From Marinovum algicola (GTDB taxonomy: Bacteria; Pseudomonadota; Alphaproteobacteria; Rhodobacterales; Rhodobacteraceae), in the NCBI RefSeq assembly GCF_900109145.1, contig NZ_FNYY01000028.1:1-51540 (forward strand): a stretch of 51,540 nt of DNA, written 5' to 3'. Positions within the stretch are counted from its first letter, which is position 1; the number at the start of each line of letters is the position of its first letter. The notes under the pieces are model-generated. The model did not search any database. It saw only the letters and a list, made by a program, of their open reading frames with translations, and was not told the DNA's origin. Position numbers and translations under genes: made by a program. Below are positions 1-51,540 of this stretch, in pieces.

Positions 1-2
1 TC

Positions 3-302
3 CGCCAAACCTGCGCAGAACTCGACGTGCACATCGTCAAGGGCGTCGTGGCGCGTGACCATGTCCACATGTTCATCAGTGTGCCGCCGAAACTGGCCCT
101 CGCCACGGTCATGCAACGTATCAAGGGTCGCTCTTCGCGCCGGGTCCAGATGGAGTTCCCCGAATTGCGAAAGCGCTACTGGGGCCGCCGGTTCTGGGCT
201 CGTGGGTATTTCTCGACCACTTCGGGAAACGTGACCGACGACATCATACTTCAGTACCTCGAACTACATGGAAAACATGATGCTACCGGCGTCAGCCGGT
301 AG
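3..302 (+). CDS. tnpA: IS200/IS605-family transposase TnpA, 5' end cut by window edge
   Basis: The reading frame is open from base 3, so the start lies outside the window; the first internal start codon is a GTG at 27. The protein shows the HUH signature of Y1 transposases (DHVHMF, with the two histidines around a valine), followed by a VMQRIKGRSSR segment and a C-terminal YLE region, where the family carries its catalytic tyrosine and helix. These small enzymes move single-stranded DNA by recognising subterminal hairpins. About 100 residues are visible, against 130-150 for the family, so only the N-terminus is missing. The stop codon lies inside a perfect hairpin (283-302), the kind of structure such enzymes bind. 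It sits directly beside virB5 and may have inserted into the secretion cluster. Confidence 0.85.
   Translation, partial: RQTCAELDVHIVKGVVARDHVHMFISVPPKLALATVMQRIKGRSSRRVQMEFPELRKRYWGRRFWARGYFSTTSGNVTDDIILQYLELHGKHDATGVSR
283..302. repeat. Perfect 8-bp hairpin at transposase stop codon (IS200-like end)
   Basis: CTACCGGC (283-290), a GTCA loop, then GCCGGTAG (295-302). The right arm contains the TAG stop of the transposase. IS200/IS605 elements carry subterminal hairpins recognised by TnpA, so this is probably the right-end recognition structure. The exact element boundary cannot be placed without the other end. Confidence 0.6.
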
Positions 303-334
303 TGGTTCACTCGCCACCATTCATGCCCCCACGA

Positions 335-1147
335 TCAGTCTGCCCGGAGGTCCGGCAAGGTGAAATCCATGAAGCGCTGCTCCTCGGCGATGGTGGCGGC
401 ATCGATCACGCCGCCGGTGCCATCGCCCACGGTTTGAATCGCTTCCAGCTGCCACATCGCCACGAGGGCGATGGCCAATTCAGCTGTCACGCGCGTGTTG
501 AGATCGACGCTTTGCTTGAGCTCTTCCATGTCGTCGATGAGCCCGACAAGGCGGTCGACCCGCTCGAGCGATTGGCCGGCATCTTCATAGCTGTTCTGGG
601 CGGCGGCTGAGACGAGCGCGCCGGTTGTTGCCTGCGTGGCCACACGGATGGCTCCGGGATTTCCGCTCGTGGCCATCTCGGAGAGAGTGTCGTCGTCAAA
701 TCCGAGATCGGCCAGCACCCGGTCCATCTGGGTTTCGATTTCGCCTGCGCCGGAGCCCGAGAGGCCCGAGAAATCCCCAGTCTTGATCGCCTCAATCGTG
801 GCGAGGATGTCGCCGAACTCCTGGTCGAGCAGGCCATTGAGTTCGTCTTCCATCTCGGTGCGGATGATTTCTGGAAGCTCGGCGAGGCGGGTGAGGGCCT
901 CGTAGGTTCTTTGCAGCTCCGCGAGTTGGTCCGTGAGCGTGGCAAGCTGTTCGCGGAGCTGCGTCAGCTGCTCGTTTTGCAGGATCTCGTCTTCGATCAT
1001 CTGCCGGAGCTGCTGGATGTTTTGCGCGATATTCTGGGTGTCGACGACCGGCACACCTTGCGCGAGGGCAGGGGATAGGGCGCCAAGATGCAGACCAACC
1101 CCAAGTGTCGTGGCCAAAGCTGTCCTCAAGAGCAGATGTCCCATCAT
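335..1147 (-). CDS. virB5: VirB5-like minor pilin subunit of type IV secretion system
   Basis: A 270-residue protein with a signal peptide ending ALA-Q at residue 30. A long heptad-rich helical region covers about residues 38-100, and further helices run to a C-terminal motif ending FMDFT (259-263). This is the layout of the VirB5/TrbJ family, which caps or assembles the T-pilus in the periplasm. The start overlaps the stop of the preceding lytic-transglycosylase gene by 4 bases, so the two are probably translationally coupled. The C-terminal segment SVDLNT...AEL...FMDFT (213-263) recurs in that neighbour. The genes expected next (virB6, virB8-virB11) are not in the window. Family assignment rests on context and architecture, since VirB5 sequences are poorly conserved. 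Confidence 0.72.
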   Translation of the reverse strand: MMGHLLLRTALATTLGVGLHLGALSPALAQGVPVVDTQNIAQNIQQLRQMIEDEILQNEQLTQLREQLATLTDQLAELQRTYEALTRLAELPEIIRTEMEDELNGLLDQEFGDILATIEAIKTGDFSGLSGSGAGEIETQMDRVLADLGFDDDTLSEMATSGNPGAIRVATQATTGALVSAAAQNSYEDAGQSLERVDRLVGLIDDMEELKQSVDLNTRVTAELAIALVAMWQLEAIQTVGDGTGGVIDAATIAEEQRFMDFTLPDLRAD

Positions 1148-2298
1148 TCAATCTCCCTGATCGTAAAATCCATGAACGCGCCTTCGGCCATGCGGGCGCT
1201 GGCCTGGGCCAGCTCTTCGGCGGCGAGCACGCGGGTGCGGGCGGCCTGAAGCCGGATGCGGGCGGCCACGAGACGCACGAGTTCGGCGCGGGCATAAGTG
1301 TTGAGCGCAACGCTCTCCTGCACGTCCTCGGTTTCGGAAATCCGTTCGACGATATCGCGGATGCGCAGGGCGGATTGGCGGATCGCGGCTGGTGAGTTGC
1401 TGCCATAAAAGGCCGCGCCATGCCCGGTCATCGAAAGGTTCGCATTGGCCAGAAGCGCGGGGTCGATCGTGCCAAGCGCTTCGATCCCGCCGATACGGGT
1501 CAAATAGAGGTTATAGCGTTCGGGGATCACCTGGACGTAGTGCTGGGTTTCGGCAAAGGGCGGCACGCCACCATATTCGAATACCCGGCCGGGTCCCGCG
1601 TTATAGGCAGCGAGCGCATTGATGATATTGCCGTCGAAGGTGTTGAGCTGGGTCGCGAGATAGCGCGCGCCGCCATGCACCTGCAGATAGGGGCTGTCAT
1701 AGTATTCCGGGTTAATGCCCAGATCGCTGGCGGTGCCCGGCATGATCTGGGTGAGACCATAGGCGCCGACGGGAGAGCGTGCACCGATGGTGAAACGGCT
1801 TTCCTGCCAGATCAGCGCTTGCAGCAGCGCGCGCCATTGGACGGGGGAGAGCCCTGCGCGTCCAACACCCGCAAAGCCGCTGGTCTCCTGGGCAACGCGG
1901 ATGATGAGCTGCTCGATGTTTTCCGCAGCATCCCCGAACATCTGTGCACCGCCGGGATTGGGGTCGATCTCGCCCGTACCATAGACGGCTTCCACGGCGC
2001 GGTCGGGATCGCCGCTGCCGCTTTCCAGCCCCGAGACCATGGCCGGCAATCCCTGACCGCCGAAGCTGGTCTGGGCATCGAGGATGCGTCGGAGGGTTTC
2101 CAGCTGCTCCCGTTCGATCTCGGCGATGAGTTCGCGCACGGCAAGCTTGTCCGCCTGAACGGCCAAGTCAGCCTCGCGATCGCCAGTCTCGACGATGTCA
2201 CGCGCGGTCAGCCCACTGTCATTGGTCGGCACGCCCTGAGACAAGGCGAGACCGGGCAGCAGGCAAAACGCGAGGATATGAGGCAGGCTAGACTTCAA
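1144..2298 (-). CDS. Lytic transglycosylase (SLT domain) with VirB5-like flanks
   Basis: I place the start at a TTG (2298-2296) preceded by GGAGGG, which gives a clean signal peptide of about 20 residues and a 384-residue protein. Upstream in-frame codons run through the lipoprotein gene in another frame and do not look like protein. Residues 150-265 form an SLT lysozyme-like domain with catalytic Glu166 (WQESRF), GLTQIMPGTA (181-190) and AYNAGPG (231-237). It would cleave peptidoglycan so the secretion channel can pass. The mature N-terminus (QGVP...) and the C-terminus (ESVALNT...AEL...FMDFT, 328-379) match the same parts of the adjacent VirB5, so it looks like a VirB5 paralogue carrying an SLT domain. 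It overlaps the lipoprotein gene by 11 bases and virB5 by 4. Confidence 0.8.
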   Translation of the reverse strand: MKSSLPHILAFCLLPGLALSQGVPTNDSGLTARDIVETGDREADLAVQADKLAVRELIAEIEREQLETLRRILDAQTSFGGQGLPAMVSGLESGSGDPDRAVEAVYGTGEIDPNPGGAQMFGDAAENIEQLIIRVAQETSGFAGVGRAGLSPVQWRALLQALIWQESRFTIGARSPVGAYGLTQIMPGTASDLGINPEYYDSPYLQVHGGARYLATQLNTFDGNIINALAAYNAGPGRVFEYGGVPPFAETQHYVQVIPERYNLYLTRIGGIEALGTIDPALLANANLSMTGHGAAFYGSNSPAAIRQSALRIRDIVERISETEDVQESVALNTYARAELVRLVAARIRLQAARTRVLAAEELAQASARMAEGAFMDFTIREIE

Positions 2299-2455
2299 TG
2301 TCGCCCTCCGGGGTGCCAAGGAGCGTGAAGTCACAATCAGGCGCGACGGGTGCCGTGGACGCAAGGAATGTGAAGCAGTTCGCCTGCGGCTCCCGGTACT
2401 GGGTGCAGGAGGCCAGCGCGCCGAGCGCAGCCAAAGCGACAAGAATACGGATCAT
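2288..2455 (-). CDS. Small VirB7-like lipoprotein
   Basis: A 55-residue protein starting MIRILVALAAL with the lipobox LASC; Cys16 would be the lipidated residue. In type IV secretion systems a short lipoprotein (VirB7/TrwH) anchors VirB9 in the outer-membrane core complex. Two further cysteines (in QANCF and PDCDF) could form disulfides, as VirB7 does with VirB9. The start overlaps the virB4 stop as ATGA, and the end overlaps the TTG start of the transglycosylase gene. The role is inferred from size, lipobox and position; the sequence itself is too short to assign a family firmly. Confidence 0.72.
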   Translation of the reverse strand: MIRILVALAALGALASCTQYREPQANCFTFLASTAPVAPDCDFTLLGTPEGDIEV

Positions 2456-4827
2456 GAAAGCCTCCAAAAATCTGGGCGGTCGCGGTAGTCGGCACCGACG
2501 AGCGCTTCGCCTTTTTCCATGCCGCCGAGGATGGTGAGAATGGGCCCGAGGGCGCTCAAATCGGCATCGACGACGATGGATCCCTGGTCGTCGCGGATGA
2601 GAGCAAGGCGGCTGTCGCTGCCGGTATTGAGAAGCACGTCGAGTTCCTTCTCGTAAAGATTCAGCATCGCGTAGTCGGCGGCGTGGGCTCGGATGTTCGG
2701 GAGCAGGATCTGCGTCGGCACCGCCTCGACGATGGTCTTGCCGGTCCGGGTGCGTTCGAGCTGGCTTGCGTATTGCGTCATCATCACCGCGACGGTGTTC
2801 TGCTTGCGCGCAGTCACGAGCCAGTTCGACAACCGTTCGGCGAAATACGCGTTGTCGAGCGCCTTCCAGGCCTCGTCGATCACGATGATGGTGGGGCGGC
2901 GGTCCTCGATCTCGCGCTCGACCCGGCGGAAGAGATAGGAGAGGACGGCCATCCGCTCCTTGTCGGCTTCGCTGTCGAGAATGCCGGTCAGATCGAAACC
3001 CACCACATCGCCTTTGAGCGAGAAGGTGTCCTCGAGGCTCTGTCCGAAGATCCAGCCATAGCGGCCGTCCTCGGTCCATTCGAGGAGGCGCTGGTGCAGA
3101 TCACCGCCATCATCGGTCGAGACGAACAGCGATGCGAAATCCCGCCAGTTCCGCAAGGCGGGGTTGGTCGCCTGCGCATTCTGGCGCACGACTTCCTGGA
3201 TGCGGTTGGTCTGGGCAGGCGTCAGCGGTTTGTCGGCACGGTGCAGCAAGGTGGCGAGCCAATCCGAAAGCCATGCGGTGCCGCGCGCATCGACCTCGGT
3301 CCAGAGCGGATTGAGGCCCGTGGGTTGACCGGCGTTCAGGGAGGCGTAGCGCCCGCCATTGGCGCGGACGGCCATCTCCATGCCGAGGCGGTAGTCGAAA
3401 ACGAAGATCCGCGCCCCTGCTCGACGGGCCTGCGTCATGAGAAAGGCAGACAGAACCGATTTGCCCGAGCCCGGCCTGCCCATAATCAATGTATGACCGC
3501 TGGTCGGTTCGTTGTCAGGCGAGCCTTGCTCGTGATAGGAAAACCGGTAGGCGCTCTGCTCCGGCGTGGGCAAATAGGTGACGACCCGGCCCCAGGGGGT
3601 TTTCGCAGACGGTTTGCCGAGCTGCGTCCGGTGGAAGGCCGCGAAATCCGCAAAGTTGCGATTGGTGACGGCGCTGGCGCGGACGCGCTTGGGCTGGTTG
3701 CCGGGATGCTGGCTGAGGTAATGCGCCTTGGCGGCGACCCGCTCGCCGATCATCTTTACGCCTTCGGTCGCGGCGGCGTTCACGATCTCGGCGCTGAGGG
3801 TTTGCAGTTCTTCGAGCGTGTCGCAAAAGAGCGTCACGATCATGTGATGCTCGCCGAAGCTTTGGCGCTTGGCCTCGAGATCATCGGCCGCGATATCGAG
3901 GGCTTCCAGGAGCGAGAGGGCCGCGTCCTGGCTGGCCTGCATCTGGCGCTTTTGCCGCTTGATACGGCCCGCCATGAGGTTCGAATTGATCGGTGTGAAG
4001 GAATGGGTGACGATCATGTCGACCGGCAGGTTCAGCATGTCGAACATGGTGCAGGAGGTGGCCTCAGCATATTCCCCGATGGTGAAACTCTTGCCGTAGC
4101 GATGGCCCACGACGCCCTCGGAAAGCTCAAAATGATCGCCGTGGAACGTCACCCGGGTATTTGCGACGTTGAAGGACAGAAAGCCGTAGGTGTTTGCCGG
4201 GTAGAGCGGCAGCTCGGTGCCTGTGTTCAGCGCGCCCAGAAACCCCACCAATTCCCCCGATGCGGCCGACAGCAAGCGCGGCTTCAGCTCGGCGAGGCCA
4301 GACAGAAAGACGTTCACGGCCTCGCCCAGTCGCCGCAGGCGTTTGCGGGTCTCCTCTCTCAGCCGGTCCGGCGCGCTGCGGCTGAGGAACGGCAGGAGGC
4401 TTTTCGGGGGTGGGCGGTGAATGACGGTGAGCGTCAGCGTCTTGTCGCGCAGCCCGCTGGTCTCGAGTTTCGCGCGCCAGCGCCGGTCAACCTCGCCTGC
4501 GAAGCTGTCCTCACGGATCGGGTCGAGATCAGGTTTGATGGCCTTGGAGACCTTGTGGACGTAATAGCTGAATTCCGGGCCGAGCTGCGCGACGATGCGG
4601 GCAAAAAGCGCCGTCACCTTGTCAAGATAGGCATCGTCCGTCGTGTAGCTGTTGATCCCCTCGAGCCGGATGCAGCGGAAGAGTTCGTTCACCCGGGTCC
4701 GCACGGTCTGGTCGTCGACGAGGCTCACATAGGGCAGCATATGCGCGAGGCGGGTCTCGCGCGCATACCAGTCTGGCGTCATTGTGCGGGCATCGAGCGC
4801 AGCATCGCGGGCGTCATCACGGGGCAT
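2452..4827 (-). CDS. virB4: VirB4 type IV secretion ATPase
   Basis: A CagE/TrbE/VirB4-family ATPase of about 790 residues, the size of full-length VirB4. It contains the Walker A motif GRPGSGKS and, about 195 residues later, the Walker B motif IIVIDEAW. The N-terminal half has the family's inner-membrane-associated region with the segment VDMIVTHSFTPIN. It powers pilus assembly and substrate transfer at the inner membrane. The start is either the ATG at 4827, preceded by GGGGA, or one at 4842; both overlap the end of virB3. The stop overlaps the lipoprotein start as ATGA. No frameshift or missing motif is visible, so the gene appears functional. Confidence 0.95.
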   Translation of the reverse strand: MPRDDARDAALDARTMTPDWYARETRLAHMLPYVSLVDDQTVRTRVNELFRCIRLEGINSYTTDDAYLDKVTALFARIVAQLGPEFSYYVHKVSKAIKPDLDPIREDSFAGEVDRRWRAKLETSGLRDKTLTLTVIHRPPPKSLLPFLSRSAPDRLREETRKRLRRLGEAVNVFLSGLAELKPRLLSAASGELVGFLGALNTGTELPLYPANTYGFLSFNVANTRVTFHGDHFELSEGVVGHRYGKSFTIGEYAEATSCTMFDMLNLPVDMIVTHSFTPINSNLMAGRIKRQKRQMQASQDAALSLLEALDIAADDLEAKRQSFGEHHMIVTLFCDTLEELQTLSAEIVNAAATEGVKMIGERVAAKAHYLSQHPGNQPKRVRASAVTNRNFADFAAFHRTQLGKPSAKTPWGRVVTYLPTPEQSAYRFSYHEQGSPDNEPTSGHTLIMGRPGSGKSVLSAFLMTQARRAGARIFVFDYRLGMEMAVRANGGRYASLNAGQPTGLNPLWTEVDARGTAWLSDWLATLLHRADKPLTPAQTNRIQEVVRQNAQATNPALRNWRDFASLFVSTDDGGDLHQRLLEWTEDGRYGWIFGQSLEDTFSLKGDVVGFDLTGILDSEADKERMAVLSYLFRRVEREIEDRRPTIIVIDEAWKALDNAYFAERLSNWLVTARKQNTVAVMMTQYASQLERTRTGKTIVEAVPTQILLPNIRAHAADYAMLNLYEKELDVLLNTGSDSRLALIRDDQGSIVVDADLSALGPILTILGGMEKGEALVGADYRDRPDFWRLS

Positions 4828-5095
4828 AGCTGTCCCCGCCATGGATGGACCTGTTGCGCGTGGGCGGTGTCTCCTGCAGGGCCGTCATCATCACATCGAT
4901 GAAACGCGGGTCCCAATCTGCGGCCTTCCACAGCACCGGATAAAGAAGGGCGGCCACGCCCAGCACCGCGATGTGCTGGACCCAGACGAACAAGAGCACC
5001 GAACCGAAGAGCCAGACCATCGCGTACATGATGGGCAGGCCCAGAAGCTTCGGCGGGCGCACGAGGCCGAGAAAGAGAGGCGCGCGCTCAGCCAC
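4817..5095 (-). CDS. virB3: VirB3 inner-membrane protein of type IV secretion system
   Basis: I start this at GTG 5095, which overlaps the virB2 stop (GTGGCTGA) and gives 92 residues, the usual VirB3 length. Upstream in-frame codons would add a low-complexity proline stretch, so I do not include them. The protein begins with the typical R-P segment (LVRPPKLLGLPI) and then two hydrophobic helices, about residues 22-40 and 44-58. VirB3 sits in the inner membrane and works with VirB4, whose gene follows directly with overlap. Family recognition rests on length, membrane topology, the PP-hydrophobic start and the virB2-virB3-virB4 order. Confidence 0.85.
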   Translation of the reverse strand: MAERAPLFLGLVRPPKLLGLPIMYAMVWLFGSVLLFVWVQHIAVLGVAALLYPVLWKAADWDPRFIDVMMTALQETPPTRNRSIHGGDSYAP

Positions 5096-5381
5096 CGGCA
5101 AAGACCGCGGCAACGATGGTGGGGGCGGCGGCAACACCAGCGATGCCCACGAGGACCCAGAGCGCCTGGCGCAGATCGATGATGTTGAAGAACCAGCTCA
5201 AGAAAACGCCGAGAACGGCGAGTGTGGCGATGACGACGCCAAGTGGGCCGGTCAGCGCATCGACGATGCCCTGCAACAGGCTCTGGATCGGGGAGAGATC
5301 GATGCTCTGTGCAAGGACGGGCTCGGCAATGAACAGGAATAGCGCCAGCGAGGCGACAAAGAGGTTTGAAATCTGTCTCAT
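5088..5381 (-). CDS. virB2: VirB2 major pilin precursor
   Basis: A 97-residue protein with a signal peptide ending VLAQ (about residue 25), followed by two long hydrophobic helices joined by a short polar loop (IIDLRQ). This is the standard layout of a VirB2/TrbC prepilin, which becomes the main subunit of the conjugative pilus. The start codon overlaps the stop of virB1 by 4 bases (ATGA) and the end overlaps virB3, consistent with one polycistronic message. No processing peptidase gene is seen in the window. Confidence 0.88.
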   Translation of the reverse strand: MRQISNLFVASLALFLFIAEPVLAQSIDLSPIQSLLQGIVDALTGPLGVVIATLAVLGVFLSWFFNIIDLRQALWVLVGIAGVAAAPTIVAAVFAGG

Positions 5382-6112
5382 GAATTTGATCCTTCCAATC
5401 GGGCCATGACAGCCATGACGCGGGCCACGTGGTTCTGGGTTTCTCGGTAGGGGGGAACGCCGCCATACTGGCGGACCGCATCGGGTCCGGCGTTGTAGGC
5501 AGCCAGCGCCAGGTGCGGATCGCCGAACGTCTCCAGCATCATCGCGAGGTAGCGGGCGGAGCCGTCGAGGTTCTGCAGCGGATCACGCGGGTCGACGCCC
5601 AGATCACGCGCCGTCGCTGGCATCAATTGACCAAGGCCAGTGGCACCTGCACTTGAAATCGCATCCAGCCGGTAGGCGCTCTCAACCTCGATATTGGCCC
5701 GATAGAGAGCCAGCCAATCCGTCACGGAGAGCTCTGCGCGGCGCAAACCGGGATGGCTGGCATAGCGCAGAGCGGTGGTTTCGATGGCAGTGAGAACATC
5801 CGCGCGGGGCAGAGGAGCGGGCCGCGAGAGCGCTGCCAATTGAATGTCTTCTGGCTCTGCGTCCCGTTCGTCAAAGATTGCCAGATCATCGGACGCGGAA
5901 CCCTGACCAATGCCGTCATTGTAGTTCCGGGCAAAACTGTCCTGGGATTGGGACGGGGTCAGAGAGCCATCGCTCTCCATGACCAGCACCATTTGGGCAG
6001 AGGCCGGTCCCGCCAGAAACCAGAAAAGGAGAAGGTTACTTGCGGCCGCTCTTGTCGGTAGGAGCCAACTTATGCGTCGTCCGCTGGCCCTCTTCGAGCG
6101 GGACATCGGCAT
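5378..6112 (-). CDS. virB1: VirB1-like lytic transglycosylase
   Basis: A 244-residue protein with an SLT domain: catalytic Glu144 (EVESAYR), GLGQLMPATA (159-168) and AYNAGP (205-210). A signal peptide with a basic start (RSKRASGRR) and hydrophobic core ends near ASAQ. I choose ATG 6112 (6106 is also possible) because no start codon lies closer to the signal peptide; this makes it overlap the preceding gene by 77 bases in another frame. It would open the peptidoglycan for the secretion channel. This is the second SLT protein in the same operon, the other lying between virB4 and virB5, which is unusual for a minimal VirB system. Confidence 0.85.
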   Translation of the reverse strand: MPMSRSKRASGRRISWLLPTRAAASNLLLFWFLAGPASAQMVLVMESDGSLTPSQSQDSFARNYNDGIGQGSASDDLAIFDERDAEPEDIQLAALSRPAPLPRADVLTAIETTALRYASHPGLRRAELSVTDWLALYRANIEVESAYRLDAISSAGATGLGQLMPATARDLGVDPRDPLQNLDGSARYLAMMLETFGDPHLALAAYNAGPDAVRQYGGVPPYRETQNHVARVMAVMARLEGSNS

Positions 6113-6389
6113 GGGAGAAACCGATGCCGATGAGGAAGGAGACCACGCCCGTGATAGTTTTGAATTCGCGGATTTTGATATCGTTATAGGTCGTCCGTGT
6201 GCGGGCAGTAACAAGGAGCTTTTCGACGCCTTCGTCAGAGACGGCACGCATGATCCAAACCCCATAGTAGCTGGGGCCTTTCTTATGCGCAGCTTCCTGG
6301 CACAAGACCTCGGCGCGATAGCCGCTCTCCACGAGGTCGCGGAATCTGGCTTCAGTGACCACATTAGGTGCTTCGATTTCCCAGTTCAT
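6036..6389 (-). CDS. Conserved small protein at head of the secretion operon, function unknown
   Basis: A 117-residue soluble protein when started at ATG 6389 (MNWEIEAP). The frame is open further to 6479, but that would place the palindromic box at 6461-6472 inside the coding region, so I prefer the internal start. It has no signal peptide; one weakly hydrophobic stretch (GVVSFLIGIGF) lies near residues 80-90. The sequence reads as a compact alpha/beta protein (VTEARFRDLV, GVWIMRAVSDEGVEKLLVTAR). It is the first gene of the virB1-virB5 transcription unit and overlaps virB1. I do not recognise a named family. By position it may be regulatory or an accessory factor of the secretion system. Confidence 0.65.
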   Translation of the reverse strand: MNWEIEAPNVVTEARFRDLVESGYRAEVLCQEAAHKKGPSYYGVWIMRAVSDEGVEKLLVTARTRTTYNDIKIREFKTITGVVSFLIGIGFSHADVPLEEGQRTTHKLAPTDKSGRK

Positions 6390-6454
6390 ACCTGCGGTCA
6401 CACTTCTCTTGATCCGAGCCGTATGCGCGCCTTGCCCACCATGGACGTGACGAT

Positions 6455-6476
6455 CATACGAAAGTATACTTTTGTG
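6455..6476. promoter_or_regulatory. Palindromic operator/promoter box, copy 1 (AAAGTATACTTT)
   Basis: CATACG followed by the perfect 12-bp palindrome AAAGTATACTTT (6461-6472). A nearly identical box is found at 8025-8046. TATACT within the palindrome resembles a -10 hexamer on both strands. The box lies 66 bases or more upstream of the minus-strand start at 6389 and about 100 bases upstream of the plus-strand gene at 6573, so it could control both. Confidence 0.55.
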
Positions 6477-6572
6477 CATCAAGCGATATTTATGGGTCTG
6501 CCGTTCAGTCGGCGGACCTTCGCCAAAACGAGCGAATTACCTTAATGCCCCGCAACAGTAGGAGATTTGTGC

Positions 6573-6869
6573 ATGAAGATGAAGCGACTGCAGCCCATCC
6601 CACAGGCTATAGTATTGCTGCTCGTTTTCCCAGGGGCGGTTGATGCAGGGGCGTGCCTTCCTCCTCTCCGGCCATTTGTGCCCGACGACCCAGTTGCACT
6701 TGCCGAATTTGCCGACCTGATAGGCGAAGATTTTGAGACCTACATAGAAGATGTGCAGGCGTATTTCCGGTGTTTGGAGCAAGAGCGTGCCCGAGCGTTT
6801 GATGAGGCGAGGCAGGTCAGTCAGGATTATGAGCGGTTTTTACAGGAACGTGATGCGGACAACCGCTAA
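6573..6869 (+). CDS. Small exported protein, function unknown
   Basis: A 98-residue protein that starts at ATG 6573 with GGAG eight bases upstream. The N-terminus (MKMKRLQPIPQ, then a hydrophobic run ending VDAGA) is a signal peptide of about 25 residues. The mature part has two cysteines (GACLPP and FRCLEQ) that could form a disulfide, followed by a charged helical C-terminus (ERARAFDEARQVSQDYERF). It is read away from the virB operon, from a shared 90- to 180-base divergent region. Export and location suggest a periplasmic accessory protein of the transfer system. I recognise no named family. Confidence 0.6.
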   Translation: MKMKRLQPIPQAIVLLLVFPGAVDAGACLPPLRPFVPDDPVALAEFADLIGEDFETYIEDVQAYFRCLEQERARAFDEARQVSQDYERFLQERDADNR

Positions 6870-7054
6870 CGTTCCTGGCCCTCTTCGCCATTGATCGGTC
6901 GTCGAACAAAATTTTCGATCGGGTCACCACTCCATAAAATACCAGCTTCGCCGTTGTTCCAATGGTACTCGATCCCGACCAGTTCATCGCTATTCGGGCA
7001 TACCAGTCTGAATATAGGAACAGCTTCCAACATGTCTGATGTTTGATCCGTCAT
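6866..7054 (-). CDS. Hypothetical 62-residue protein
   Basis: An acidic protein beginning MTDQTSDMLEAVP at ATG 7054. The frame is open further upstream, but those residues look non-coding. It contains FRLVCPNSDELVGIEYHWN, reminiscent of small cytoplasmic proteins of unknown function. There is no clear Shine-Dalgarno sequence. It overlaps the convergent small exported gene by 4 bases at their 3' ends. Existence is moderately supported by protein-like composition only. Confidence 0.4.
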   Translation of the reverse strand: MTDQTSDMLEAVPIFRLVCPNSDELVGIEYHWNNGEAGILWSGDPIENFVRRPINGEEGQER

Positions 7055-7295
7055 GACGCACTCATTTATCAACTTTGGGTTGAGCGTTTCCGACTGTACG
7101 GATGAAGACAACAGGGCTTGTGGTTGATCAGAGTTTCGGGCGGAGCGTTGCTGCAAATCAAACTTGGTGCGCAAAACTCCGCACAATGCTCGGATTTTGA
7201 TGGGGAACTCCGTTCAGCCGACTGAATGAGCAAAGTTAAGATTCTGCGTCAACGGTACGAATCGCAGGTCATGAATGCCGTTTTTTTGATCACTG

Positions 7296-7991
7296 TTAGT
7301 AGTTCACCTGCTCGAACCCGTAGTTGCCTTCATAGTCACGCCAATCGACGAAGACGGATCGGTGATAAATGTCGGGGCAATGCTCGCCCCATCGTTCAAG
7401 GCCTGTATGGGCCTCGGGCAGGGCAGTTATGGAAGATCGCTGCCAAGAAAAATCGCCTTGGGTCCCGTAGGTGCCGAGGACCACGGTCGCGCTTCGGTTG
7501 CAGTCACCATCGCGCCCGGACTCGTGCTGTCGTGCGTACCGGACATCAAAAACACGGATGGATCGTACAAAATTGAACTCAGGGCCGCTGATATCGATAT
7601 CCGCGCGGTCCTCAATGAAACGGAGGGCCCGGTCGGTGGGAACGAACTCGTCAACTGGCAGGGATTGAAGTGGTCTACGGCTGTCGGGACGGTGCAAGGC
7701 TTCGAAGATGCGGCCAGCGTTGTTTGATAGCCGATCGCTCCCATAGGAGGCGCCCATGGGACAGCGCCAGATTTGCAGCGGCGGTTCCACCGGCCAGGGC
7801 GTAATCCGCCGGATGAATTCGGCGCGAGCCCGAGCGCAAGGGACGGAAGCGGGCCAGCCTCCAGACAGGCACAAGAGGATCGCGCAATCGATCGGGTAGG
7901 TCTGTGCGCGGGCGGGCACTGGCTGCGAGAAACCTGTCACGGTCAAAGCGACTGCGACCGAGGGGAGGAGCTTCTTGATTAGATGGCGCAT
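7296..7991 (-). CDS. Exported cysteine-containing protein of the secretion region, function unknown
   Basis: A 231-residue protein. ATG 7991 is preceded by GGAGG at good spacing, and the N-terminus (MRHLIKKLLPSVAVALTV... ending ARAQ) is a signal peptide of about 30 residues. The mature protein starts with a cysteine-rich stretch (DCAILLCLSGGWP, then SVPCARAR and IWRCP) containing several aromatic residues and prolines. No enzymatic motif is visible. The palindromic box at 8025-8046, with TATACT as a possible -10, lies about 34 bases upstream of the start codon, giving it the same apparent control as the virB operon. That and the export signal suggest a periplasmic component associated with conjugation. 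I believe similar proteins occur beside rhodobacterial transfer regions, but I cannot verify this here. Confidence 0.7.
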   Translation of the reverse strand: MRHLIKKLLPSVAVALTVTGFSQPVPARAQTYPIDCAILLCLSGGWPASVPCARARAEFIRRITPWPVEPPLQIWRCPMGASYGSDRLSNNAGRIFEALHRPDSRRPLQSLPVDEFVPTDRALRFIEDRADIDISGPEFNFVRSIRVFDVRYARQHESGRDGDCNRSATVVLGTYGTQGDFSWQRSSITALPEAHTGLERWGEHCPDIYHRSVFVDWRDYEGNYGFEQVNY

Positions 7992-8024
7992 GGTGCGGAA
8001 CCTCCGTGAGAGGAGTTCAGCATA

Positions 8025-8046
8025 CATACGATAGTATACTATCACA
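8025..8046. promoter_or_regulatory. Palindromic operator/promoter box, copy 2 (GATAGTATACTATC)
   Basis: CATAC followed by the perfect 14-bp palindrome GATAGTATACTATC (8030-8043). It shares CATACGAWAGTATACTWT with the box at 6455-6476. On the minus strand TATACT fits a -10 for the gene starting at 7991, so a bound repressor would block that promoter. The following 150 bases, to 8193, are AT-rich and show no gene; they form the boundary to the catabolic block. Confidence 0.6.
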
Positions 8047-8193
8047 ACACCAACTATAACGACGCATAATGAAGTTTATGTTAAATTATTGCTTATTCCA
8101 GGAATCCAAAAATCTACCATTGGCAAAGTACCTTGGTACAAATGCGCTTCTATGCAAACTGAAGACGTTGACAGCGCGCGCTGGAGCGGACCG

Positions 8194-10299
8194 TCAAATG
8201 GCGCAGTCTTCGCGCGGCACGATTAGCGCGTCGACGGCCACTGCGCCGTCCGGAAGGACAATGAACGGGTTCAGGTCGAGCGACTCCAGACGCGCAGCAT
8301 TGGCATGCGCGAATACCGAAAGCCGGGCAAGAGCCTCGGCGAGCGCTTCCACGTCGACCGGGGGTGCGCCACGGACGCCGTCGAGAATGGCGCGACCGGC
8401 CAGGCCCTCCACCATCGCTCGCGCCACGTCGGTGCCGAAAGGCGCCATCCGGAACTGTACGTCGTGTAGGACCTCTACGAGCACGCCGCCCAGGCCGCAC
8501 ATCACCGTTGGACCGAAAACAGGGTCGTGTACCACACCGACCACCATCTCGACCCCGCCGCTGACCATCTCGGCCACCAACACCCCATCGATCCGCGCGC
8601 CGGGCCGTGCGGCTGCTGCCCGCTCGATCAGCGTTGCGTATGAGGCGTACACGGTGGCCTCATCGTCAAGGTTCAACAGAACGCCGCCGATCTCGGTCTT
8701 GTGCTGAATGTCCGGCGACACGATTTTCAATGCAACCGGCCCGTCTATTTCGCGCCAGGCGGCCACCGCGGCCTCGGCGCTGTTGACCAGACGTTCATGC
8801 GACACCGCGAGCCCGGCGGAAGCGATGATCTGCTTGGCGGCGTGCTCGGCCACCTGATCGGAGGGCACTTCCATTGCGTCGGCGAGCGGCGCGGGGGGGG
8901 CCTCCGGCGCGCCGCGGACAAAGACTTCCGCGAAGTGCGAGAGCGCGGCCGCGGCTCGTACAGCCAGCGAAGGGTCCTCGAAACACGGCAAGCCCAACTC
9001 CTCGTAGCGCGCGCGGAGCTCGTCGGAAACCACCATTATCACTAGCACTGGTACGTCCGGATGACGTTCGCGCATAGCGGAAAAAATCTGTAGACATGCT
9101 TGGCGAGAGAAGTCGTAATCCGGCACGCCGCTTAAGTAGACCACGTGCGCGTCATAGCCCCCTTCCTCGATTGTGAGCGCGATGTTGGCCTGCATCAGCT
9201 CCGGATTGTTCAGGGCTTGGGCGGTGAAATCGACCGGGTTGTCGACTGCAGCAAAGGGGATGAGTTCCTTCATGCGCGCCGCCGTTGGGGCTGGCATGGG
9301 CGCGACATCAAGGCCACGGCGCGTGGCCGCGTCGGCCATCTGCACGCCCACCCCACCGGAAATAGTCTGCACGCTGAGGCGCCGTCCCTTCGGGTACCGA
9401 CCGAACTGGCAGGCATAGGCGACGTCGACCATTTCTTCCGTGGTCTCGGCGCGGTAGACGCCATACTGTTCGAAAACACCATCATAAATTGCGTCGGCCC
9501 CGGCCAACGCGGCAGTGTGAGAGGCCGCTGCGCGTGCGCCCACGTCGGTGGTGCCGACCTTCATGAAAATAACCGGCTTCTCGGCCTCGCGCGCGGCGGC
9601 CAACGCACGACACAGCCGACCTGCGTCGCTGATGCCCTCGGCGTACGCCATGATGACCCGAAGGTCCGGCACGCCGGCATAATACTCGATGACCTCGGCA
9701 ACGTCGACGTCGACCTCGTTGCCGGTTGTCACCCAATGATTGGTGCCAACGCCGCGCCGTTGCGAAACGTTGAACAGGTGACTGCCGTAGGACCCGCTTT
9801 GCGACACGATGCCGATTGGTCCGGGCGGGACGCGCTGGTTGGCCAGGGCGTGCACAAAGGTGCCGTACCAGCCTTTGTCTAGCGTGAAAACGCCCAAACA
9901 GTTGGGCCCGGCGATGCGCATGCCGCTGGACTTTCCGATCTCGCGTATCCGCTCCTGCGCAGCGGCGCCTGCCGCGTCTGATTCAGCAAACCCGGATGTG
10001 AACATCACCGCACTGCGCACACCGCGGTCGGCGCAGTCCTGTATGACGTCCACAGCCGCCGTCGCCGGAACCGCGATCAAGGCACAGTCGACCGGCTCGG
10101 GCACCTCGTTGATGGAGGGGTAGGCGCGCAGCCCTTGGACTGTGTCGCGCTTGGGATTGACGGGATAGATAGCGCCGCCGAAACCACCGTTGAGCATTGA
10201 GTGTATCGACCGACCGCCGATGCGGTCCGGTGCCTCGGAGGCCCCGATCACGGCAACGCTACGCGGGTGCAACAAGGGCTCTAGAAGGGGGCGAATCAA
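8194..10299 (-). CDS. ADP-forming acyl-CoA synthetase (acetate--CoA ligase family)
   Basis: A 701-residue single-chain NDP-forming acyl-CoA synthetase. The order is a CoA-binding Rossmann domain (RSVAVIGASEAPDRIGG, residues 13-29), a succinyl-CoA-ligase-like region with the phosphohistidine segment ASHTAALAG (His261), and a C-terminal ATP-grasp domain from about residue 480 (GPVALKIVSPDIQHKTEIGG). It converts a carboxylic acid, ATP and CoA to acyl-CoA, ADP and phosphate, which is reversible. The substrate cannot be read from sequence. It is divergent from the ThDP enzyme gene, and the conserved 40-bp promoter element (10405-10444) lies 105 bases upstream, pointing at this gene. A second enzyme of the same family is encoded at 18614. 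Confidence 0.9.
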   Translation of the reverse strand: MIRPLLEPLLHPRSVAVIGASEAPDRIGGRSIHSMLNGGFGGAIYPVNPKRDTVQGLRAYPSINEVPEPVDCALIAVPATAAVDVIQDCADRGVRSAVMFTSGFAESDAAGAAAQERIREIGKSSGMRIAGPNCLGVFTLDKGWYGTFVHALANQRVPPGPIGIVSQSGSYGSHLFNVSQRRGVGTNHWVTTGNEVDVDVAEVIEYYAGVPDLRVIMAYAEGISDAGRLCRALAAAREAEKPVIFMKVGTTDVGARAAASHTAALAGADAIYDGVFEQYGVYRAETTEEMVDVAYACQFGRYPKGRRLSVQTISGGVGVQMADAATRRGLDVAPMPAPTAARMKELIPFAAVDNPVDFTAQALNNPELMQANIALTIEEGGYDAHVVYLSGVPDYDFSRQACLQIFSAMRERHPDVPVLVIMVVSDELRARYEELGLPCFEDPSLAVRAAAALSHFAEVFVRGAPEAPPAPLADAMEVPSDQVAEHAAKQIIASAGLAVSHERLVNSAEAAVAAWREIDGPVALKIVSPDIQHKTEIGGVLLNLDDEATVYASYATLIERAAAARPGARIDGVLVAEMVSGGVEMVVGVVHDPVFGPTVMCGLGGVLVEVLHDVQFRMAPFGTDVARAMVEGLAGRAILDGVRGAPPVDVEALAEALARLSVFAHANAARLESLDLNPFIVLPDGAVAVDALIVPREDCAI

Positions 10300-10404
10300 G
10301 GCATTCTCCTGAATAATCTGGTGTCGGACGGCGCGGCATGGGCCTGCGCCCTGCTGCCGTCAGACCATTCTTTCGTGCAGTATGGTGGAGGGCCGTCCTT
10401 AATT

Positions 10405-10444
10405 GCAACTGATTAAACCACACTGGCACTTGACAAAAACTCAA
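10405..10444 (-). promoter_or_regulatory. Conserved 40-bp promoter element, site A
   Basis: Starts GCAACTGATTAAACC and ends TTGACAAAAACTCAA. Read toward the minus-strand acyl-CoA synthetase gene, the order is the TTGA/TCAA dyad, then TTTAAT as a -10-like block, then TTGC. Six other copies have identical spacing (29 bases from the first G to the end of TGA). The intergenic region 10300-10834 also holds site D; no gene is seen in it. Confidence 0.75.
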
Positions 10445-10596
10445 GAGCAGATGGCGCTGTTTAAACAAAGATTTAAGGCAAAATGCGGAGTCTCAGTCGG
10501 CAAAAAAAGCGCGCGCCCTGTCACTTTCCGATGTGCAATGGGGGCGTCAGACGGCGTCTGTCGCGCTCCGTCAAGGGATTTCAGGCTGTCACTTCA

Positions 10597-10636
10597 TTGA
10601 CATTTTCTCAAACTTCTATGCTTTTTAATCGTTTGC
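10597..10636 (+). promoter_or_regulatory. Conserved 40-bp promoter element, site D
   Basis: Starts TTGACATTTTCTCAA and ends TTTTTAATCGTTTGC, the reverse orientation of site A. It therefore points to the plus-strand ThDP enzyme gene at 10835, 198 bases away. TTTAAT is at the same -10-like position as in the other copies. Confidence 0.75.
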
Positions 10637-10834
10637 ATGAAGGGCTGCCTTGTTACCAAACTGACCAGACGCCGTGCATGTGAACAAAAAGGGTAAAGCT
10701 CAATGCGAAAGGTTCGTATCGACGAGGTCGGCCAGGAAACAGGGGGCTTGCCCAAAAACGGAACCACGAACAGCAGCAGTGGGTGGCCGGAAAACCCCGC
10801 GCCCCGACCGCAGCCCCAAGACGGAGGTGCCTCG

Positions 10835-12511
10835 ATGTCTGAACGCCTAACCACGAACCAAATTAGCGGCCGCAGCGCGTTCATCTCACTGCTGCGCGAT
10901 GAGGGGGTAACAACCCTGTTCGGCAACCCCGGTACCACAGAGCTGCCGATAATGGACGCGCTGAGCGAGCAGAGCGATATCGGTTACGTTATGGGAATGC
11001 AGGAGGCCATCGTGGTAGCGATGGCCGATGGCTACGCCCGCGCATCGGGTCGGCTCGCGGTCTGCAACGTGCACGTGGCGCCGGGGCTTGGCAACGCCAT
11101 GGGGTCGCTGTTCACCGCGATGCAGGCCGGTTCGCCGTTGCTGATTACCGCCGGTCAGCAGGAACAAGGCCACGGCCTAACCGAACCTTTGCTCTATGCG
11201 CCGCTCGTCCCCATCGCCGAGCCAATGGTAAAGTGGGCCGTAGAGGTCAACCGCATCGAGGATTTGCCACGTGTCATGCGCCGTGCCGCCAAGGTGGCCC
11301 TGACAGAACCCACCGGTCCGGTGTTCATCTCTCTCCCGGGGGACATCCTGAACACCGAGGCGCCGCTTGACCTGGGAGCGGCAACGCGGGTCGACACCAC
11401 CAGCAGGCCAACGGCGGCGGCGGTAGATGCGCTGGCGAACCGGCTGCTGTCAGCACGTGCTCCGGTGATCGTTGCCGGACACGAGGTGGTGGCGAGCGAT
11501 GCCTTCGAGGCCGTCGGCGATTTTGCGACAGCGCTTGGCGCTCCGGCCTACAAGCAGACCGTTGATTCCGGCGCCCATTTCCCCTCGGAGCACCCGGCCT
11601 ACATTGGAACGTTGCCCCGCAATCAGGCCCGGGTGCGCGAGGTGATGAGCGCGCATGATGTCATGATCTGCGTCGGCAGTGATGTGCTGCGCATGTCGGT
11701 CCACAGCGAGGTCGATCCCCTGCCCGAAACCACAGCCGTGATCCAGATCGGACAGCGCGACTGGGAGCTGGGCAAGAACTATCCCGCCGAGATCGCCATT
11801 CGCGCCGACGTACGGGAAACACTGGTCGATCTGGTGGCGGCCTTGCGGCGGATCGGCGGTGAGCAGCATTCGGAGAGAGCCGCTGCAGCCATTGCCGCGC
11901 TGGCCGAGGATAACTGGAGCGCGCGCCGCGCGCGTAGATACGCGACCGCGATGAACAATGCCAAGGTCTCTCCAATGGCGCCGGACTGGCTCATGGCGGC
12001 GATGGTCGATAACCTGCCCGACAACAGCATCGTTGTCGATGAAGGCATTACATCAGCGAGCGCGCTGCTCGATCTTCTGCCGTTCCGCCATCGCTACAGC
12101 TACATCGGTAACATCAGCGGCGGGATCGGCTGGGGCGTGCCGGCGGCAGTTGGGGTCGCGCTGGCCAGGCCCGAGGCGCGGGTCACGGCGATCATTGGCG
12201 ACGGCTCGGCCATGTACAACATCCAGGCTCTGTGGAGCGCCGCTAAGCACAAGCTGCCGATCACCTATGTCATCGCCAACAACGGCGGCTATCGCATCAT
12301 TAAGCAGCGGCTGAAGTCGTTTCACGACAATGATAATTTCATTGGCATGGATTTCGCCGATCCCCCCGTCAACCCAAGCAAGCTGGCCGAGGGCTTAGGT
12401 ATGCGCGCAATTCGCGCCGAGACTCCTGACGCATTTGTTGCCGCCATGCAGGAAGCCACCAAGTCCGACGGCCCGGTTCTGATCGACGCGCTGGTGCAAG
12501 GCCATGTCTGA
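10835..12511 (+). CDS. Benzoylformate-decarboxylase-like ThDP-dependent enzyme
   Basis: A 558-residue thiamine-diphosphate enzyme, starting at ATG 10835 with GGAGG seven bases upstream. The open frame to 10703 adds only low-complexity sequence. The N-terminal domain has FGNPGTTELP and catalytic Glu57 (GMQEAIV), followed by NVHVAPGLGNAMG with His80. The C-terminal domain has the ThDP motif GDGSAMYNIQALW (455-467) and ends in NN (482-483). His80 and His290 plausibly match the two catalytic histidines of benzoylformate decarboxylase, so non-oxidative decarboxylation of a 2-oxo acid to an aldehyde is the best guess. Acetolactate-synthase-like or lyase activity is possible. It stands alone, controlled from promoter element D and divergent from the acyl-CoA synthetase. 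Confidence 0.87.
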   Translation: MSERLTTNQISGRSAFISLLRDEGVTTLFGNPGTTELPIMDALSEQSDIGYVMGMQEAIVVAMADGYARASGRLAVCNVHVAPGLGNAMGSLFTAMQAGSPLLITAGQQEQGHGLTEPLLYAPLVPIAEPMVKWAVEVNRIEDLPRVMRRAAKVALTEPTGPVFISLPGDILNTEAPLDLGAATRVDTTSRPTAAAVDALANRLLSARAPVIVAGHEVVASDAFEAVGDFATALGAPAYKQTVDSGAHFPSEHPAYIGTLPRNQARVREVMSAHDVMICVGSDVLRMSVHSEVDPLPETTAVIQIGQRDWELGKNYPAEIAIRADVRETLVDLVAALRRIGGEQHSERAAAAIAALAEDNWSARRARRYATAMNNAKVSPMAPDWLMAAMVDNLPDNSIVVDEGITSASALLDLLPFRHRYSYIGNISGGIGWGVPAAVGVALARPEARVTAIIGDGSAMYNIQALWSAAKHKLPITYVIANNGGYRIIKQRLKSFHDNDNFIGMDFADPPVNPSKLAEGLGMRAIRAETPDAFVAAMQEATKSDGPVLIDALVQGHV

Positions 12512-12580
12512 CGGTGCGACCGGAAATCTCCGACAGTGTGTTCCGCCTGACCCGCGCCCCTTTTAATACTCACCTAAAGC

Positions 12581-12672
12581 ACAATGCGAATTGCTTGAAA
12601 CATCAGGTCTCCCCTAACGCTTTGAAATCTCTGATTTCAGGCAGCGTTAGGGGATTCAGCTTTTCGCATTGT
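12581..12672. repeat. Nested inverted repeat capable of a 92-nt stem-loop
   Basis: Outer arms ACAATGCGAA (12581-12590) and TTCGCATTGT (12663-12672) enclose CCCCTAACGC (12611-12620) with GCGTTAGGGG (12644-12653), which in turn enclose TGAAATC (12623-12629) with GATTTCA (12633-12639). All arms are perfect. CTAAAGC lies on both sides (12574-12580 and 12676-12682), like an imperfect target duplication. It follows the ThDP gene by 70 bases but has no T-run, so it is not a typical terminator. It may be a small mobile repeat or part of the non-coding end of the adjacent IS110-like remnant. Confidence 0.6.
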
Positions 12673-12722
12673 TCTCTAAAGCGATGTACCGGCTGCTTTA
12701 CCCAGCAGGTTAGGCTTTGCCT

Positions 12723-12875
12723 ATGTCTGCAAGTTGGAGAAGTGGCGCGGAGAGGAAGACCTTCGATCAGCCGATGTCCATCGGGATCGACATCGGCAAA
12801 GATACGTTCCACCTTGTCGGGTTTGACCAAGATGGTCAATTGGTGTTGCGCGAATAGATCAAGCGGTTGGCACGC
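12723..12875 (+). pseudogene. IS110-family transposase, N-terminal remnant with internal stop
   Basis: From ATG 12723 the frame reads MSASW..., and from 12774 MSIGIDIGKDTFHLVGFD, the RuvC-like N-terminus of IS110 DEDD transposases; the first catalytic Asp is in GIDIGKD. An amber codon at 12855-12857 interrupts it, followed by IKRLAR, which still matches the family. After about 12875 the similarity ends. Only some 50 of roughly 320-400 residues remain, so it is inactive. Bases 12876-13176 hold no gene I can support. IS110 elements carry a bridge RNA in a non-coding end, which could relate to the structured repeat just upstream. Confidence 0.75.
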
Positions 12876-13176
12876 ATAGCCTGGAGCACCCTAAGGCACA
12901 AAACCGCGTTTGACGCACCACGAGACGAGGTGGCCGTCGGCATCTGAGCCGACGCGCCCAAAGGAGTTCGCGACAGATCTAAAACATGGAACGGAACAAT
13001 TACGCCCCCAGAATCTGACGGCCATCATTGACCTCGCAGCTAATTGGATCGCGGCGCGTGTGTAACCCCGATAATGACACGACCCGCGTGTCGATCAACA
13101 AGCCCGATACATATGAGCGACTACCGAAATCGTGCCCGAAATCAATTGCGAACAACATCCGGTGCATACATCAGGG

Positions 13177-13998
13177 TCAAAGGTCGGCAGCGTCGCAGAA
13201 CGATACCGTCACGGATCCGAGCCCGCAGAACCCGGCAGTCACCGTCTGACCCGGTTCGACCGGAAGCAGGGCGGTGCAGGCGCCAGTGAAAACAAGGTCC
13301 CCGGCGCGCAGACCGCGACTTCGCAGCCTCGGGTGCTGGGTTAGCCAGGCAACCGCGTCGAGGATGTCGTCCCACAAGAGCGCGTCAACGCTGCCCTCCG
13401 CCACCTTCCTGCCGTCAACGGACAGTTCGACACCCAGCCCGCGAAGCTGCGCAAACGGAATGGCGCAGCGGCCGAAAACAACATCCGCGTTGCCTCCTCC
13501 GTCCGCGACGATCAGAAACGGGCTCGTTTGCGGTTTGCTGTATCGGGATCCCACGATCTCGATAGCTGGCAACGCCGCCTCGACGGCATCGCGGACCGCT
13601 TCTCGTCCCCCCGCGGCCATTTTGGCGTCGATGTCGGCGCCGACCCGCAACGCGATCTCGGCTTCCAGCTTCGGGCGATGGGACATGTGGAGAGGCACGC
13701 AAGCCCCGTCACCATGGCACTTCGAGCCATAGACAGGTCCGATGAGCGGCTCGTTTAGGCCGTAGGACACCAGTTTTTCCGCACTTGTCACCCCGATCTT
13801 CCAGCCAGCGATGTCAGCTCCATGTAGCGCGATCTGCGCTGACTGGATGTCATAAGCCCGGTCCAGGGCGGTCAGCGTCGCGAGCCTGCTTTGGTCGAAG
13901 TGACCGCCTGTCTCGCGCGCCTCGTACAGGTCGGAAGCGATCATCTTGGTTGCGCTATATCCTGAACTTTCCATTTCTGTTTCATTCTCCGCCGACAT
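13177..13998 (-). CDS. 2-keto-4-pentenoate hydratase / oxalocrotonate decarboxylase family protein
   Basis: About 273 residues from ATG 13998; starts at 13974 or 13944 are also possible, since none has a clear Shine-Dalgarno sequence. The protein shows the MhpD/FAH-superfamily pattern: GWKIGVTS, then EPLIGPVYG, the metal-binding LEAEIALRVG stretch, PAIEIVGSRY, and near the end AGDLVFTGACTALLPVEPG. Members hydrate 2-hydroxy-2,4-dienoates or decarboxylate 4-oxalocrotonate in meta-cleavage pathways. No ring-cleavage dioxygenase is seen in the window, so it may act on another 2-oxo acid. It lies downstream of the SDR gene on the same strand, separated by a hairpin, and may be co-transcribed with it. 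Confidence 0.82.
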   Translation of the reverse strand: MSAENETEMESSGYSATKMIASDLYEARETGGHFDQSRLATLTALDRAYDIQSAQIALHGADIAGWKIGVTSAEKLVSYGLNEPLIGPVYGSKCHGDGACVPLHMSHRPKLEAEIALRVGADIDAKMAAGGREAVRDAVEAALPAIEIVGSRYSKPQTSPFLIVADGGGNADVVFGRCAIPFAQLRGLGVELSVDGRKVAEGSVDALLWDDILDAVAWLTQHPRLRSRGLRAGDLVFTGACTALLPVEPGQTVTAGFCGLGSVTVSFCDAADL

Positions 13999-14008
13999 TG
14001 ACAAATCG

Positions 14009-14028
14009 CCGCTTGCCTTAGCAAGCGG
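14009..14028. repeat. Perfect 8-bp intercistronic hairpin
   Basis: CCGCTTGC (14009-14016), CTTA loop, GCAAGCGG (14021-14028), between the SDR stop and the hydratase start on the minus strand. There is no T-run, so it more likely stabilises or attenuates the message than terminates it. Confidence 0.45.
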
Positions 14029-14047
14029 ATCGAGGCCGCACAGCGGC

Positions 14048-14968
14048 TTAGACTGGGTCCCAGCTGAACACGTCCCCCGACACTGTAAGCGGCATGTAAT
14101 CCGGCTTTAGCGCGGGAATTGCGTGTTGTGCCACGCTATCGAAGTCCCAGCCTTCGCCGCGATGCGCGGAACGCAGCGGGCGTGGCTGGGACATCAGGAA
14201 TATCTCGTTATTGCGCACTGCAAATACTTGGCCTGTCGTGTCGGCGCCCTCGTTCGAGGCCAGAAACATCGCCAAGGGTGCGATCTTCTCGGGCCGCATC
14301 TCTTTCATGCGATTGACACGCGCCTCCTGTTCTGGGCTGTCGACCTTGATCGACGAGGTCATGCGGCTCCAGGCGAAGGGGGCAATGCAGTTCGAGCGGA
14401 TGTTCCATCGCTGTAGGTCAAGCGCCATGGATTTTGACAGCGCCGTGATGCCGAGCTTGGCCGCGGAATAGTTGGCCTGAGCGAGGTTGCCGATCAGCCC
14501 CGAGGTCGACGTCATGTGGATCAGGCTTCCCGTTCCTTGCTCGCGCATCACATCGGCGGCGGCGCGGCTCACGTTGAACGTGCCGTAGAGGTGTACTTTC
14601 ACGACCGCGTCGAAATCCTGATACGACATCTTGTGGAAGAAACCGTCGCGCAGGATGCCCGCGTTATTTACTACGGCGTCGAGCCGCCCGTAGGTGTCCG
14701 TTGCCTGGCGTACCATCGTACTGGCGCCGTCCGGGTCCGAGACATCATCGCCATTGGCGACCGCGCGGCCGCCGATTTTCTCGATCTCGGCTACGACGTC
14801 CTGCGCTGCTGCGCTGGACTCTCGTCGGCCGTCGAGCGAGGCGCCGATGTCGTTGATGACGACGGCGGCCCCGGCTTTGGCGGCCTCTATGGCGATGGCA
14901 CGGCCGATGCCACCACCGGCACCGGTTACCAGTATGACCTTGTCGTCTAGGGGTTTATTGTCAGACAT
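14048..14968 (-). CDS. SDR 3-hydroxyacyl-CoA dehydrogenase-like protein (MFE-2 type)
   Basis: A 306-residue short-chain dehydrogenase. It has the NAD(P) motif TGAGGGIG (15-22), the NDIGASLDG segment (39-47) typical of peroxisomal multifunctional-enzyme-2 dehydrogenase domains, NNAG (101-104), and Ser154-Tyr167-Lys171 as catalytic residues (YSAAK). About 45 extra residues follow the core (SQPRPLRSAHRGEGW... to FSWDPV). The MFE-2 resemblance suggests oxidation of (R)-3-hydroxyacyl-CoA, which fits the MFE-2-type MaoC hydratase encoded at 20721. It is divergent from the acyl-CoA dehydrogenase operon, with the IclR gene between. A different alcohol substrate cannot be excluded. Confidence 0.85.
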   Translation of the reverse strand: MSDNKPLDDKVILVTGAGGGIGRAIAIEAAKAGAAVVINDIGASLDGRRESSAAAQDVVAEIEKIGGRAVANGDDVSDPDGASTMVRQATDTYGRLDAVVNNAGILRDGFFHKMSYQDFDAVVKVHLYGTFNVSRAAADVMREQGTGSLIHMTSTSGLIGNLAQANYSAAKLGITALSKSMALDLQRWNIRSNCIAPFAWSRMTSSIKVDSPEQEARVNRMKEMRPEKIAPLAMFLASNEGADTTGQVFAVRNNEIFLMSQPRPLRSAHRGEGWDFDSVAQHAIPALKPDYMPLTVSGDVFSWDPV

Positions 14969-15006
14969 GGGTTCTCTGCCTTTTCCTTAATATTTGCGGA
15001 ACATGT

Positions 15007-15783
15007 TCAATCTTTTGAGGTGCGGCCGAAGACACCGCGCTCGATTTGCCGGGCGGCATCGGCCAGTGCGGCACCGACCTGGTCAAGGCTTTCGTCGGTC
15101 TGCTGGCCCGTGATCGTGATACTACTCATTCCGAGCCGTGGCACGTGGGTTGCATCGAGCGCCATGGCCGCGACGATGTCGAGCCCGCGGAACAGGTTGC
15201 CAGGGTCCTTTGCCGTGCCACTCTCCCGGGCGGCCTGAACGTCCTGCCAGTAGGTGTCGAAACCCGGCGCATTCTGCCAGCGAACGTTTTCATACCCGGC
15301 ACGGGTTTGGGCCTCGGTCAGTTCAAGTGCCGCGGCATAGACCCGCCCGATGGCGCCCGCGAAAACCGGCAGGCGGCTGCTGCGCGCCATGACGGCCTGC
15401 ACGATATTAGGGGCGCTGAAGCGGTCGATCAGCACAATGCGTTCATTGGCGGTGATTTGCCAAAGCGCGACGGCCACCCGGTGCTCTTGCGCGATGGCCG
15501 TCAGGGTGGGTCGGATCAGGTCGCTCGGATTGGCACCCAGAAGCGGCGCGGCGAACTCCATAAGCCCCATGCCGATTGTGTAGGTCTTGGCCTCAGGATC
15601 GAAGCTCAGTAGGCCCCCGTGGTTCAGTGTACGCAAAATGTTGAATGCCGACGAGACATTTAACCCGGTCTCGCGGGCGATTTGCGTCGCGCCCATCGGC
15701 GCTCCGGCAGCAGAAAGCAACCGCATGATGGTCATTGCGTTCTGGACCGCAGGCACCAATTTCTGTCCGTCTTGGCTGCTCAT
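15007..15783 (-). CDS. IclR-family transcriptional regulator
   Basis: A 258-residue regulator. The winged helix-turn-helix covers about residues 12-65 (MGATQIARETGLNVSSAFNILRTL region), followed by the IclR effector-binding domain with the usual FSAPNIVQAV, LPVFAGAIGRVYAA and GLDIVAAMAL segments. IclR proteins sense small aromatic or aliphatic acids and often control the adjacent operon. It is transcribed divergently from the acyl-CoA dehydrogenase gene at 15872 and shares an 88-base promoter region with repeats. It is therefore the probable local regulator of 15872-21581 and perhaps of the SDR/hydratase pair downstream. Confidence 0.9.
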   Translation of the reverse strand: MSSQDGQKLVPAVQNAMTIMRLLSAAGAPMGATQIARETGLNVSSAFNILRTLNHGGLLSFDPEAKTYTIGMGLMEFAAPLLGANPSDLIRPTLTAIAQEHRVAVALWQITANERIVLIDRFSAPNIVQAVMARSSRLPVFAGAIGRVYAAALELTEAQTRAGYENVRWQNAPGFDTYWQDVQAARESGTAKDPGNLFRGLDIVAAMALDATHVPRLGMSSITITGQQTDESLDQVGAALADAARQIERGVFGRTSKD

Positions 15784-15871
15784 ATCATATCCTATACAGA
15801 ATGGTATTTACCCTACAGAAAAATTTTGGTAGTGCAATAGGAGACGATAGGCAGCCTGAGGGAGAAATGAG
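15784..15871. promoter_or_regulatory. Divergent IclR / acyl-CoA dehydrogenase promoter region with repeats
   Basis: Contains ATAC-AGAATG-GTAT (15792-15805 region) and, about 20 bases on, CTAC-N12-GTAG, both beginning with the shared TACAGAA and both inverted at their ends. Such repeats between an IclR gene and its divergent operon are likely regulator sites. This assignment is by position only. Confidence 0.4.
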
Positions 15872-17038
15872 ATGGCGTCAGGAGTGGATGGTGAGGTTTT
15901 CGAACAGCTTGTCTCGACGGTCGACCGGTTTGCCCGCGAACGCCTGATTCCGGCTGAGCGCCGGGTCGAGGAAGAGGACAACATCCCCGACGAGATTGTG
16001 GCCGAGATGAAGGAGATGGGGCTGTTCGGCCTGTCGACGCCCGAGGAATTCGGCGGAATCGGTCTTAACGTGCCGCAGGAGGCGCGGCTGATCGAGGCGT
16101 TGTGCTATGCTTCGCTGACTTTCCGGTCGCTGATCGGCACCAACGTGGGTATCGGCTCGCAAGGAATCGTCATGGACGGGACGCCTGCGCAAAAGGAACA
16201 ATGGCTGCCGGGCGTTGCGAGCGGTGACGTGATTGCGGCCTTCGCGCTGACCGAACCCGACAATGGATCAGACGCCGGCGGCATCCGCACCTCCGCCCGT
16301 AAGGACGGCAGCGATTTCCTCATCAATGGGACCAAGCGTTTCATCACCAACGCGGTCCGCGCAGAGCTGTTCACCGTCTTTGCGCGAACAGATCCGAACG
16401 AGCCGGGTGCCGGCGGCGTGTCGGCCTTCATCGTGCCAGCCAATACGCCGGGCATCACCGTTGCCAAGCCGGACAGCAAGCTCGGACAGCGCGGCACCAA
16501 GACCTCCGACGTGATCTTCGAAGACGTGCGGGTCCCCGAGAGCGCAATCATCGGTGGACCTGTCAATCTGAACTGCGGATTTCGTACAGCGATGCGCGTG
16601 TTGGACCGGGGCCGCATTCATGTTGGTGCCATGGCCGTCGGCCAGAGCCAGCGCATGCTCGACATCGCGACAGACTATGCATTGACGCGCAAGCAATTCG
16701 GCAAGCCGATTGGCGAGCACCAACTGGTGCAGGGGCTTCTGGCGGATTGTCAGGCCGAGCTACATGCCGCGAGGGCGCTTGTCCGAGCTTCGGCGGACAC
16801 GTTCGATCGTGAAGGAAAGGCCATCATCGAGGCGTCCTGCACCAAGTATTTTTGCACGGAGGCCGCGGGCCGCATAGCGGACCGGGCGCTGCAAATCCAC
16901 GGCGGCGCCGGGTACATGACGGAGTATGATATCGAGCGTCTCTACCGCGATATCCGACTGCTGCGCATCTACGAAGGCACCAGCCAGATCCAGCAACTGG
17001 TCATTGCCCGCCGCACGTTGACGCAACGGGCCGATTGA
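15872..17038 (+). CDS. Acyl-CoA dehydrogenase (MCAD-type catalytic glutamate)
   Basis: A 388-residue FAD enzyme of standard length. ATG 15872 follows GGGAG. The helical N-domain is followed by FALTEPDNGSDAGG and GTKRFITNA (FAD/substrate site) and the C-terminal helical domain with ALQIHGGAGYMTEYDIERLYRD. Glu368 in IYEGTSQIQ is the catalytic base of the medium-chain type. It introduces the 2,3-double bond in an acyl-CoA and passes electrons to ETF, which may be the etfBA pair at 49377. First gene of a compact operon (dehydrogenase, DUF35 protein, thiolase-like, acyl-CoA synthetase, MaoC hydratase). Chain-length preference is not readable. Confidence 0.92.
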   Translation: MASGVDGEVFEQLVSTVDRFARERLIPAERRVEEEDNIPDEIVAEMKEMGLFGLSTPEEFGGIGLNVPQEARLIEALCYASLTFRSLIGTNVGIGSQGIVMDGTPAQKEQWLPGVASGDVIAAFALTEPDNGSDAGGIRTSARKDGSDFLINGTKRFITNAVRAELFTVFARTDPNEPGAGGVSAFIVPANTPGITVAKPDSKLGQRGTKTSDVIFEDVRVPESAIIGGPVNLNCGFRTAMRVLDRGRIHVGAMAVGQSQRMLDIATDYALTRKQFGKPIGEHQLVQGLLADCQAELHAARALVRASADTFDREGKAIIEASCTKYFCTEAAGRIADRALQIHGGAGYMTEYDIERLYRDIRLLRIYEGTSQIQQLVIARRTLTQRAD

Positions 17039-17085
17039 CCAGAAGCCGAACCGGGAAGATCAAAACTAGGAGACGATTGGCAGAA

Positions 17086-17466
17086 ATGACAGATACCGAA
17101 AAATCCCGCCTTGGACCGCAAGCCGCCTACGAGGCGTTTCTTGCCGAAGGCCGTTTCATGATACAGCGCGCCGCAAGCACCGGCGAGTACCTTTTCTGGC
17201 CGAAGGTCACCTCTCCTAGCGGCGCAACTGATCTGGAGTGGGTGGAAGCCCGCGGTACGGGGACGATCTATGCCATTACCGTTAACCGCGCCCGCAAAGG
17301 GGCGCGCAACGTGGCTCTTGTCGATCTCGATGAAGGCGTGCGCATGATGTCCACTCTGCCCGACGTAGAAACCGCGGAGATCGGCGCGCCAGTGAAAGCA
17401 CGTATCGAAATGACCGCGAATGGACCGCGCGTGGTCTTTGATCTGGCAAAGGAGGCGTCCGCATGA
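17086..17466 (+). CDS. DUF35 OB-fold acyl-CoA-associated protein lacking its zinc ribbon
   Basis: A 126-residue protein; ATG 17086 follows AGGAGAC. The open frame to 17035 is an extension overlapping the previous gene. It contains the family signature TDLEWVEARGTGTIYAITVNR at about residues 48-68, where the zinc ribbon hands over to the OB fold. Normal members have two CxxC pairs before this point; this protein has no cysteine at all, and the ribbon region reads GEYLFWPKVTSPSG. DUF35 proteins act as partners of thiolase-like aldolases or MaoC hydratases, and the next gene, overlapping by 4 bases, encodes a thiolase-like protein. It is probably a structural subunit of that enzyme. Confidence 0.83.
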   Translation: MTDTEKSRLGPQAAYEAFLAEGRFMIQRAASTGEYLFWPKVTSPSGATDLEWVEARGTGTIYAITVNRARKGARNVALVDLDEGVRMMSTLPDVETAEIGAPVKARIEMTANGPRVVFDLAKEASA

Positions 17467-18617
17467 CCCGGGACAACATCAGAGGCAAATCCGCCATTGT
17501 CGGCATGGCAACCGCCGGGGTCGGCGAGGCGCCGGGCTTTTCCGCGATCGAGCTGATCGGTCAGTCCGCAGTCAAAGCCGTGCATGATGCCGGTCTGAAA
17601 CTGCAGGACATTGACGGCGTCTTTGCGGCCACGTCCAACCATGCCTATCCGACCATGAGCGTGGTCGAATACCTCGGCCTCCGACCACGTTTCTTCGACG
17701 GCACCAATGTCGGCGGGTCCAGCTTTGAGATGCATCTCTTGCAGGCAACGCTTGCGCTCGAGGCGGGTCTCTGCGACGCGGCGCTCGTCTGCTACGGGTC
17801 AAACCAGCGCACTGCGGGCGGAGGGCTGGTGTCGATGAGCGAGCCGCAATGGCACGAGACCCCCTATAAACCGCGCCACCCGATCACCGCCTATGCGCTG
17901 GCCGCGAGCCGGCACATGGCCGAGTTCGGCACCGCCCGCGAGGACTTGGCCGAAGTGGCACTGGCCGCGCGCGGCTGGGCCAACCTGAACCCCGAAGCCT
18001 TCGCGCGTGGCCCGCTGTCCAAGGACGACGTCCTTTCGGCGCGGATGATCTCAGACCCGCTGAGCAAGGCCGATTGCTGCCTCGTCACCGACGGTGCGGC
18101 AGCCTGTGTGTTGGTGCGCGCCGACCGTGCCCGGGACTTGCCTGGCAAACCGGTCTATTTCCTCGGCGGCGGTGGCGCCAACTATCACCGGTCGATCGTC
18201 GCCATGCCAGACCTTACCACCACCGCAGCAGCCGAAAGCGGACCGCGGGCGATGGAGATGGCGGGCGTCGGGCATGACGAGCTGGATTTGTTGATGCTTT
18301 ACGACGCCTTCACCATCACAACGATCCTGTTCCTCGAAGACCTCGGGTTCTGCCCCAAGGGCGAAGGTGGGCGGTTCGTTCGCGACGGGCGCATCGCGCC
18401 GGGCGGCGAGTTGGCGGTGAATACCAACGGCGGCGGACTATCTTGTGTGCACCCCGGAATGTACGGCTTGTTTCTAATCGCCGAGGCGGTGGCGCAAATC
18501 CGAGGCGAGGCCGGTGCGCGCCAGCAGGAGGAGTGCAACCTCGCGCTTTGCCACGGCAACGGCGGGACATTGTCCAGCCAATGCACAGTGGTGCTGGGGT
18601 CGGAGGCGGCGCTATGA
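17463..18617 (+). CDS. Thiolase-like protein lacking the nucleophilic cysteine (possible retro-aldolase)
   Basis: A 384-residue thiolase-superfamily protein of the SCP-x/lipid-transfer type. The usual N-terminal nucleophile motif (NxxCxS) is replaced by TNVGGSS (81-87), with no cysteine. The C-terminal part retains LYDAFTI (Tyr280), GGGLSCVHPGMYG (His330, Tyr334) and LCHGNGG. In the steroid side-chain aldolase Ltp2, which works with a DUF35 partner, tyrosines replace the cysteine chemistry; Tyr280 and Tyr334 sit where I would expect the equivalents. It could therefore cleave a 3-hydroxyacyl-CoA by retro-aldol reaction instead of thiolysis. Start and stop overlap the DUF35 and acyl-CoA synthetase genes by 4 bases each. 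A degenerate but thiolytic enzyme remains possible. Confidence 0.82.
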   Translation: MTRDNIRGKSAIVGMATAGVGEAPGFSAIELIGQSAVKAVHDAGLKLQDIDGVFAATSNHAYPTMSVVEYLGLRPRFFDGTNVGGSSFEMHLLQATLALEAGLCDAALVCYGSNQRTAGGGLVSMSEPQWHETPYKPRHPITAYALAASRHMAEFGTAREDLAEVALAARGWANLNPEAFARGPLSKDDVLSARMISDPLSKADCCLVTDGAAACVLVRADRARDLPGKPVYFLGGGGANYHRSIVAMPDLTTTAAAESGPRAMEMAGVGHDELDLLMLYDAFTITTILFLEDLGFCPKGEGGRFVRDGRIAPGGELAVNTNGGGLSCVHPGMYGLFLIAEAVAQIRGEAGARQQEECNLALCHGNGGTLSSQCTVVLGSEAAL

Positions 18618-20731
18618 CCGGCAAATCGCCGGTCGATGGCCTTATCGCGCCACGCTCCGTTGCCATCATCGGAGCGTCCGACAACCCGACGCGCATTGGC
18701 GGTCGCCCGATTGCCGCGATGCTAAAGGCGGGCTTCGCAGGCCGCATCCTGCCAGTGAACCCGAAAAAAGAGATGGTGCAGGGCCTGCCCTGTTTTCCCG
18801 ACGTAGATTCCCTGCCGTTGGCCCCTGATGTTGCGCTGATCGCCGTACCGGCAAAGCTGGTGCCCGAGTCAATCGAAGCGCTGGGGCGCAAGGGCTGCAA
18901 GGCGGCGACTCTTTTCTCGGCGGGCTTTGCCGAGACCGGCGCCGAGGGCGAGGCTGCGCAGCGTGATCTCGTCGCGCGGGCGCACAGGTACGGCATGCGG
19001 CTTCTGGGGCCAAATACTCTGGGCGTTTACAACACCAACATCAACTTTTTTGGCACCTTTTCCTCATCGCTCGACTCCGGATTTCCGCTGCCCGGCAACA
19101 TCGGGATCGCCAGCCAATCCGGCGCCTTTGGCGCGCATCTGGGCGCGCTGGCACGTGACCTCGGCTTGGGCTGCTCGGTGCTCATCACCACCGGAAACGA
19201 GGCCGACATCACCGTCGCCGACGCGATATGCTGGATGGCGGAAAGCGACACTATTGACGTGATCTGCAGTTATATGGAAGCGATCAACGACGCGTCGCGG
19301 CTGCTGGCCGCACTGGACATCGCAAGAGACGCCGGCAAGCCGGTGCTGTTGCTGAAATCGGGCCGCTCGGAAATTGGCGCACGCGCCGCGGCGTCGCATA
19401 CCGCATCGCTTACCGGCGACGCGGTGGTGGCCGACGCGGTCTTGTCAGACCATGGCGCGATCATCCTGCGTGACCCGGAATCGATGATGGACATCGCTTA
19501 TGCGGCATCGAGGATGGTGCTGCCGGCGCGGCATTCGCTGGGCGTGGTCACTGTCAGCGGCGGCGCGGGGATCGTGGCCAGCGACGAAGCCGAACGGATT
19601 GGCCTGCCGATGCCCCCCATGCCCGAAGCGGCGCAGGCCAGGCTGCTCGACCTGCTGCCTTATGCCTCGGCGGTCAACCCGCTCGATTGCACGGCGCAGG
19701 CGCTGAACGAACCAGCGCTGCTGGAGCAGTTTACCCGTGCCGGGCTGGAAGACGGCGGCTATGGTGCAGTGCTGTGCTTTCTGACCTATGTAGCGGGCAG
19801 TCGCGAGATTTCAGAAGTGATCCTGAATGCGCTGGCACCATTGCGCGCGCAGTACCCCGACCGCATTCTGGCCATCTGCGCGCTTGGCGATCCGCAGGTG
19901 CTGCGCCGATATGATGACGCGGGAATCCTCGTTTTCAACGACCCTTGCCGCGCAGTACGCGCGCTCGACGCAGTGCTGCGACACGGTGCAGCGCGGACGC
20001 AGGTAGGTCCGGCCAAGCCGCCGCTGGTCCGGCCGGTCAACCTGCCCACTACCCCACCCGACGAAGCAGGAGCCAAAGCGATTCTGGCAGAGGCGGGCAT
20101 TGCCGCCGCACCCGAGCAGGCAGTTCAGACCGCCGAGGAGGCGGTCGCCGCGGCCGCCCGCTTCGGCTACCCGGTGGTGATGAAGATCCTGTCGCCTGAC
20201 ATTCTCCACAAATCCGACATCGGTGCGGTAAAGCTGAATATCTGCGACGCCGATGGCGTGCGGGATGCCCATGCCGCAATTCTCGAGGCGGCGGCACATG
20301 TGCCCGGCGCCCGGATAAGCGGTGTGTTGGTCGCAAAGCAATTGTCGGGCGGGATCGAATGTCTGATGGGCATCAACCGCGATCCGACATTCGGGCCGAT
20401 GGCGGTCTTCGGGATTGGTGGCATCTTTGTCGAGCTCCTGAACGATGTGGCCCTGCGTGCCTGTCCTTTCGGATCCGAGGAGGCTCGCGAAATGATACTT
20501 TCGATCCGCCATGCGTCGGTGCTGCAGGGTGCACGCGGCGCAGAGCCAGCAGATATAGACGCTCTGGCGAAGATGCTATCAAACCTATCCGTCTTTGCCG
20601 CCGGGGCCGGGGACCGGCTTGTATCGGTCGATCTCAATCCGGTGCTGGCCATGCCCGAAGGTCAGGGCGCCTTTGCGCTCGATGCGGTGATCGAACTGGA
20701 TGTCGAACAGGAGCAAGCCGTTGACAATTAA
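18614..20731 (+). CDS. ADP-forming acyl-CoA synthetase, second copy
   Basis: A 705-residue protein of the same family and domain order as that at 8194: CoA-binding domain (RSVAIIGASDNPTRIGG, 14-30), phosphohistidine segment ASHTASLTG (His262), and C-terminal ATP-grasp (PVVMKILSPDILHKSDIGAVKLN) from about residue 480. ATG 18614 overlaps the thiolase-like stop as ATGA, so it is coupled to the operon. The longer open frame upstream belongs to another frame of the thiolase gene. It presumably activates the acid that the operon degrades. The two copies share architecture but differ through much of the sequence, suggesting different substrates and no recent duplication. Confidence 0.9.
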   Translation: MTGKSPVDGLIAPRSVAIIGASDNPTRIGGRPIAAMLKAGFAGRILPVNPKKEMVQGLPCFPDVDSLPLAPDVALIAVPAKLVPESIEALGRKGCKAATLFSAGFAETGAEGEAAQRDLVARAHRYGMRLLGPNTLGVYNTNINFFGTFSSSLDSGFPLPGNIGIASQSGAFGAHLGALARDLGLGCSVLITTGNEADITVADAICWMAESDTIDVICSYMEAINDASRLLAALDIARDAGKPVLLLKSGRSEIGARAAASHTASLTGDAVVADAVLSDHGAIILRDPESMMDIAYAASRMVLPARHSLGVVTVSGGAGIVASDEAERIGLPMPPMPEAAQARLLDLLPYASAVNPLDCTAQALNEPALLEQFTRAGLEDGGYGAVLCFLTYVAGSREISEVILNALAPLRAQYPDRILAICALGDPQVLRRYDDAGILVFNDPCRAVRALDAVLRHGAARTQVGPAKPPLVRPVNLPTTPPDEAGAKAILAEAGIAAAPEQAVQTAEEAVAAAARFGYPVVMKILSPDILHKSDIGAVKLNICDADGVRDAHAAILEAAAHVPGARISGVLVAKQLSGGIECLMGINRDPTFGPMAVFGIGGIFVELLNDVALRACPFGSEEAREMILSIRHASVLQGARGAEPADIDALAKMLSNLSVFAAGAGDRLVSVDLNPVLAMPEGQGAFALDAVIELDVEQEQAVDN

Positions 20732-21581
20732 CTATGACACTCTGATGAAATTCGACATTCCCAAGGTGCAGCAAAGCTATGGCACCGAAGAGGTCGCGCG
20801 CTTCGGACTGACCGTGGGGATTGGGCAGGATCCAACGGATTTGCGGCAGCTTTCCTACGTTGGTGCGTTGGCCGACGATGTGCGGGCGCTGCCGGCCATC
20901 GTCAACGTGCTGGGGCATCCGGGATTCTGGCTGGGCGACCCCGCGACCGGCGTCGATGCGCTCAGGCTCGTGCATGGCGAGCAGGGCTTTACCATCCACC
21001 AGCCAATTCCACCAAACGCCCGGATTTCTGGCAAGACCCGGGTGACCGGGTTGGTGGATAAGGGCACAGGTAAAGGCGCTCTGCTCTACCTCGAAAAGGA
21101 GATCGTTAATGTCGCGAGCGGCGTGAAACTCGCGACTTGCCGATCGACCATCTTCTTACGCGGCGATGGCGGGTTCGGTGGGCCGAGCGGCCCGGTGAAG
21201 AAGGCGAACAGCCTACCCGAAACCCCGCCGGACCACGTATTCGAGACGGCCACGCGGCCAGAGCAAGCGCTATATTACAGGTGGAACGCCGACCCGAACC
21301 CGCTGCACCTCGACCCCCGCGTGGCGGCTAAGGCGGGGTTCGAGCGTCCGATCCTGCACGGGCTGTGCACATTTGGATGTGCGGCGCATGCGTTGTTGGC
21401 GGTGGTTTGTAATTACGACGCGATGCAATTTGGCGCGATGGACGGACGATTTACCGCTACCGTCTATCCCGGCGAGACACTGCGCACTGAAATCTGGGAC
21501 GACGGCAGCTTTCGCACCCGCGTGTTGGAACGCGATGTGATCGCCATCGGCAACGGTCTCTTTCGGCGCCGCGAAAGCTAG
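20721..21581 (+). CDS. MaoC-like enoyl-CoA hydratase 2 (MFE-2 type double hotdog)
   Basis: A 286-residue protein starting at TTG 20721, with GGAG seven bases upstream. This start matches the usual family N-terminus (INYDTLM... then IPKVQQSY). It overlaps the end of the acyl-CoA synthetase gene by 11 bases. The N-terminal hotdog contains VLGHPGFWL and LVHGEQGFTIHQP. The C-terminal hotdog carries the catalytic signature NADPNPLHLDP...AGFERPILHGLCTFG, with the Asp-Asn-His triad of hydratase 2. It adds water to trans-2-enoyl-CoA to give (R)-3-hydroxyacyl-CoA, matching the MFE-2-like SDR at 14048. Last gene of the operon; it converges on the AbrB-family gene 13 bases further on. Confidence 0.88.
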   Translation: MTINYDTLMKFDIPKVQQSYGTEEVARFGLTVGIGQDPTDLRQLSYVGALADDVRALPAIVNVLGHPGFWLGDPATGVDALRLVHGEQGFTIHQPIPPNARISGKTRVTGLVDKGTGKGALLYLEKEIVNVASGVKLATCRSTIFLRGDGGFGGPSGPVKKANSLPETPPDHVFETATRPEQALYYRWNADPNPLHLDPRVAAKAGFERPILHGLCTFGCAAHALLAVVCNYDAMQFGAMDGRFTATVYPGETLRTEIWDDGSFRTRVLERDVIAIGNGLFRRRES

Positions 21582-21594
21582 GCGGACGCGTTGT

Positions 21595-22650
21595 CTAGGC
21601 CCGGTTTAGTCCCCATCGCCACATCGCGTTCGCCAAGGCGACGGTCAGAACGATCCTGAACAGGTGATGAGTTGCGACGATGACCGGGCTGATCCCAAGA
21701 CTTAGGGCGATCAGGTTCATCTCGGTGATCCCACCGGGCGCAAAGCTGATAACCAGAGCTGCGAAATCCAACGGAATGGCGGCCTGAAGGCCGAAGGCAA
21801 AGCCAACGCTGAGACCAAGCGTTAGGCTCACCGATAGCAGGCTCATCGCAAAGGCTTTGCCGAGCAAGTCAAGCGAGGCACCCGAGAAAGACGAACCCAG
21901 CCCGCAGCCAACGGCCACCTGGGCCAGAGCGAGCAGCCACGTCGGCGCGTGAACGTCGATTACCCCGGTGGCATGAAGAACCCCGCTCAGCAGTAGCGGC
22001 CCCATCAGCTGCGATGCGGGCAGGCGCAGCAGCCCGCCCAAGGTCAGACCCGCCAACACTGCGGCGCCAACAATACCAAGATCGCGCCAGCCGGACGGGA
22101 CCTCCACCGCCGAAACGCCACCCACGGTTTCACCCGAAAACACGGCGAAGCCAAAGGGCACGATCAACACAACTAAAAGCGCACGCGCAAGATGCTGCAC
22201 GGTCAAGAGCCGGACATCGACCCCTGCCCTTTCACCGAACGCTACAGCCTCGATAAGACCGCCGGGCATGGCGCAGAACACCGATGTCACACGGTCGTAG
22301 CCGCCGATCCGCCGGAAAATCAGGTAACTGCTGAGAAACGCCAGCGCCACAAATAGCGCCATAGCGCCAAAGGACAGCCAGAGCGTGGCTGCGATCGCCA
22401 GAACGTCGGCGGAAAATTTCGCACCGATCAGGACGCCGATAACGCCGATGAAAACCTTGCGCAACATTTGCGGAATCCGCACTGGCCTGCCAGTTCTTTC
22501 CCAAGTAGCGACGGCAAAGGCCGCCGATGCCAGCACACTGCCCAGAAGGAACGGCAATGGCAGCCCACCCCATTGCGCAAGCAAGCCGCCACTCAGGCCG
22601 ATCGGCAGCACCAGGATGACGTTGACGAGAGGCGCGAAGGCAGCTGTCAT
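21595..22650 (-). CDS. AbrB-family membrane protein (putative transporter)
   Basis: A 351-residue, very hydrophobic protein with about ten membrane segments arranged as two similar halves (GLPLPFLLGSVLASA and ASQLMGPLLLSGVLHATGVI are equivalent parts), as in the AbrB/'ammonia monooxygenase' family of Pfam 05145. The ending SFAPGGITEMNLIALSLGISPVIVATHHLFR and the earlier FCAMPGGLIEAVAFGE are the family's two conserved loops. The function is unsettled; transport of a carboxylate is often suggested. The start overlaps the aldehyde dehydrogenase stop by 4 bases, so the two genes are coupled. A regulatory name is sometimes used for this family, but nothing here looks like a DNA-binding domain. Confidence 0.82.
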   Translation of the reverse strand: MTAAFAPLVNVILVLPIGLSGGLLAQWGGLPLPFLLGSVLASAAFAVATWERTGRPVRIPQMLRKVFIGVIGVLIGAKFSADVLAIAATLWLSFGAMALFVALAFLSSYLIFRRIGGYDRVTSVFCAMPGGLIEAVAFGERAGVDVRLLTVQHLARALLVVLIVPFGFAVFSGETVGGVSAVEVPSGWRDLGIVGAAVLAGLTLGGLLRLPASQLMGPLLLSGVLHATGVIDVHAPTWLLALAQVAVGCGLGSSFSGASLDLLGKAFAMSLLSVSLTLGLSVGFAFGLQAAIPLDFAALVISFAPGGITEMNLIALSLGISPVIVATHHLFRIVLTVALANAMWRWGLNRA

Positions 22651-24125
22651 GCCCGCTCAAGACTGTCGGCGTAGTGCTTAGGCAGGCCGATAGACTTGGC
22701 TTCAACGTAAGGCTCGAACCCTTCCCATCCGCTTTCCCGCCCGATGCCGGACTGCTTGACCCCGCCGAACGGCGCGTGGAATCCGAAGGGTGCGCCATTT
22801 ACTTCCAACACGCCTGTCTTGACCCGGTTGGCAATGGAAACGGCATGGCCTATGTCCTCTGAGAACACAGCGCCGCTCAGGCCGTAGACCGAGTTGTTGG
22901 CGATCTCCACCGCCTCATCCTCGTCTTCGTAGGAGAGGACTGAGAGCACAGGGCCGAAGATCTCTTCCTGTGCGATGCGAGAATTGGGTTCGACTTCGGC
23001 AAACAGGGTCGGCTGCACAAACCAGCCCTTGTCAAGTCCCTTAGGGCGCCCAACGCCGCCAATGACAGCGCGAGCGCCATCGTTGATGCCCGCCTCGATG
23101 TAGGATTCGACACTGTCACGCTGCTTTTGGCTGGCCATCGGTCCTACATGAGTGTTCGGGTCCATGGGGTCGCCTACGGGCAGTGAGCCGACCATTTCAG
23201 CCAGCGCTTCGACGAACTCTCGTTCACGTGCCTTAGACACCAGCACCCGCGTCTTCAGCGTGCAGATCTGGCCAGAGTTGCGGAAGGACAGAAGCTTTAA
23301 TGCCTCGACCGTTTCGGGGATGTCGGCGTCGTCAAGCACGATCCCGGCTGATTTTCCGCCGAGCTCAAGCGTGATAGGCCGCAGGAGTTCGCCGCACTTG
23401 GCCGCAAGGTGGCGACCGGCGGACGTGGAACCGGTGAAGGTGACTTTATCTACGCCGGGATGCAACGCCAGGTACTCGGCCTCGCCGCGATCCACTGTGA
23501 TGACGTTCACCACGCCCTCGGGCAGGCCGGCTTCCTCGACCATCTCAGCCAGCAGGTATGCGCTGAGCGGTGCCAGCGACGCCGGTTTCAGCACGACGGT
23601 ACACCCCGCAAGCAGCGCGGGGCCGAGTTTGTGGATTATCGTTATCATGGGGGCGTTCCATGGTGTGATCAGCGCGGCGACACCTTTGGGCGTGCGGGTC
23701 ACAAGGGCGTTGCCCGAGGCCGACCGGCGCAGTTCGCTCCATGGATAGCTCTCTGTCGCTATCTGGCGCTGCTCATCAAGCATCATCAGCGGCACCGTGG
23801 TCTGGATGGTGCAAGACTGGGTAATCGGGCTGCCCATTTCCGCGGTGATCGCTTGGGCCATCTCCTCCTTGCGGCTCTCGAACACGGCGCGAAGGCGGCC
23901 CACGCCCTCGACCCGCTCAGCCACTGTCATCCGGGGCCAGGGGCCCGCATCAAAAGCGCGCCGGGCTGCAGCAACCGCAGCGTCGACATCGGCAGCAGAG
24001 CCTCTGGGCACGGTGGCAATGACACGCTCGGAGACGGGGGAAATCACCTCCAGCCGAGACGAGGATTGAGCGGGCACCCAATTGCCGCCAATGAAAAGCG
24101 CATCGGTTCCGTCTAATATACTCAT
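22647..24125 (-). CDS. NAD(P)-dependent aldehyde dehydrogenase
   Basis: A 492-residue member of the aldehyde dehydrogenase superfamily with all key residues: Asn157 (TPWNAPM), Glu254 in LELGGKS and catalytic Cys288 in NSGQICT. It oxidises an aldehyde to the acid, which in this context could come from the ThDP decarboxylase, from a retro-aldol cleavage, or from outside. The acid would then be a substrate for the ADP-forming synthetases. It is coupled to the AbrB-family gene downstream and lies 103 bases after the AidB-like dehydrogenase gene. It may be read from promoter element F at 26090 together with that gene. Confidence 0.92.
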   Translation of the reverse strand: MSILDGTDALFIGGNWVPAQSSSRLEVISPVSERVIATVPRGSAADVDAAVAAARRAFDAGPWPRMTVAERVEGVGRLRAVFESRKEEMAQAITAEMGSPITQSCTIQTTVPLMMLDEQRQIATESYPWSELRRSASGNALVTRTPKGVAALITPWNAPMITIIHKLGPALLAGCTVVLKPASLAPLSAYLLAEMVEEAGLPEGVVNVITVDRGEAEYLALHPGVDKVTFTGSTSAGRHLAAKCGELLRPITLELGGKSAGIVLDDADIPETVEALKLLSFRNSGQICTLKTRVLVSKAREREFVEALAEMVGSLPVGDPMDPNTHVGPMASQKQRDSVESYIEAGINDGARAVIGGVGRPKGLDKGWFVQPTLFAEVEPNSRIAQEEIFGPVLSVLSYEDEDEAVEIANNSVYGLSGAVFSEDIGHAVSIANRVKTGVLEVNGAPFGFHAPFGGVKQSGIGRESGWEGFEPYVEAKSIGLPKHYADSLERA

Positions 24126-24228
24126 CGCGGAAACTCCATCGTGGTCGTGTCTAATAAGGGTTATGCGGTGCCCGCCGCCGTCGTACCGTGGGGCGGGCCT
24201 ATCCGGCGTAGTTCAGGGATCCGGCGGC

Positions 24229-26010
24229 CTAGCGGCTGATCAGTGCGTTGGCCTCTTCCATGCTCATCGGCTGCCTCGACAGCAGGATATCGATGGCCTC
24301 GTCCTCCCACGTCGCTGCCGCGTCTTGCGCCATGACGGGTGCCGGGTCCAACCGGTGATCGACAACCATGCGCGAGATCAGCAAGCGCCGCGCATCGCTG
24401 CCGTCGCGCGCCGATCTGTCGGCCTCCCAAGCCAACAGCGTGGCACTGAGTGCGTGATAGAGCATGCTCGTGGCTTGGCGGTACAGCGCTTCGCCGACAT
24501 CAGACCCGGCGACCTTCGCGGCAAAGTCGATGGCCTGGTCCGACAGCGTGTCCAGCCGGTCGCGGTAGTCCTGACTTACCAGGGTCGCCTCGGCGGTGAG
24601 GCGGTGCAGCTCATCCCTGAGCGCCAGGTGTGCGCCGCACTTGCCTACCGCGCGGCGCAGCGCGTCAATGGCGTTGATGACGCTGGTGCCTTCCCAGTTC
24701 ACCGGGACAAAGGAATCTCGCAGCAGGCGGGAATTCGTCCAATCCTCGATCACCCCGTTGCCGCCGCGTATCTCCAGCGCCTTGGTAGCCGCTTTCACGT
24801 TATCACGGTTGCTGCGCATCTTGATGGTCGGGGTGATGATCCGGGTGATCAGTTTGGCCTTTTCGCAGCCTTGCTCTTCTCGTTGCAGGACGTCGCCGCC
24901 ATAGAAGCTGGTCGACAGGGCTTGCTCGGTCCAGACCAGCAACTGCACCAGTTGCCTGCGCATCAACGGCTGATCTAACGCCGGTTTCCCGAACAGGCGG
25001 CGGGATCCCGCGAAGGCCAGAGATTCATTGAGTGCCCGGCGCATCGTGGCCGCGGCACGGACGCCGTGCGACAGGCGCGACAGGTTGACCTGATCCAACA
25101 GGATCTTGATGCCTTGGCCTTGCTTGCCTAGCATGTAAGCGACGGCACCTTCATAGATGATCTCGCCGCTGGCCAGCGACTTGCTACCCATTTTGTTTTT
25201 AAGCCGCGCGATCCGGTAGTCGTTGCGCGACCCGTCTGGCAGATCTTTGGGCACGAGGAACGCGGTCAATCCCTTGGTTCCATCCGGATCGCCCTCGACG
25301 CGCGCCAGCAGAACCGCAGCGCCGCAATCAGGGTTCGAGCAGAACCATTTCTCCCCGTGGAGGCGCCAGTCGGAACCGTCAAAGCGCGCCATAAGTTCGT
25401 TGGCGCCGACATCGGAACCGCCGGCCTTTTCCGTCATGAACTGGGCACCTTGGAGCAGTTCCTTGGGGTCGAGCGACACCATCTTGTTGCCATATTGTTC
25501 GATCAATTGCGGCGAGCCATAGCGGAAGACGAGCATCGCCGCCAATTCGGTGACCCCGATGGGGCACATCAAACCGAACTCCGCCTGCGAGAAAATGTAG
25601 TGCAAACCGAATTTCACTAGTGGCGACACCGGCGTAGGCCATCCCAGGATCGGTCTATGCGGCGCGGCATGAAGCCCGTATTGGTAAAAGCCGATCCGTT
25701 CCATTTCGCGGTAGGCCGGGTGGTATTCAATCCACTGCCTGTCCCGGCCAAAGCGGTCGCGATCGTGCAAAACGGGGGGATGCTTGTCACACAGGTCGGC
25801 GCATTCATCCAGCGTTCCGCCTGCCAAGTCGCCCAAGCGTTCGAAATGCGGCCAGAAGTGCTTCTGCTCGTCTTCGCTCAAATACAGTTTTAGAAGCGCC
25901 TGAAAGCTTGGATCAATGGTAAAGAAATTTTCTCCCCTGCAATCACCGCCAACATGATCGCTGCCATAGGCAACGGCTTCGTCGTTCTTCGAATTCTCAA
26001 TGGCTTTCAT
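24229..26010 (-). CDS. AidB-like acyl-CoA dehydrogenase
   Basis: About 593 residues when started at ATG 26010 (MKAIENSK). The open frame extends to 26121, but that would place promoter element F inside the coding sequence, so I prefer 26010. The protein is longer than standard acyl-CoA dehydrogenases and has the AidB-type N-terminal region (HPAYREMERIGFYQYG). FMTEKAGGSDVGAN and GEKWFCSNPD follow, then a C-terminal domain with EIRGGNGVIEDW and the glutamate in NWEGTSVINAID. AidB-type proteins are flavoproteins of partly uncertain substrate; some act in DNA-alkylation responses and others are catabolic dehydrogenases. The catabolic neighbours favour the latter. Confidence 0.87.
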   Translation of the reverse strand: MKAIENSKNDEAVAYGSDHVGGDCRGENFFTIDPSFQALLKLYLSEDEQKHFWPHFERLGDLAGGTLDECADLCDKHPPVLHDRDRFGRDRQWIEYHPAYREMERIGFYQYGLHAAPHRPILGWPTPVSPLVKFGLHYIFSQAEFGLMCPIGVTELAAMLVFRYGSPQLIEQYGNKMVSLDPKELLQGAQFMTEKAGGSDVGANELMARFDGSDWRLHGEKWFCSNPDCGAAVLLARVEGDPDGTKGLTAFLVPKDLPDGSRNDYRIARLKNKMGSKSLASGEIIYEGAVAYMLGKQGQGIKILLDQVNLSRLSHGVRAAATMRRALNESLAFAGSRRLFGKPALDQPLMRRQLVQLLVWTEQALSTSFYGGDVLQREEQGCEKAKLITRIITPTIKMRSNRDNVKAATKALEIRGGNGVIEDWTNSRLLRDSFVPVNWEGTSVINAIDALRRAVGKCGAHLALRDELHRLTAEATLVSQDYRDRLDTLSDQAIDFAAKVAGSDVGEALYRQATSMLYHALSATLLAWEADRSARDGSDARRLLISRMVVDHRLDPAPVMAQDAAATWEDEAIDILLSRQPMSMEEANALISR

Positions 26011-26089
26011 TTCGCTCGGTACCACAATTTCTACCTTTCCAAGCTTTTCTTGTCGTGTTTCCAGTATTAGTGGGCGTCCGAGTGCTCCG

Positions 26090-26129
26090 GCAAACGATTT
26101 AATCGCATCGGAGATTGACAAAATCTCAA
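26090..26129 (-). promoter_or_regulatory. Conserved 40-bp promoter element, site F
   Basis: Starts GCAAACGATTTAATCGCAT and ends TTGACAAAATCTCAA, pointing to the minus-strand AidB-like gene 79 bases away. Spacing is identical to the other copies. Confidence 0.75.
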
Positions 26130-26340
26130 CGCCCTGGCGTGACGATAAAGCTTTGAAACTGAATAACTTTTATGTCTGGAAGTGCACTGAGGTCTCCGCG
26201 AGGCTGGTTGAGTTTTACCGCCAGGCCGACGGAGATTGGGCGGGCCTTCCAGATGAAGGCCCGCCCGTGCAATGACGTTAGAGTGAGGCAACCGATACCG
26301 GATCAGCGCGGCACCCGTAGTCGCCAAGCCCGCGCCTCAA

Positions 26341-28578
26341 TCAGGAGAGCGCAGCTTGGATCGGCAAGGTCCGGATGCGCTTGCCCGTCAAGGTGAAAAG
26401 GGCGTTGCAGACCGCGGCCGCAATCGGAGGCGTTGCCGGTTCGCCGAGCCCGGTGGGCGCGGCGTCGCGTTCTATGAACGCCACGTCGATTTGTGGCATT
26501 TCTTGCGCCGTCAGTACCGGGTAGTCGTGGAAGTTGCTGTTGACGACGGCGCCCTCTTGCACCTCTACCTTCTCCATCAGTGCTGCGGAAAGACCGAAGG
26601 CAATGCCGCTTTCCACCTGCATGGCCGCGGACGACGGGTTGACCACGGTTCCACAATCCACCGCGCACCAAACCTTGTGCACTTTAGGCATGCCGTACTC
26701 GTCAAGCGATACCTCGGCGATCTCGCCTACGATGGTATAATGATCCTCGTGCAGCGCCACGCCCATTGCGTGTTGGCGTCCGTCATCGGCCATCCAAGGT
26801 GCGCCGCGCCAGTTCGCCATCTCGATGACCTTGTCCAGGACTGCCGCGAAGCGTGGTGATTTGCTCAGCAGACGCCTCCGGAAAGCCACCGGGTCTTCGC
26901 CGACCGCATGGGCCATTTCGTCGACGAAGGACTCGATAAAAAAGCCGTTGTGTGCGCCGCCCACCGATCGCCAAAAGCCAAGCGGCACGGCGTTCTCTTC
27001 CAGAAGGTATTCCGTGCGCTTGTTCGGAATATCGTACGGCTGGTTGGCAGAGCTGTCCATGACCGAGTGGTCAAAGGGCTGGCCTGCGGCAAATCCTGCG
27101 TGGCGCTGTGGCCCATCTCCGATGTTGATTTGTCGAAAGACGGTCGGATTGTTGTTGGCATCGAAGCCGGCCTGTAACCGCCCGAGTACCTGGGGCCGAT
27201 AAAAATCGTGCTTAGTGTCTTCCTCGCGCGTCCAGATGACCTTGATCGGACGGCCTGGGAAGCGCTTGGCAAGGCTGACTGCCTGCACGACATAGTCGGC
27301 GTTGTTCTTGCGGCCGAAAGAGCCGCCGAGATAGGGCGTGACCACCTTTACGTTTTCTGTCGGGATTGCGAGGATCTTTGACGCGACAGTGGCCACCCAG
27401 TCCGCGCTCTGATGACCCGTCCAAAGTGTGCAGCGGTCGCCCTCGTACAAAGCGGTGCAGCTCATCGGCTCCATCGCCATGTGGGCAGCGAGGGGCACTT
27501 CGTAATCGGCTTCAATTCGGATGGCTGCGTCTGCCAAGGCGGCGTCGACGTCGCCGGCCTCCTCCGCCGCTACGCCTTGTTCACCCACCCGGGATCGGAG
27601 CCGTGCCGAGAACGCTTGGTCAGAGGCCGCCTCGGCGCCGCCTTCGAATTCCACTGTGACTTCCTTAAGCGCGGACTTGGCGTGCCAGAAACTATCCGCC
27701 ACGACCGCCACCGTGCCTGTCGGATCGTTTGGCTGATGGTCCGGTGGGGCCAGCACGTAGTCGACGAAGCTGGAGGTGCCGTTGGGGATCGCCTCGACCG
27801 CCACTACCCCCGGCATTGCGAGAGCGGCGTCCTTGTCAAGCGCGCGAATGCGGCCGCCAAAGACCGGCGATTGCAGGATTGCAGCAACAAGCATGTCTGG
27901 CGGAGACGCATCAATGGCGAACTGCGCGGTACCGTTGGTTTTTTCGACCATGTCGAGCCGGTCGGTCGGCGTGCCAATCAGTTTGAAATCCGCCGACTTC
28001 TTCAGCGGAACATTAAGCGGCGGGGCGTTCTCTGCCGCTCTCGTCACGAATGTGCTGTAGGCCGCCTTGCGGCCGCTCGAAAGGTGCGAAATCTCGCCTG
28101 CTTCGGTCAGAAGCTCTTCGACGGCAATGCCCCATTCTTCTGACGCCGCCTGAAGCAGCATCGCGCGGGCAGCTGCGCCCGCCTTGCGCATGGGCATAAA
28201 TCCGTCCTTGATGGTGAGGCTGCTGCCCGTATAGCGCACGGCGCCGTCCCAATGCAGCCGATATTCAGGACCCAGCGGCGCCTCTTTCACCTTCACCTGC
28301 GCCATCGGCACATCGAGTTCTTCGGCGATCAACATTGCCAGCGAGGTATGAACGCCCTGGCCCATCTCGACGAAGGGGATAAAGACTGACACTGTCCCGT
28401 CAGGTTCAATCGCCACGAAGGCATTCAACTGCTGGCTTGCCTGCTTCTCTCCCGCCTTCAGCGCGCCGCCTTGCAGCCCGACGGTCAATACCATGGCGCC
28501 TGCGGAAATCCCGGTGCCGAGGAAGGCGCGCCGGCTGAGGCCTGACACGTTCTGTAGTTCGGAAGCCTGCCGGGTCAT
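26341..28578 (-). CDS. Molybdenum hydroxylase large subunit (isoquinoline 1-oxidoreductase beta-like)
   Basis: A 745-residue xanthine-oxidase-family subunit that binds the molybdopterin cofactor. It starts with a Tat signal (SRRAFLGTG then a hydrophobic stretch), so the folded, cofactor-loaded enzyme is probably exported to the periplasm. Motifs seen are [25 protein letters not shown], the [11 protein letters not shown] loop, and near the C-terminus GLGEPATPP, where Glu713 is the catalytic base. Such enzymes hydroxylate aldehydes or N-heteroaromatics with water as oxygen donor. The start overlaps the 2Fe-2S subunit stop as ATGA. No FAD subunit is present, so electrons would go to a cytochrome, as in the isoquinoline oxidoreductase group. 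Confidence 0.9.
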
Positions 28579-29039
28579 AGCTTTTCCTCCGTACCTGTAC
28601 GGGCCGCCCGTGCGATGGCCGCCTGGATGCGCAGGTAGGTGCCGCAGCGGCACAGGTTGCCCATGCCTTCGCGAATCTCTTCGTCCGTGGGCGACGGGTT
28701 CTCTTGCAGGAAGGCCGCGGCGGCCATGATCTGGCCCGACTGGCAATAGCCGCACTGGGGCACGTTCTCGGCGACGAATGCCTCCTGCAGAGGGTGCGGG
28801 ACTCCGCCCGACGCGAGGCCTTCGATAGTGGTGACGGACTTGTCCACGGCGTCGCCCGCAGGCGTGATGCAGGACCGCACCGCCTCGCCGTCAATATGGA
28901 CCGTGCAGCATCCGCACAGTCCCGCGCCGCATCCGAACTTGGTGCCGGTCAGGCCCGCCTGTTCCCGTATCGCCCAGAGAAGCGGCATGTTCGGATCATC
29001 GATTTCATGTATCGCGCCATTGATGCTCAGCTTGATCAT
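28575..29039 (-). CDS. 2Fe-2S subunit of molybdenum hydroxylase
   Basis: A 154-residue protein with both cluster sites of the xanthine-oxidase-family small subunit. The plant-ferredoxin type has Cys37, Cys42, Cys45 and Cys57 ([12 protein letters not shown]...RSC). The second site has CGYC (96-99) and CRC (130-132). It relays electrons from the molybdenum centre of the large subunit encoded directly downstream. It has no signal of its own and probably travels with the Tat-dependent large subunit. The start at ATG 29039 is 62 bases downstream of promoter element B. Confidence 0.93.
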
Positions 29040-29101
29040 GGAAAGTTCCCTCGTTGGCAGTAGGTTCCGCAATCCACTGTCGTGGCCGCCCGGCCTGTTA
29101 G

Positions 29102-29141
29102 GCAATCGATTAAAGCGCATCGTCTCGTGACAAAAAATCAA
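29102..29141 (-). promoter_or_regulatory. Conserved 40-bp promoter element, site B
   Basis: Starts GCAATCGATTAAAGCGCAT and ends TGACAAAAAATCAA, pointing to the molybdenum-hydroxylase operon on the minus strand, 62 bases upstream of its start codon. TTTAAT is at the -10-like position. Confidence 0.75.
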
Positions 29142-29244
29142 TCGGGTAATAAGAAAAGTATCGGAAACTTTATTCCCTATCCTTTCCAAGGAAGCCGGTG
29201 AATCCATATTTTTCTATAGATTTCATGAAATACCTTGCCCCTTG

Positions 29245-29273
29245 CTCCGAAAAACTCCTTCGAAGGATCGGAG
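29245..29273 (-). terminator. Probable terminator after the D-2-hydroxyacid dehydrogenase gene
   Basis: CTCCGA (29245-29250) pairs with TCGGAG (29268-29273) around the palindrome TCCTTCGAAGGA (29256-29267). On the minus strand the palindrome is followed by GTTTTT, 14-40 bases after the stop of the dehydrogenase gene. Confidence 0.45.
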
Positions 29274-29286
29274 AAGCGGGGCTGAG

Positions 29287-30228
29287 TCAGTAACCCCGGC
29301 ACGCATCAAAACGATTGAGAATCTCGCGACCGTCCATGATGCGGCGCAGGTTCTCGGCCAGAGTATCAAGCTTGCGCGCCTCGGTCTCGGCACCTCCCTG
29401 CCAGGACATATGCGGCGTGATGATAAAGCGCTCATCCCCATAGGCCCAATGGCCCTCCGGCAACGGCTCAGGATCGGTGACATCTAACGTCGCCGCCGCA
29501 ACCGTCCCGGTCTCCAGGCTGCGCCGCAGCGCGTCAAGGTCAAGGATCGCGCCACGCGAGACGTTGACGAGGTGCAATCCCGGTTTCGCGGCCTGAAACA
29601 CCTTTCGACCAATACTCTTCCGAGTCTCCTCGGTCAGCGGCATGGCTATGACCAGGTGGTCGCTGAAACCCGCGAGGTCGCGCAGCGACGCGGCCGCCTT
29701 GATGCCGTCGGGCAAGGCCGTGTCAGACCGGCGATAGGCGCGTATATTCATCCCGAAGGCCAAAGCGCGGCGCGCCACTTCACCACCGATGGACCCGAAT
29801 CCGGCAATGCCGAGGGTCGCACCTTTCAGGCTGCCGACCCAGCTTGTTTCCATTGCCGAGGAAGAGCGCACCCGATGGCGTAAAAAGCCCTTTTCGTGGT
29901 TCAGCATCGCGCCCAGCACGTATTCCGCGATCACGTCCGAAGTGAAACCACGGCCACAGGATATAACGGGGACGTCAAGCACCCAGCGCGGGTACATATC
30001 CATGCCCGCAGACATCGACATGAGCATATTCACCCGACCCCAACTTGTGGGGATGGCCTCAGGCGCATCCCTCCACGCGGGCGATGGGGTCACCAGGACG
30101 ACCGTGGCCTCTGGCGATATGTCCCACGGGGTTTGTGCAATTACAGCCCGGATCGAAGTTCCGGGCACTCGAACCCTCAGCTGGGCATCAAACTCGGCAC
30201 CAATTCCGCTCGCAATGACCAATTCCAT
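29287..30228 (-). CDS. D-isomer-specific 2-hydroxyacid dehydrogenase
   Basis: A 313-residue NAD-dependent dehydrogenase, starting at ATG 30228, 10 bases after the TRAP permease stop. The nucleotide-binding motif is GFGSIGGEV (144-152). The catalytic residues of the family are present: Arg225 (VSRGAI), Glu254 (DVTDPEPLP) and His273 (TPHMSW). It interconverts a 2-oxo acid and a D-2-hydroxy acid (glyoxylate/hydroxypyruvate-reductase-like). As last gene of a TAXI-TRAP operon, it may handle the imported hydroxy or keto acid and feed the ThDP decarboxylase. The substrate is not readable. Confidence 0.88.
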   Translation of the reverse strand: MELVIASGIGAEFDAQLRVRVPGTSIRAVIAQTPWDISPEATVVLVTPSPAWRDAPEAIPTSWGRVNMLMSMSAGMDMYPRWVLDVPVISCGRGFTSDVIAEYVLGAMLNHEKGFLRHRVRSSSAMETSWVGSLKGATLGIAGFGSIGGEVARRALAFGMNIRAYRRSDTALPDGIKAAASLRDLAGFSDHLVIAMPLTEETRKSIGRKVFQAAKPGLHLVNVSRGAILDLDALRRSLETGTVAAATLDVTDPEPLPEGHWAYGDERFIITPHMSWQGGAETEARKLDTLAENLRRIMDGREILNRFDACRGY

Positions 30229-30238
30229 CGTTGGCGCC

Positions 30239-32209
30239 CTAGGGTTTCGGCCCATCGATGATATCGGACGGAGTGCCGCCATACTGGGACAGTCCACTGA
30301 TCTGCGTCACGCTGTGAGACCGGGTTGCCACGACGCCCGCTTTTAAGTGGTTGCACCACAGAATTAACGCGGCAAGCGCCAGCCCACCCGCGGTTACTAT
30401 GACAGTCCAGATACCCATACCTCCAAAAACTGCGGTTGCGGCCATGACGGCTAAACCAGCAACCATCATCGCCGCTTCGTAGAGCCAGTTCGGCACACCG
30501 CTATAAGGCGAGCGCAGCATCGACAACTTGAGCAGATAAGAGGCGACCACGGTGTTGAAGAGCGTCACCGCAATCTCCATGGGTGTCCCCTGCATCAAAA
30601 GCGCTGGATTATAGACCCATACGAAGGGCAGGATATAGGCAACGATGCCGAGCCGCATGCTTAGGAAACCGGTAGTCCACATATTTGCTTGGGCGAGGCG
30701 CGCCGCAACAATGCTGCCGATAGCAATCGGTGGTGTTACCATACTCATCAAACCGAAATAGAGAAGAAACATATGGGCGGCGATCGGCTCGACCCCAAGT
30801 TTTGTCATTGTCGGAGCCACTACTGTGACAAGCACGATGTAGACCGCGGCGGTGGGCATCCCCATCCCTAGCACAATGGCGACTAAAGCGCTCAACACCA
30901 GCAGCGCCATCAGACCATAGGCAGACGCTATATGGGTCAGTGCCAGCGAAAGCTGGAATGCGAAACCCGTGGAGTTGAGCAGGCCGATGATGACACCGGC
31001 GGCACCGCCGATCAGCATCAAGGGGCCAAGTTCACGTCCAAGGTTCACAAGCGCATTCCAGAGCTCATTCAGATCGAACCTGAATCGTATCTTGACTGCA
31101 TTGACCGCAATCATCACCCCCGACGCGATCAACGCGCAATGCCCTGGGTTCGCATTGGTCATGAACAATAAATACATCAGGACGCCCAGCGAAATCAGGA
31201 TCTCCCAGCCGTCCCGGAGGGTTTCTCTGATCGTCGGAAACTCGGAACGGTCAAGCCCCTTCTGGTTGTTCTTGTAGGCCATTGCATCGACCTTGAAAAA
31301 CAACGTTAGGAAATAGAGAAATGCCGGAATCGAGGCCGCTATGACGATCTCGGAATATGGCACTTGCAGAACTTCGGCCATGATGAACGCCGTGGCGCCC
31401 ATGATCGGCGGCGCGACTTGGCCGCCGTTCGAGGCGGTCGCCTCGATTGCTGCGGCCTGCACGCGTTTCATGCCGGTCTTTACCATCATGGGAATAGTGA
31501 AGATGCCAGTCGACATGATGTTTGCAACCGTGGAGCCGGACATCATACCGAAAAAACCGGATGCCACCACAGAAACCTTCGCAGGTCCGCCACGCCGGTG
31601 TCCGACCGCGGCCAACGCGAGATTATTGAAGAAGGTCATGCCGTTGGCAATCTCCATCGCCTTGCCGAAAATCATGAATGGCACCACCAGTGTGACGATC
31701 ACCGTCACCACCAAGCCCGGCACGCCGTTGCTGTCGGCGTAGAGATAGATGATCGTCCGCGTCGGCGCGAAGACCGACGCCTGTAACATTCCGGGTACAG
31801 CGTCGCCGAAAAAACCGTAGGCAGTGATGACCCAGACCAGTGCCGCTATGATGAGGCCCATTGACTTGCGCAGAGCCTCAGCCAGCAACAGCAAGCCGAT
31901 AAGACCTGGACCCCAAATATCTGGCGTACGGAACGCCATCGTGACCATCCACGGTTTGAAATTGTAAGCATACCAGAACCATGCCGCAGCTCCAGCCAGC
32001 GCCAGAATGACATCGATCCAGAGGTGCCGGGGAGAATAGGGATGCGCCAGCAGACCGGCAGCAACGGAAAGACCAAGGATGACAGCCACGACCTGCTGCG
32101 TAACGATCGGCATCCCGAAGGTTTGTGGCAGGTTCAAAACCCAGACAACACTCAGAACAGGCATGGAAACCAGAGCGGCCGTCAGGATAATCGATTCAAG
32201 TTTCTTCAC
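30239..32209 (-). CDS. TRAP transporter fused permease (4TM-12TM), system 1
   Basis: About 656 residues. I start at GTG 32209, which has GGAG just upstream; GTG 32221 is the alternative. The N-terminal part corresponds to the small DctQ-like subunit. From about residue 100 on comes the DctM-type 12-TM domain with the conserved segments ATASNGGQVAPPIMGATAFIM and LGMGMPTAAVYIVL. This fused form is typical of TAXI-type TRAP systems. It imports a substrate, usually a carboxylate, driven by the Na+ or H+ gradient. Its binding protein is encoded just upstream, separated by a strong 14-bp hairpin. Confidence 0.92.
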   Translation of the reverse strand: MKKLESIILTAALVSMPVLSVVWVLNLPQTFGMPIVTQQVVAVILGLSVAAGLLAHPYSPRHLWIDVILALAGAAAWFWYAYNFKPWMVTMAFRTPDIWGPGLIGLLLLAEALRKSMGLIIAALVWVITAYGFFGDAVPGMLQASVFAPTRTIIYLYADSNGVPGLVVTVIVTLVVPFMIFGKAMEIANGMTFFNNLALAAVGHRRGGPAKVSVVASGFFGMMSGSTVANIMSTGIFTIPMMVKTGMKRVQAAAIEATASNGGQVAPPIMGATAFIMAEVLQVPYSEIVIAASIPAFLYFLTLFFKVDAMAYKNNQKGLDRSEFPTIRETLRDGWEILISLGVLMYLLFMTNANPGHCALIASGVMIAVNAVKIRFRFDLNELWNALVNLGRELGPLMLIGGAAGVIIGLLNSTGFAFQLSLALTHIASAYGLMALLVLSALVAIVLGMGMPTAAVYIVLVTVVAPTMTKLGVEPIAAHMFLLYFGLMSMVTPPIAIGSIVAARLAQANMWTTGFLSMRLGIVAYILPFVWVYNPALLMQGTPMEIAVTLFNTVVASYLLKLSMLRSPYSGVPNWLYEAAMMVAGLAVMAATAVFGGMGIWTVIVTAGGLALAALILWCNHLKAGVVATRSHSVTQISGLSQYGGTPSDIIDGPKP

Positions 32210-32246
32210 AGCGTGCTCCACCGGCTACACAGCATCGTCAGAGAAA

Positions 32247-32278
32247 CATCTCCTTCCGATTTGCATCGGAAGGAGATG
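32247..32278 (-). repeat. Strong intercistronic hairpin between TAXI binding protein and permease genes
   Basis: CATCTCCTTCCGAT (32247-32260), TTGC loop, ATCGGAAGGAGATG (32265-32278): a perfect 14-bp stem. On the minus strand it follows the binding-protein stop by 15 bases and is followed by TTTCTC. It probably protects the upstream message or partly terminates, so that more binding protein than permease is made. Confidence 0.7.
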
Positions 32279-32293
32279 CAATACATTATCAGG

Positions 32294-33286
32294 TCAATTC
32301 TCTGGCTGGTTCTCTTCGTGGGCGTCGGTCCAAAGGCCCACTTCCTTGTAGAATTTGATGGCACCCGGATGATAGGGGACCGACGGATTTACGAGAGCCA
32401 GTTCGTTCTGTGCAATTCCACGCAGCGTCCCGATATCATTCTGCAAGCTACCCCAGTTGTCGTAGAGCGACTTGGTGATCGCGTAAACGTCATCTTCCGA
32501 AATCGCTTCGTTGGTGATCAGCATCGTATCGTACGAGACGATCTCCGTCTCGCCGATGATGAAAGGGTGCTTTTCACTAGGCAACGCTGTGCCTATTGTG
32601 ACGCCAGAGATCTCTTTGGCAAAAAATTCGTCGCTAGCCTCGCTACCATTGCCGATAATCCGAAGCCCACCCGGAACCGAGGCCTGCAATTCGGTCAGTA
32701 CCGGCATTGCGGTGGAGGCGGGCGCCGCGTCGGCGCGGCCTTCGACAACAGCGTTGATGCCGTCCATCAATCCGCCGCTTGTCATGAAGTTCACGTCGTC
32801 AAGCTCCAAGCCGCCGGATTTGACCATGGCTTGATTTATCATGGTCGCCGCTTGCGAGGCGGGCATGTCGCCCATGACGCGTTTGCCGCGCAGGTCGTCC
32901 GCTGTGATGATGCCGGACTCCGCTTTGGTGATAAACGCATAAGGAATATTCCAGACGCGCGCGATGCTGCGAAGCCCGGTCATAGGCTGTGGAAAGTCTC
33001 CTTTGCCTTCGTAGGCAACACCCGATTCAACGGTGGACGCCAATCCCAGTGTGATATCCCCGACGCTTATCGAGGGGAGATAGACCGACGCCCCGGTGAA
33101 AGGCTGCGCGGTCGATCGGATACCGAGTTCTTCCTGAAAAACCTTCGCGAAGCCGCTACCGATCAGATAGAAGGTCGACCCCGAAGGGTTTGTGCCGATG
33201 GTAATGTTCTTCAGCTCCGCCAGTGCCGAATGGCCGTTTCCTAATACCATGAATGCCGCAGTGGCGGCAATTTGCCAAATTTTCAA
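32294..33286 (-). CDS. TAXI-family TRAP substrate-binding protein, system 1
   Basis: A 330-residue periplasmic binding protein. The start is TTG 33286, preceded by GGAGGA at ideal spacing; it gives a short signal peptide (KIWQIAATAAFMVLGNGHSALAE). The longer open frame to 33412 is not protein-like. TAXI features are ITIGTNPSGSTFYLIGSGFAKVFQEE at the mature N-terminus, the central LRGKRVMGD segment and the C-terminal VPYHPGAIKFYKEVGLW, found in nearly all members. It captures the substrate for the permease encoded next. A partial match to the 40-bp element (33337-33356) lies upstream but lacks the dyad. Confidence 0.9.
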   Translation of the reverse strand: MKIWQIAATAAFMVLGNGHSALAELKNITIGTNPSGSTFYLIGSGFAKVFQEELGIRSTAQPFTGASVYLPSISVGDITLGLASTVESGVAYEGKGDFPQPMTGLRSIARVWNIPYAFITKAESGIITADDLRGKRVMGDMPASQAATMINQAMVKSGGLELDDVNFMTSGGLMDGINAVVEGRADAAPASTAMPVLTELQASVPGGLRIIGNGSEASDEFFAKEISGVTIGTALPSEKHPFIIGETEIVSYDTMLITNEAISEDDVYAITKSLYDNWGSLQNDIGTLRGIAQNELALVNPSVPYHPGAIKFYKEVGLWTDAHEENQPEN

Positions 33287-33481
33287 TTTTGTTCCTCCGT
33301 GGATTGATTTGGCATCACATAAATGAACTCGTTCCACAAAACGGATTAAAGAGCATCTTAAACCTCGGATGGTCCGAATAAATAAACGCAATGCGGGTAT
33401 ACCCTTGGGCATAAAAACAGAATGCCTTAGGCTTAATTGTATTACATTTTTCTTCGCTGTTTTGCTTCCGTCCGAATGGCC

Positions 33482-34273
33482 TTAATAAACGACCACGGGA
33501 CTGGACCCGCCGTCGACGGCAATTGTCTGCCCGGTCACCGCAGATGCATGAGCGGAGGCCAGGAAAAGCACCATCGGAGCAATGTCGGCAGGTTCCACGA
33601 GACGCCCGATAGGGAAGTCCGCGATAAAAGACGCCTCGGCCTCTTCCATAGAGATTCCCCGCTCCTTCGCGCGCGCTTCAAGCCGCGCCGGGTATCTGTC
33701 GGATTTGGTGAAAGGCGGATGGACCACATTCACGGTGATGCCGTCGGGTGCGACATCGGCGCTGAAGTTCTTGGCAAAGTTCGCCAACGCGGAATTGCCT
33801 AGTCCCTGAGGAAGGGCTTCCCGGTGCGCGACGCGGGCCGAGGTACCCCCGATGCAGATCACACGCCCGCGCCCGGACCGGCGCAAATGCGGCAAGGCCG
33901 CGCGTGCAAGCCGCATGGACGCCAATGTCTTGCCCATAAACCTCTCGACAAGCTTTTCGTCTGTGAGTTCTTCCAGTCGCCCGCCCACGTTTGTCGACGC
34001 GTTGTTGACGAGCACATCGAGGGCACCAAAGCGTTCCTCCACGCTCGCGATGGCGTGCTCACAGCCGTCAGCGGTGAAGAGGTCGGCCTCCACCGTCCAA
34101 GACGTGCCTCCGCACTCTTCGATGGCGCGGCCGGCGGAGGCGAGCGCCTCGCGGTCCCGACCGCAGATCGCCACTCTTGCACCTTCGCTCGCAAAGCCCA
34201 GCGCGATGGCCAAGCCGATGCCGCGGTTCCCTCCGGTCACAAGGACCGTTCGGTCTTTTAGATCGAGATCGAT
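33482..34273 (-). CDS. SDR-family protein with apparent ATC start and no YxxxK motif
   Basis: A 263-residue short-chain dehydrogenase-like protein. The expected N-terminus (x-DLDLKDRTVLVTGGNRGIG) is present, but its first codon is ATC (34273-34271), placed 7 bases after AGGAGG. No ATG, GTG or TTG lies between it and an upstream TAA; the next usual start, GTG 34240, would remove the first beta strand. The cofactor motif TGGNRGIG and NNAS are present. At the active site, QGLGNSALANFAK stands where YxxxK would be, so the catalytic tyrosine and lysine are missing. It may be a non-classical SDR or an inactive relative. It lies 70 bases after the aldolase gene, probably in one operon. Confidence 0.75.
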   Translation of the reverse strand: MDLDLKDRTVLVTGGNRGIGLAIALGFASEGARVAICGRDREALASAGRAIEECGGTSWTVEADLFTADGCEHAIASVEERFGALDVLVNNASTNVGGRLEELTDEKLVERFMGKTLASMRLARAALPHLRRSGRGRVICIGGTSARVAHREALPQGLGNSALANFAKNFSADVAPDGITVNVVHPPFTKSDRYPARLEARAKERGISMEEAEASFIADFPIGRLVEPADIAPMVLFLASAHASAVTGQTIAVDGGSSPVVVY

Positions 34274-34343
34274 GGCTAATCCTCCTCTTCCTTACGCTGC
34301 AGGTCTCTGGGCACTGCAGGGTGATGGTTCCCCGATCCTCGGA

Positions 34344-35129
34344 TCACTGCATCCAGTCCCTGCCCTGCGCGCGTTCAAGCTTGCGCAGCATTGCCTGCCA
34401 TTCGGTCTCGCGGCTGCTGCCAAAACTATCCCGCTCAAAAATGGCGCGCGATTGCTCCATCACAAGCTGTTGGATGTCTTCGTTGATGGGCTGGATCTCT
34501 TGTCCGGTGCTGAGAATGGCCATCTGGTAGGAACAAGCCGATTCCATGCGTGCCATCCACAAAAAGGCCTCGCCGACAGTACGGCCCACCGACATCAGCC
34601 CGTGGCTTCGCAGCACCAGCACACGACTGTCGCCCAGATCGCGTACGATGCGTTCGCGTTCCTCCAGATTCACCGCGATGGATTCGTAATCGTGGTAAGC
34701 CACGAATGGTAGCATCGTCAGGGCCTTCTGGTTGTTCGGCAGAAGGCCGTCACGCATGCAAGCCACGGCATTGCCGGCGCGCGTGTGCGTGTGCATGACT
34801 GCGTTCATGTGCTGCGCGGACATGTGTACAGCTGAATGGATGGTGAAACCCGCCGGGTTGATCGGGTAGTCCGAACGGTCCAGCACGTTACCTTCTTCGT
34901 CGACCTTGATGAGCGACGAGGCGGTGATTTCCTCGAACAACATGCCGTAAGGGTTCAACAGGAAATGGTCAGTCCCCGGTACCCGTAGCGAGATATGCGT
35001 GCCGAACAGGTCCGACCAGCCATACATGTCGGTCAGGCGGTAGCAGGCCGCAAGATCGCAGCGCGCCTGCCATTCCTCGGGACTCATGTGATCGGGAGTG
35101 GTATCGGGATCTGCAACGATTTTTAACAT
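34344..35129 (-). CDS. Class II aldolase/adducin family protein
   Basis: A 261-residue protein of the fuculose-aldolase/adducin fold. It shows FGTHISLRVPG and FLLNPYGMLFEEIT near the N-terminus. The zinc-binding pair His113-His115 (MHTHTRAG) follows, and a third histidine lies in LVLRSHGLMSVG. Members are metal-dependent aldolases, epimerases or decarboxylases acting on hydroxy acids and sugar phosphates; several hydroxy-acid-acting members sit beside transporters. The promoter element C is 145 bases upstream, pointing at this gene, and the SDR gene follows. The reaction is not determined by the sequence alone. Confidence 0.87.
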   Translation of the reverse strand: MLKIVADPDTTPDHMSPEEWQARCDLAACYRLTDMYGWSDLFGTHISLRVPGTDHFLLNPYGMLFEEITASSLIKVDEEGNVLDRSDYPINPAGFTIHSAVHMSAQHMNAVMHTHTRAGNAVACMRDGLLPNNQKALTMLPFVAYHDYESIAVNLEERERIVRDLGDSRVLVLRSHGLMSVGRTVGEAFLWMARMESACSYQMAILSTGQEIQPINEDIQQLVMEQSRAIFERDSFGSSRETEWQAMLRKLERAQGRDWMQ

Positions 35130-35274
35130 TCAAGTCTCCTCCTGCCTGTACGCACTCAGTCTCCGTCGACCGGTTGACCGGATCCCCATGCCGCGTTTGA
35201 CGTAGGCATGGAAAGTGGCCTTTGGTTGCAACGGGTTGCGTGATTAAAACTGTGCCCGAAAGCCCTGCTGACAA

Positions 35275-35314
35275 GCAAACGATTATAACGCATGGTTCCT
35301 TGATAAAAACTCAA
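35275..35314 (-). promoter_or_regulatory. Conserved 40-bp promoter element, site C
   Basis: Starts GCAAACGATTATAACGCAT and ends TTGATAAAAACTCAA. On the minus strand it contains a perfect TATAAT at the -10-like position. It points to the aldolase/SDR operon. It lies just after the end of the preceding TRAP operon (stop at 35347). Confidence 0.78.
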
Positions 35315-35346
35315 ACGAGTCGATTTCCAAGGGTCTGCTGCCGCAC

Positions 35347-37353
35347 TCATTGAGGAAGGTCGTCACCCCGCAAGCGACCCATAGACGAGCACCGCGCGTG
35401 GGCCATAAAGACGGCCGGAGCCGCCAGTGCAGCTCCGATCAGGGCTGTATCCAGGTGAGTCAGCCCGAGCGTCGCCAGCCCGGGAACAGCCACAAGGAAC
35501 CCGCCCACAATCAGCAGACCCCGGCCCGCGGCGGCCCACAGCCCCTTGCCCAGTGGGCCGAACCCAACGACGTAGCCGCGAAAGCCGGAGGCCATCAGCC
35601 AGATGCCCACTAAGGCACTGGCAAGCGCCACGAATACTTCCGAGATGCTGCCCTGACCGACCAGTGCCGGGTCCAGCACAAAGAAGAACGGAATGATGTA
35701 GATCACCGCACCCAGACGCATGGATTCGACACCAACTTCAAAGGGCCGCGCGCGCGCCAGCGTCGCAGCCGAAAATGCGCCGAGGGCAACCGGCGGCGTA
35801 ATGAAGCTGACCATGCCCCAGTAGAGAATGAAGAGATGCACGACGATGCGTTCGAGCCCCGTTGCCTCTAAGGCGGGTGCAAGGACCACAGCAAGGAAAA
35901 CATAGCACGCAGTCACGGTCATCCCCATGCCGAAGACAAAGGCGGTAACCGCCCCCATGAGCAACAAGGCAACCTTGGAATTCCCGGCAATGAAGACGAG
36001 ATCGTTGACCAACGTACCCGCCAGTCCGGTCGCCGCAAAAGCGCCGACGATCAGGCCGATGCCCATAAGTATGGCGGTCAGCTCGGCTAATGCGGCGCCA
36101 ACGTTCCACGCCAGCTTGCACAGTCCGGCAAAGTCGAGTCTGCTTTGCGGTAAGAGCTGGTTCAAAAAAAGCATCAACGCAGTTGCGAAATAGGGCGCGC
36201 GCGTTTCGGCCCGCAAACCGATCATCATCCAGATCAGCAACCCGAAGACCAGGATGTAGGTCCAGCCACCGCGCAGAGTTGCGCCTAGTCGCGGCAATTC
36301 CTCGCGCGGCAAACCGCGGAGCCCCTTGCCCGCAGCATAGGCGTCGATCTGCATGAAAAGGCCGAAGTAGAACAAAAGCGAAGGGATGGCTGCGGCCAGC
36401 GCCACCTCGGCGTAGGGCATTCCCAGGAACGAGGCCATGACAAAAGCGGTGGCACCCATGATCGGCGGCATAAGCACGCCACCGGTCGACGCGCAGGCCT
36501 CCGTTGCTGCGGCGGTCTTTGCCGAGAAGCCGCTGCGCTTCATTGCCGGGATCGAAGCCGCTCCGGTCGACAACACGTTAGAGATCACCGAACCCGCCAG
36601 CGACCCCATGAAGCCACTGGCAAAGATTGCTACCTTGGCGGCTCCGCCCCGAAAGTGCCCGACCAGAGAAAAGGCAAGATCGTTGAAAAACTGGCCGCCG
36701 CCGGTTCTTGAAAGAACCGCGCCGAACAGCACAAAGCCAACCACCAGCTTTCCGAAGCTTTTCATTGGGATACCAAAAACGCTTTCCGACGATATCAGGT
36801 GATAGGCCATCGTGTCGAATAGCGGCTGTTGAAACCCATTGAGCGGACCGGGAAAATGGCTGGCCGCCGTGGGGTAAAGTGAGACCGAGCAAACGATTGC
36901 CGCAAGGGTTATGCCGCCCGCGCGTCTCGTTGCCTCGATAATCAACGCCCAGAAGATCACAGATGCAAATTGCACCGATCGCGGCGCCGCATATTCCCAG
37001 CCTTCGTTCAGAGACCGTTCCGAGCTGGCTGCGAAAAACAGGCAAAGTGCCAGCGATAGCACCATCAATCCCCAGTCCACCGCGCGCGCCCGGGAGCCCA
37101 ACGCGCCACTCTCGAAAACCAGAAAGGACAAAGAGAAGAAGGCCGCGGCCAAAAGATAGAGGTACTGACCTTCCAGAATGGTGATCCCGAAGGCCCGCAG
37201 CTGAAAAACTTGATTCAAGGACAGCCCGACCCCAAGGAGTGTACCGGCAGCGACGAGCAGAAGGCGGAGCGGGCTGCTCGGCATCCGCTCCTCCGTTGTG
37301 GCCGAAAACATCTCCGCCGGTTCATTCGTGAAGGTTCCCACGACCATCTTCAA
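35347..37353 (-). CDS. TRAP transporter fused permease, system 2
   Basis: A 668-residue membrane protein with the same DctQ-DctM fusion as system 1. Conserved DctM-type segments include TEACASTGGVLMPPIMGATAFVMA and FGMGMTVTACYVFLAVVLAPALEA, and the C-terminal HLFILYWGMVSFITPPVALGAF. The start overlaps the stop of its binding-protein gene as ATGA. Here no intercistronic hairpin separates the two genes, unlike system 1. It imports an unknown, probably carboxylate, substrate. Confidence 0.92.
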   Translation of the reverse strand: MKMVVGTFTNEPAEMFSATTEERMPSSPLRLLLVAAGTLLGVGLSLNQVFQLRAFGITILEGQYLYLLAAAFFSLSFLVFESGALGSRARAVDWGLMVLSLALCLFFAASSERSLNEGWEYAAPRSVQFASVIFWALIIEATRRAGGITLAAIVCSVSLYPTAASHFPGPLNGFQQPLFDTMAYHLISSESVFGIPMKSFGKLVVGFVLFGAVLSRTGGGQFFNDLAFSLVGHFRGGAAKVAIFASGFMGSLAGSVISNVLSTGAASIPAMKRSGFSAKTAAATEACASTGGVLMPPIMGATAFVMASFLGMPYAEVALAAAIPSLLFYFGLFMQIDAYAAGKGLRGLPREELPRLGATLRGGWTYILVFGLLIWMMIGLRAETRAPYFATALMLFLNQLLPQSRLDFAGLCKLAWNVGAALAELTAILMGIGLIVGAFAATGLAGTLVNDLVFIAGNSKVALLLMGAVTAFVFGMGMTVTACYVFLAVVLAPALEATGLERIVVHLFILYWGMVSFITPPVALGAFSAATLARARPFEVGVESMRLGAVIYIIPFFFVLDPALVGQGSISEVFVALASALVGIWLMASGFRGYVVGFGPLGKGLWAAAGRGLLIVGGFLVAVPGLATLGLTHLDTALIGAALAAPAVFMAHARCSSMGRLRGDDLPQ

Positions 37354-38513
37354 AAGACCGGCTGGAAGCCACCGCTGACCAGCGCCTCGCGGCGCTTCGT
37401 GGCCCAGGCGCTCTGCCAGTCTTCTGGGGACTCAGCCTTCAATTCCTTCCAGGCTGCGGACAACGTGTTCTGCCGGGCGATCATTTTTTCATTGTGCGCC
37501 TGTGCCGCATCGGACCAGACACCGATTTCCTTGAAGTAGCGGATCGCGCCTGCGTGGAACGGGACCAACCATTCCATGTCCTGCGCCTCGATGCTCCAGC
37601 CATCCGCTGCCGGAGCGGCATCTTTATAAGCATCAAAGGTTTCAACCATGGCGCGGGTCTGCTGGTAGACGAGATCCTCGTCCTGCACGTCCATCGCGAT
37701 CAGGACGGGATAGGGGTAGCCGACAGTGGACAGCCCGTTTTCTTCTGAAAGCCCAGCGCCTTGAGTGGCCGTCATCGGTGCGAAATAGGGGGCGATTTCC
37801 TGTAACCGAGCCATGCCTTCAGCATTGTTGGCGTCAACCGTGGGCCAGAACAGGCCGCGAGGCCCTGCTTCGACTTCATAAGCAGCCCCCGCCGTGGTGG
37901 CGGAATAGGCCGCGTCCACGGTGCCATCCACCAGCGCGCGATAGCTGTCAGCGATGCCGCCGAACTCGACCGCGGTGACATCATTCCAGGTCAACCCGCC
38001 GTATGCCAAGAGCGCCGATGTGGCGACGTTGAGGGCCGGTGAGCCCTTGACCCAAGACACTTCGAGTCCACGAAGATCGCCATAAGTGAAGCCATCGCAA
38101 TCGGGCTTGCCAACCTTTTCGCAGGTGTCCCGCGTTGTGGCGAGCGCAAAACCGAATTTGGAACCCGCATTCTGCAACAGGACGCGCACTTTCTGCGGCC
38201 CCCAGTTTTCGTCACTGAAAGCAAAGACACCTTCCTGCGCCATATAGACGCCTCCGATCCCGGCGGCCGCGAAATCAACCTTTCCCTGACGAAGCGGAAC
38301 GGCGCGGGCGATGTCGTTCTTGCCGGCAAGCATGCGCAGGTTTGTGCCATAGGCATTCTTCAGTGCAGCGCCGATAGCGACCGCCTGGCTGTGACCGCTG
38401 GAGCCGACGCCATAGGTCGACCAAGAGATCTGGCCCGGCAGGTTGAGCTCTTCAGCATGACTCATTCCAGCCAGCAGCGAGATGCCCGCTGCGATGATCA
38501 GGGTTCTTGACAT
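37350..38513 (-). CDS. TAXI-family TRAP substrate-binding protein, system 2
   Basis: A 387-residue exported protein, somewhat longer than usual for TAXI proteins. The signal peptide is MSRTLIIAAGISLLAGMSHA. The mature part starts with ISWSTYGVGSSGHSQAVAIGAALKN, the TAXI N-terminal pattern, and has VPFHAGAIRYFKEIGVW near the C-terminus. Cysteines at DTCEKVGKPDCDG may form a disulfide. It delivers substrate to the permease whose gene overlaps downstream. The promoter element H is 182 bases upstream, pointing at this gene. Confidence 0.9.
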   Translation of the reverse strand: MSRTLIIAAGISLLAGMSHAEELNLPGQISWSTYGVGSSGHSQAVAIGAALKNAYGTNLRMLAGKNDIARAVPLRQGKVDFAAAGIGGVYMAQEGVFAFSDENWGPQKVRVLLQNAGSKFGFALATTRDTCEKVGKPDCDGFTYGDLRGLEVSWVKGSPALNVATSALLAYGGLTWNDVTAVEFGGIADSYRALVDGTVDAAYSATTAGAAYEVEAGPRGLFWPTVDANNAEGMARLQEIAPYFAPMTATQGAGLSEENGLSTVGYPYPVLIAMDVQDEDLVYQQTRAMVETFDAYKDAAPAADGWSIEAQDMEWLVPFHAGAIRYFKEIGVWSDAAQAHNEKMIARQNTLSAAWKELKAESPEDWQSAWATKRREALVSGGFQPVF

Positions 38514-38695
38514 GAATTCCTCCCAAACGTCAAATTGCGGCTGCCCGTCCTCTCGGCGGCCAGTTTTTTTGTCTCACACGCGCGCCGCTGGTCTTCCAAG
38601 TCGTTGAAAAAGGTGATAATATTGCAAGAGGCCCCGGCGGCGCCCGGAATGAGCATTCGTTCACTTTCCAATTTGGGTGGAACGCCGTTCATCGC

Positions 38696-38735
38696 GCAAC
38701 CGACTTATTCACATTGAAAGCTGAGAAAAACTCAA
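38696..38735 (-). promoter_or_regulatory. Conserved 40-bp promoter element, site H
   Basis: Starts GCAACCGACTTATTCACAT and ends TGAGAAAAACTCAA. It lies between the TAXI-2 operon on the minus strand, at which it points, and the divergent LysR gene starting at 38775. Its dyad is 40 bases from the LysR start, as expected for an autoregulated LysR gene. Confidence 0.75.
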
Positions 38736-38774
38736 ATAGCCTCGCCACAGCTCAACTACCAAGGTCCCCCCACA

Positions 38775-39740
38775 ATGAGGAACGCGCTTCCCCCCTTAAA
38801 CGCGCTGCGCAGCTTTGTGGAAGCTGCCAATGCCAGGAGCATCTCGAAGGCAGCGGAAGCGCTCTACGTCACGCCCGGTGCAGTCAGCCGCCTGGTCCAG
38901 AAGCTCGAGGATTACTTTGGCACGGCTCTGTTTGTCCGAACGCCCAATGGGCTGGAACTCACCGAACATGGCAAGACATACCTGCGAGACATAGCCGGGC
39001 CCTACGCGGCGCTTGGCGATGCGACGCGCAGGATGCAGAGGCGTGCCGTCGGCAATCGCCTGATCGTCACCTGCCATCCAACCTTTGCGGCGCGTTGGCT
39101 GCTGCCGCGGTGGAACAACTTTTCCCGTCAGCGCCCGGATATCGAGGTGCAGATCGTAACCACGTTGAAGGAACTGGACTTTTACCATCACGACACCGAC
39201 CTTGCGATCGTCCTAGGGCCAGACGTCGACGCCTACACCCTCGGTCCCGGCATCGTCGGTGAAAAGCTGTTGGAATTAGAGATGTTTCCGATCTGCTCGC
39301 CAAAGCTGTTTGCCGATATGTTTGCCGGTCAGGGCGAACCGTCCGAATGGAAGGTGCCGCTCGACGTGCTCAAGACCCATACATTGATCCATACCGATCC
39401 GACGCCGCACGAATGGCAATACTGGCTCGATGCTTACTACAATGCCAGCCGCGACCCCGAATTGAAGGCGGCGATCAAGTCGGTCGATGTCAGTCACGGG
39501 CCGGTGTTCGCCACCGCGGATCTGGCCATCCTCGCCGCGCTCGAAGGGATTGGCCTGTCAACCAGTATCGGCGCCTTTGTCGAGCAAGATCTGGCCAATG
39601 GCCGGTTGATGAAGCCTTTCGAATTCTCCCGCAAGGCGACAAGATTCTATCATATTCTGTGCCGCGAAGAGCGCTACGAAGACGAGAACATCGCACTTTA
39701 CCGCGACTGGCTGCTCAGAGAAGCGGGCATCATTCCCTAG
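38775..39740 (+). CDS. LysR-family regulator, GcvA-like (candidate regulator of the 40-bp element)
   Basis: A 321-residue LysR protein. The winged helix-turn-helix at residues 5-65 opens LPPLNALRSFVEAANARSISKAAEALYVTPGAVSRLVQKLE, the pattern of the GcvA/AmpR subgroup. The effector domain follows with ARWLLPRW and DLAIVLG segments. The gene is flanked by two copies of the 40-bp element: H upstream, G 38 bases after its stop. The dyad TTGAG-N5-CTCAA in the element has the T-N11-A form bound by LysR proteins. On this basis it is the best candidate to control the regulon. The effector might be one of the imported acids. Confidence 0.9.
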   Translation: MRNALPPLNALRSFVEAANARSISKAAEALYVTPGAVSRLVQKLEDYFGTALFVRTPNGLELTEHGKTYLRDIAGPYAALGDATRRMQRRAVGNRLIVTCHPTFAARWLLPRWNNFSRQRPDIEVQIVTTLKELDFYHHDTDLAIVLGPDVDAYTLGPGIVGEKLLELEMFPICSPKLFADMFAGQGEPSEWKVPLDVLKTHTLIHTDPTPHEWQYWLDAYYNASRDPELKAAIKSVDVSHGPVFATADLAILAALEGIGLSTSIGAFVEQDLANGRLMKPFEFSRKATRFYHILCREERYEDENIALYRDWLLREAGIIP

Positions 39741-39777
39741 CGCCAGACAGCGCGAGCGAGGCCGGGCTTTTCCATAT

Positions 39778-39817
39778 TTGAGTTTTTCTCAATGGTGACT
39801 GCGAATTACTCGTTTGA
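39778..39817 (+). promoter_or_regulatory. Conserved 40-bp promoter element, site G
   Basis: Starts TTGAGTTTTTCTCAA (a perfect TTGAG-N5-CTCAA dyad) and ends AATTACTCGTTTGA. It points to the plus-strand cupin gene 67 bases away and hence to the cupin/TAXI-3/TRAP-3 operon. Confidence 0.75.
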
Positions 39818-39884
39818 TCAAGCAGATGCTCTTCCTCCAGACTGGTCGTGCCAAAAGGCATATTTTAGTTTTGGAGGATGTAAA

Positions 39885-40487
39885 ATGCCAGACACCACCG
39901 CCAAGGTCTCGATCCGGGATACCGCAAAGGCCGTCATTAGGGCCATCGATGACGCCGGCGAGAACCCGACGAAACTTCGCCAGGGCATTCTCGAAGCGAC
40001 CGACCCGTTGCGCCGACGCGCGGATCTGTTGGACCTTGGGACAAAGCGTCTCGCCAATCACATCGAGGCCAATTCCAAGCACCTGTACTACGACGGCGAG
40101 CTGTCCATCACGCTCGACAGGGTTCCTACCGGGAGAGTGATCCCACCGCATGACCATGGCCTGTGGGAAGCCGTGCTGGTTTGCACGGGTAGTCTTCAAC
40201 ACGCGATCTACCAGCGCGCGGACGACGGATCGGTCGAAGGCTATGCAGAGCTCGAGCTTGTCGAGGACCGCGTGATCCAGCCCGGCGATCTGGCGCTCGT
40301 CATCCCACCCGCCGAGATTCACAGCTTCGAAGCTTTGGAGGAAGACACTTGGCTGATCAATGTGGTCGGCGGGAATTACCGCGCGCACCGCAACTACTTC
40401 AACATCGAAGCGCAGACTGTCGTTTATGCCAAGGCGGGCACCTACCGGGCCTCGCCGCCGCCCGCGCCCGTCGGGGCAACGGCCTGA
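39885..40487 (+). CDS. Cupin-fold metal-dependent protein
   Basis: A 200-residue protein. ATG 39885 follows TTGGAGG at good spacing; an open frame to 39792 would overlap the promoter element G and is not used. The double-stranded beta-helix motif is seen as PPHDHGLWEAV (His89, His91, Glu95), with the second cupin motif PPAEIHSF providing His146. These four residues would bind Fe, Mn or Zn, as in cysteine-dioxygenase-like cupins. It could be a dioxygenase, isomerase or hydrolase for the substrate imported by the TAXI-TRAP system encoded just downstream. I do not recognise a specific member. Confidence 0.8.
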   Translation: MPDTTAKVSIRDTAKAVIRAIDDAGENPTKLRQGILEATDPLRRRADLLDLGTKRLANHIEANSKHLYYDGELSITLDRVPTGRVIPPHDHGLWEAVLVCTGSLQHAIYQRADDGSVEGYAELELVEDRVIQPGDLALVIPPAEIHSFEALEEDTWLINVVGGNYRAHRNYFNIEAQTVVYAKAGTYRASPPPAPVGATA

Positions 40488-40604
40488 TCGGCACGCCCAA
40501 CGCGGAAATCCTCGCCCGGTGCGCCCGGAGGAACCTCGGCACCCCGAGGAGGCGCAGGCAGGAAGCGGCAAAATCAAGAATTACTCAGGGGAGGAAAAGT
40601 CACC

Positions 40605-41627
40605 ATGACTGCACTACGAACTTATCGCCGGACCGGTCCGGCTGTCGCCCTGGCGCTGGCCGCCGGGATGCTCACCGTCACTCAGGCCTTTGCCAACGAA
40701 ACTATACGCTGGGGGTCGTCGTCGCTTGGCGCCGGGTCCCAGACAACGATTGCCGCTATGGCCTCGGTTGTGGCCAAGAAAACCGACCTTAAGCTGGTCG
40801 AACAGGTGACCGGCGGGCCGTCGGAAAACATGCGGCTAATCCAGCAGGGCGAGATCGAGATCGGTCAGCTGACTTCGGGCATTGCCTATGACGGCTACCA
40901 CGGCAACAACCAGTTCGCGGCCCAGGGCAAGACCGACATGCAGGGGCTATTCACTCTTTACCCGGCTAACATGACCTTTGCCGTGGCCGCCGATTCCGGG
41001 ATGCGCACCGTCGATGACGTCAAGGGCAAACGGATCGCCGTCGGCCCCCCGGGCTCGACCGCGCCGAAGTGGATCCAGGCCTGGCTCGACGCCTACGCCG
41101 CCTCGGAAGGCACCGACCTAGTGCGCATCGGTTATGTCGAGGGCTGCGACGCACTGCAAACGGGCACCGTCGACGCCTGCCTGATCTTCGTCACCGGCAG
41201 CACTCCGGGCGGCTTCACCCAGCGGCTCGATCTCGCCATGGACATTGTGCCCATCGAGTGGAGCACAGAGGGCGGGGGCTTCCAACGGCTGGAGGAAGAG
41301 CGGCCCGAACTGGCGGTACCCGGCATGATCGTGGCCGGCAGCCTGAAGAACCTCGACCGCGACATACAGGTCCCCGGCACCTTTTCGGCTGAGTACACCC
41401 CGACCGGGGCGATTTCCGAGGAAGAAGGGTACCAGATCGTCAAGGCGATTTGGGAGAACCGCGAGGAGATCGCTAGCCGGGTCGCGATAGCTAAGTGGTA
41501 CGGACAGTCGCCGGCCAACCTGCTGGCCGGGCTCGCGCCCTCGATTCCGGTGCATCCCGGGGCCGCGCGCTTCTACAAGGAAATGGGCGTCTGGGACGAC
41601 CGCTACACCGTAGGCTCTGCCGAGTAG
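40605..41627 (+). CDS. TAXI-family TRAP substrate-binding protein, system 3
   Basis: A 340-residue exported protein. ATG 40605 follows GGGGAGG. Signal peptide of about 30 residues ending FANE. The mature N-terminus IRWGSSSLGAGSQTTIAAMASVV is the TAXI pattern, with VKGKRIAVGPPGS in the middle and IPVHPGAARFYKEMGVW near the end. The 117-base gap after the cupin gene contains a small stem (CCTCGG/CCGAGG) but no T-run, so read-through from the cupin gene is likely. It serves the permease at 41710. Confidence 0.9.
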   Translation: MTALRTYRRTGPAVALALAAGMLTVTQAFANETIRWGSSSLGAGSQTTIAAMASVVAKKTDLKLVEQVTGGPSENMRLIQQGEIEIGQLTSGIAYDGYHGNNQFAAQGKTDMQGLFTLYPANMTFAVAADSGMRTVDDVKGKRIAVGPPGSTAPKWIQAWLDAYAASEGTDLVRIGYVEGCDALQTGTVDACLIFVTGSTPGGFTQRLDLAMDIVPIEWSTEGGGFQRLEEERPELAVPGMIVAGSLKNLDRDIQVPGTFSAEYTPTGAISEEEGYQIVKAIWENREEIASRVAIAKWYGQSPANLLAGLAPSIPVHPGAARFYKEMGVWDDRYTVGSAE

Positions 41628-41709
41628 ACACCTGAACCAGCCTCCCCGTGAGCACGGCCAATCGCCGGGCTTGCGGGGCTCCCTCCCCCCTTCACGCGAG
41701 ACCGTCACC

Positions 41710-43677
41710 ATGCCGACACTTAGCAAGAAAATTCTGGACCTCGTTGGCACGGTCGTTTCCGTGGCCATGGTGATGTTCCAGGTCTGGTACATCTACCGTC
41801 CGTCGATCTCGCCGGACGAGGGTGCCAACATCCACTTGGCCTTCGGCCTCTTCCTGGTGTTCTGGTACGCGCTGCGCCGGGCCGGGCGCTGGTACGATCT
41901 CGCGTTTCTGACGGTCTGCCTGGTCGTCAGCCTGTTCGTCACCGGTTACATGGCGGTGAACTACTACACCTTGCTCGATCGGATCGGCATCGCGTCCGAC
42001 CTCGACCTAGCCGTGGGGGCCCTGACCATCGTGGTGGTCCTGGAGGCGACCCGGCGCGCCTTTGGCTGGGCCATCCCGGGCTTTGCCATCCTCATGCTGC
42101 TCTATGCCTACTTCGGCCCTTACATGCCCGGGCTGCTGCACCACGGCGGATTTTCCCTCACCCGGCTCGTCGCCAGCATGACGACATACCTCACCGGCGT
42201 CTATTCAAGCATCCTGGGTATGTCGGCCACCATTGTCGCCATCTTCATGATCTTCGGTGGCTTCCTCAACGCCTCGTATGCCAGCAACTTTTTCGTCAAG
42301 CTCGCCCTGAGACTGACGCGCAATACACGGGCCGGATCGGCCTTTGCCTCGGTCGGCGCAAGTGCCCTGTTTGGGTCGATCAACGGCTCGCCGGTGGCCA
42401 ATGCCACCACCACCGGAATCTTCACCATTCCGCTGATGAAGCGGCACGGATTCAGCGGCCCATTCGCGGCAGCGACCGAGGCGGTGGCCTCGACCGGGGG
42501 CACGCTGATGCCGCCGATCATGGGGGTAGCGGCCTTCCTGATGGCTTCAATCACGGGCATCCCCTATATCCAGATCGCTGCGCATGCCATGGTTCCGTCG
42601 ATCGTCTTCTTTGGCGCGGTCGCCATCGCAATCTTCGTCTACAGCCGCAAGCACGACCTGATGCCGATGAAGACCAGGATCGCCGCCGACCCGCGCTCAA
42701 CCATGTGGATCGAGGGCGTGACCTTCTTCGTGCCCTTCGCACTCATCATCACACTGATGATCTCTCGCTATCCGATCACCAGTGCCGCACTGCTGGGGAC
42801 AGTAATGCTGATAGCCCTGGTGGTGCTGCGCGAAGGCGTCTACCGCTTCCTGTCCTTCCGACCGCCGCTGGAGTTGATCCCCGGTGCGCTGGAAACCGCC
42901 CAAGCCGAGGGCGCCGACCTGCCGCTGCGCGACGGCTTGGGCCGCCAACTCCTCAACGGCTGCATCGAGGGCGCACACAATGCCGCGAGGATCGCCGTCG
43001 TCTGCGGCACCCTGGGTATCGTCGTACATGCCTTCACCATGACCGGCATGGCCGGACGGTTGGTGCACAACATGTCGGACGTGGCTGGCGGAAACCTTCT
43101 ACTGACCCTGGTGATCGTGGCGGGCGTATCGCTGCTCTTCGGCCTCGGCGTTCCCACCGTCGGCTCATACGTGATCGTGGCGGTGCTTGGCGCGCCTCTG
43201 CTCACGGAACTGGGAGTGGAGCTGCTGGCCGCGCACATGTTCATCTTGTACTTCACCATGCTGTCCGGCCTGACACCCCCGGTGGGCGCAACGGTGCTCG
43301 TCACCTCCCAGATCGCGGGGGCCGGTTACTGGAAATCCGCCGTGGCCTGCATCACCATCGCCACACCGGGTTTCGTCATCCCATTTCTTTACGCCTATGA
43401 ACCGGCGCTGTTGGGCTTCGGCGATATCACCACCATTATCTGGAAGGTGACGGCAGTGCTTGGCGGTGTCTATGCCTTCACGGTGGCCATGCAGAACTTC
43501 AGCTTCACCCGATGCCGTCCGGTGGAACGCATTGTGATGTGCATCGCGGCGGTTTTGCTCTTTTCGACCGTGCTGTTCGGGATCTGGCTCGCGGCGGTCG
43601 GCGCGCTCGCGGTTGGCGCGGTATTGCTAATGCAACGTCAACGGCTACGGCTGGTGAAGTCAAACCCAGCGTTTTAG
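41710..43677 (+). CDS. TRAP transporter fused permease, system 3
   Basis: A 655-residue membrane protein started at ATG 41710 (MPTLSKKILDLVG); an open frame to 41671 is unlikely to be used. It has the DctQ-like N-terminal region and the DctM-type domain with TEAVASTGGTLMPPIMGVAAFLMA, LFGLGVPTVGSYVIVAVLGAP and FILYFTMLSGLTPPVGATVL. The 82-base gap after the binding-protein gene is rich in short inverted repeats (for example CCGTGAGCACGG). It has the highest GC of the three permeases, which hints at a different origin. Substrate unknown, probably a carboxylate. Confidence 0.92.
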   Translation: MPTLSKKILDLVGTVVSVAMVMFQVWYIYRPSISPDEGANIHLAFGLFLVFWYALRRAGRWYDLAFLTVCLVVSLFVTGYMAVNYYTLLDRIGIASDLDLAVGALTIVVVLEATRRAFGWAIPGFAILMLLYAYFGPYMPGLLHHGGFSLTRLVASMTTYLTGVYSSILGMSATIVAIFMIFGGFLNASYASNFFVKLALRLTRNTRAGSAFASVGASALFGSINGSPVANATTTGIFTIPLMKRHGFSGPFAAATEAVASTGGTLMPPIMGVAAFLMASITGIPYIQIAAHAMVPSIVFFGAVAIAIFVYSRKHDLMPMKTRIAADPRSTMWIEGVTFFVPFALIITLMISRYPITSAALLGTVMLIALVVLREGVYRFLSFRPPLELIPGALETAQAEGADLPLRDGLGRQLLNGCIEGAHNAARIAVVCGTLGIVVHAFTMTGMAGRLVHNMSDVAGGNLLLTLVIVAGVSLLFGLGVPTVGSYVIVAVLGAPLLTELGVELLAAHMFILYFTMLSGLTPPVGATVLVTSQIAGAGYWKSAVACITIATPGFVIPFLYAYEPALLGFGDITTIIWKVTAVLGGVYAFTVAMQNFSFTRCRPVERIVMCIAAVLLFSTVLFGIWLAAVGALAVGAVLLMQRQRLRLVKSNPAF

Positions 43678-44395
43678 GCCAAGCGTGGCTCCATCTGGAA
43701 ACGCGACATATTCGCGACAATCAACGGGAAACAACTCAATGAATAGTGCGTTCACAGGTCACGAAACGAAATCACCAAGCCACGAGAGTTCTTTTCCACT
43801 ACGCGGCGTGTTTGAGAGGCTTAGCGAAGGGTACAATGACCTTGTCATGAAGCGCCCTTTCTTGTTTGTGTGGGCGCTAAAGGGGTGCGGTAAGCCAACA
43901 ACACCGCCCGATGACAACCGTTGGGCGGTCGAAGCCCAATATGTGTGTTTGCAATGAATTGAATTGCGATCAGGCCAACTTAACCGCGGTCGATTGGCCG
44001 CTACAATGGCGAGTGAGCCGGTCGAACGGCGCTGCGCTCATCATTTCGTCTTCTCAGCCTGGCCATGGCCTCGATCATGGGCTCCGACGGCATCTACGGC
44101 GAGGTCTTCATGACTACAGCATCCGCCGCAGTCAGCCTTTTCTTAGTCGACGCTGTCGACCTTGTCTCGGGGCGGCTGCGCTTACGCCACTTGGTCGAAA
44201 GCCTGCGCTAGCGCACAATGCTGCTGATATTGCCATTTTCTCGCCGCCGTTGGGGCTCGATCTCGTCGTGCTTGGCATAATCGGTGCCTTTCCGTTCATC
44301 TCAATTATCTTGCCCAACATCAAGGGCTGAGATCGGAAGACCTTCTCCGGACCGTGCTCACCCCTTCTCGCGTCCGGAACCATCCCGGTGCAAGC
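43678..44395. other. 718-base region without a confident gene; tandem hairpins
   Basis: No supported gene. Three stems lie in a row at 43836-43929: ATGAC/GTCAT, AGCGCCC/GGGCGCT and ACCGCCC/GGGCGGT, the last two with loops of 14 and 13 bases. Further on, short frames encode membrane-like peptides (for example SPPLGLDLVVLGIIGAFPF near 44255-44310, ending at 44330) that look like remains of a broken membrane-protein gene, but I cannot name it. Confidence 0.5.
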
Positions 44396-45310
44396 TCACA
44401 CGAGCGTCGCGCCGACCCAATGCCCTTCTTGCACCAACTCCGCCACTACGTCGTGGATCGTCTCTTCCACCGCCTGCTGCGCGCGCGTTATCGTTCCCGT
44501 GCGCCGGATAACTGCCTTGCGCCGCAACACCGGCGTTTGCATTCTCTGAAACAACAGCCGGCCCTCCGCGATCTCTTCTCTGACCGCATGCAGTGGCAAA
44601 ATCGAAGCACCGTGCCCCGCCGCGACCAGTAACTTGATATTGCGGTAAGAATCGATCTCCATCGTCACACGCAACGGGGTTTCCGCATGTGTTGCAAGGC
44701 TGTCGAGCAGGTCGCGCAAGCCATGCCCCTTCGAGGGCAGGATCATTGGCAGGTTCTGCAGATCGCGGAGGCTTTCGAAGCCCTGCCCAGAATTCTCCGC
44801 CCCCTGGACTAGAACCAGCTCTTCCTCGACTAGCGCCTCCTGCTCGATGTCATGGCCGCTGGCCGATGCGTAGAGCAGCGCAAGATCAATCCGCCCCTCC
44901 TCCAACCAGCCACTCACAAAACCGCTCATCGCGTCGGCAATGTTGAGCGTGATACGCGGATATTTTTCCTGCAGCGCTTCGATCAGCGGAAGCGTCAGAA
45001 TCTCGCTGATCGTCACCGAAAGCCCCAGCCGGACCGCCCCGCCTGGCGACTTGTCGAGGTTTCGTATCTCGTCTTCCGTGCGCGCAAGGTCTGCGAGAAT
45101 GGCACGCGCCCGCGATGCGAGCAATGCGCCGGCCTCGGTTGGCGCACTGCCACGGGCGCTACGCAGCAGCAAGTCGGTCTGTAGCCGCTCTTCCATGTTG
45201 CGCATGTGCAGCGAAAGCGCCGGTTGCGCCACGTTCAGGCTGCGCGACGCCGCGCTGAGAGAGCCTTGATCTACAATTTCAAGGAAGTACCGGAGTTGCC
45301 GAACGTCCAT
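44396..45310 (-). CDS. LysR-family regulator of the adjacent CoA-pathway operon
   Basis: A 304-residue LysR protein with the helix-turn-helix at residues 1-60 (MDVRQLRYFLEIVDQGSLSAASRSLNVAQPALSLHM), close in style to the NAC/Cbl and benzoate-type subgroup. The effector domain contains GAVRLGLSVTISEI and LLVAAGHGASILPL. It is divergent from the acyl-CoA dehydrogenase operon at 45425, across an AT-rich 114-base region, so it is probably that operon's activator. Itaconate-degradation operons in other bacteria have a divergent LysR gene (RipR/ItcR) in the same position. Confidence 0.9.
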   Translation of the reverse strand: MDVRQLRYFLEIVDQGSLSAASRSLNVAQPALSLHMRNMEERLQTDLLLRSARGSAPTEAGALLASRARAILADLARTEDEIRNLDKSPGGAVRLGLSVTISEILTLPLIEALQEKYPRITLNIADAMSGFVSGWLEEGRIDLALLYASASGHDIEQEALVEEELVLVQGAENSGQGFESLRDLQNLPMILPSKGHGLRDLLDSLATHAETPLRVTMEIDSYRNIKLLVAAGHGASILPLHAVREEIAEGRLLFQRMQTPVLRRKAVIRRTGTITRAQQAVEETIHDVVAELVQEGHWVGATLV

Positions 45311-45424
45311 TTGCGTGTCCCAACCCCTATTTTTTTTATATGAGTTACATCACAATTATATATTTTTAAAATGGTCCGGCAACTGGTTTAGTTCTGGAAA
45401 GGAAAACGCATTCGGGAGCCGGGC

Positions 45425-46585
45425 ATGAAGCATCTTTCCGATAATTATCAAGACATTCGCGACGGTGTGCGGGCGCTTTGCGCGCAGTTCCCCGCTGAAT
45501 ATCACCGTAACGTCGATGAGGAAAAAGCCTATCCCGAGGATTTCGTAGATGCGCTGACCCGCGAAGGCTGGATGGCGGCGCTGATCCCGCAGGATTACGG
45601 CGGTTCGGGGCTGGGCCTCGCCGAAGCGTCTGTCATCATGGAGGAAATCAATCGCGCGGGCGGGAACTCTGGCGCCTGTCACGGTCAGATGTACAACATG
45701 ACCACTCTGGTCCGCCATGGATCGGAGGCGCAACGGGAGGCCTACTTGCCGAAGATTGCCGCCGGCGAGCTGCGATTACAATCTATGGGCGTGACCGAGC
45801 CGACCACCGGCACCGACACAACAAAGATCAAGACCACCGCGGTGAAGCAGGGCGACCGCTACGTGATCAATGGCCAAAAGGTCTGGATCAGCCGCGTGCA
45901 ACACTCCGATTTCATGATCCTGCTGGCCCGCACCACGCCTTTGGCCGAGGTGTCAAAGAAATCCGAAGGGCTTTCGATTTTCCTCGTCGACATCAAGGAG
46001 GCGATGAAAGATGGCATGGCAGTCAAGCCCATCGACAACATGGTCAACCACGAGACCAACGAGCTGTTTTTCGATAACCTTGAGATCCCTGAGGACAACC
46101 TGATCGGCGAAGAGGGCAAAGGCTTCAAATACATCCTCACCGGGTTGAACGCCGAGCGCACCCTGATTGCCGCCGAGTGCATCGGCGACGGCTACTGGTT
46201 CACCGACAAGGTCACGGCTTATGTCTCGGATCGCCAGGTTTTCGGCCGGCCCATCGGCCAGAACCAAGGCGTGCAATTCCCGATCGCAGAGGCGTTCATA
46301 GAGGTTGAGGCGGCGAACCTGATGCGCTGGAAGGCCTGTGGCCTGTACGACGCGGGACAGCCCTGCGGCGCCGAGGCGAACATGGCGAAATACCTTGCCG
46401 CCAAGGCCAGCTGGGAGGCGGCCAACGCCTGCCTGCAATTCCACGGCGGCTTCGGTTTTGCCAACGAGTATGATGTCGAGCGTAAGTTCCGCGAGACCCG
46501 ACTGTACCAGGTCGCACCGATCTCGACCAATCTCATTCTGTCCTACGTGGCCGAACACATCCTCGGCCTGCCGAGGTCGTTCTGA
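45425..46585 (+). CDS. Acyl-CoA dehydrogenase with isovaleryl-type catalytic glutamate
   Basis: A 386-residue acyl-CoA dehydrogenase. The MCAD position has no glutamate: the usual YEGTS is replaced by YQVAPIS near the C-terminus. Instead Glu244 in TGLNAER lies where isovaleryl- and long-chain-type enzymes keep their catalytic base. The FAD/substrate motifs MGVTEPTTGTD and GQKVWISR are present, as is FHGGFGFANEYDVERKFR. In the itaconate operon of Pseudomonas a dehydrogenase gene accompanies the three core genes, so it may act on a methylsuccinyl- or related C5-CoA. It is first in the operon and overlaps the CoA-transferase start by one base. Confidence 0.9.
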   Translation: MKHLSDNYQDIRDGVRALCAQFPAEYHRNVDEEKAYPEDFVDALTREGWMAALIPQDYGGSGLGLAEASVIMEEINRAGGNSGACHGQMYNMTTLVRHGSEAQREAYLPKIAAGELRLQSMGVTEPTTGTDTTKIKTTAVKQGDRYVINGQKVWISRVQHSDFMILLARTTPLAEVSKKSEGLSIFLVDIKEAMKDGMAVKPIDNMVNHETNELFFDNLEIPEDNLIGEEGKGFKYILTGLNAERTLIAAECIGDGYWFTDKVTAYVSDRQVFGRPIGQNQGVQFPIAEAFIEVEAANLMRWKACGLYDAGQPCGAEANMAKYLAAKASWEAANACLQFHGGFGFANEYDVERKFRETRLYQVAPISTNLILSYVAEHILGLPRSF

Positions 46586-47679
46586 TGCGGCCGTTGAAAG
46601 GTCTCACGGTCGTAGCCATCGAACAGGCGGTCGCCGCACCTTTTGCCTCTGCCCGTCTCGCCGATGCCGGCGCGAGGGTCATCAAGATCGAACGGCCCGA
46701 GGGCGATTTCGCCCGTGGCTACGACGATGTTGCTAATGGCCAGTCGAGCTATTTTGTATGGCTCAATCGGGGTAAGGAAAGCGTGACTCTCGATCTCGCC
46801 TCGGACGCGGGCAAGACGCAATTGCGGCTTTTGTTGGCCGAGGCCGACGTGTTGCTCCAGAACCTTAAACCCGGTGCCCTGAAAAAGCTCGGCTTTGCGC
46901 CTGCCGACCTGCGCGCCGCCGACCCGCGGCTCATCACCTGCTCGATCTCTGGGTTCGGAGAGACCGGCCCGATGGCCGAGCGTAAGGCCTACGACCTGCT
47001 GATACAGGCCGAAAGCGGGCTATGCTCGATCACCGGCGGCCCGTCGGAACCGGCGCGGGTGGGAATTTCCGTGGTCGATATTGCCACCGGCGCCAGCGTC
47101 CATGCGGCCATCCTCGAAGCGCTGATCCGGCGCGGGGTGACCGGCGAAGGCGCCGAGATCTCGGTCTCTATGTTCGACGTCATGGCCGAATGGCTCACCG
47201 TACCGCTTCTCAACCACGAGGGCGGCAAAAGCCCGCAGCGCATCGGTCTCGCGCATCCCTCGATCGCGCCTTACGGCGTGTTTCAGCCGGCATCCGGCGC
47301 ACCGCTGCTGATCGCGATTCAATCAGACCGCGAATGGCGTGATCTGTGCAGTGATTTCATCGGCGACCCTGAGCTTGGCACAGATGTCCACTATGCCACC
47401 AATGTCGCCCGGGTGGCACATCGAGACGAAACCGATGCTCATGTGGCGGCCGCCTTTGCCCGCCAGAGCTCCGACACTGCAATGGCGCGCCTGCTCTCGG
47501 CGCGGATCGCCGTCGCCACGGTGAACGACATGGCCGGGCTGGCCACGCACCCGCACCTGCGGCGCATCCGGGTCGACAGCCCGAACGGGCCAGTGGTGAT
47601 GCCCGCCCCGGGCGCGCGTTTTTTGGGCGAAGACCTCAGCTATGGCGCCGTGCCGGCGCTGGCTCCGGCTAAAGGATGA
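46585..47679 (+). CDS. CaiB/BaiF-type (family III) CoA transferase
   Basis: A 364-residue family III CoA transferase. It opens with LKGLTVVAIEQAVAAPFASARLADAGARVIKIERPEGD, has LNRGKESVTLDL, DVLLQNLKPGALKKLG and, as catalytic residue, Asp165 (SVVDIATG). It moves CoA from a donor such as succinyl-CoA or acetyl-CoA to a carboxylic acid. The neighbouring hydratase and lyase genes suggest itaconate, mesaconate or citramalate as acceptor. The start overlaps the dehydrogenase stop by one base (TGATG) and the stop overlaps the hydratase start by 4 bases. Confidence 0.9.
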   Translation: MRPLKGLTVVAIEQAVAAPFASARLADAGARVIKIERPEGDFARGYDDVANGQSSYFVWLNRGKESVTLDLASDAGKTQLRLLLAEADVLLQNLKPGALKKLGFAPADLRAADPRLITCSISGFGETGPMAERKAYDLLIQAESGLCSITGGPSEPARVGISVVDIATGASVHAAILEALIRRGVTGEGAEISVSMFDVMAEWLTVPLLNHEGGKSPQRIGLAHPSIAPYGVFQPASGAPLLIAIQSDREWRDLCSDFIGDPELGTDVHYATNVARVAHRDETDAHVAAAFARQSSDTAMARLLSARIAVATVNDMAGLATHPHLRRIRVDSPNGPVVMPAPGARFLGEDLSYGAVPALAPAKG

Positions 47680-48521
47680 ACATGCAAATCGACATAGACG
47701 ACTTGCGGCGCTGGATTGGCCGCGAGGAGCACGCAAGCGAAGCTCTCAGCGCCACCCGCCTACAACAGTACGAGGCGACCCTCGAAGACAGCCCCCCGCA
47801 ATGCCCGGCAGGGACCGCGCCGCCGCTGATCCACTGGTGCCTCGCCCAACCCGTGGTGCCGATGTCTGAGCTTGGCCGGGACGGCCATCCCGCGCTGGGG
47901 TCCTTCCTGCCTCCGGTTCCCCTGCCCCGACGCATGTGGGCAGGCGGCGAAATCACCTTCCACGACAATCTGCGCGTCGGTAACACCGTCGACCGCTGCT
48001 CGAAGATCACCGATGTCACTCTGAAGCAAGGCCGCAGCGGCGATCTCTGTTTCGTCACCGTGACCCACGATATTTCGACCGCCGGCCGCGCGATTTGCAC
48101 CGAGCGCCAGGACCTTGTCTACCGGGCTGCGGCCTCCGGGCCGACGGTTGCCAGCCCTGCGCCCGTCGCCGCGCCGCCGGGGGACAAAAGCCAGACGATC
48201 AGCCCGCATCCGACTCTGCTTTTCCGTTTTTCCGCGCTCACCTTCAACGGTCATCGCATTCATTACGACCGACGTTTCTGCACCGATGTCGAAGGATATG
48301 CTGGGCTCGTCGTGCACGGGCCGTTGCAGGCCACCCTGCTGTGTCACTTCGCGGCAAAGCTTTGGGGTGCGGCTCCAAAAACCTTCTGGTTCCGCAGCGT
48401 ATCTGCGATCTGCGACGACACGGACTTCACCCTGAATGCCACGGAGGAGGGCGACGGGTTGCGGCTCTGGACAGCGGCGGTTGGGCACCCCGTGGCGATG
48501 GAGGCCGGCGCTCAATGGTAA
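47676..48521 (+). CDS. MaoC-type hydratase, itaconyl-/mesaconyl-CoA hydratase-like
   Basis: A 281-residue protein of the FAS1-like/mesaconyl-C4-CoA hydratase group (HTD2-like double hotdog). It has GGEITFHDNLRVGNTV and the SGDLCFVTVTHDI strand in the first half, then FSALTFNGHRIHYDRRF with the catalytic histidine pair and GLVVHGPLQATLL. ATG 47676 overlaps the CoA-transferase stop, and ATG 47682 is also possible. In itaconate degradation the equivalent enzyme hydrates itaconyl-CoA to citramalyl-CoA; in other routes it hydrates mesaconyl-C4-CoA. The lyase gene overlaps its end by 7 bases. Confidence 0.85.
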   Translation: MNMQIDIDDLRRWIGREEHASEALSATRLQQYEATLEDSPPQCPAGTAPPLIHWCLAQPVVPMSELGRDGHPALGSFLPPVPLPRRMWAGGEITFHDNLRVGNTVDRCSKITDVTLKQGRSGDLCFVTVTHDISTAGRAICTERQDLVYRAAASGPTVASPAPVAAPPGDKSQTISPHPTLLFRFSALTFNGHRIHYDRRFCTDVEGYAGLVVHGPLQATLLCHFAAKLWGAAPKTFWFRSVSAICDDTDFTLNATEEGDGLRLWTAAVGHPVAMEAGAQW

Positions 48522-49306
48522 CCGATGTTCGTGCCCCGCTCTTCGTGCCGGCCACGCGCCCCGAGCGGTTTGCCAAGGCCGCGCCCGCCGGCGCCGATGC
48601 CATCATTATCGATCTTGAGGACGCGGTTGCCCCCGCCCAAAAGCAAAGCGCCCGCCAATCCCTGGACACTGAGTTCAACACGCTCCCGGTGATCTTGCGG
48701 ATTAATGCGCCCGGGACGCCGTGGTTTTCCGAGGATCTTCAGGCGGCCAAGGCGCTGCATCCGGCAGCGGTCATGCTGCCCAAAGCCGAGAACCCAGCCG
48801 CAATCAACACGGTGGCGCGCGATCTTCCCGGCCTGCCCCTGATCGCCCTCATCGAGACTGCTGTCGGCATGGCCCACGCGCGCGAGATCGCGTCGCTCGA
48901 GGGGGTGGTCAGGCTGGCCTTCGGCTCAGTGGACTACTGCGTCGATCTTGGCTGCCGGCACCAGCGCGACAGTTTGCTATCGGCTCGCACCGAGCTAGTG
49001 TTGGCGGCGCGGCTAGCCGGTAAGGTGGCACCGCTGGACGGGGTGACTACGGCGCTCGACCGACCGGGCATACTGCGCGACGATGCCCAACACGCGCGGG
49101 ACTTGGGCATGACTGGAAAGCTTTGTATTCACCCCTCGCAGGTTCCCGAGGTGCTCGCCGCTTTCGCGCCCTCCCCGGAAGAGCTCGCTTGGGCGCGGCA
49201 GGTGCTGACCGCATCGGACGGAGCAGTGCGGATTGACGGCGAAATGGTCGACGCGCCCGTTCGTGCCCGAGCCGAGGCCCTGCTGGCACGCACAACCGAA
49301 ACCTAG
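48515..49306 (+). CDS. HpcH/HpaI-type CoA-ester lyase (citramalyl-/malyl-CoA lyase-like)
   Basis: A 263-residue protein started at ATG 48515. The open frame runs much further upstream, but that part is the other frame of the hydratase gene. It has the citrate-lyase-beta-like barrel motifs: [25 protein letters not shown] (metal-binding Asp/Glu), [11 protein letters not shown] (Glu) and [13 protein letters not shown] (Asp), and [10 protein letters not shown]. It would cleave citramalyl-CoA to acetyl-CoA and pyruvate, or a related malyl-CoA. It is the last gene of the dehydrogenase/transferase/hydratase/lyase operon; a terminator-like hairpin follows 8 bases later. Confidence 0.88.
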
Positions 49307-49314
49307 GCGGTCCG

Positions 49315-49337
49315 CGCCGTGTCGCGCACGGCGTTTT
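49315..49337 (+). terminator. Rho-independent terminator after the CoA-ester lyase gene
   Basis: CGCCGTG (49315-49321), loop TCGCG, CACGGCG (49327-49333), then TTTT: a perfect 7-bp GC-rich stem with a short T-run, 8 bases after the stop codon at 49306. It separates the CoA operon from etfBA. Confidence 0.75.
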
Positions 49338-49376
49338 AATGCGGCCCGAATTGTTCAAAACAGGAGTATAGCGCAG

Positions 49377-50135
49377 ATGAAGGTCCTAGTACCGGTCAAA
49401 CGCGTGATCGACTATAACGTGAAAGTCCGTGTGAAAGCGGATGGCAGCGGGGTTGATCTTGCCAATGTGAAAATGTCGATGAACCCGTTCGACGAGATTG
49501 CTGTTGAAGAGGCGATCCGGCTTAAAGAGGCGGGTAAGGCTGACGAGGTTGTGGCGGTTTCGATTGGCGTGAAACAGGCGCAGGAAACCTTGCGCACGGC
49601 GCTTGCGATGGGCGCGGATCGCGCGATTCTGGTGATTGCGGCCGAGGATGTGCACACAGATGTCGAGCCGCTGGCGGTTGCCAAGATCATTAAAGGGATT
49701 GTTGACGAGGAACAGCCGGGGCTGGTGCTTTGTGGCAAACAGGCGATTGACAACGACATGAACGCCACCGGTCAGATGCTTGCGGCGTTGCTGGGCTGGT
49801 CGCAGGGCACGTTTGCGTCCGAAGTGGATATCGAGGGCGATACTGCCAAGGTGACGCGCGAAGTTGACGGTGGGTTGCAGACGATTTCGGTCAAGATGCC
49901 AACGGTTGTGACGGTGGACTTGCGGTTGAACGAGCCGCGCTATGCGTCGTTGCCCAACATCATGAAGGCCAAGAAAAAGCCGCTGGATGAAAAGACCGCC
50001 GCGGATTACGGCGTTGATGTCACGCCGCGTCTTGAAGTGGTTTCGACTGTTGAGCCGGCGGCACGTGCGGCAGGCGAGATTGTCGGATCGGTTGACGAGC
50101 TGGTGACGAAACTCAAGGAAGCGGGGGCGATATAA
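49377..50135 (+). CDS. etfB: Electron transfer flavoprotein beta subunit
   Basis: A 252-residue EtfB, normal for the family. ATG 49377 is preceded by CAGGAG. It starts [20 protein letters not shown] and contains [28 protein letters not shown] and the EtfB signature [23 protein letters not shown]. With EtfA it binds FAD and AMP and passes electrons from acyl-CoA dehydrogenases to ETF-ubiquinone oxidoreductase. Three acyl-CoA dehydrogenases in this window would need it. The stop overlaps the etfA start by one base (TAATG). Third codon positions are less GC-rich than in the upstream catabolic genes. Confidence 0.97.
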
Positions 50136-51064
50136 TGGCTGTTCTTCTTCTAGCGGAAGTAAATGACGGTGTTCTCTCGCTTGACGCGACCGCGAAAGCG
50201 GTGTCGGCGGCGGCCAAGCTGGGCGATGTGACGGTGCTGTGTGCCGGCGGATCGGCGGCGGATGCGGCGGCAGAAGCGGCCAAGATCGCAGGTGTGTCCA
50301 AGGTTCTGTGCGCCGAAGATGCCACGCTTGGCCATCGGTTGGCTGAATCCACAGCGGCGCTGATTGTGTCGCTCGCGGACGATTACATCCACATCGTTGC
50401 ACCGGCGACGACGGATGCGAAAAACGTGTTGCCCCGCGTGGCGGCATTGTTGGATGTGATGGTCATTTCGGATGCGTCCGGCGTTGTCGACAGTGACACG
50501 TTTGAACGCCCGATCTATGCGGGCAACGCGGTTCAGACCGTGAAATCCAGCGACGCGACCAAGGTTGTCTCGTTCCGGACGTCAACATTTGACGCGGCGG
50601 GCGAACAGGCGGCGGCACCGGTGGAAAACATCGGCGCGGCGGAAAACCCCGGCTTGTCGGAATGGGTCGAAGACAAGGTCGCGGCGAGCGACCGTCCCGA
50701 GCTGACCTCGGCCGGTGTGGTTGTGTCGGGTGGTCGTGGCGTCGGATCGGAAGACGACTTTGCGTTGATCGAGGCACTTGCGGACAAGCTCGGCGCGGCG
50801 GTCGGCGCATCGCGCGCGGCGGTGGATTCGGGCTTTGCGCCGAACGATTGGCAGGTTGGTCAAACCGGTAAGGTTGTTGCGCCCGATCTTTACATCGCTG
50901 TAGGGATTTCGGGGGCTATTCAACATCTTGCCGGGATGAAGGACAGCAAAATCATCGTTGCGATCAACAAGGACGAAGACGCGCCGATTTTCCAGGTAGC
51001 CGATTACGGGCTGGTTGCAGATCTGTTCGCGGCGGTGCCGGAATTGACCGAAAAGCTCGGTTGA
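50135..51064 (+). CDS. etfA: Electron transfer flavoprotein alpha subunit
   Basis: A 309-residue EtfA of normal length. The N-terminal domain starts [14 protein letters not shown]. The C-terminal FAD-binding domain contains [39 protein letters not shown] and [35 protein letters not shown], all characteristic. It forms the heterodimer with EtfB. An IS5-family element begins about 10 bases after its stop, so the etf pair is the last intact gene block before the insertion-sequence cluster. Confidence 0.97.
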
Positions 51065-51073
51065 CTGCAAAAC

Positions 51074-51446
51074 GGGGCTGTGTTGCACAGATCAACTGCA
51101 ACTCAGAACGCGCCCAACCCGAAACGGATTTCAGGCGGTGCGTTCAAAACTTGGGCGGCCAAGTCCGGTCATCCGGTTGAGAACCCGGACGCCAATCTTG
51201 GCTTCTGTTTTCTGATTTTCGCAGTTACGCGCCTTTAGCTTAGGCCCAATGACAGCCTTCCAGCGACCCATGAGAGTTTCACCTCGGCTGCGTTGATTGT
51301 AGCCAGTGGCCTTCTGCCAGGCCATTCGCCCGCGGGCTGCGATCACGGCGATATGGCAGTCACGTGCCGTCGGATCTTTGGCCGCATTGCGGCTCGGTAT
51401 TGCGTTTCTGGGAGGTGGGATCGTGACCTCGATCGTCGATCCGAAC
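51074..51446 (-). mobile_element. IS5-family element, end and 3' part, interrupted on the right
   Basis: Begins near GGGGCTGTGTTGCACAG (51074-51090), which resembles the terminal inverted repeat of many IS5-group elements (..TGTTGCACA..). It contains the 3' part of a transposase gene and stops at the start of an IS66-like end at 51447. The remainder is outside the window or lost. Confidence 0.65.
51131..51446 (-). pseudogene. IS5-family transposase, C-terminal part
   Basis: The C-terminal 105 residues of an IS4/IS5 DDE transposase. STIEVTIPPPRNA, GRMAWQKATGYNQRSRGETLMGRWKAVIG (with the last catalytic residue, Glu of the DDE triad, in RSRGET) and IGVRVLNRM are all typical. Codons upstream of about 51446 no longer match the family, because an IS66-type end begins there. 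The first two catalytic aspartates are thus missing from this copy, and it cannot be active alone. Confidence 0.8.
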
Positions 51447-51540
51447 GTAAGCATCCGGCGTAGGCCGCGGTCAGGCGGCTTGGCGGACTTTCGAGGGCTT
51501 CCAGTTCCACGGTAGCAGTGTCGGCACCTGCGAGGCTGTC
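51447..51540 (-). mobile_element. IS66-family element, one end (continues beyond the window)
   Basis: GTAAGC at 51447-51452 matches the usual terminal bases of IS66-family inverted repeats, followed by the 3' end of a TnpC-type gene. It appears inserted into the IS5-family transposase gene; IS66 elements normally make an 8-bp target duplication, which would be the bases ending at 51446. Confidence 0.6.
51471..51539 (-). CDS. tnpC: IS66-family transposase (TnpC), last 22 residues
   Basis: The minus-strand frame ends TASQVPTLLPWNWKPS followed by KVRQAA and a TGA stop. LLPWNWKP is the highly conserved C-terminus of IS66-family TnpC transposases. Only this tail is in the window. The distance from the stop to the presumed inverted repeat (about 20 bases) fits an IS66 end. 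Confidence 0.75.
   Translation of the reverse strand, partial: TASQVPTLLPWNWKPSKVRQAA

Follow-up and report, generated by a model that had tools for sequence, protein, structure and literature searches.

LysR-type regulators (LTTRs) cover 50-60 bp of DNA as tetramers, and inducer shifts their binding. For NodD, a member of the LysR family, the nod box is a long, conserved LysR box that recurs in front of several operons within a single region. In E. coli, the gcvA-gcvB gap carries the ATTAG-n5-CTAAT repeats of GcvA, at positions -65 and -43 (PMC5002191); the general LTTR box is T-N11-A, with a recognition site often at about -65 and an activation site in the promoter (PMC8407307). Here we describe a set of seven putative LTTR operators in a 51,540-nucleotide stretch of Marinovum algicola DNA (the window).

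A preliminary description of this DNA had reported a 40-bp element occurring seven times. All seven copies are present at the reported coordinates, and their 40 bases form a gap-free alignment in which 19 of the 40 columns are invariant. In the orientation then used, the end of TGA lies at a distance of 29 from the first base in every copy, as claimed, that base being G in six of the seven and T in the copy at 39778; the middle gap, put at about 8 free bases, proved to be 6 (columns 16-21). The copies do share an orientation relative to their genes, but the element as first written runs against transcription, the genes all lying on its GCAAAC side. Read toward the genes, it is TTGAGTTTTTnTCAA-N6-ATGCGnTTTAATCGTTTGC. 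Plausible start codons follow at 62, 64, 66, 67, 105, 145 and 182 bases. Two copies, those at 26090 and 39778, extend into the longest open reading frames of their own genes, but better-placed start codons follow both.

Within the genome, the element is reported from this region only. A weight matrix built from the seven sites, the check that had been proposed, gave them 50.7-56.5 bits in the window, where the eighth best position scored 7.6. Left out in turn, the sites still scored 40.1-50.1 bits, with six higher-scoring positions each time among 103,002, presumably the sites used for training, and first-order simulations of the window reached at most 22.6 bits in 200 runs and 27.8 in 30 other runs. 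When a sequence-only model was run over the whole genome (5,396,756 bases in 62 contigs), it returned seven matches, all in the window; no further match was reported at E <= 10, with 150 of 181 first-look candidates scored.

The proposed targets include catabolic enzymes and three TAXI-TRAP transporters. Copy 1 (10405..10444, minus strand) faces the gene of an acyl-CoA synthetase of the ADP-forming type (8194..10299, minus), and copy 2 (10597..10636, plus) that of a ThDP-dependent enzyme (10703..12511, plus), whose best NCBIfam model is benzoylformate decarboxylase (421.5 bits, under the cut-off of 493). Four of the other units have predicted operon extents: that of copy 3 (26090..26129, minus) comprises an AidB-like acyl-CoA dehydrogenase, an aldehyde dehydrogenase and an AbrB-family protein (21595..26025, minus); that of copy 4 (29102..29141, minus), a 2Fe-2S subunit and a molybdenum hydroxylase (26341..29039, minus); that of copy 5 (35275..35314, minus), a class II aldolase, an SDR, the binding protein and DctM-type permease of TAXI-TRAP 1, and a 2-hydroxyacid dehydrogenase (29287..35129, minus); and that of copy 7 (39778..39817, plus), a cupin-like protein and the binding protein and DctM-type permease of TAXI-TRAP 3 (39885..43677, plus). 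The name cupin, taken over from the preliminary description, is weakly supported, the top Pfam match, PCO_ADO, reaching 24.4 bits where the cut-off is 27. Copy 6 (38696..38735, minus) faces the TAXI binding protein and DctM-type permease of TAXI-TRAP 2 (35347..38513, minus).

Columns 1-15 of the element form a dyad, TTGAG-N5-CTCAA, which has the highest mean dyad score among 145 offsets (8.6 of 14) and keeps T2-N11-A14, the LTTR criterion T-N11-A, in all seven copies. The second best offset (mean 7.4 of 14) is a weaker dyad at columns 23-37; columns 22-36, with half-sites T23G24 and T33C34, were considered as the activation site and set aside, columns 23-37 being the better dyad. The -35 hexamer, with its TTG, occupies columns 37-42. 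It is followed by a weak candidate -10 box (CAnAnT) at a spacer of 18 bp in six copies and 19 in one, a spacing picked by inspection rather than by a blind test. The candidates are CATACT (10379-10384) for copy 1, CAAACT (10657-10662) for copy 2, AATACT (26063-26068, spacer 19) for copy 3, GACAGT (29076-29081) for copy 4, CACAGT (35249-35254) for copy 5, CAAATT (38670-38675) for copy 6 and CAGACT (39838-39843) for copy 7. In six of the seven copies, the hexamer 18 bp past TTGCnn carries A at positions 2 and 4 and T at position 6. For this reason, and because by eye no -35 box could be placed 16-18 bp before it, TTTAAT, which looks like a -10 box within several copies, was rejected. What had been called the full form of the element, with no regulator family named for it, is, on this reading of its sequence, a putative LysR-type recognition site, a second site and a -35 box.

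Counted from the inferred -10 boxes, the two dyads are centred at about -65 and -43. This bears on whether the sites could be repressor operators, at which a LysR protein keeps the seven units off until an inducer releases them. LysR proteins are capable of repression, often through the recognition site (PMC8407307). However, a dyad whose centre precedes the inferred start by about 65 bp, with conservation stopping at the -35 box, is the layout of an activator, and the weakness of the -10 boxes, which match 3-4 of 6 consensus bases, also speaks against repression. We therefore consider a repressor operator unlikely.

The candidate regulator is encoded among the sites, by a lysR gene (38775..39740, plus) flanked by copies 6 and 7, the latter beginning 37 bases past its stop codon. 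Copy 6 lies between this gene and the divergent TAXI-TRAP 2 unit, and could for that reason also serve autoregulation. The 321-aa product is a GcvA-like LysR-type protein with Pfam domains HTH_1 and LysR_substrate and the recognition helix TPGAVSR; it scores 233.5 bits with the NCBIfam GcvA subfamily model NF008352, under the curated cut-off of 288. A solved GcvA chain exists (8y6u), and a literature search combining GcvA, cryo-EM and 'transcription activation complex' gave no match.

A different protein might bind the seven sites, namely the LysR protein encoded at 44396-45310, the IclR protein at 15007-15783, or a LysR protein elsewhere in the genome. The first two are DNA-binding proteins of neighbouring gene clusters, and the genome holds 33 LysR matches. 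Yet the gaps before the second lysR and the iclR genes have no copy of the element, and the helix of the second LysR reads AQPALSL. Among 30 of the 33 LysR proteins, aligned with each other, a GA..R helix was found in the candidate and in none of the 29 others, the alignment being loose for its weaker members. Another regulator appears unlikely, slightly less probable than repression.

We then looked for the operator in other genomes. The 40-bp model, run over 20 loci of LysR homologues, gave one partial match, an exact dyad in locus L031 (the same locus as L066), and it was this dyad that opened the comparison. Over six homologue genomes the model gave four weak matches, one of them the same dyad. 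G233, whose LysR was the closest found (46%), gave none at E <= 10; read by eye, the lysR promoter there is ATGAG-N5-CTCAA, 17 bp, TCGTTTGC. Six partial, weak matches among 60 relatives (E 0.0125-0.073), in five genomes related at class level, are taken as chance.

Public genomes were also scanned for a DNA pattern, the dyad plus 16-18 bp plus TCGTTTG, with no information from proteins. This yielded 72 stretches. In 37 of them a LysR homologue starts divergently within 150 bp of the site, against 0.53 at random positions, and a further six sites come after a lysR gene on the same strand (1.04 at random). At the other 29, the positions tested showed no LysR homologue; a number of these loci, in Clostridia or Bacteroidetes, may be chance. 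The LysR proteins beside the operator also share helix residues: G35-A36 is present in 37/37, counting divergent LysR genes only, and is joined by R39 in 28 and by H or K at that position in nine. Among homologues with other upstream sequences, G35-A36 occurs in three of 15, and none of the 15 has R39 as well, a count made after L026 and L027 (the latter degenerate) had been assigned by eye to the TTGAG group.

TCGTTTG itself occurs in the divergent lysR promoter of 17 of 20 closer homologues, 10 of 20 middle ones and none of 20 distant ones. The closer set is 20 loci kept from two homologue searches, leaving out two better-placed second matches, in G037 and G043, and four further matches from one of these searches; the middle and distant sets are two runs of 20 consecutive rows from one search. 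In the window, TCGTTTG is exact in four of the seven copies. It should be noted that copy 6 reads TCGGTTG, so that the lysR gene of the window would not itself pass the exact test applied to its homologues. In the 27 related promoters that bear TCGTTTG, the second base of the -10 hexamer at 18-bp spacing is always A, position 6 is never T, and T stands one base earlier in 23, suggesting that their -10 differs in form; at the 37 pattern loci this hexamer has A2 in 17 and T6 in 24. TG, found here at columns 23-24, stands at the same distance in 6/27 related promoters and 1/37 pattern loci.

These comparisons also bear on another reading, in which the element is no operator but serves an alternative sigma factor as core promoter. 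It is conserved over 40 bp at fixed distances and overlaps the -35 box, as such a promoter might be. Against this stand the 15-bp dyad at its left end, the lack of any other reported copy in the genome, and the related promoters, in which the right end is retained and the left dyad varies together with the LysR helix; we regard a sigma-factor promoter as very improbable. Least credible of all is that a duplicated or mobile repeat left the copies behind as remnants: they are several and similar within one plasmid region, but the 60 bases upstream share no sequence, the 60 downstream share the -10 region only, and each of the seven points at a gene that lies within promoter distance.

When public genomes were scanned for proteins closely related to the LysR, 77 pattern stretches came up and none was confirmed. 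In a plasmid collection the LysR homologues were all under 60%, the best of the 20 matches listed being at about 36%. In near-identity plasmid searches, the best of the matches listed covered 27-28% of the window's first half (conjugation genes; 12 of 146 matches listed) and 10% of the second (45.4-48 kb; 12 of 77 listed). In the literature, six literal forms of the dyad had no match in text searches, a scope that excludes figures, logos and most subscription journals. Text searches, again outside figures and logos, gave two papers, unrelated by title, for LysR with ATCGTTTG, and no match for LysR with TCGTTTG as a whole word; LysR-type with TAXI-TRAP gave nothing beyond a transposon study, most subscription journals lying outside the search.

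Taken together, the data make it highly probable that a single LysR-type regulator, the GcvA-like product of the gene at 38775-39740, has the seven elements as its operators. Three lines make this protein the likely regulator, namely the DNA-only scan, the distribution of TCGTTTG by homology tier and the match of the GA..R helix residues with the operator; they point to one LTTR regulon of seven units. The single regulon put forward in the preliminary description gains support from genome uniqueness, promoter geometry and a comparative tie to the type of LysR encoded between two of the sites. The sites, their uniqueness and geometry, and the cross-genome link of operator type to LysR proteins were obtained directly.

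We propose that the first dyad (recognition site, columns 1-15) would serve a LysR tetramer as its anchor, and that inducer binding would alter the tetramer's grip on the second (putative activation site) beside the -35 box. The tetramer at the -35 box would then recruit RNA polymerase and switch on the seven units together; activation over repression, the start sites, the operon extents and the inducer are predicted parts of this scheme. Through the copy at 38696 the regulator would also govern its own expression. The probable inducer is the compound that is taken up, or one of its breakdown intermediates. Catabolic and transport genes that had been an anonymous stretch would in this way become one testable circuit with a named regulator and seven named targets, in which three transporters should respond to one common compound.

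A wider reading, which we favour as a whole with moderate confidence, is that a widespread GcvA-like LysR subgroup in Alpha-, Beta- and Gammaproteobacteria uses one promoter plan, spread here to seven units. This plan would combine TCGTTTG, fixed at the -35 end, with a dyad whose sequence tracks the recognition helix, GA.., mostly with R39, pairing with TTGAG-N5-CTCAA; the plasmid set would then be a nod-box-like catabolic regulon, movable as a whole. The helix-arm link and the shared TCGTTTG would allow operators to be assigned for many unstudied LysR proteins.

The type of switch is a known one; this particular set, on plasmid-like DNA, seems new. The nod box differs from the present element in sequence, regulator and genes, and the comparison is one of layout only. 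BsrA sites are numerous and poorly conserved (PMC8407307), whereas the present set is small and near-uniform. VtlR of Agrobacterium is likewise an alphaproteobacterial LysR-type regulator with a 15-bp box before few targets, but these include small RNAs and a small-protein gene, unlike here (PMC7486931). GcvA is the nearest named regulator subfamily to the candidate by sequence. The present system differs from it in its TTGAG/CTCAA arms, in a weaker second dyad that ends in the -35 box and in its seven copies, and from GcvA proper in having catabolic and transport targets rather than glycine cleavage and a protein under the NCBIfam cut-off. Like the E. coli GcvA system (PMC5002191), it has a 15-bp dyad with 5-bp arms and a 5-bp centre, putative sites close to -65 and -43, and a divergent regulator gene.

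The seven 40-bp elements (window positions 10405, 10597, 26090, 29102, 35275, 38696 and 39778, copies 1 to 7) align without gaps over all 40 bases, as claimed in the preliminary description. With a matrix built from them, they score 50.7-56.5 bits, compared to at most 7.6 in the rest of the window, and each still reaches 40.1-50.1 bits when its own sequence is omitted. The top score in simulated sequence was 22.6 (200 runs) and 27.8 (a separate 30 runs). The window spans contig C49 from end to end, 51,540 bases. A scan of the 5.4-Mb genome with a sequence-only model, in which 150 of 181 first-look candidates were scored, returned these seven sites and no eighth copy, and the element model gave only six matches, all weak and partial, across 60 relatives. 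The proposal that one element marks one regulon is borne out, as far as sequence can show.

Judging operon extents from strand and spacing, copy 1 precedes an ADP-forming acyl-CoA synthetase; copy 2 a ThDP enzyme (nearest to benzoylformate decarboxylase, under the cut-off); copy 3 an AidB-like dehydrogenase, an aldehyde dehydrogenase and an AbrB-family protein; copy 4 a 2Fe-2S subunit and a molybdenum hydroxylase; copy 5 a class II aldolase, an SDR, TAXI-TRAP 1 and a 2-hydroxyacid dehydrogenase; copy 6 TAXI-TRAP 2; and copy 7 a cupin-like protein and TAXI-TRAP 3. The combination of a decarboxylase-like ThDP enzyme, an aldehyde dehydrogenase, a CoA ligase and three acid transporters suggests growth on an organic oxo- or hydroxy-acid, perhaps aromatic.

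The most likely regulator of the seven-copy regulon is the LysR encoded between copies 6 and 7 (38775-39740, + strand). This protein is GcvA-like: it scores 233.5 bits against NCBIfam GcvA, under the cut-off of 288, and the only related solved structure at E <= 1e-10 is GcvA chain 8y6u. Its homologues were compared in three sets of 20 ranked by likeness, the closer set combining 11 loci from one homologue search with 9 from a second. TTGA-N7-TCAA lies immediately upstream of lysR at 3 of these 20 closer loci, all from one genus, one of which has an exact TTGAGTTTTTCTCAA, then 18 bp, then TCGTTTG on the divergent strand. Read by eye, the closest homologue (L026, 46%) has ATGAG-N5-CTCAA, 17 bp and TCGTTTGC. 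Exact TCGTTTG occurs in the divergent promoter of 17/20 closer, 10/20 middle and 0/20 distant homologues; the window's own copies are looser (4/7), with copy 6, before lysR, reading TCGGTTG. In 27 related promoters with TCGTTTG, base 2 of the 18-bp-spaced -10 is always A; T is never found at base 6, and lies one base earlier in 23. This -35-end motif is not restricted to the candidate LysR, since it is also found upstream of a different LysR of the same genome (L153, contig C56 near 169716; helix TQSAVSQ). In six relatives (loci L108, L112, L113, L116, L118 and L126), the stretches upstream of GcvA-like LysRs share a different dyad, approximately CAGTTAAGTA..CTTAACTG, combined with the same TCGTTTG and a -10 that resembles CATAT; this dyad is a neighbouring operator class.

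We also searched one genome per species (84,980 species) by DNA alone for TTGAS-W5-STCAA-N16-18-TCGTTTG. Among the 72 stretches found, 37 have a homologue of the window's LysR starting divergently within 150 bp of the site, compared to 0.53 by random placement at the same loci; 6 more follow a same-strand LysR gene, like copy 7 (1.04 at random), and 29 show neither arrangement. Sources of the 37 include Pseudomonas, Mesorhizobium, Magnetospirillum, Azospirillum, Duganella, Variovorax, Paraburkholderia and Primorskyibacter. The spacing from dyad to TCGTTTG is 17 bp at 20 of them, as in the window, 18 bp at 16 and 16 bp at one. At seven Cupriavidus loci (L044, L063, L069, L071, L082, L099 and L100) the dyad, 18 bp and TCGTTTG are present, and the site either lacks a clear divergent LysR or lies behind a same-strand one. 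A looser-dyad search in 15 of the 72 genomes found one to three copies per genome; the window, with four copies by the looser pattern (three by the strict one), is rich in copies by this comparison, which is too low on both sides.

The divergent LysRs at all 37 loci were aligned through the recognition helix. Residues G35-A36 are present in 37/37 LysRs beside the operator vs. 3/15 homologues with other upstream sequences, and G35-A36 plus R39 in 28/37 vs. 0/15, the other nine having H or K at position 39. Five homologues had been placed in the TTGAG group in advance, two of them (the LysR-homologue loci L026 and L027) by eye. The association gives a Fisher p-value of 3e-7 (3e-6 with L027 switched to the other group), both values being too good because related sequences are not independent. 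Within its own genome, where 30 of 33 LysR matches were aligned at the helix, some loosely, the candidate is the only one of these 30 with a GA..R helix.

No copy of the element lies in the IclR island (13177-21581), nor in the operon from 45425 with the second LysR or its promoter gap; control of both would be separate from the seven-copy regulon. The former is a second catabolic island (fumarylacetoacetate hydrolase-like protein, SDR, IclR regulator, acyl-CoA dehydrogenase, ChsH2-like protein, thiolase, CoA ligase and MaoC). At 44396-51064, a LysR gene is divergent from an acyl-CoA dehydrogenase/CoA-transferase/HpcH-HpaI lyase/ETF operon, and the stretch at ~45.4-48 kb has matches of 76-81%, among those listed, in plasmids from Paracoccus, Actibacterium and other hosts. 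The window's conjugation genes (~305-8084; type IV secretion, VirB-like, two lytic transglycosylases) are 88-90% identical to plasmids of roseobacters and relatives among the 12 matches listed (hosts Phaeobacter, Salipiger, Dinoroseobacter and others), which makes the window a probable conjugative plasmid from the Roseobacter group. The conjugation genes directly adjoin the catabolic region, to which no plasmid record among the matches listed is close along its length.

Read towards the gene, the consensus of all seven copies is TTGAGTTTTTnTCAA-N6-ATGCGnTTTAATCGTTTGC, with 19 invariant columns (T1 T2 G3 A4, T7-T10, T12 C13 A14, T23 G24, A31, T33 C34, T37 T38 G39). The best dyads in the region, among 145 offsets compared, are columns 1-15 (mean 8.6 of 14 positions) and 23-37 (7.4 of 14). 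A putative -35 hexamer starts at T37-T38-G39 (TTGCnn in six copies, TTGATC in one), and exactly 18 bp beyond it in six copies, or 19 bp in the seventh, comes a candidate -10 hexamer that has A at positions 2 and 4 and T at position 6. Counted from this candidate -10, the dyad centres fall at about -65 and -43, in agreement with the LysR-type transcriptional regulator (LTTR) layout described in PMC8407307. The papers searched did not yield the window's operator sequence; the element itself very probably belongs to the LTTR operator-promoters of GcvA-like type, a kind already known. Escherichia coli GcvA has 15-bp repeats, ATTAG-n5-CTAAT, at positions -65 and -43 (PMC5002191), and the window element shares this layout, with dyads at about -65 and -43 in both.
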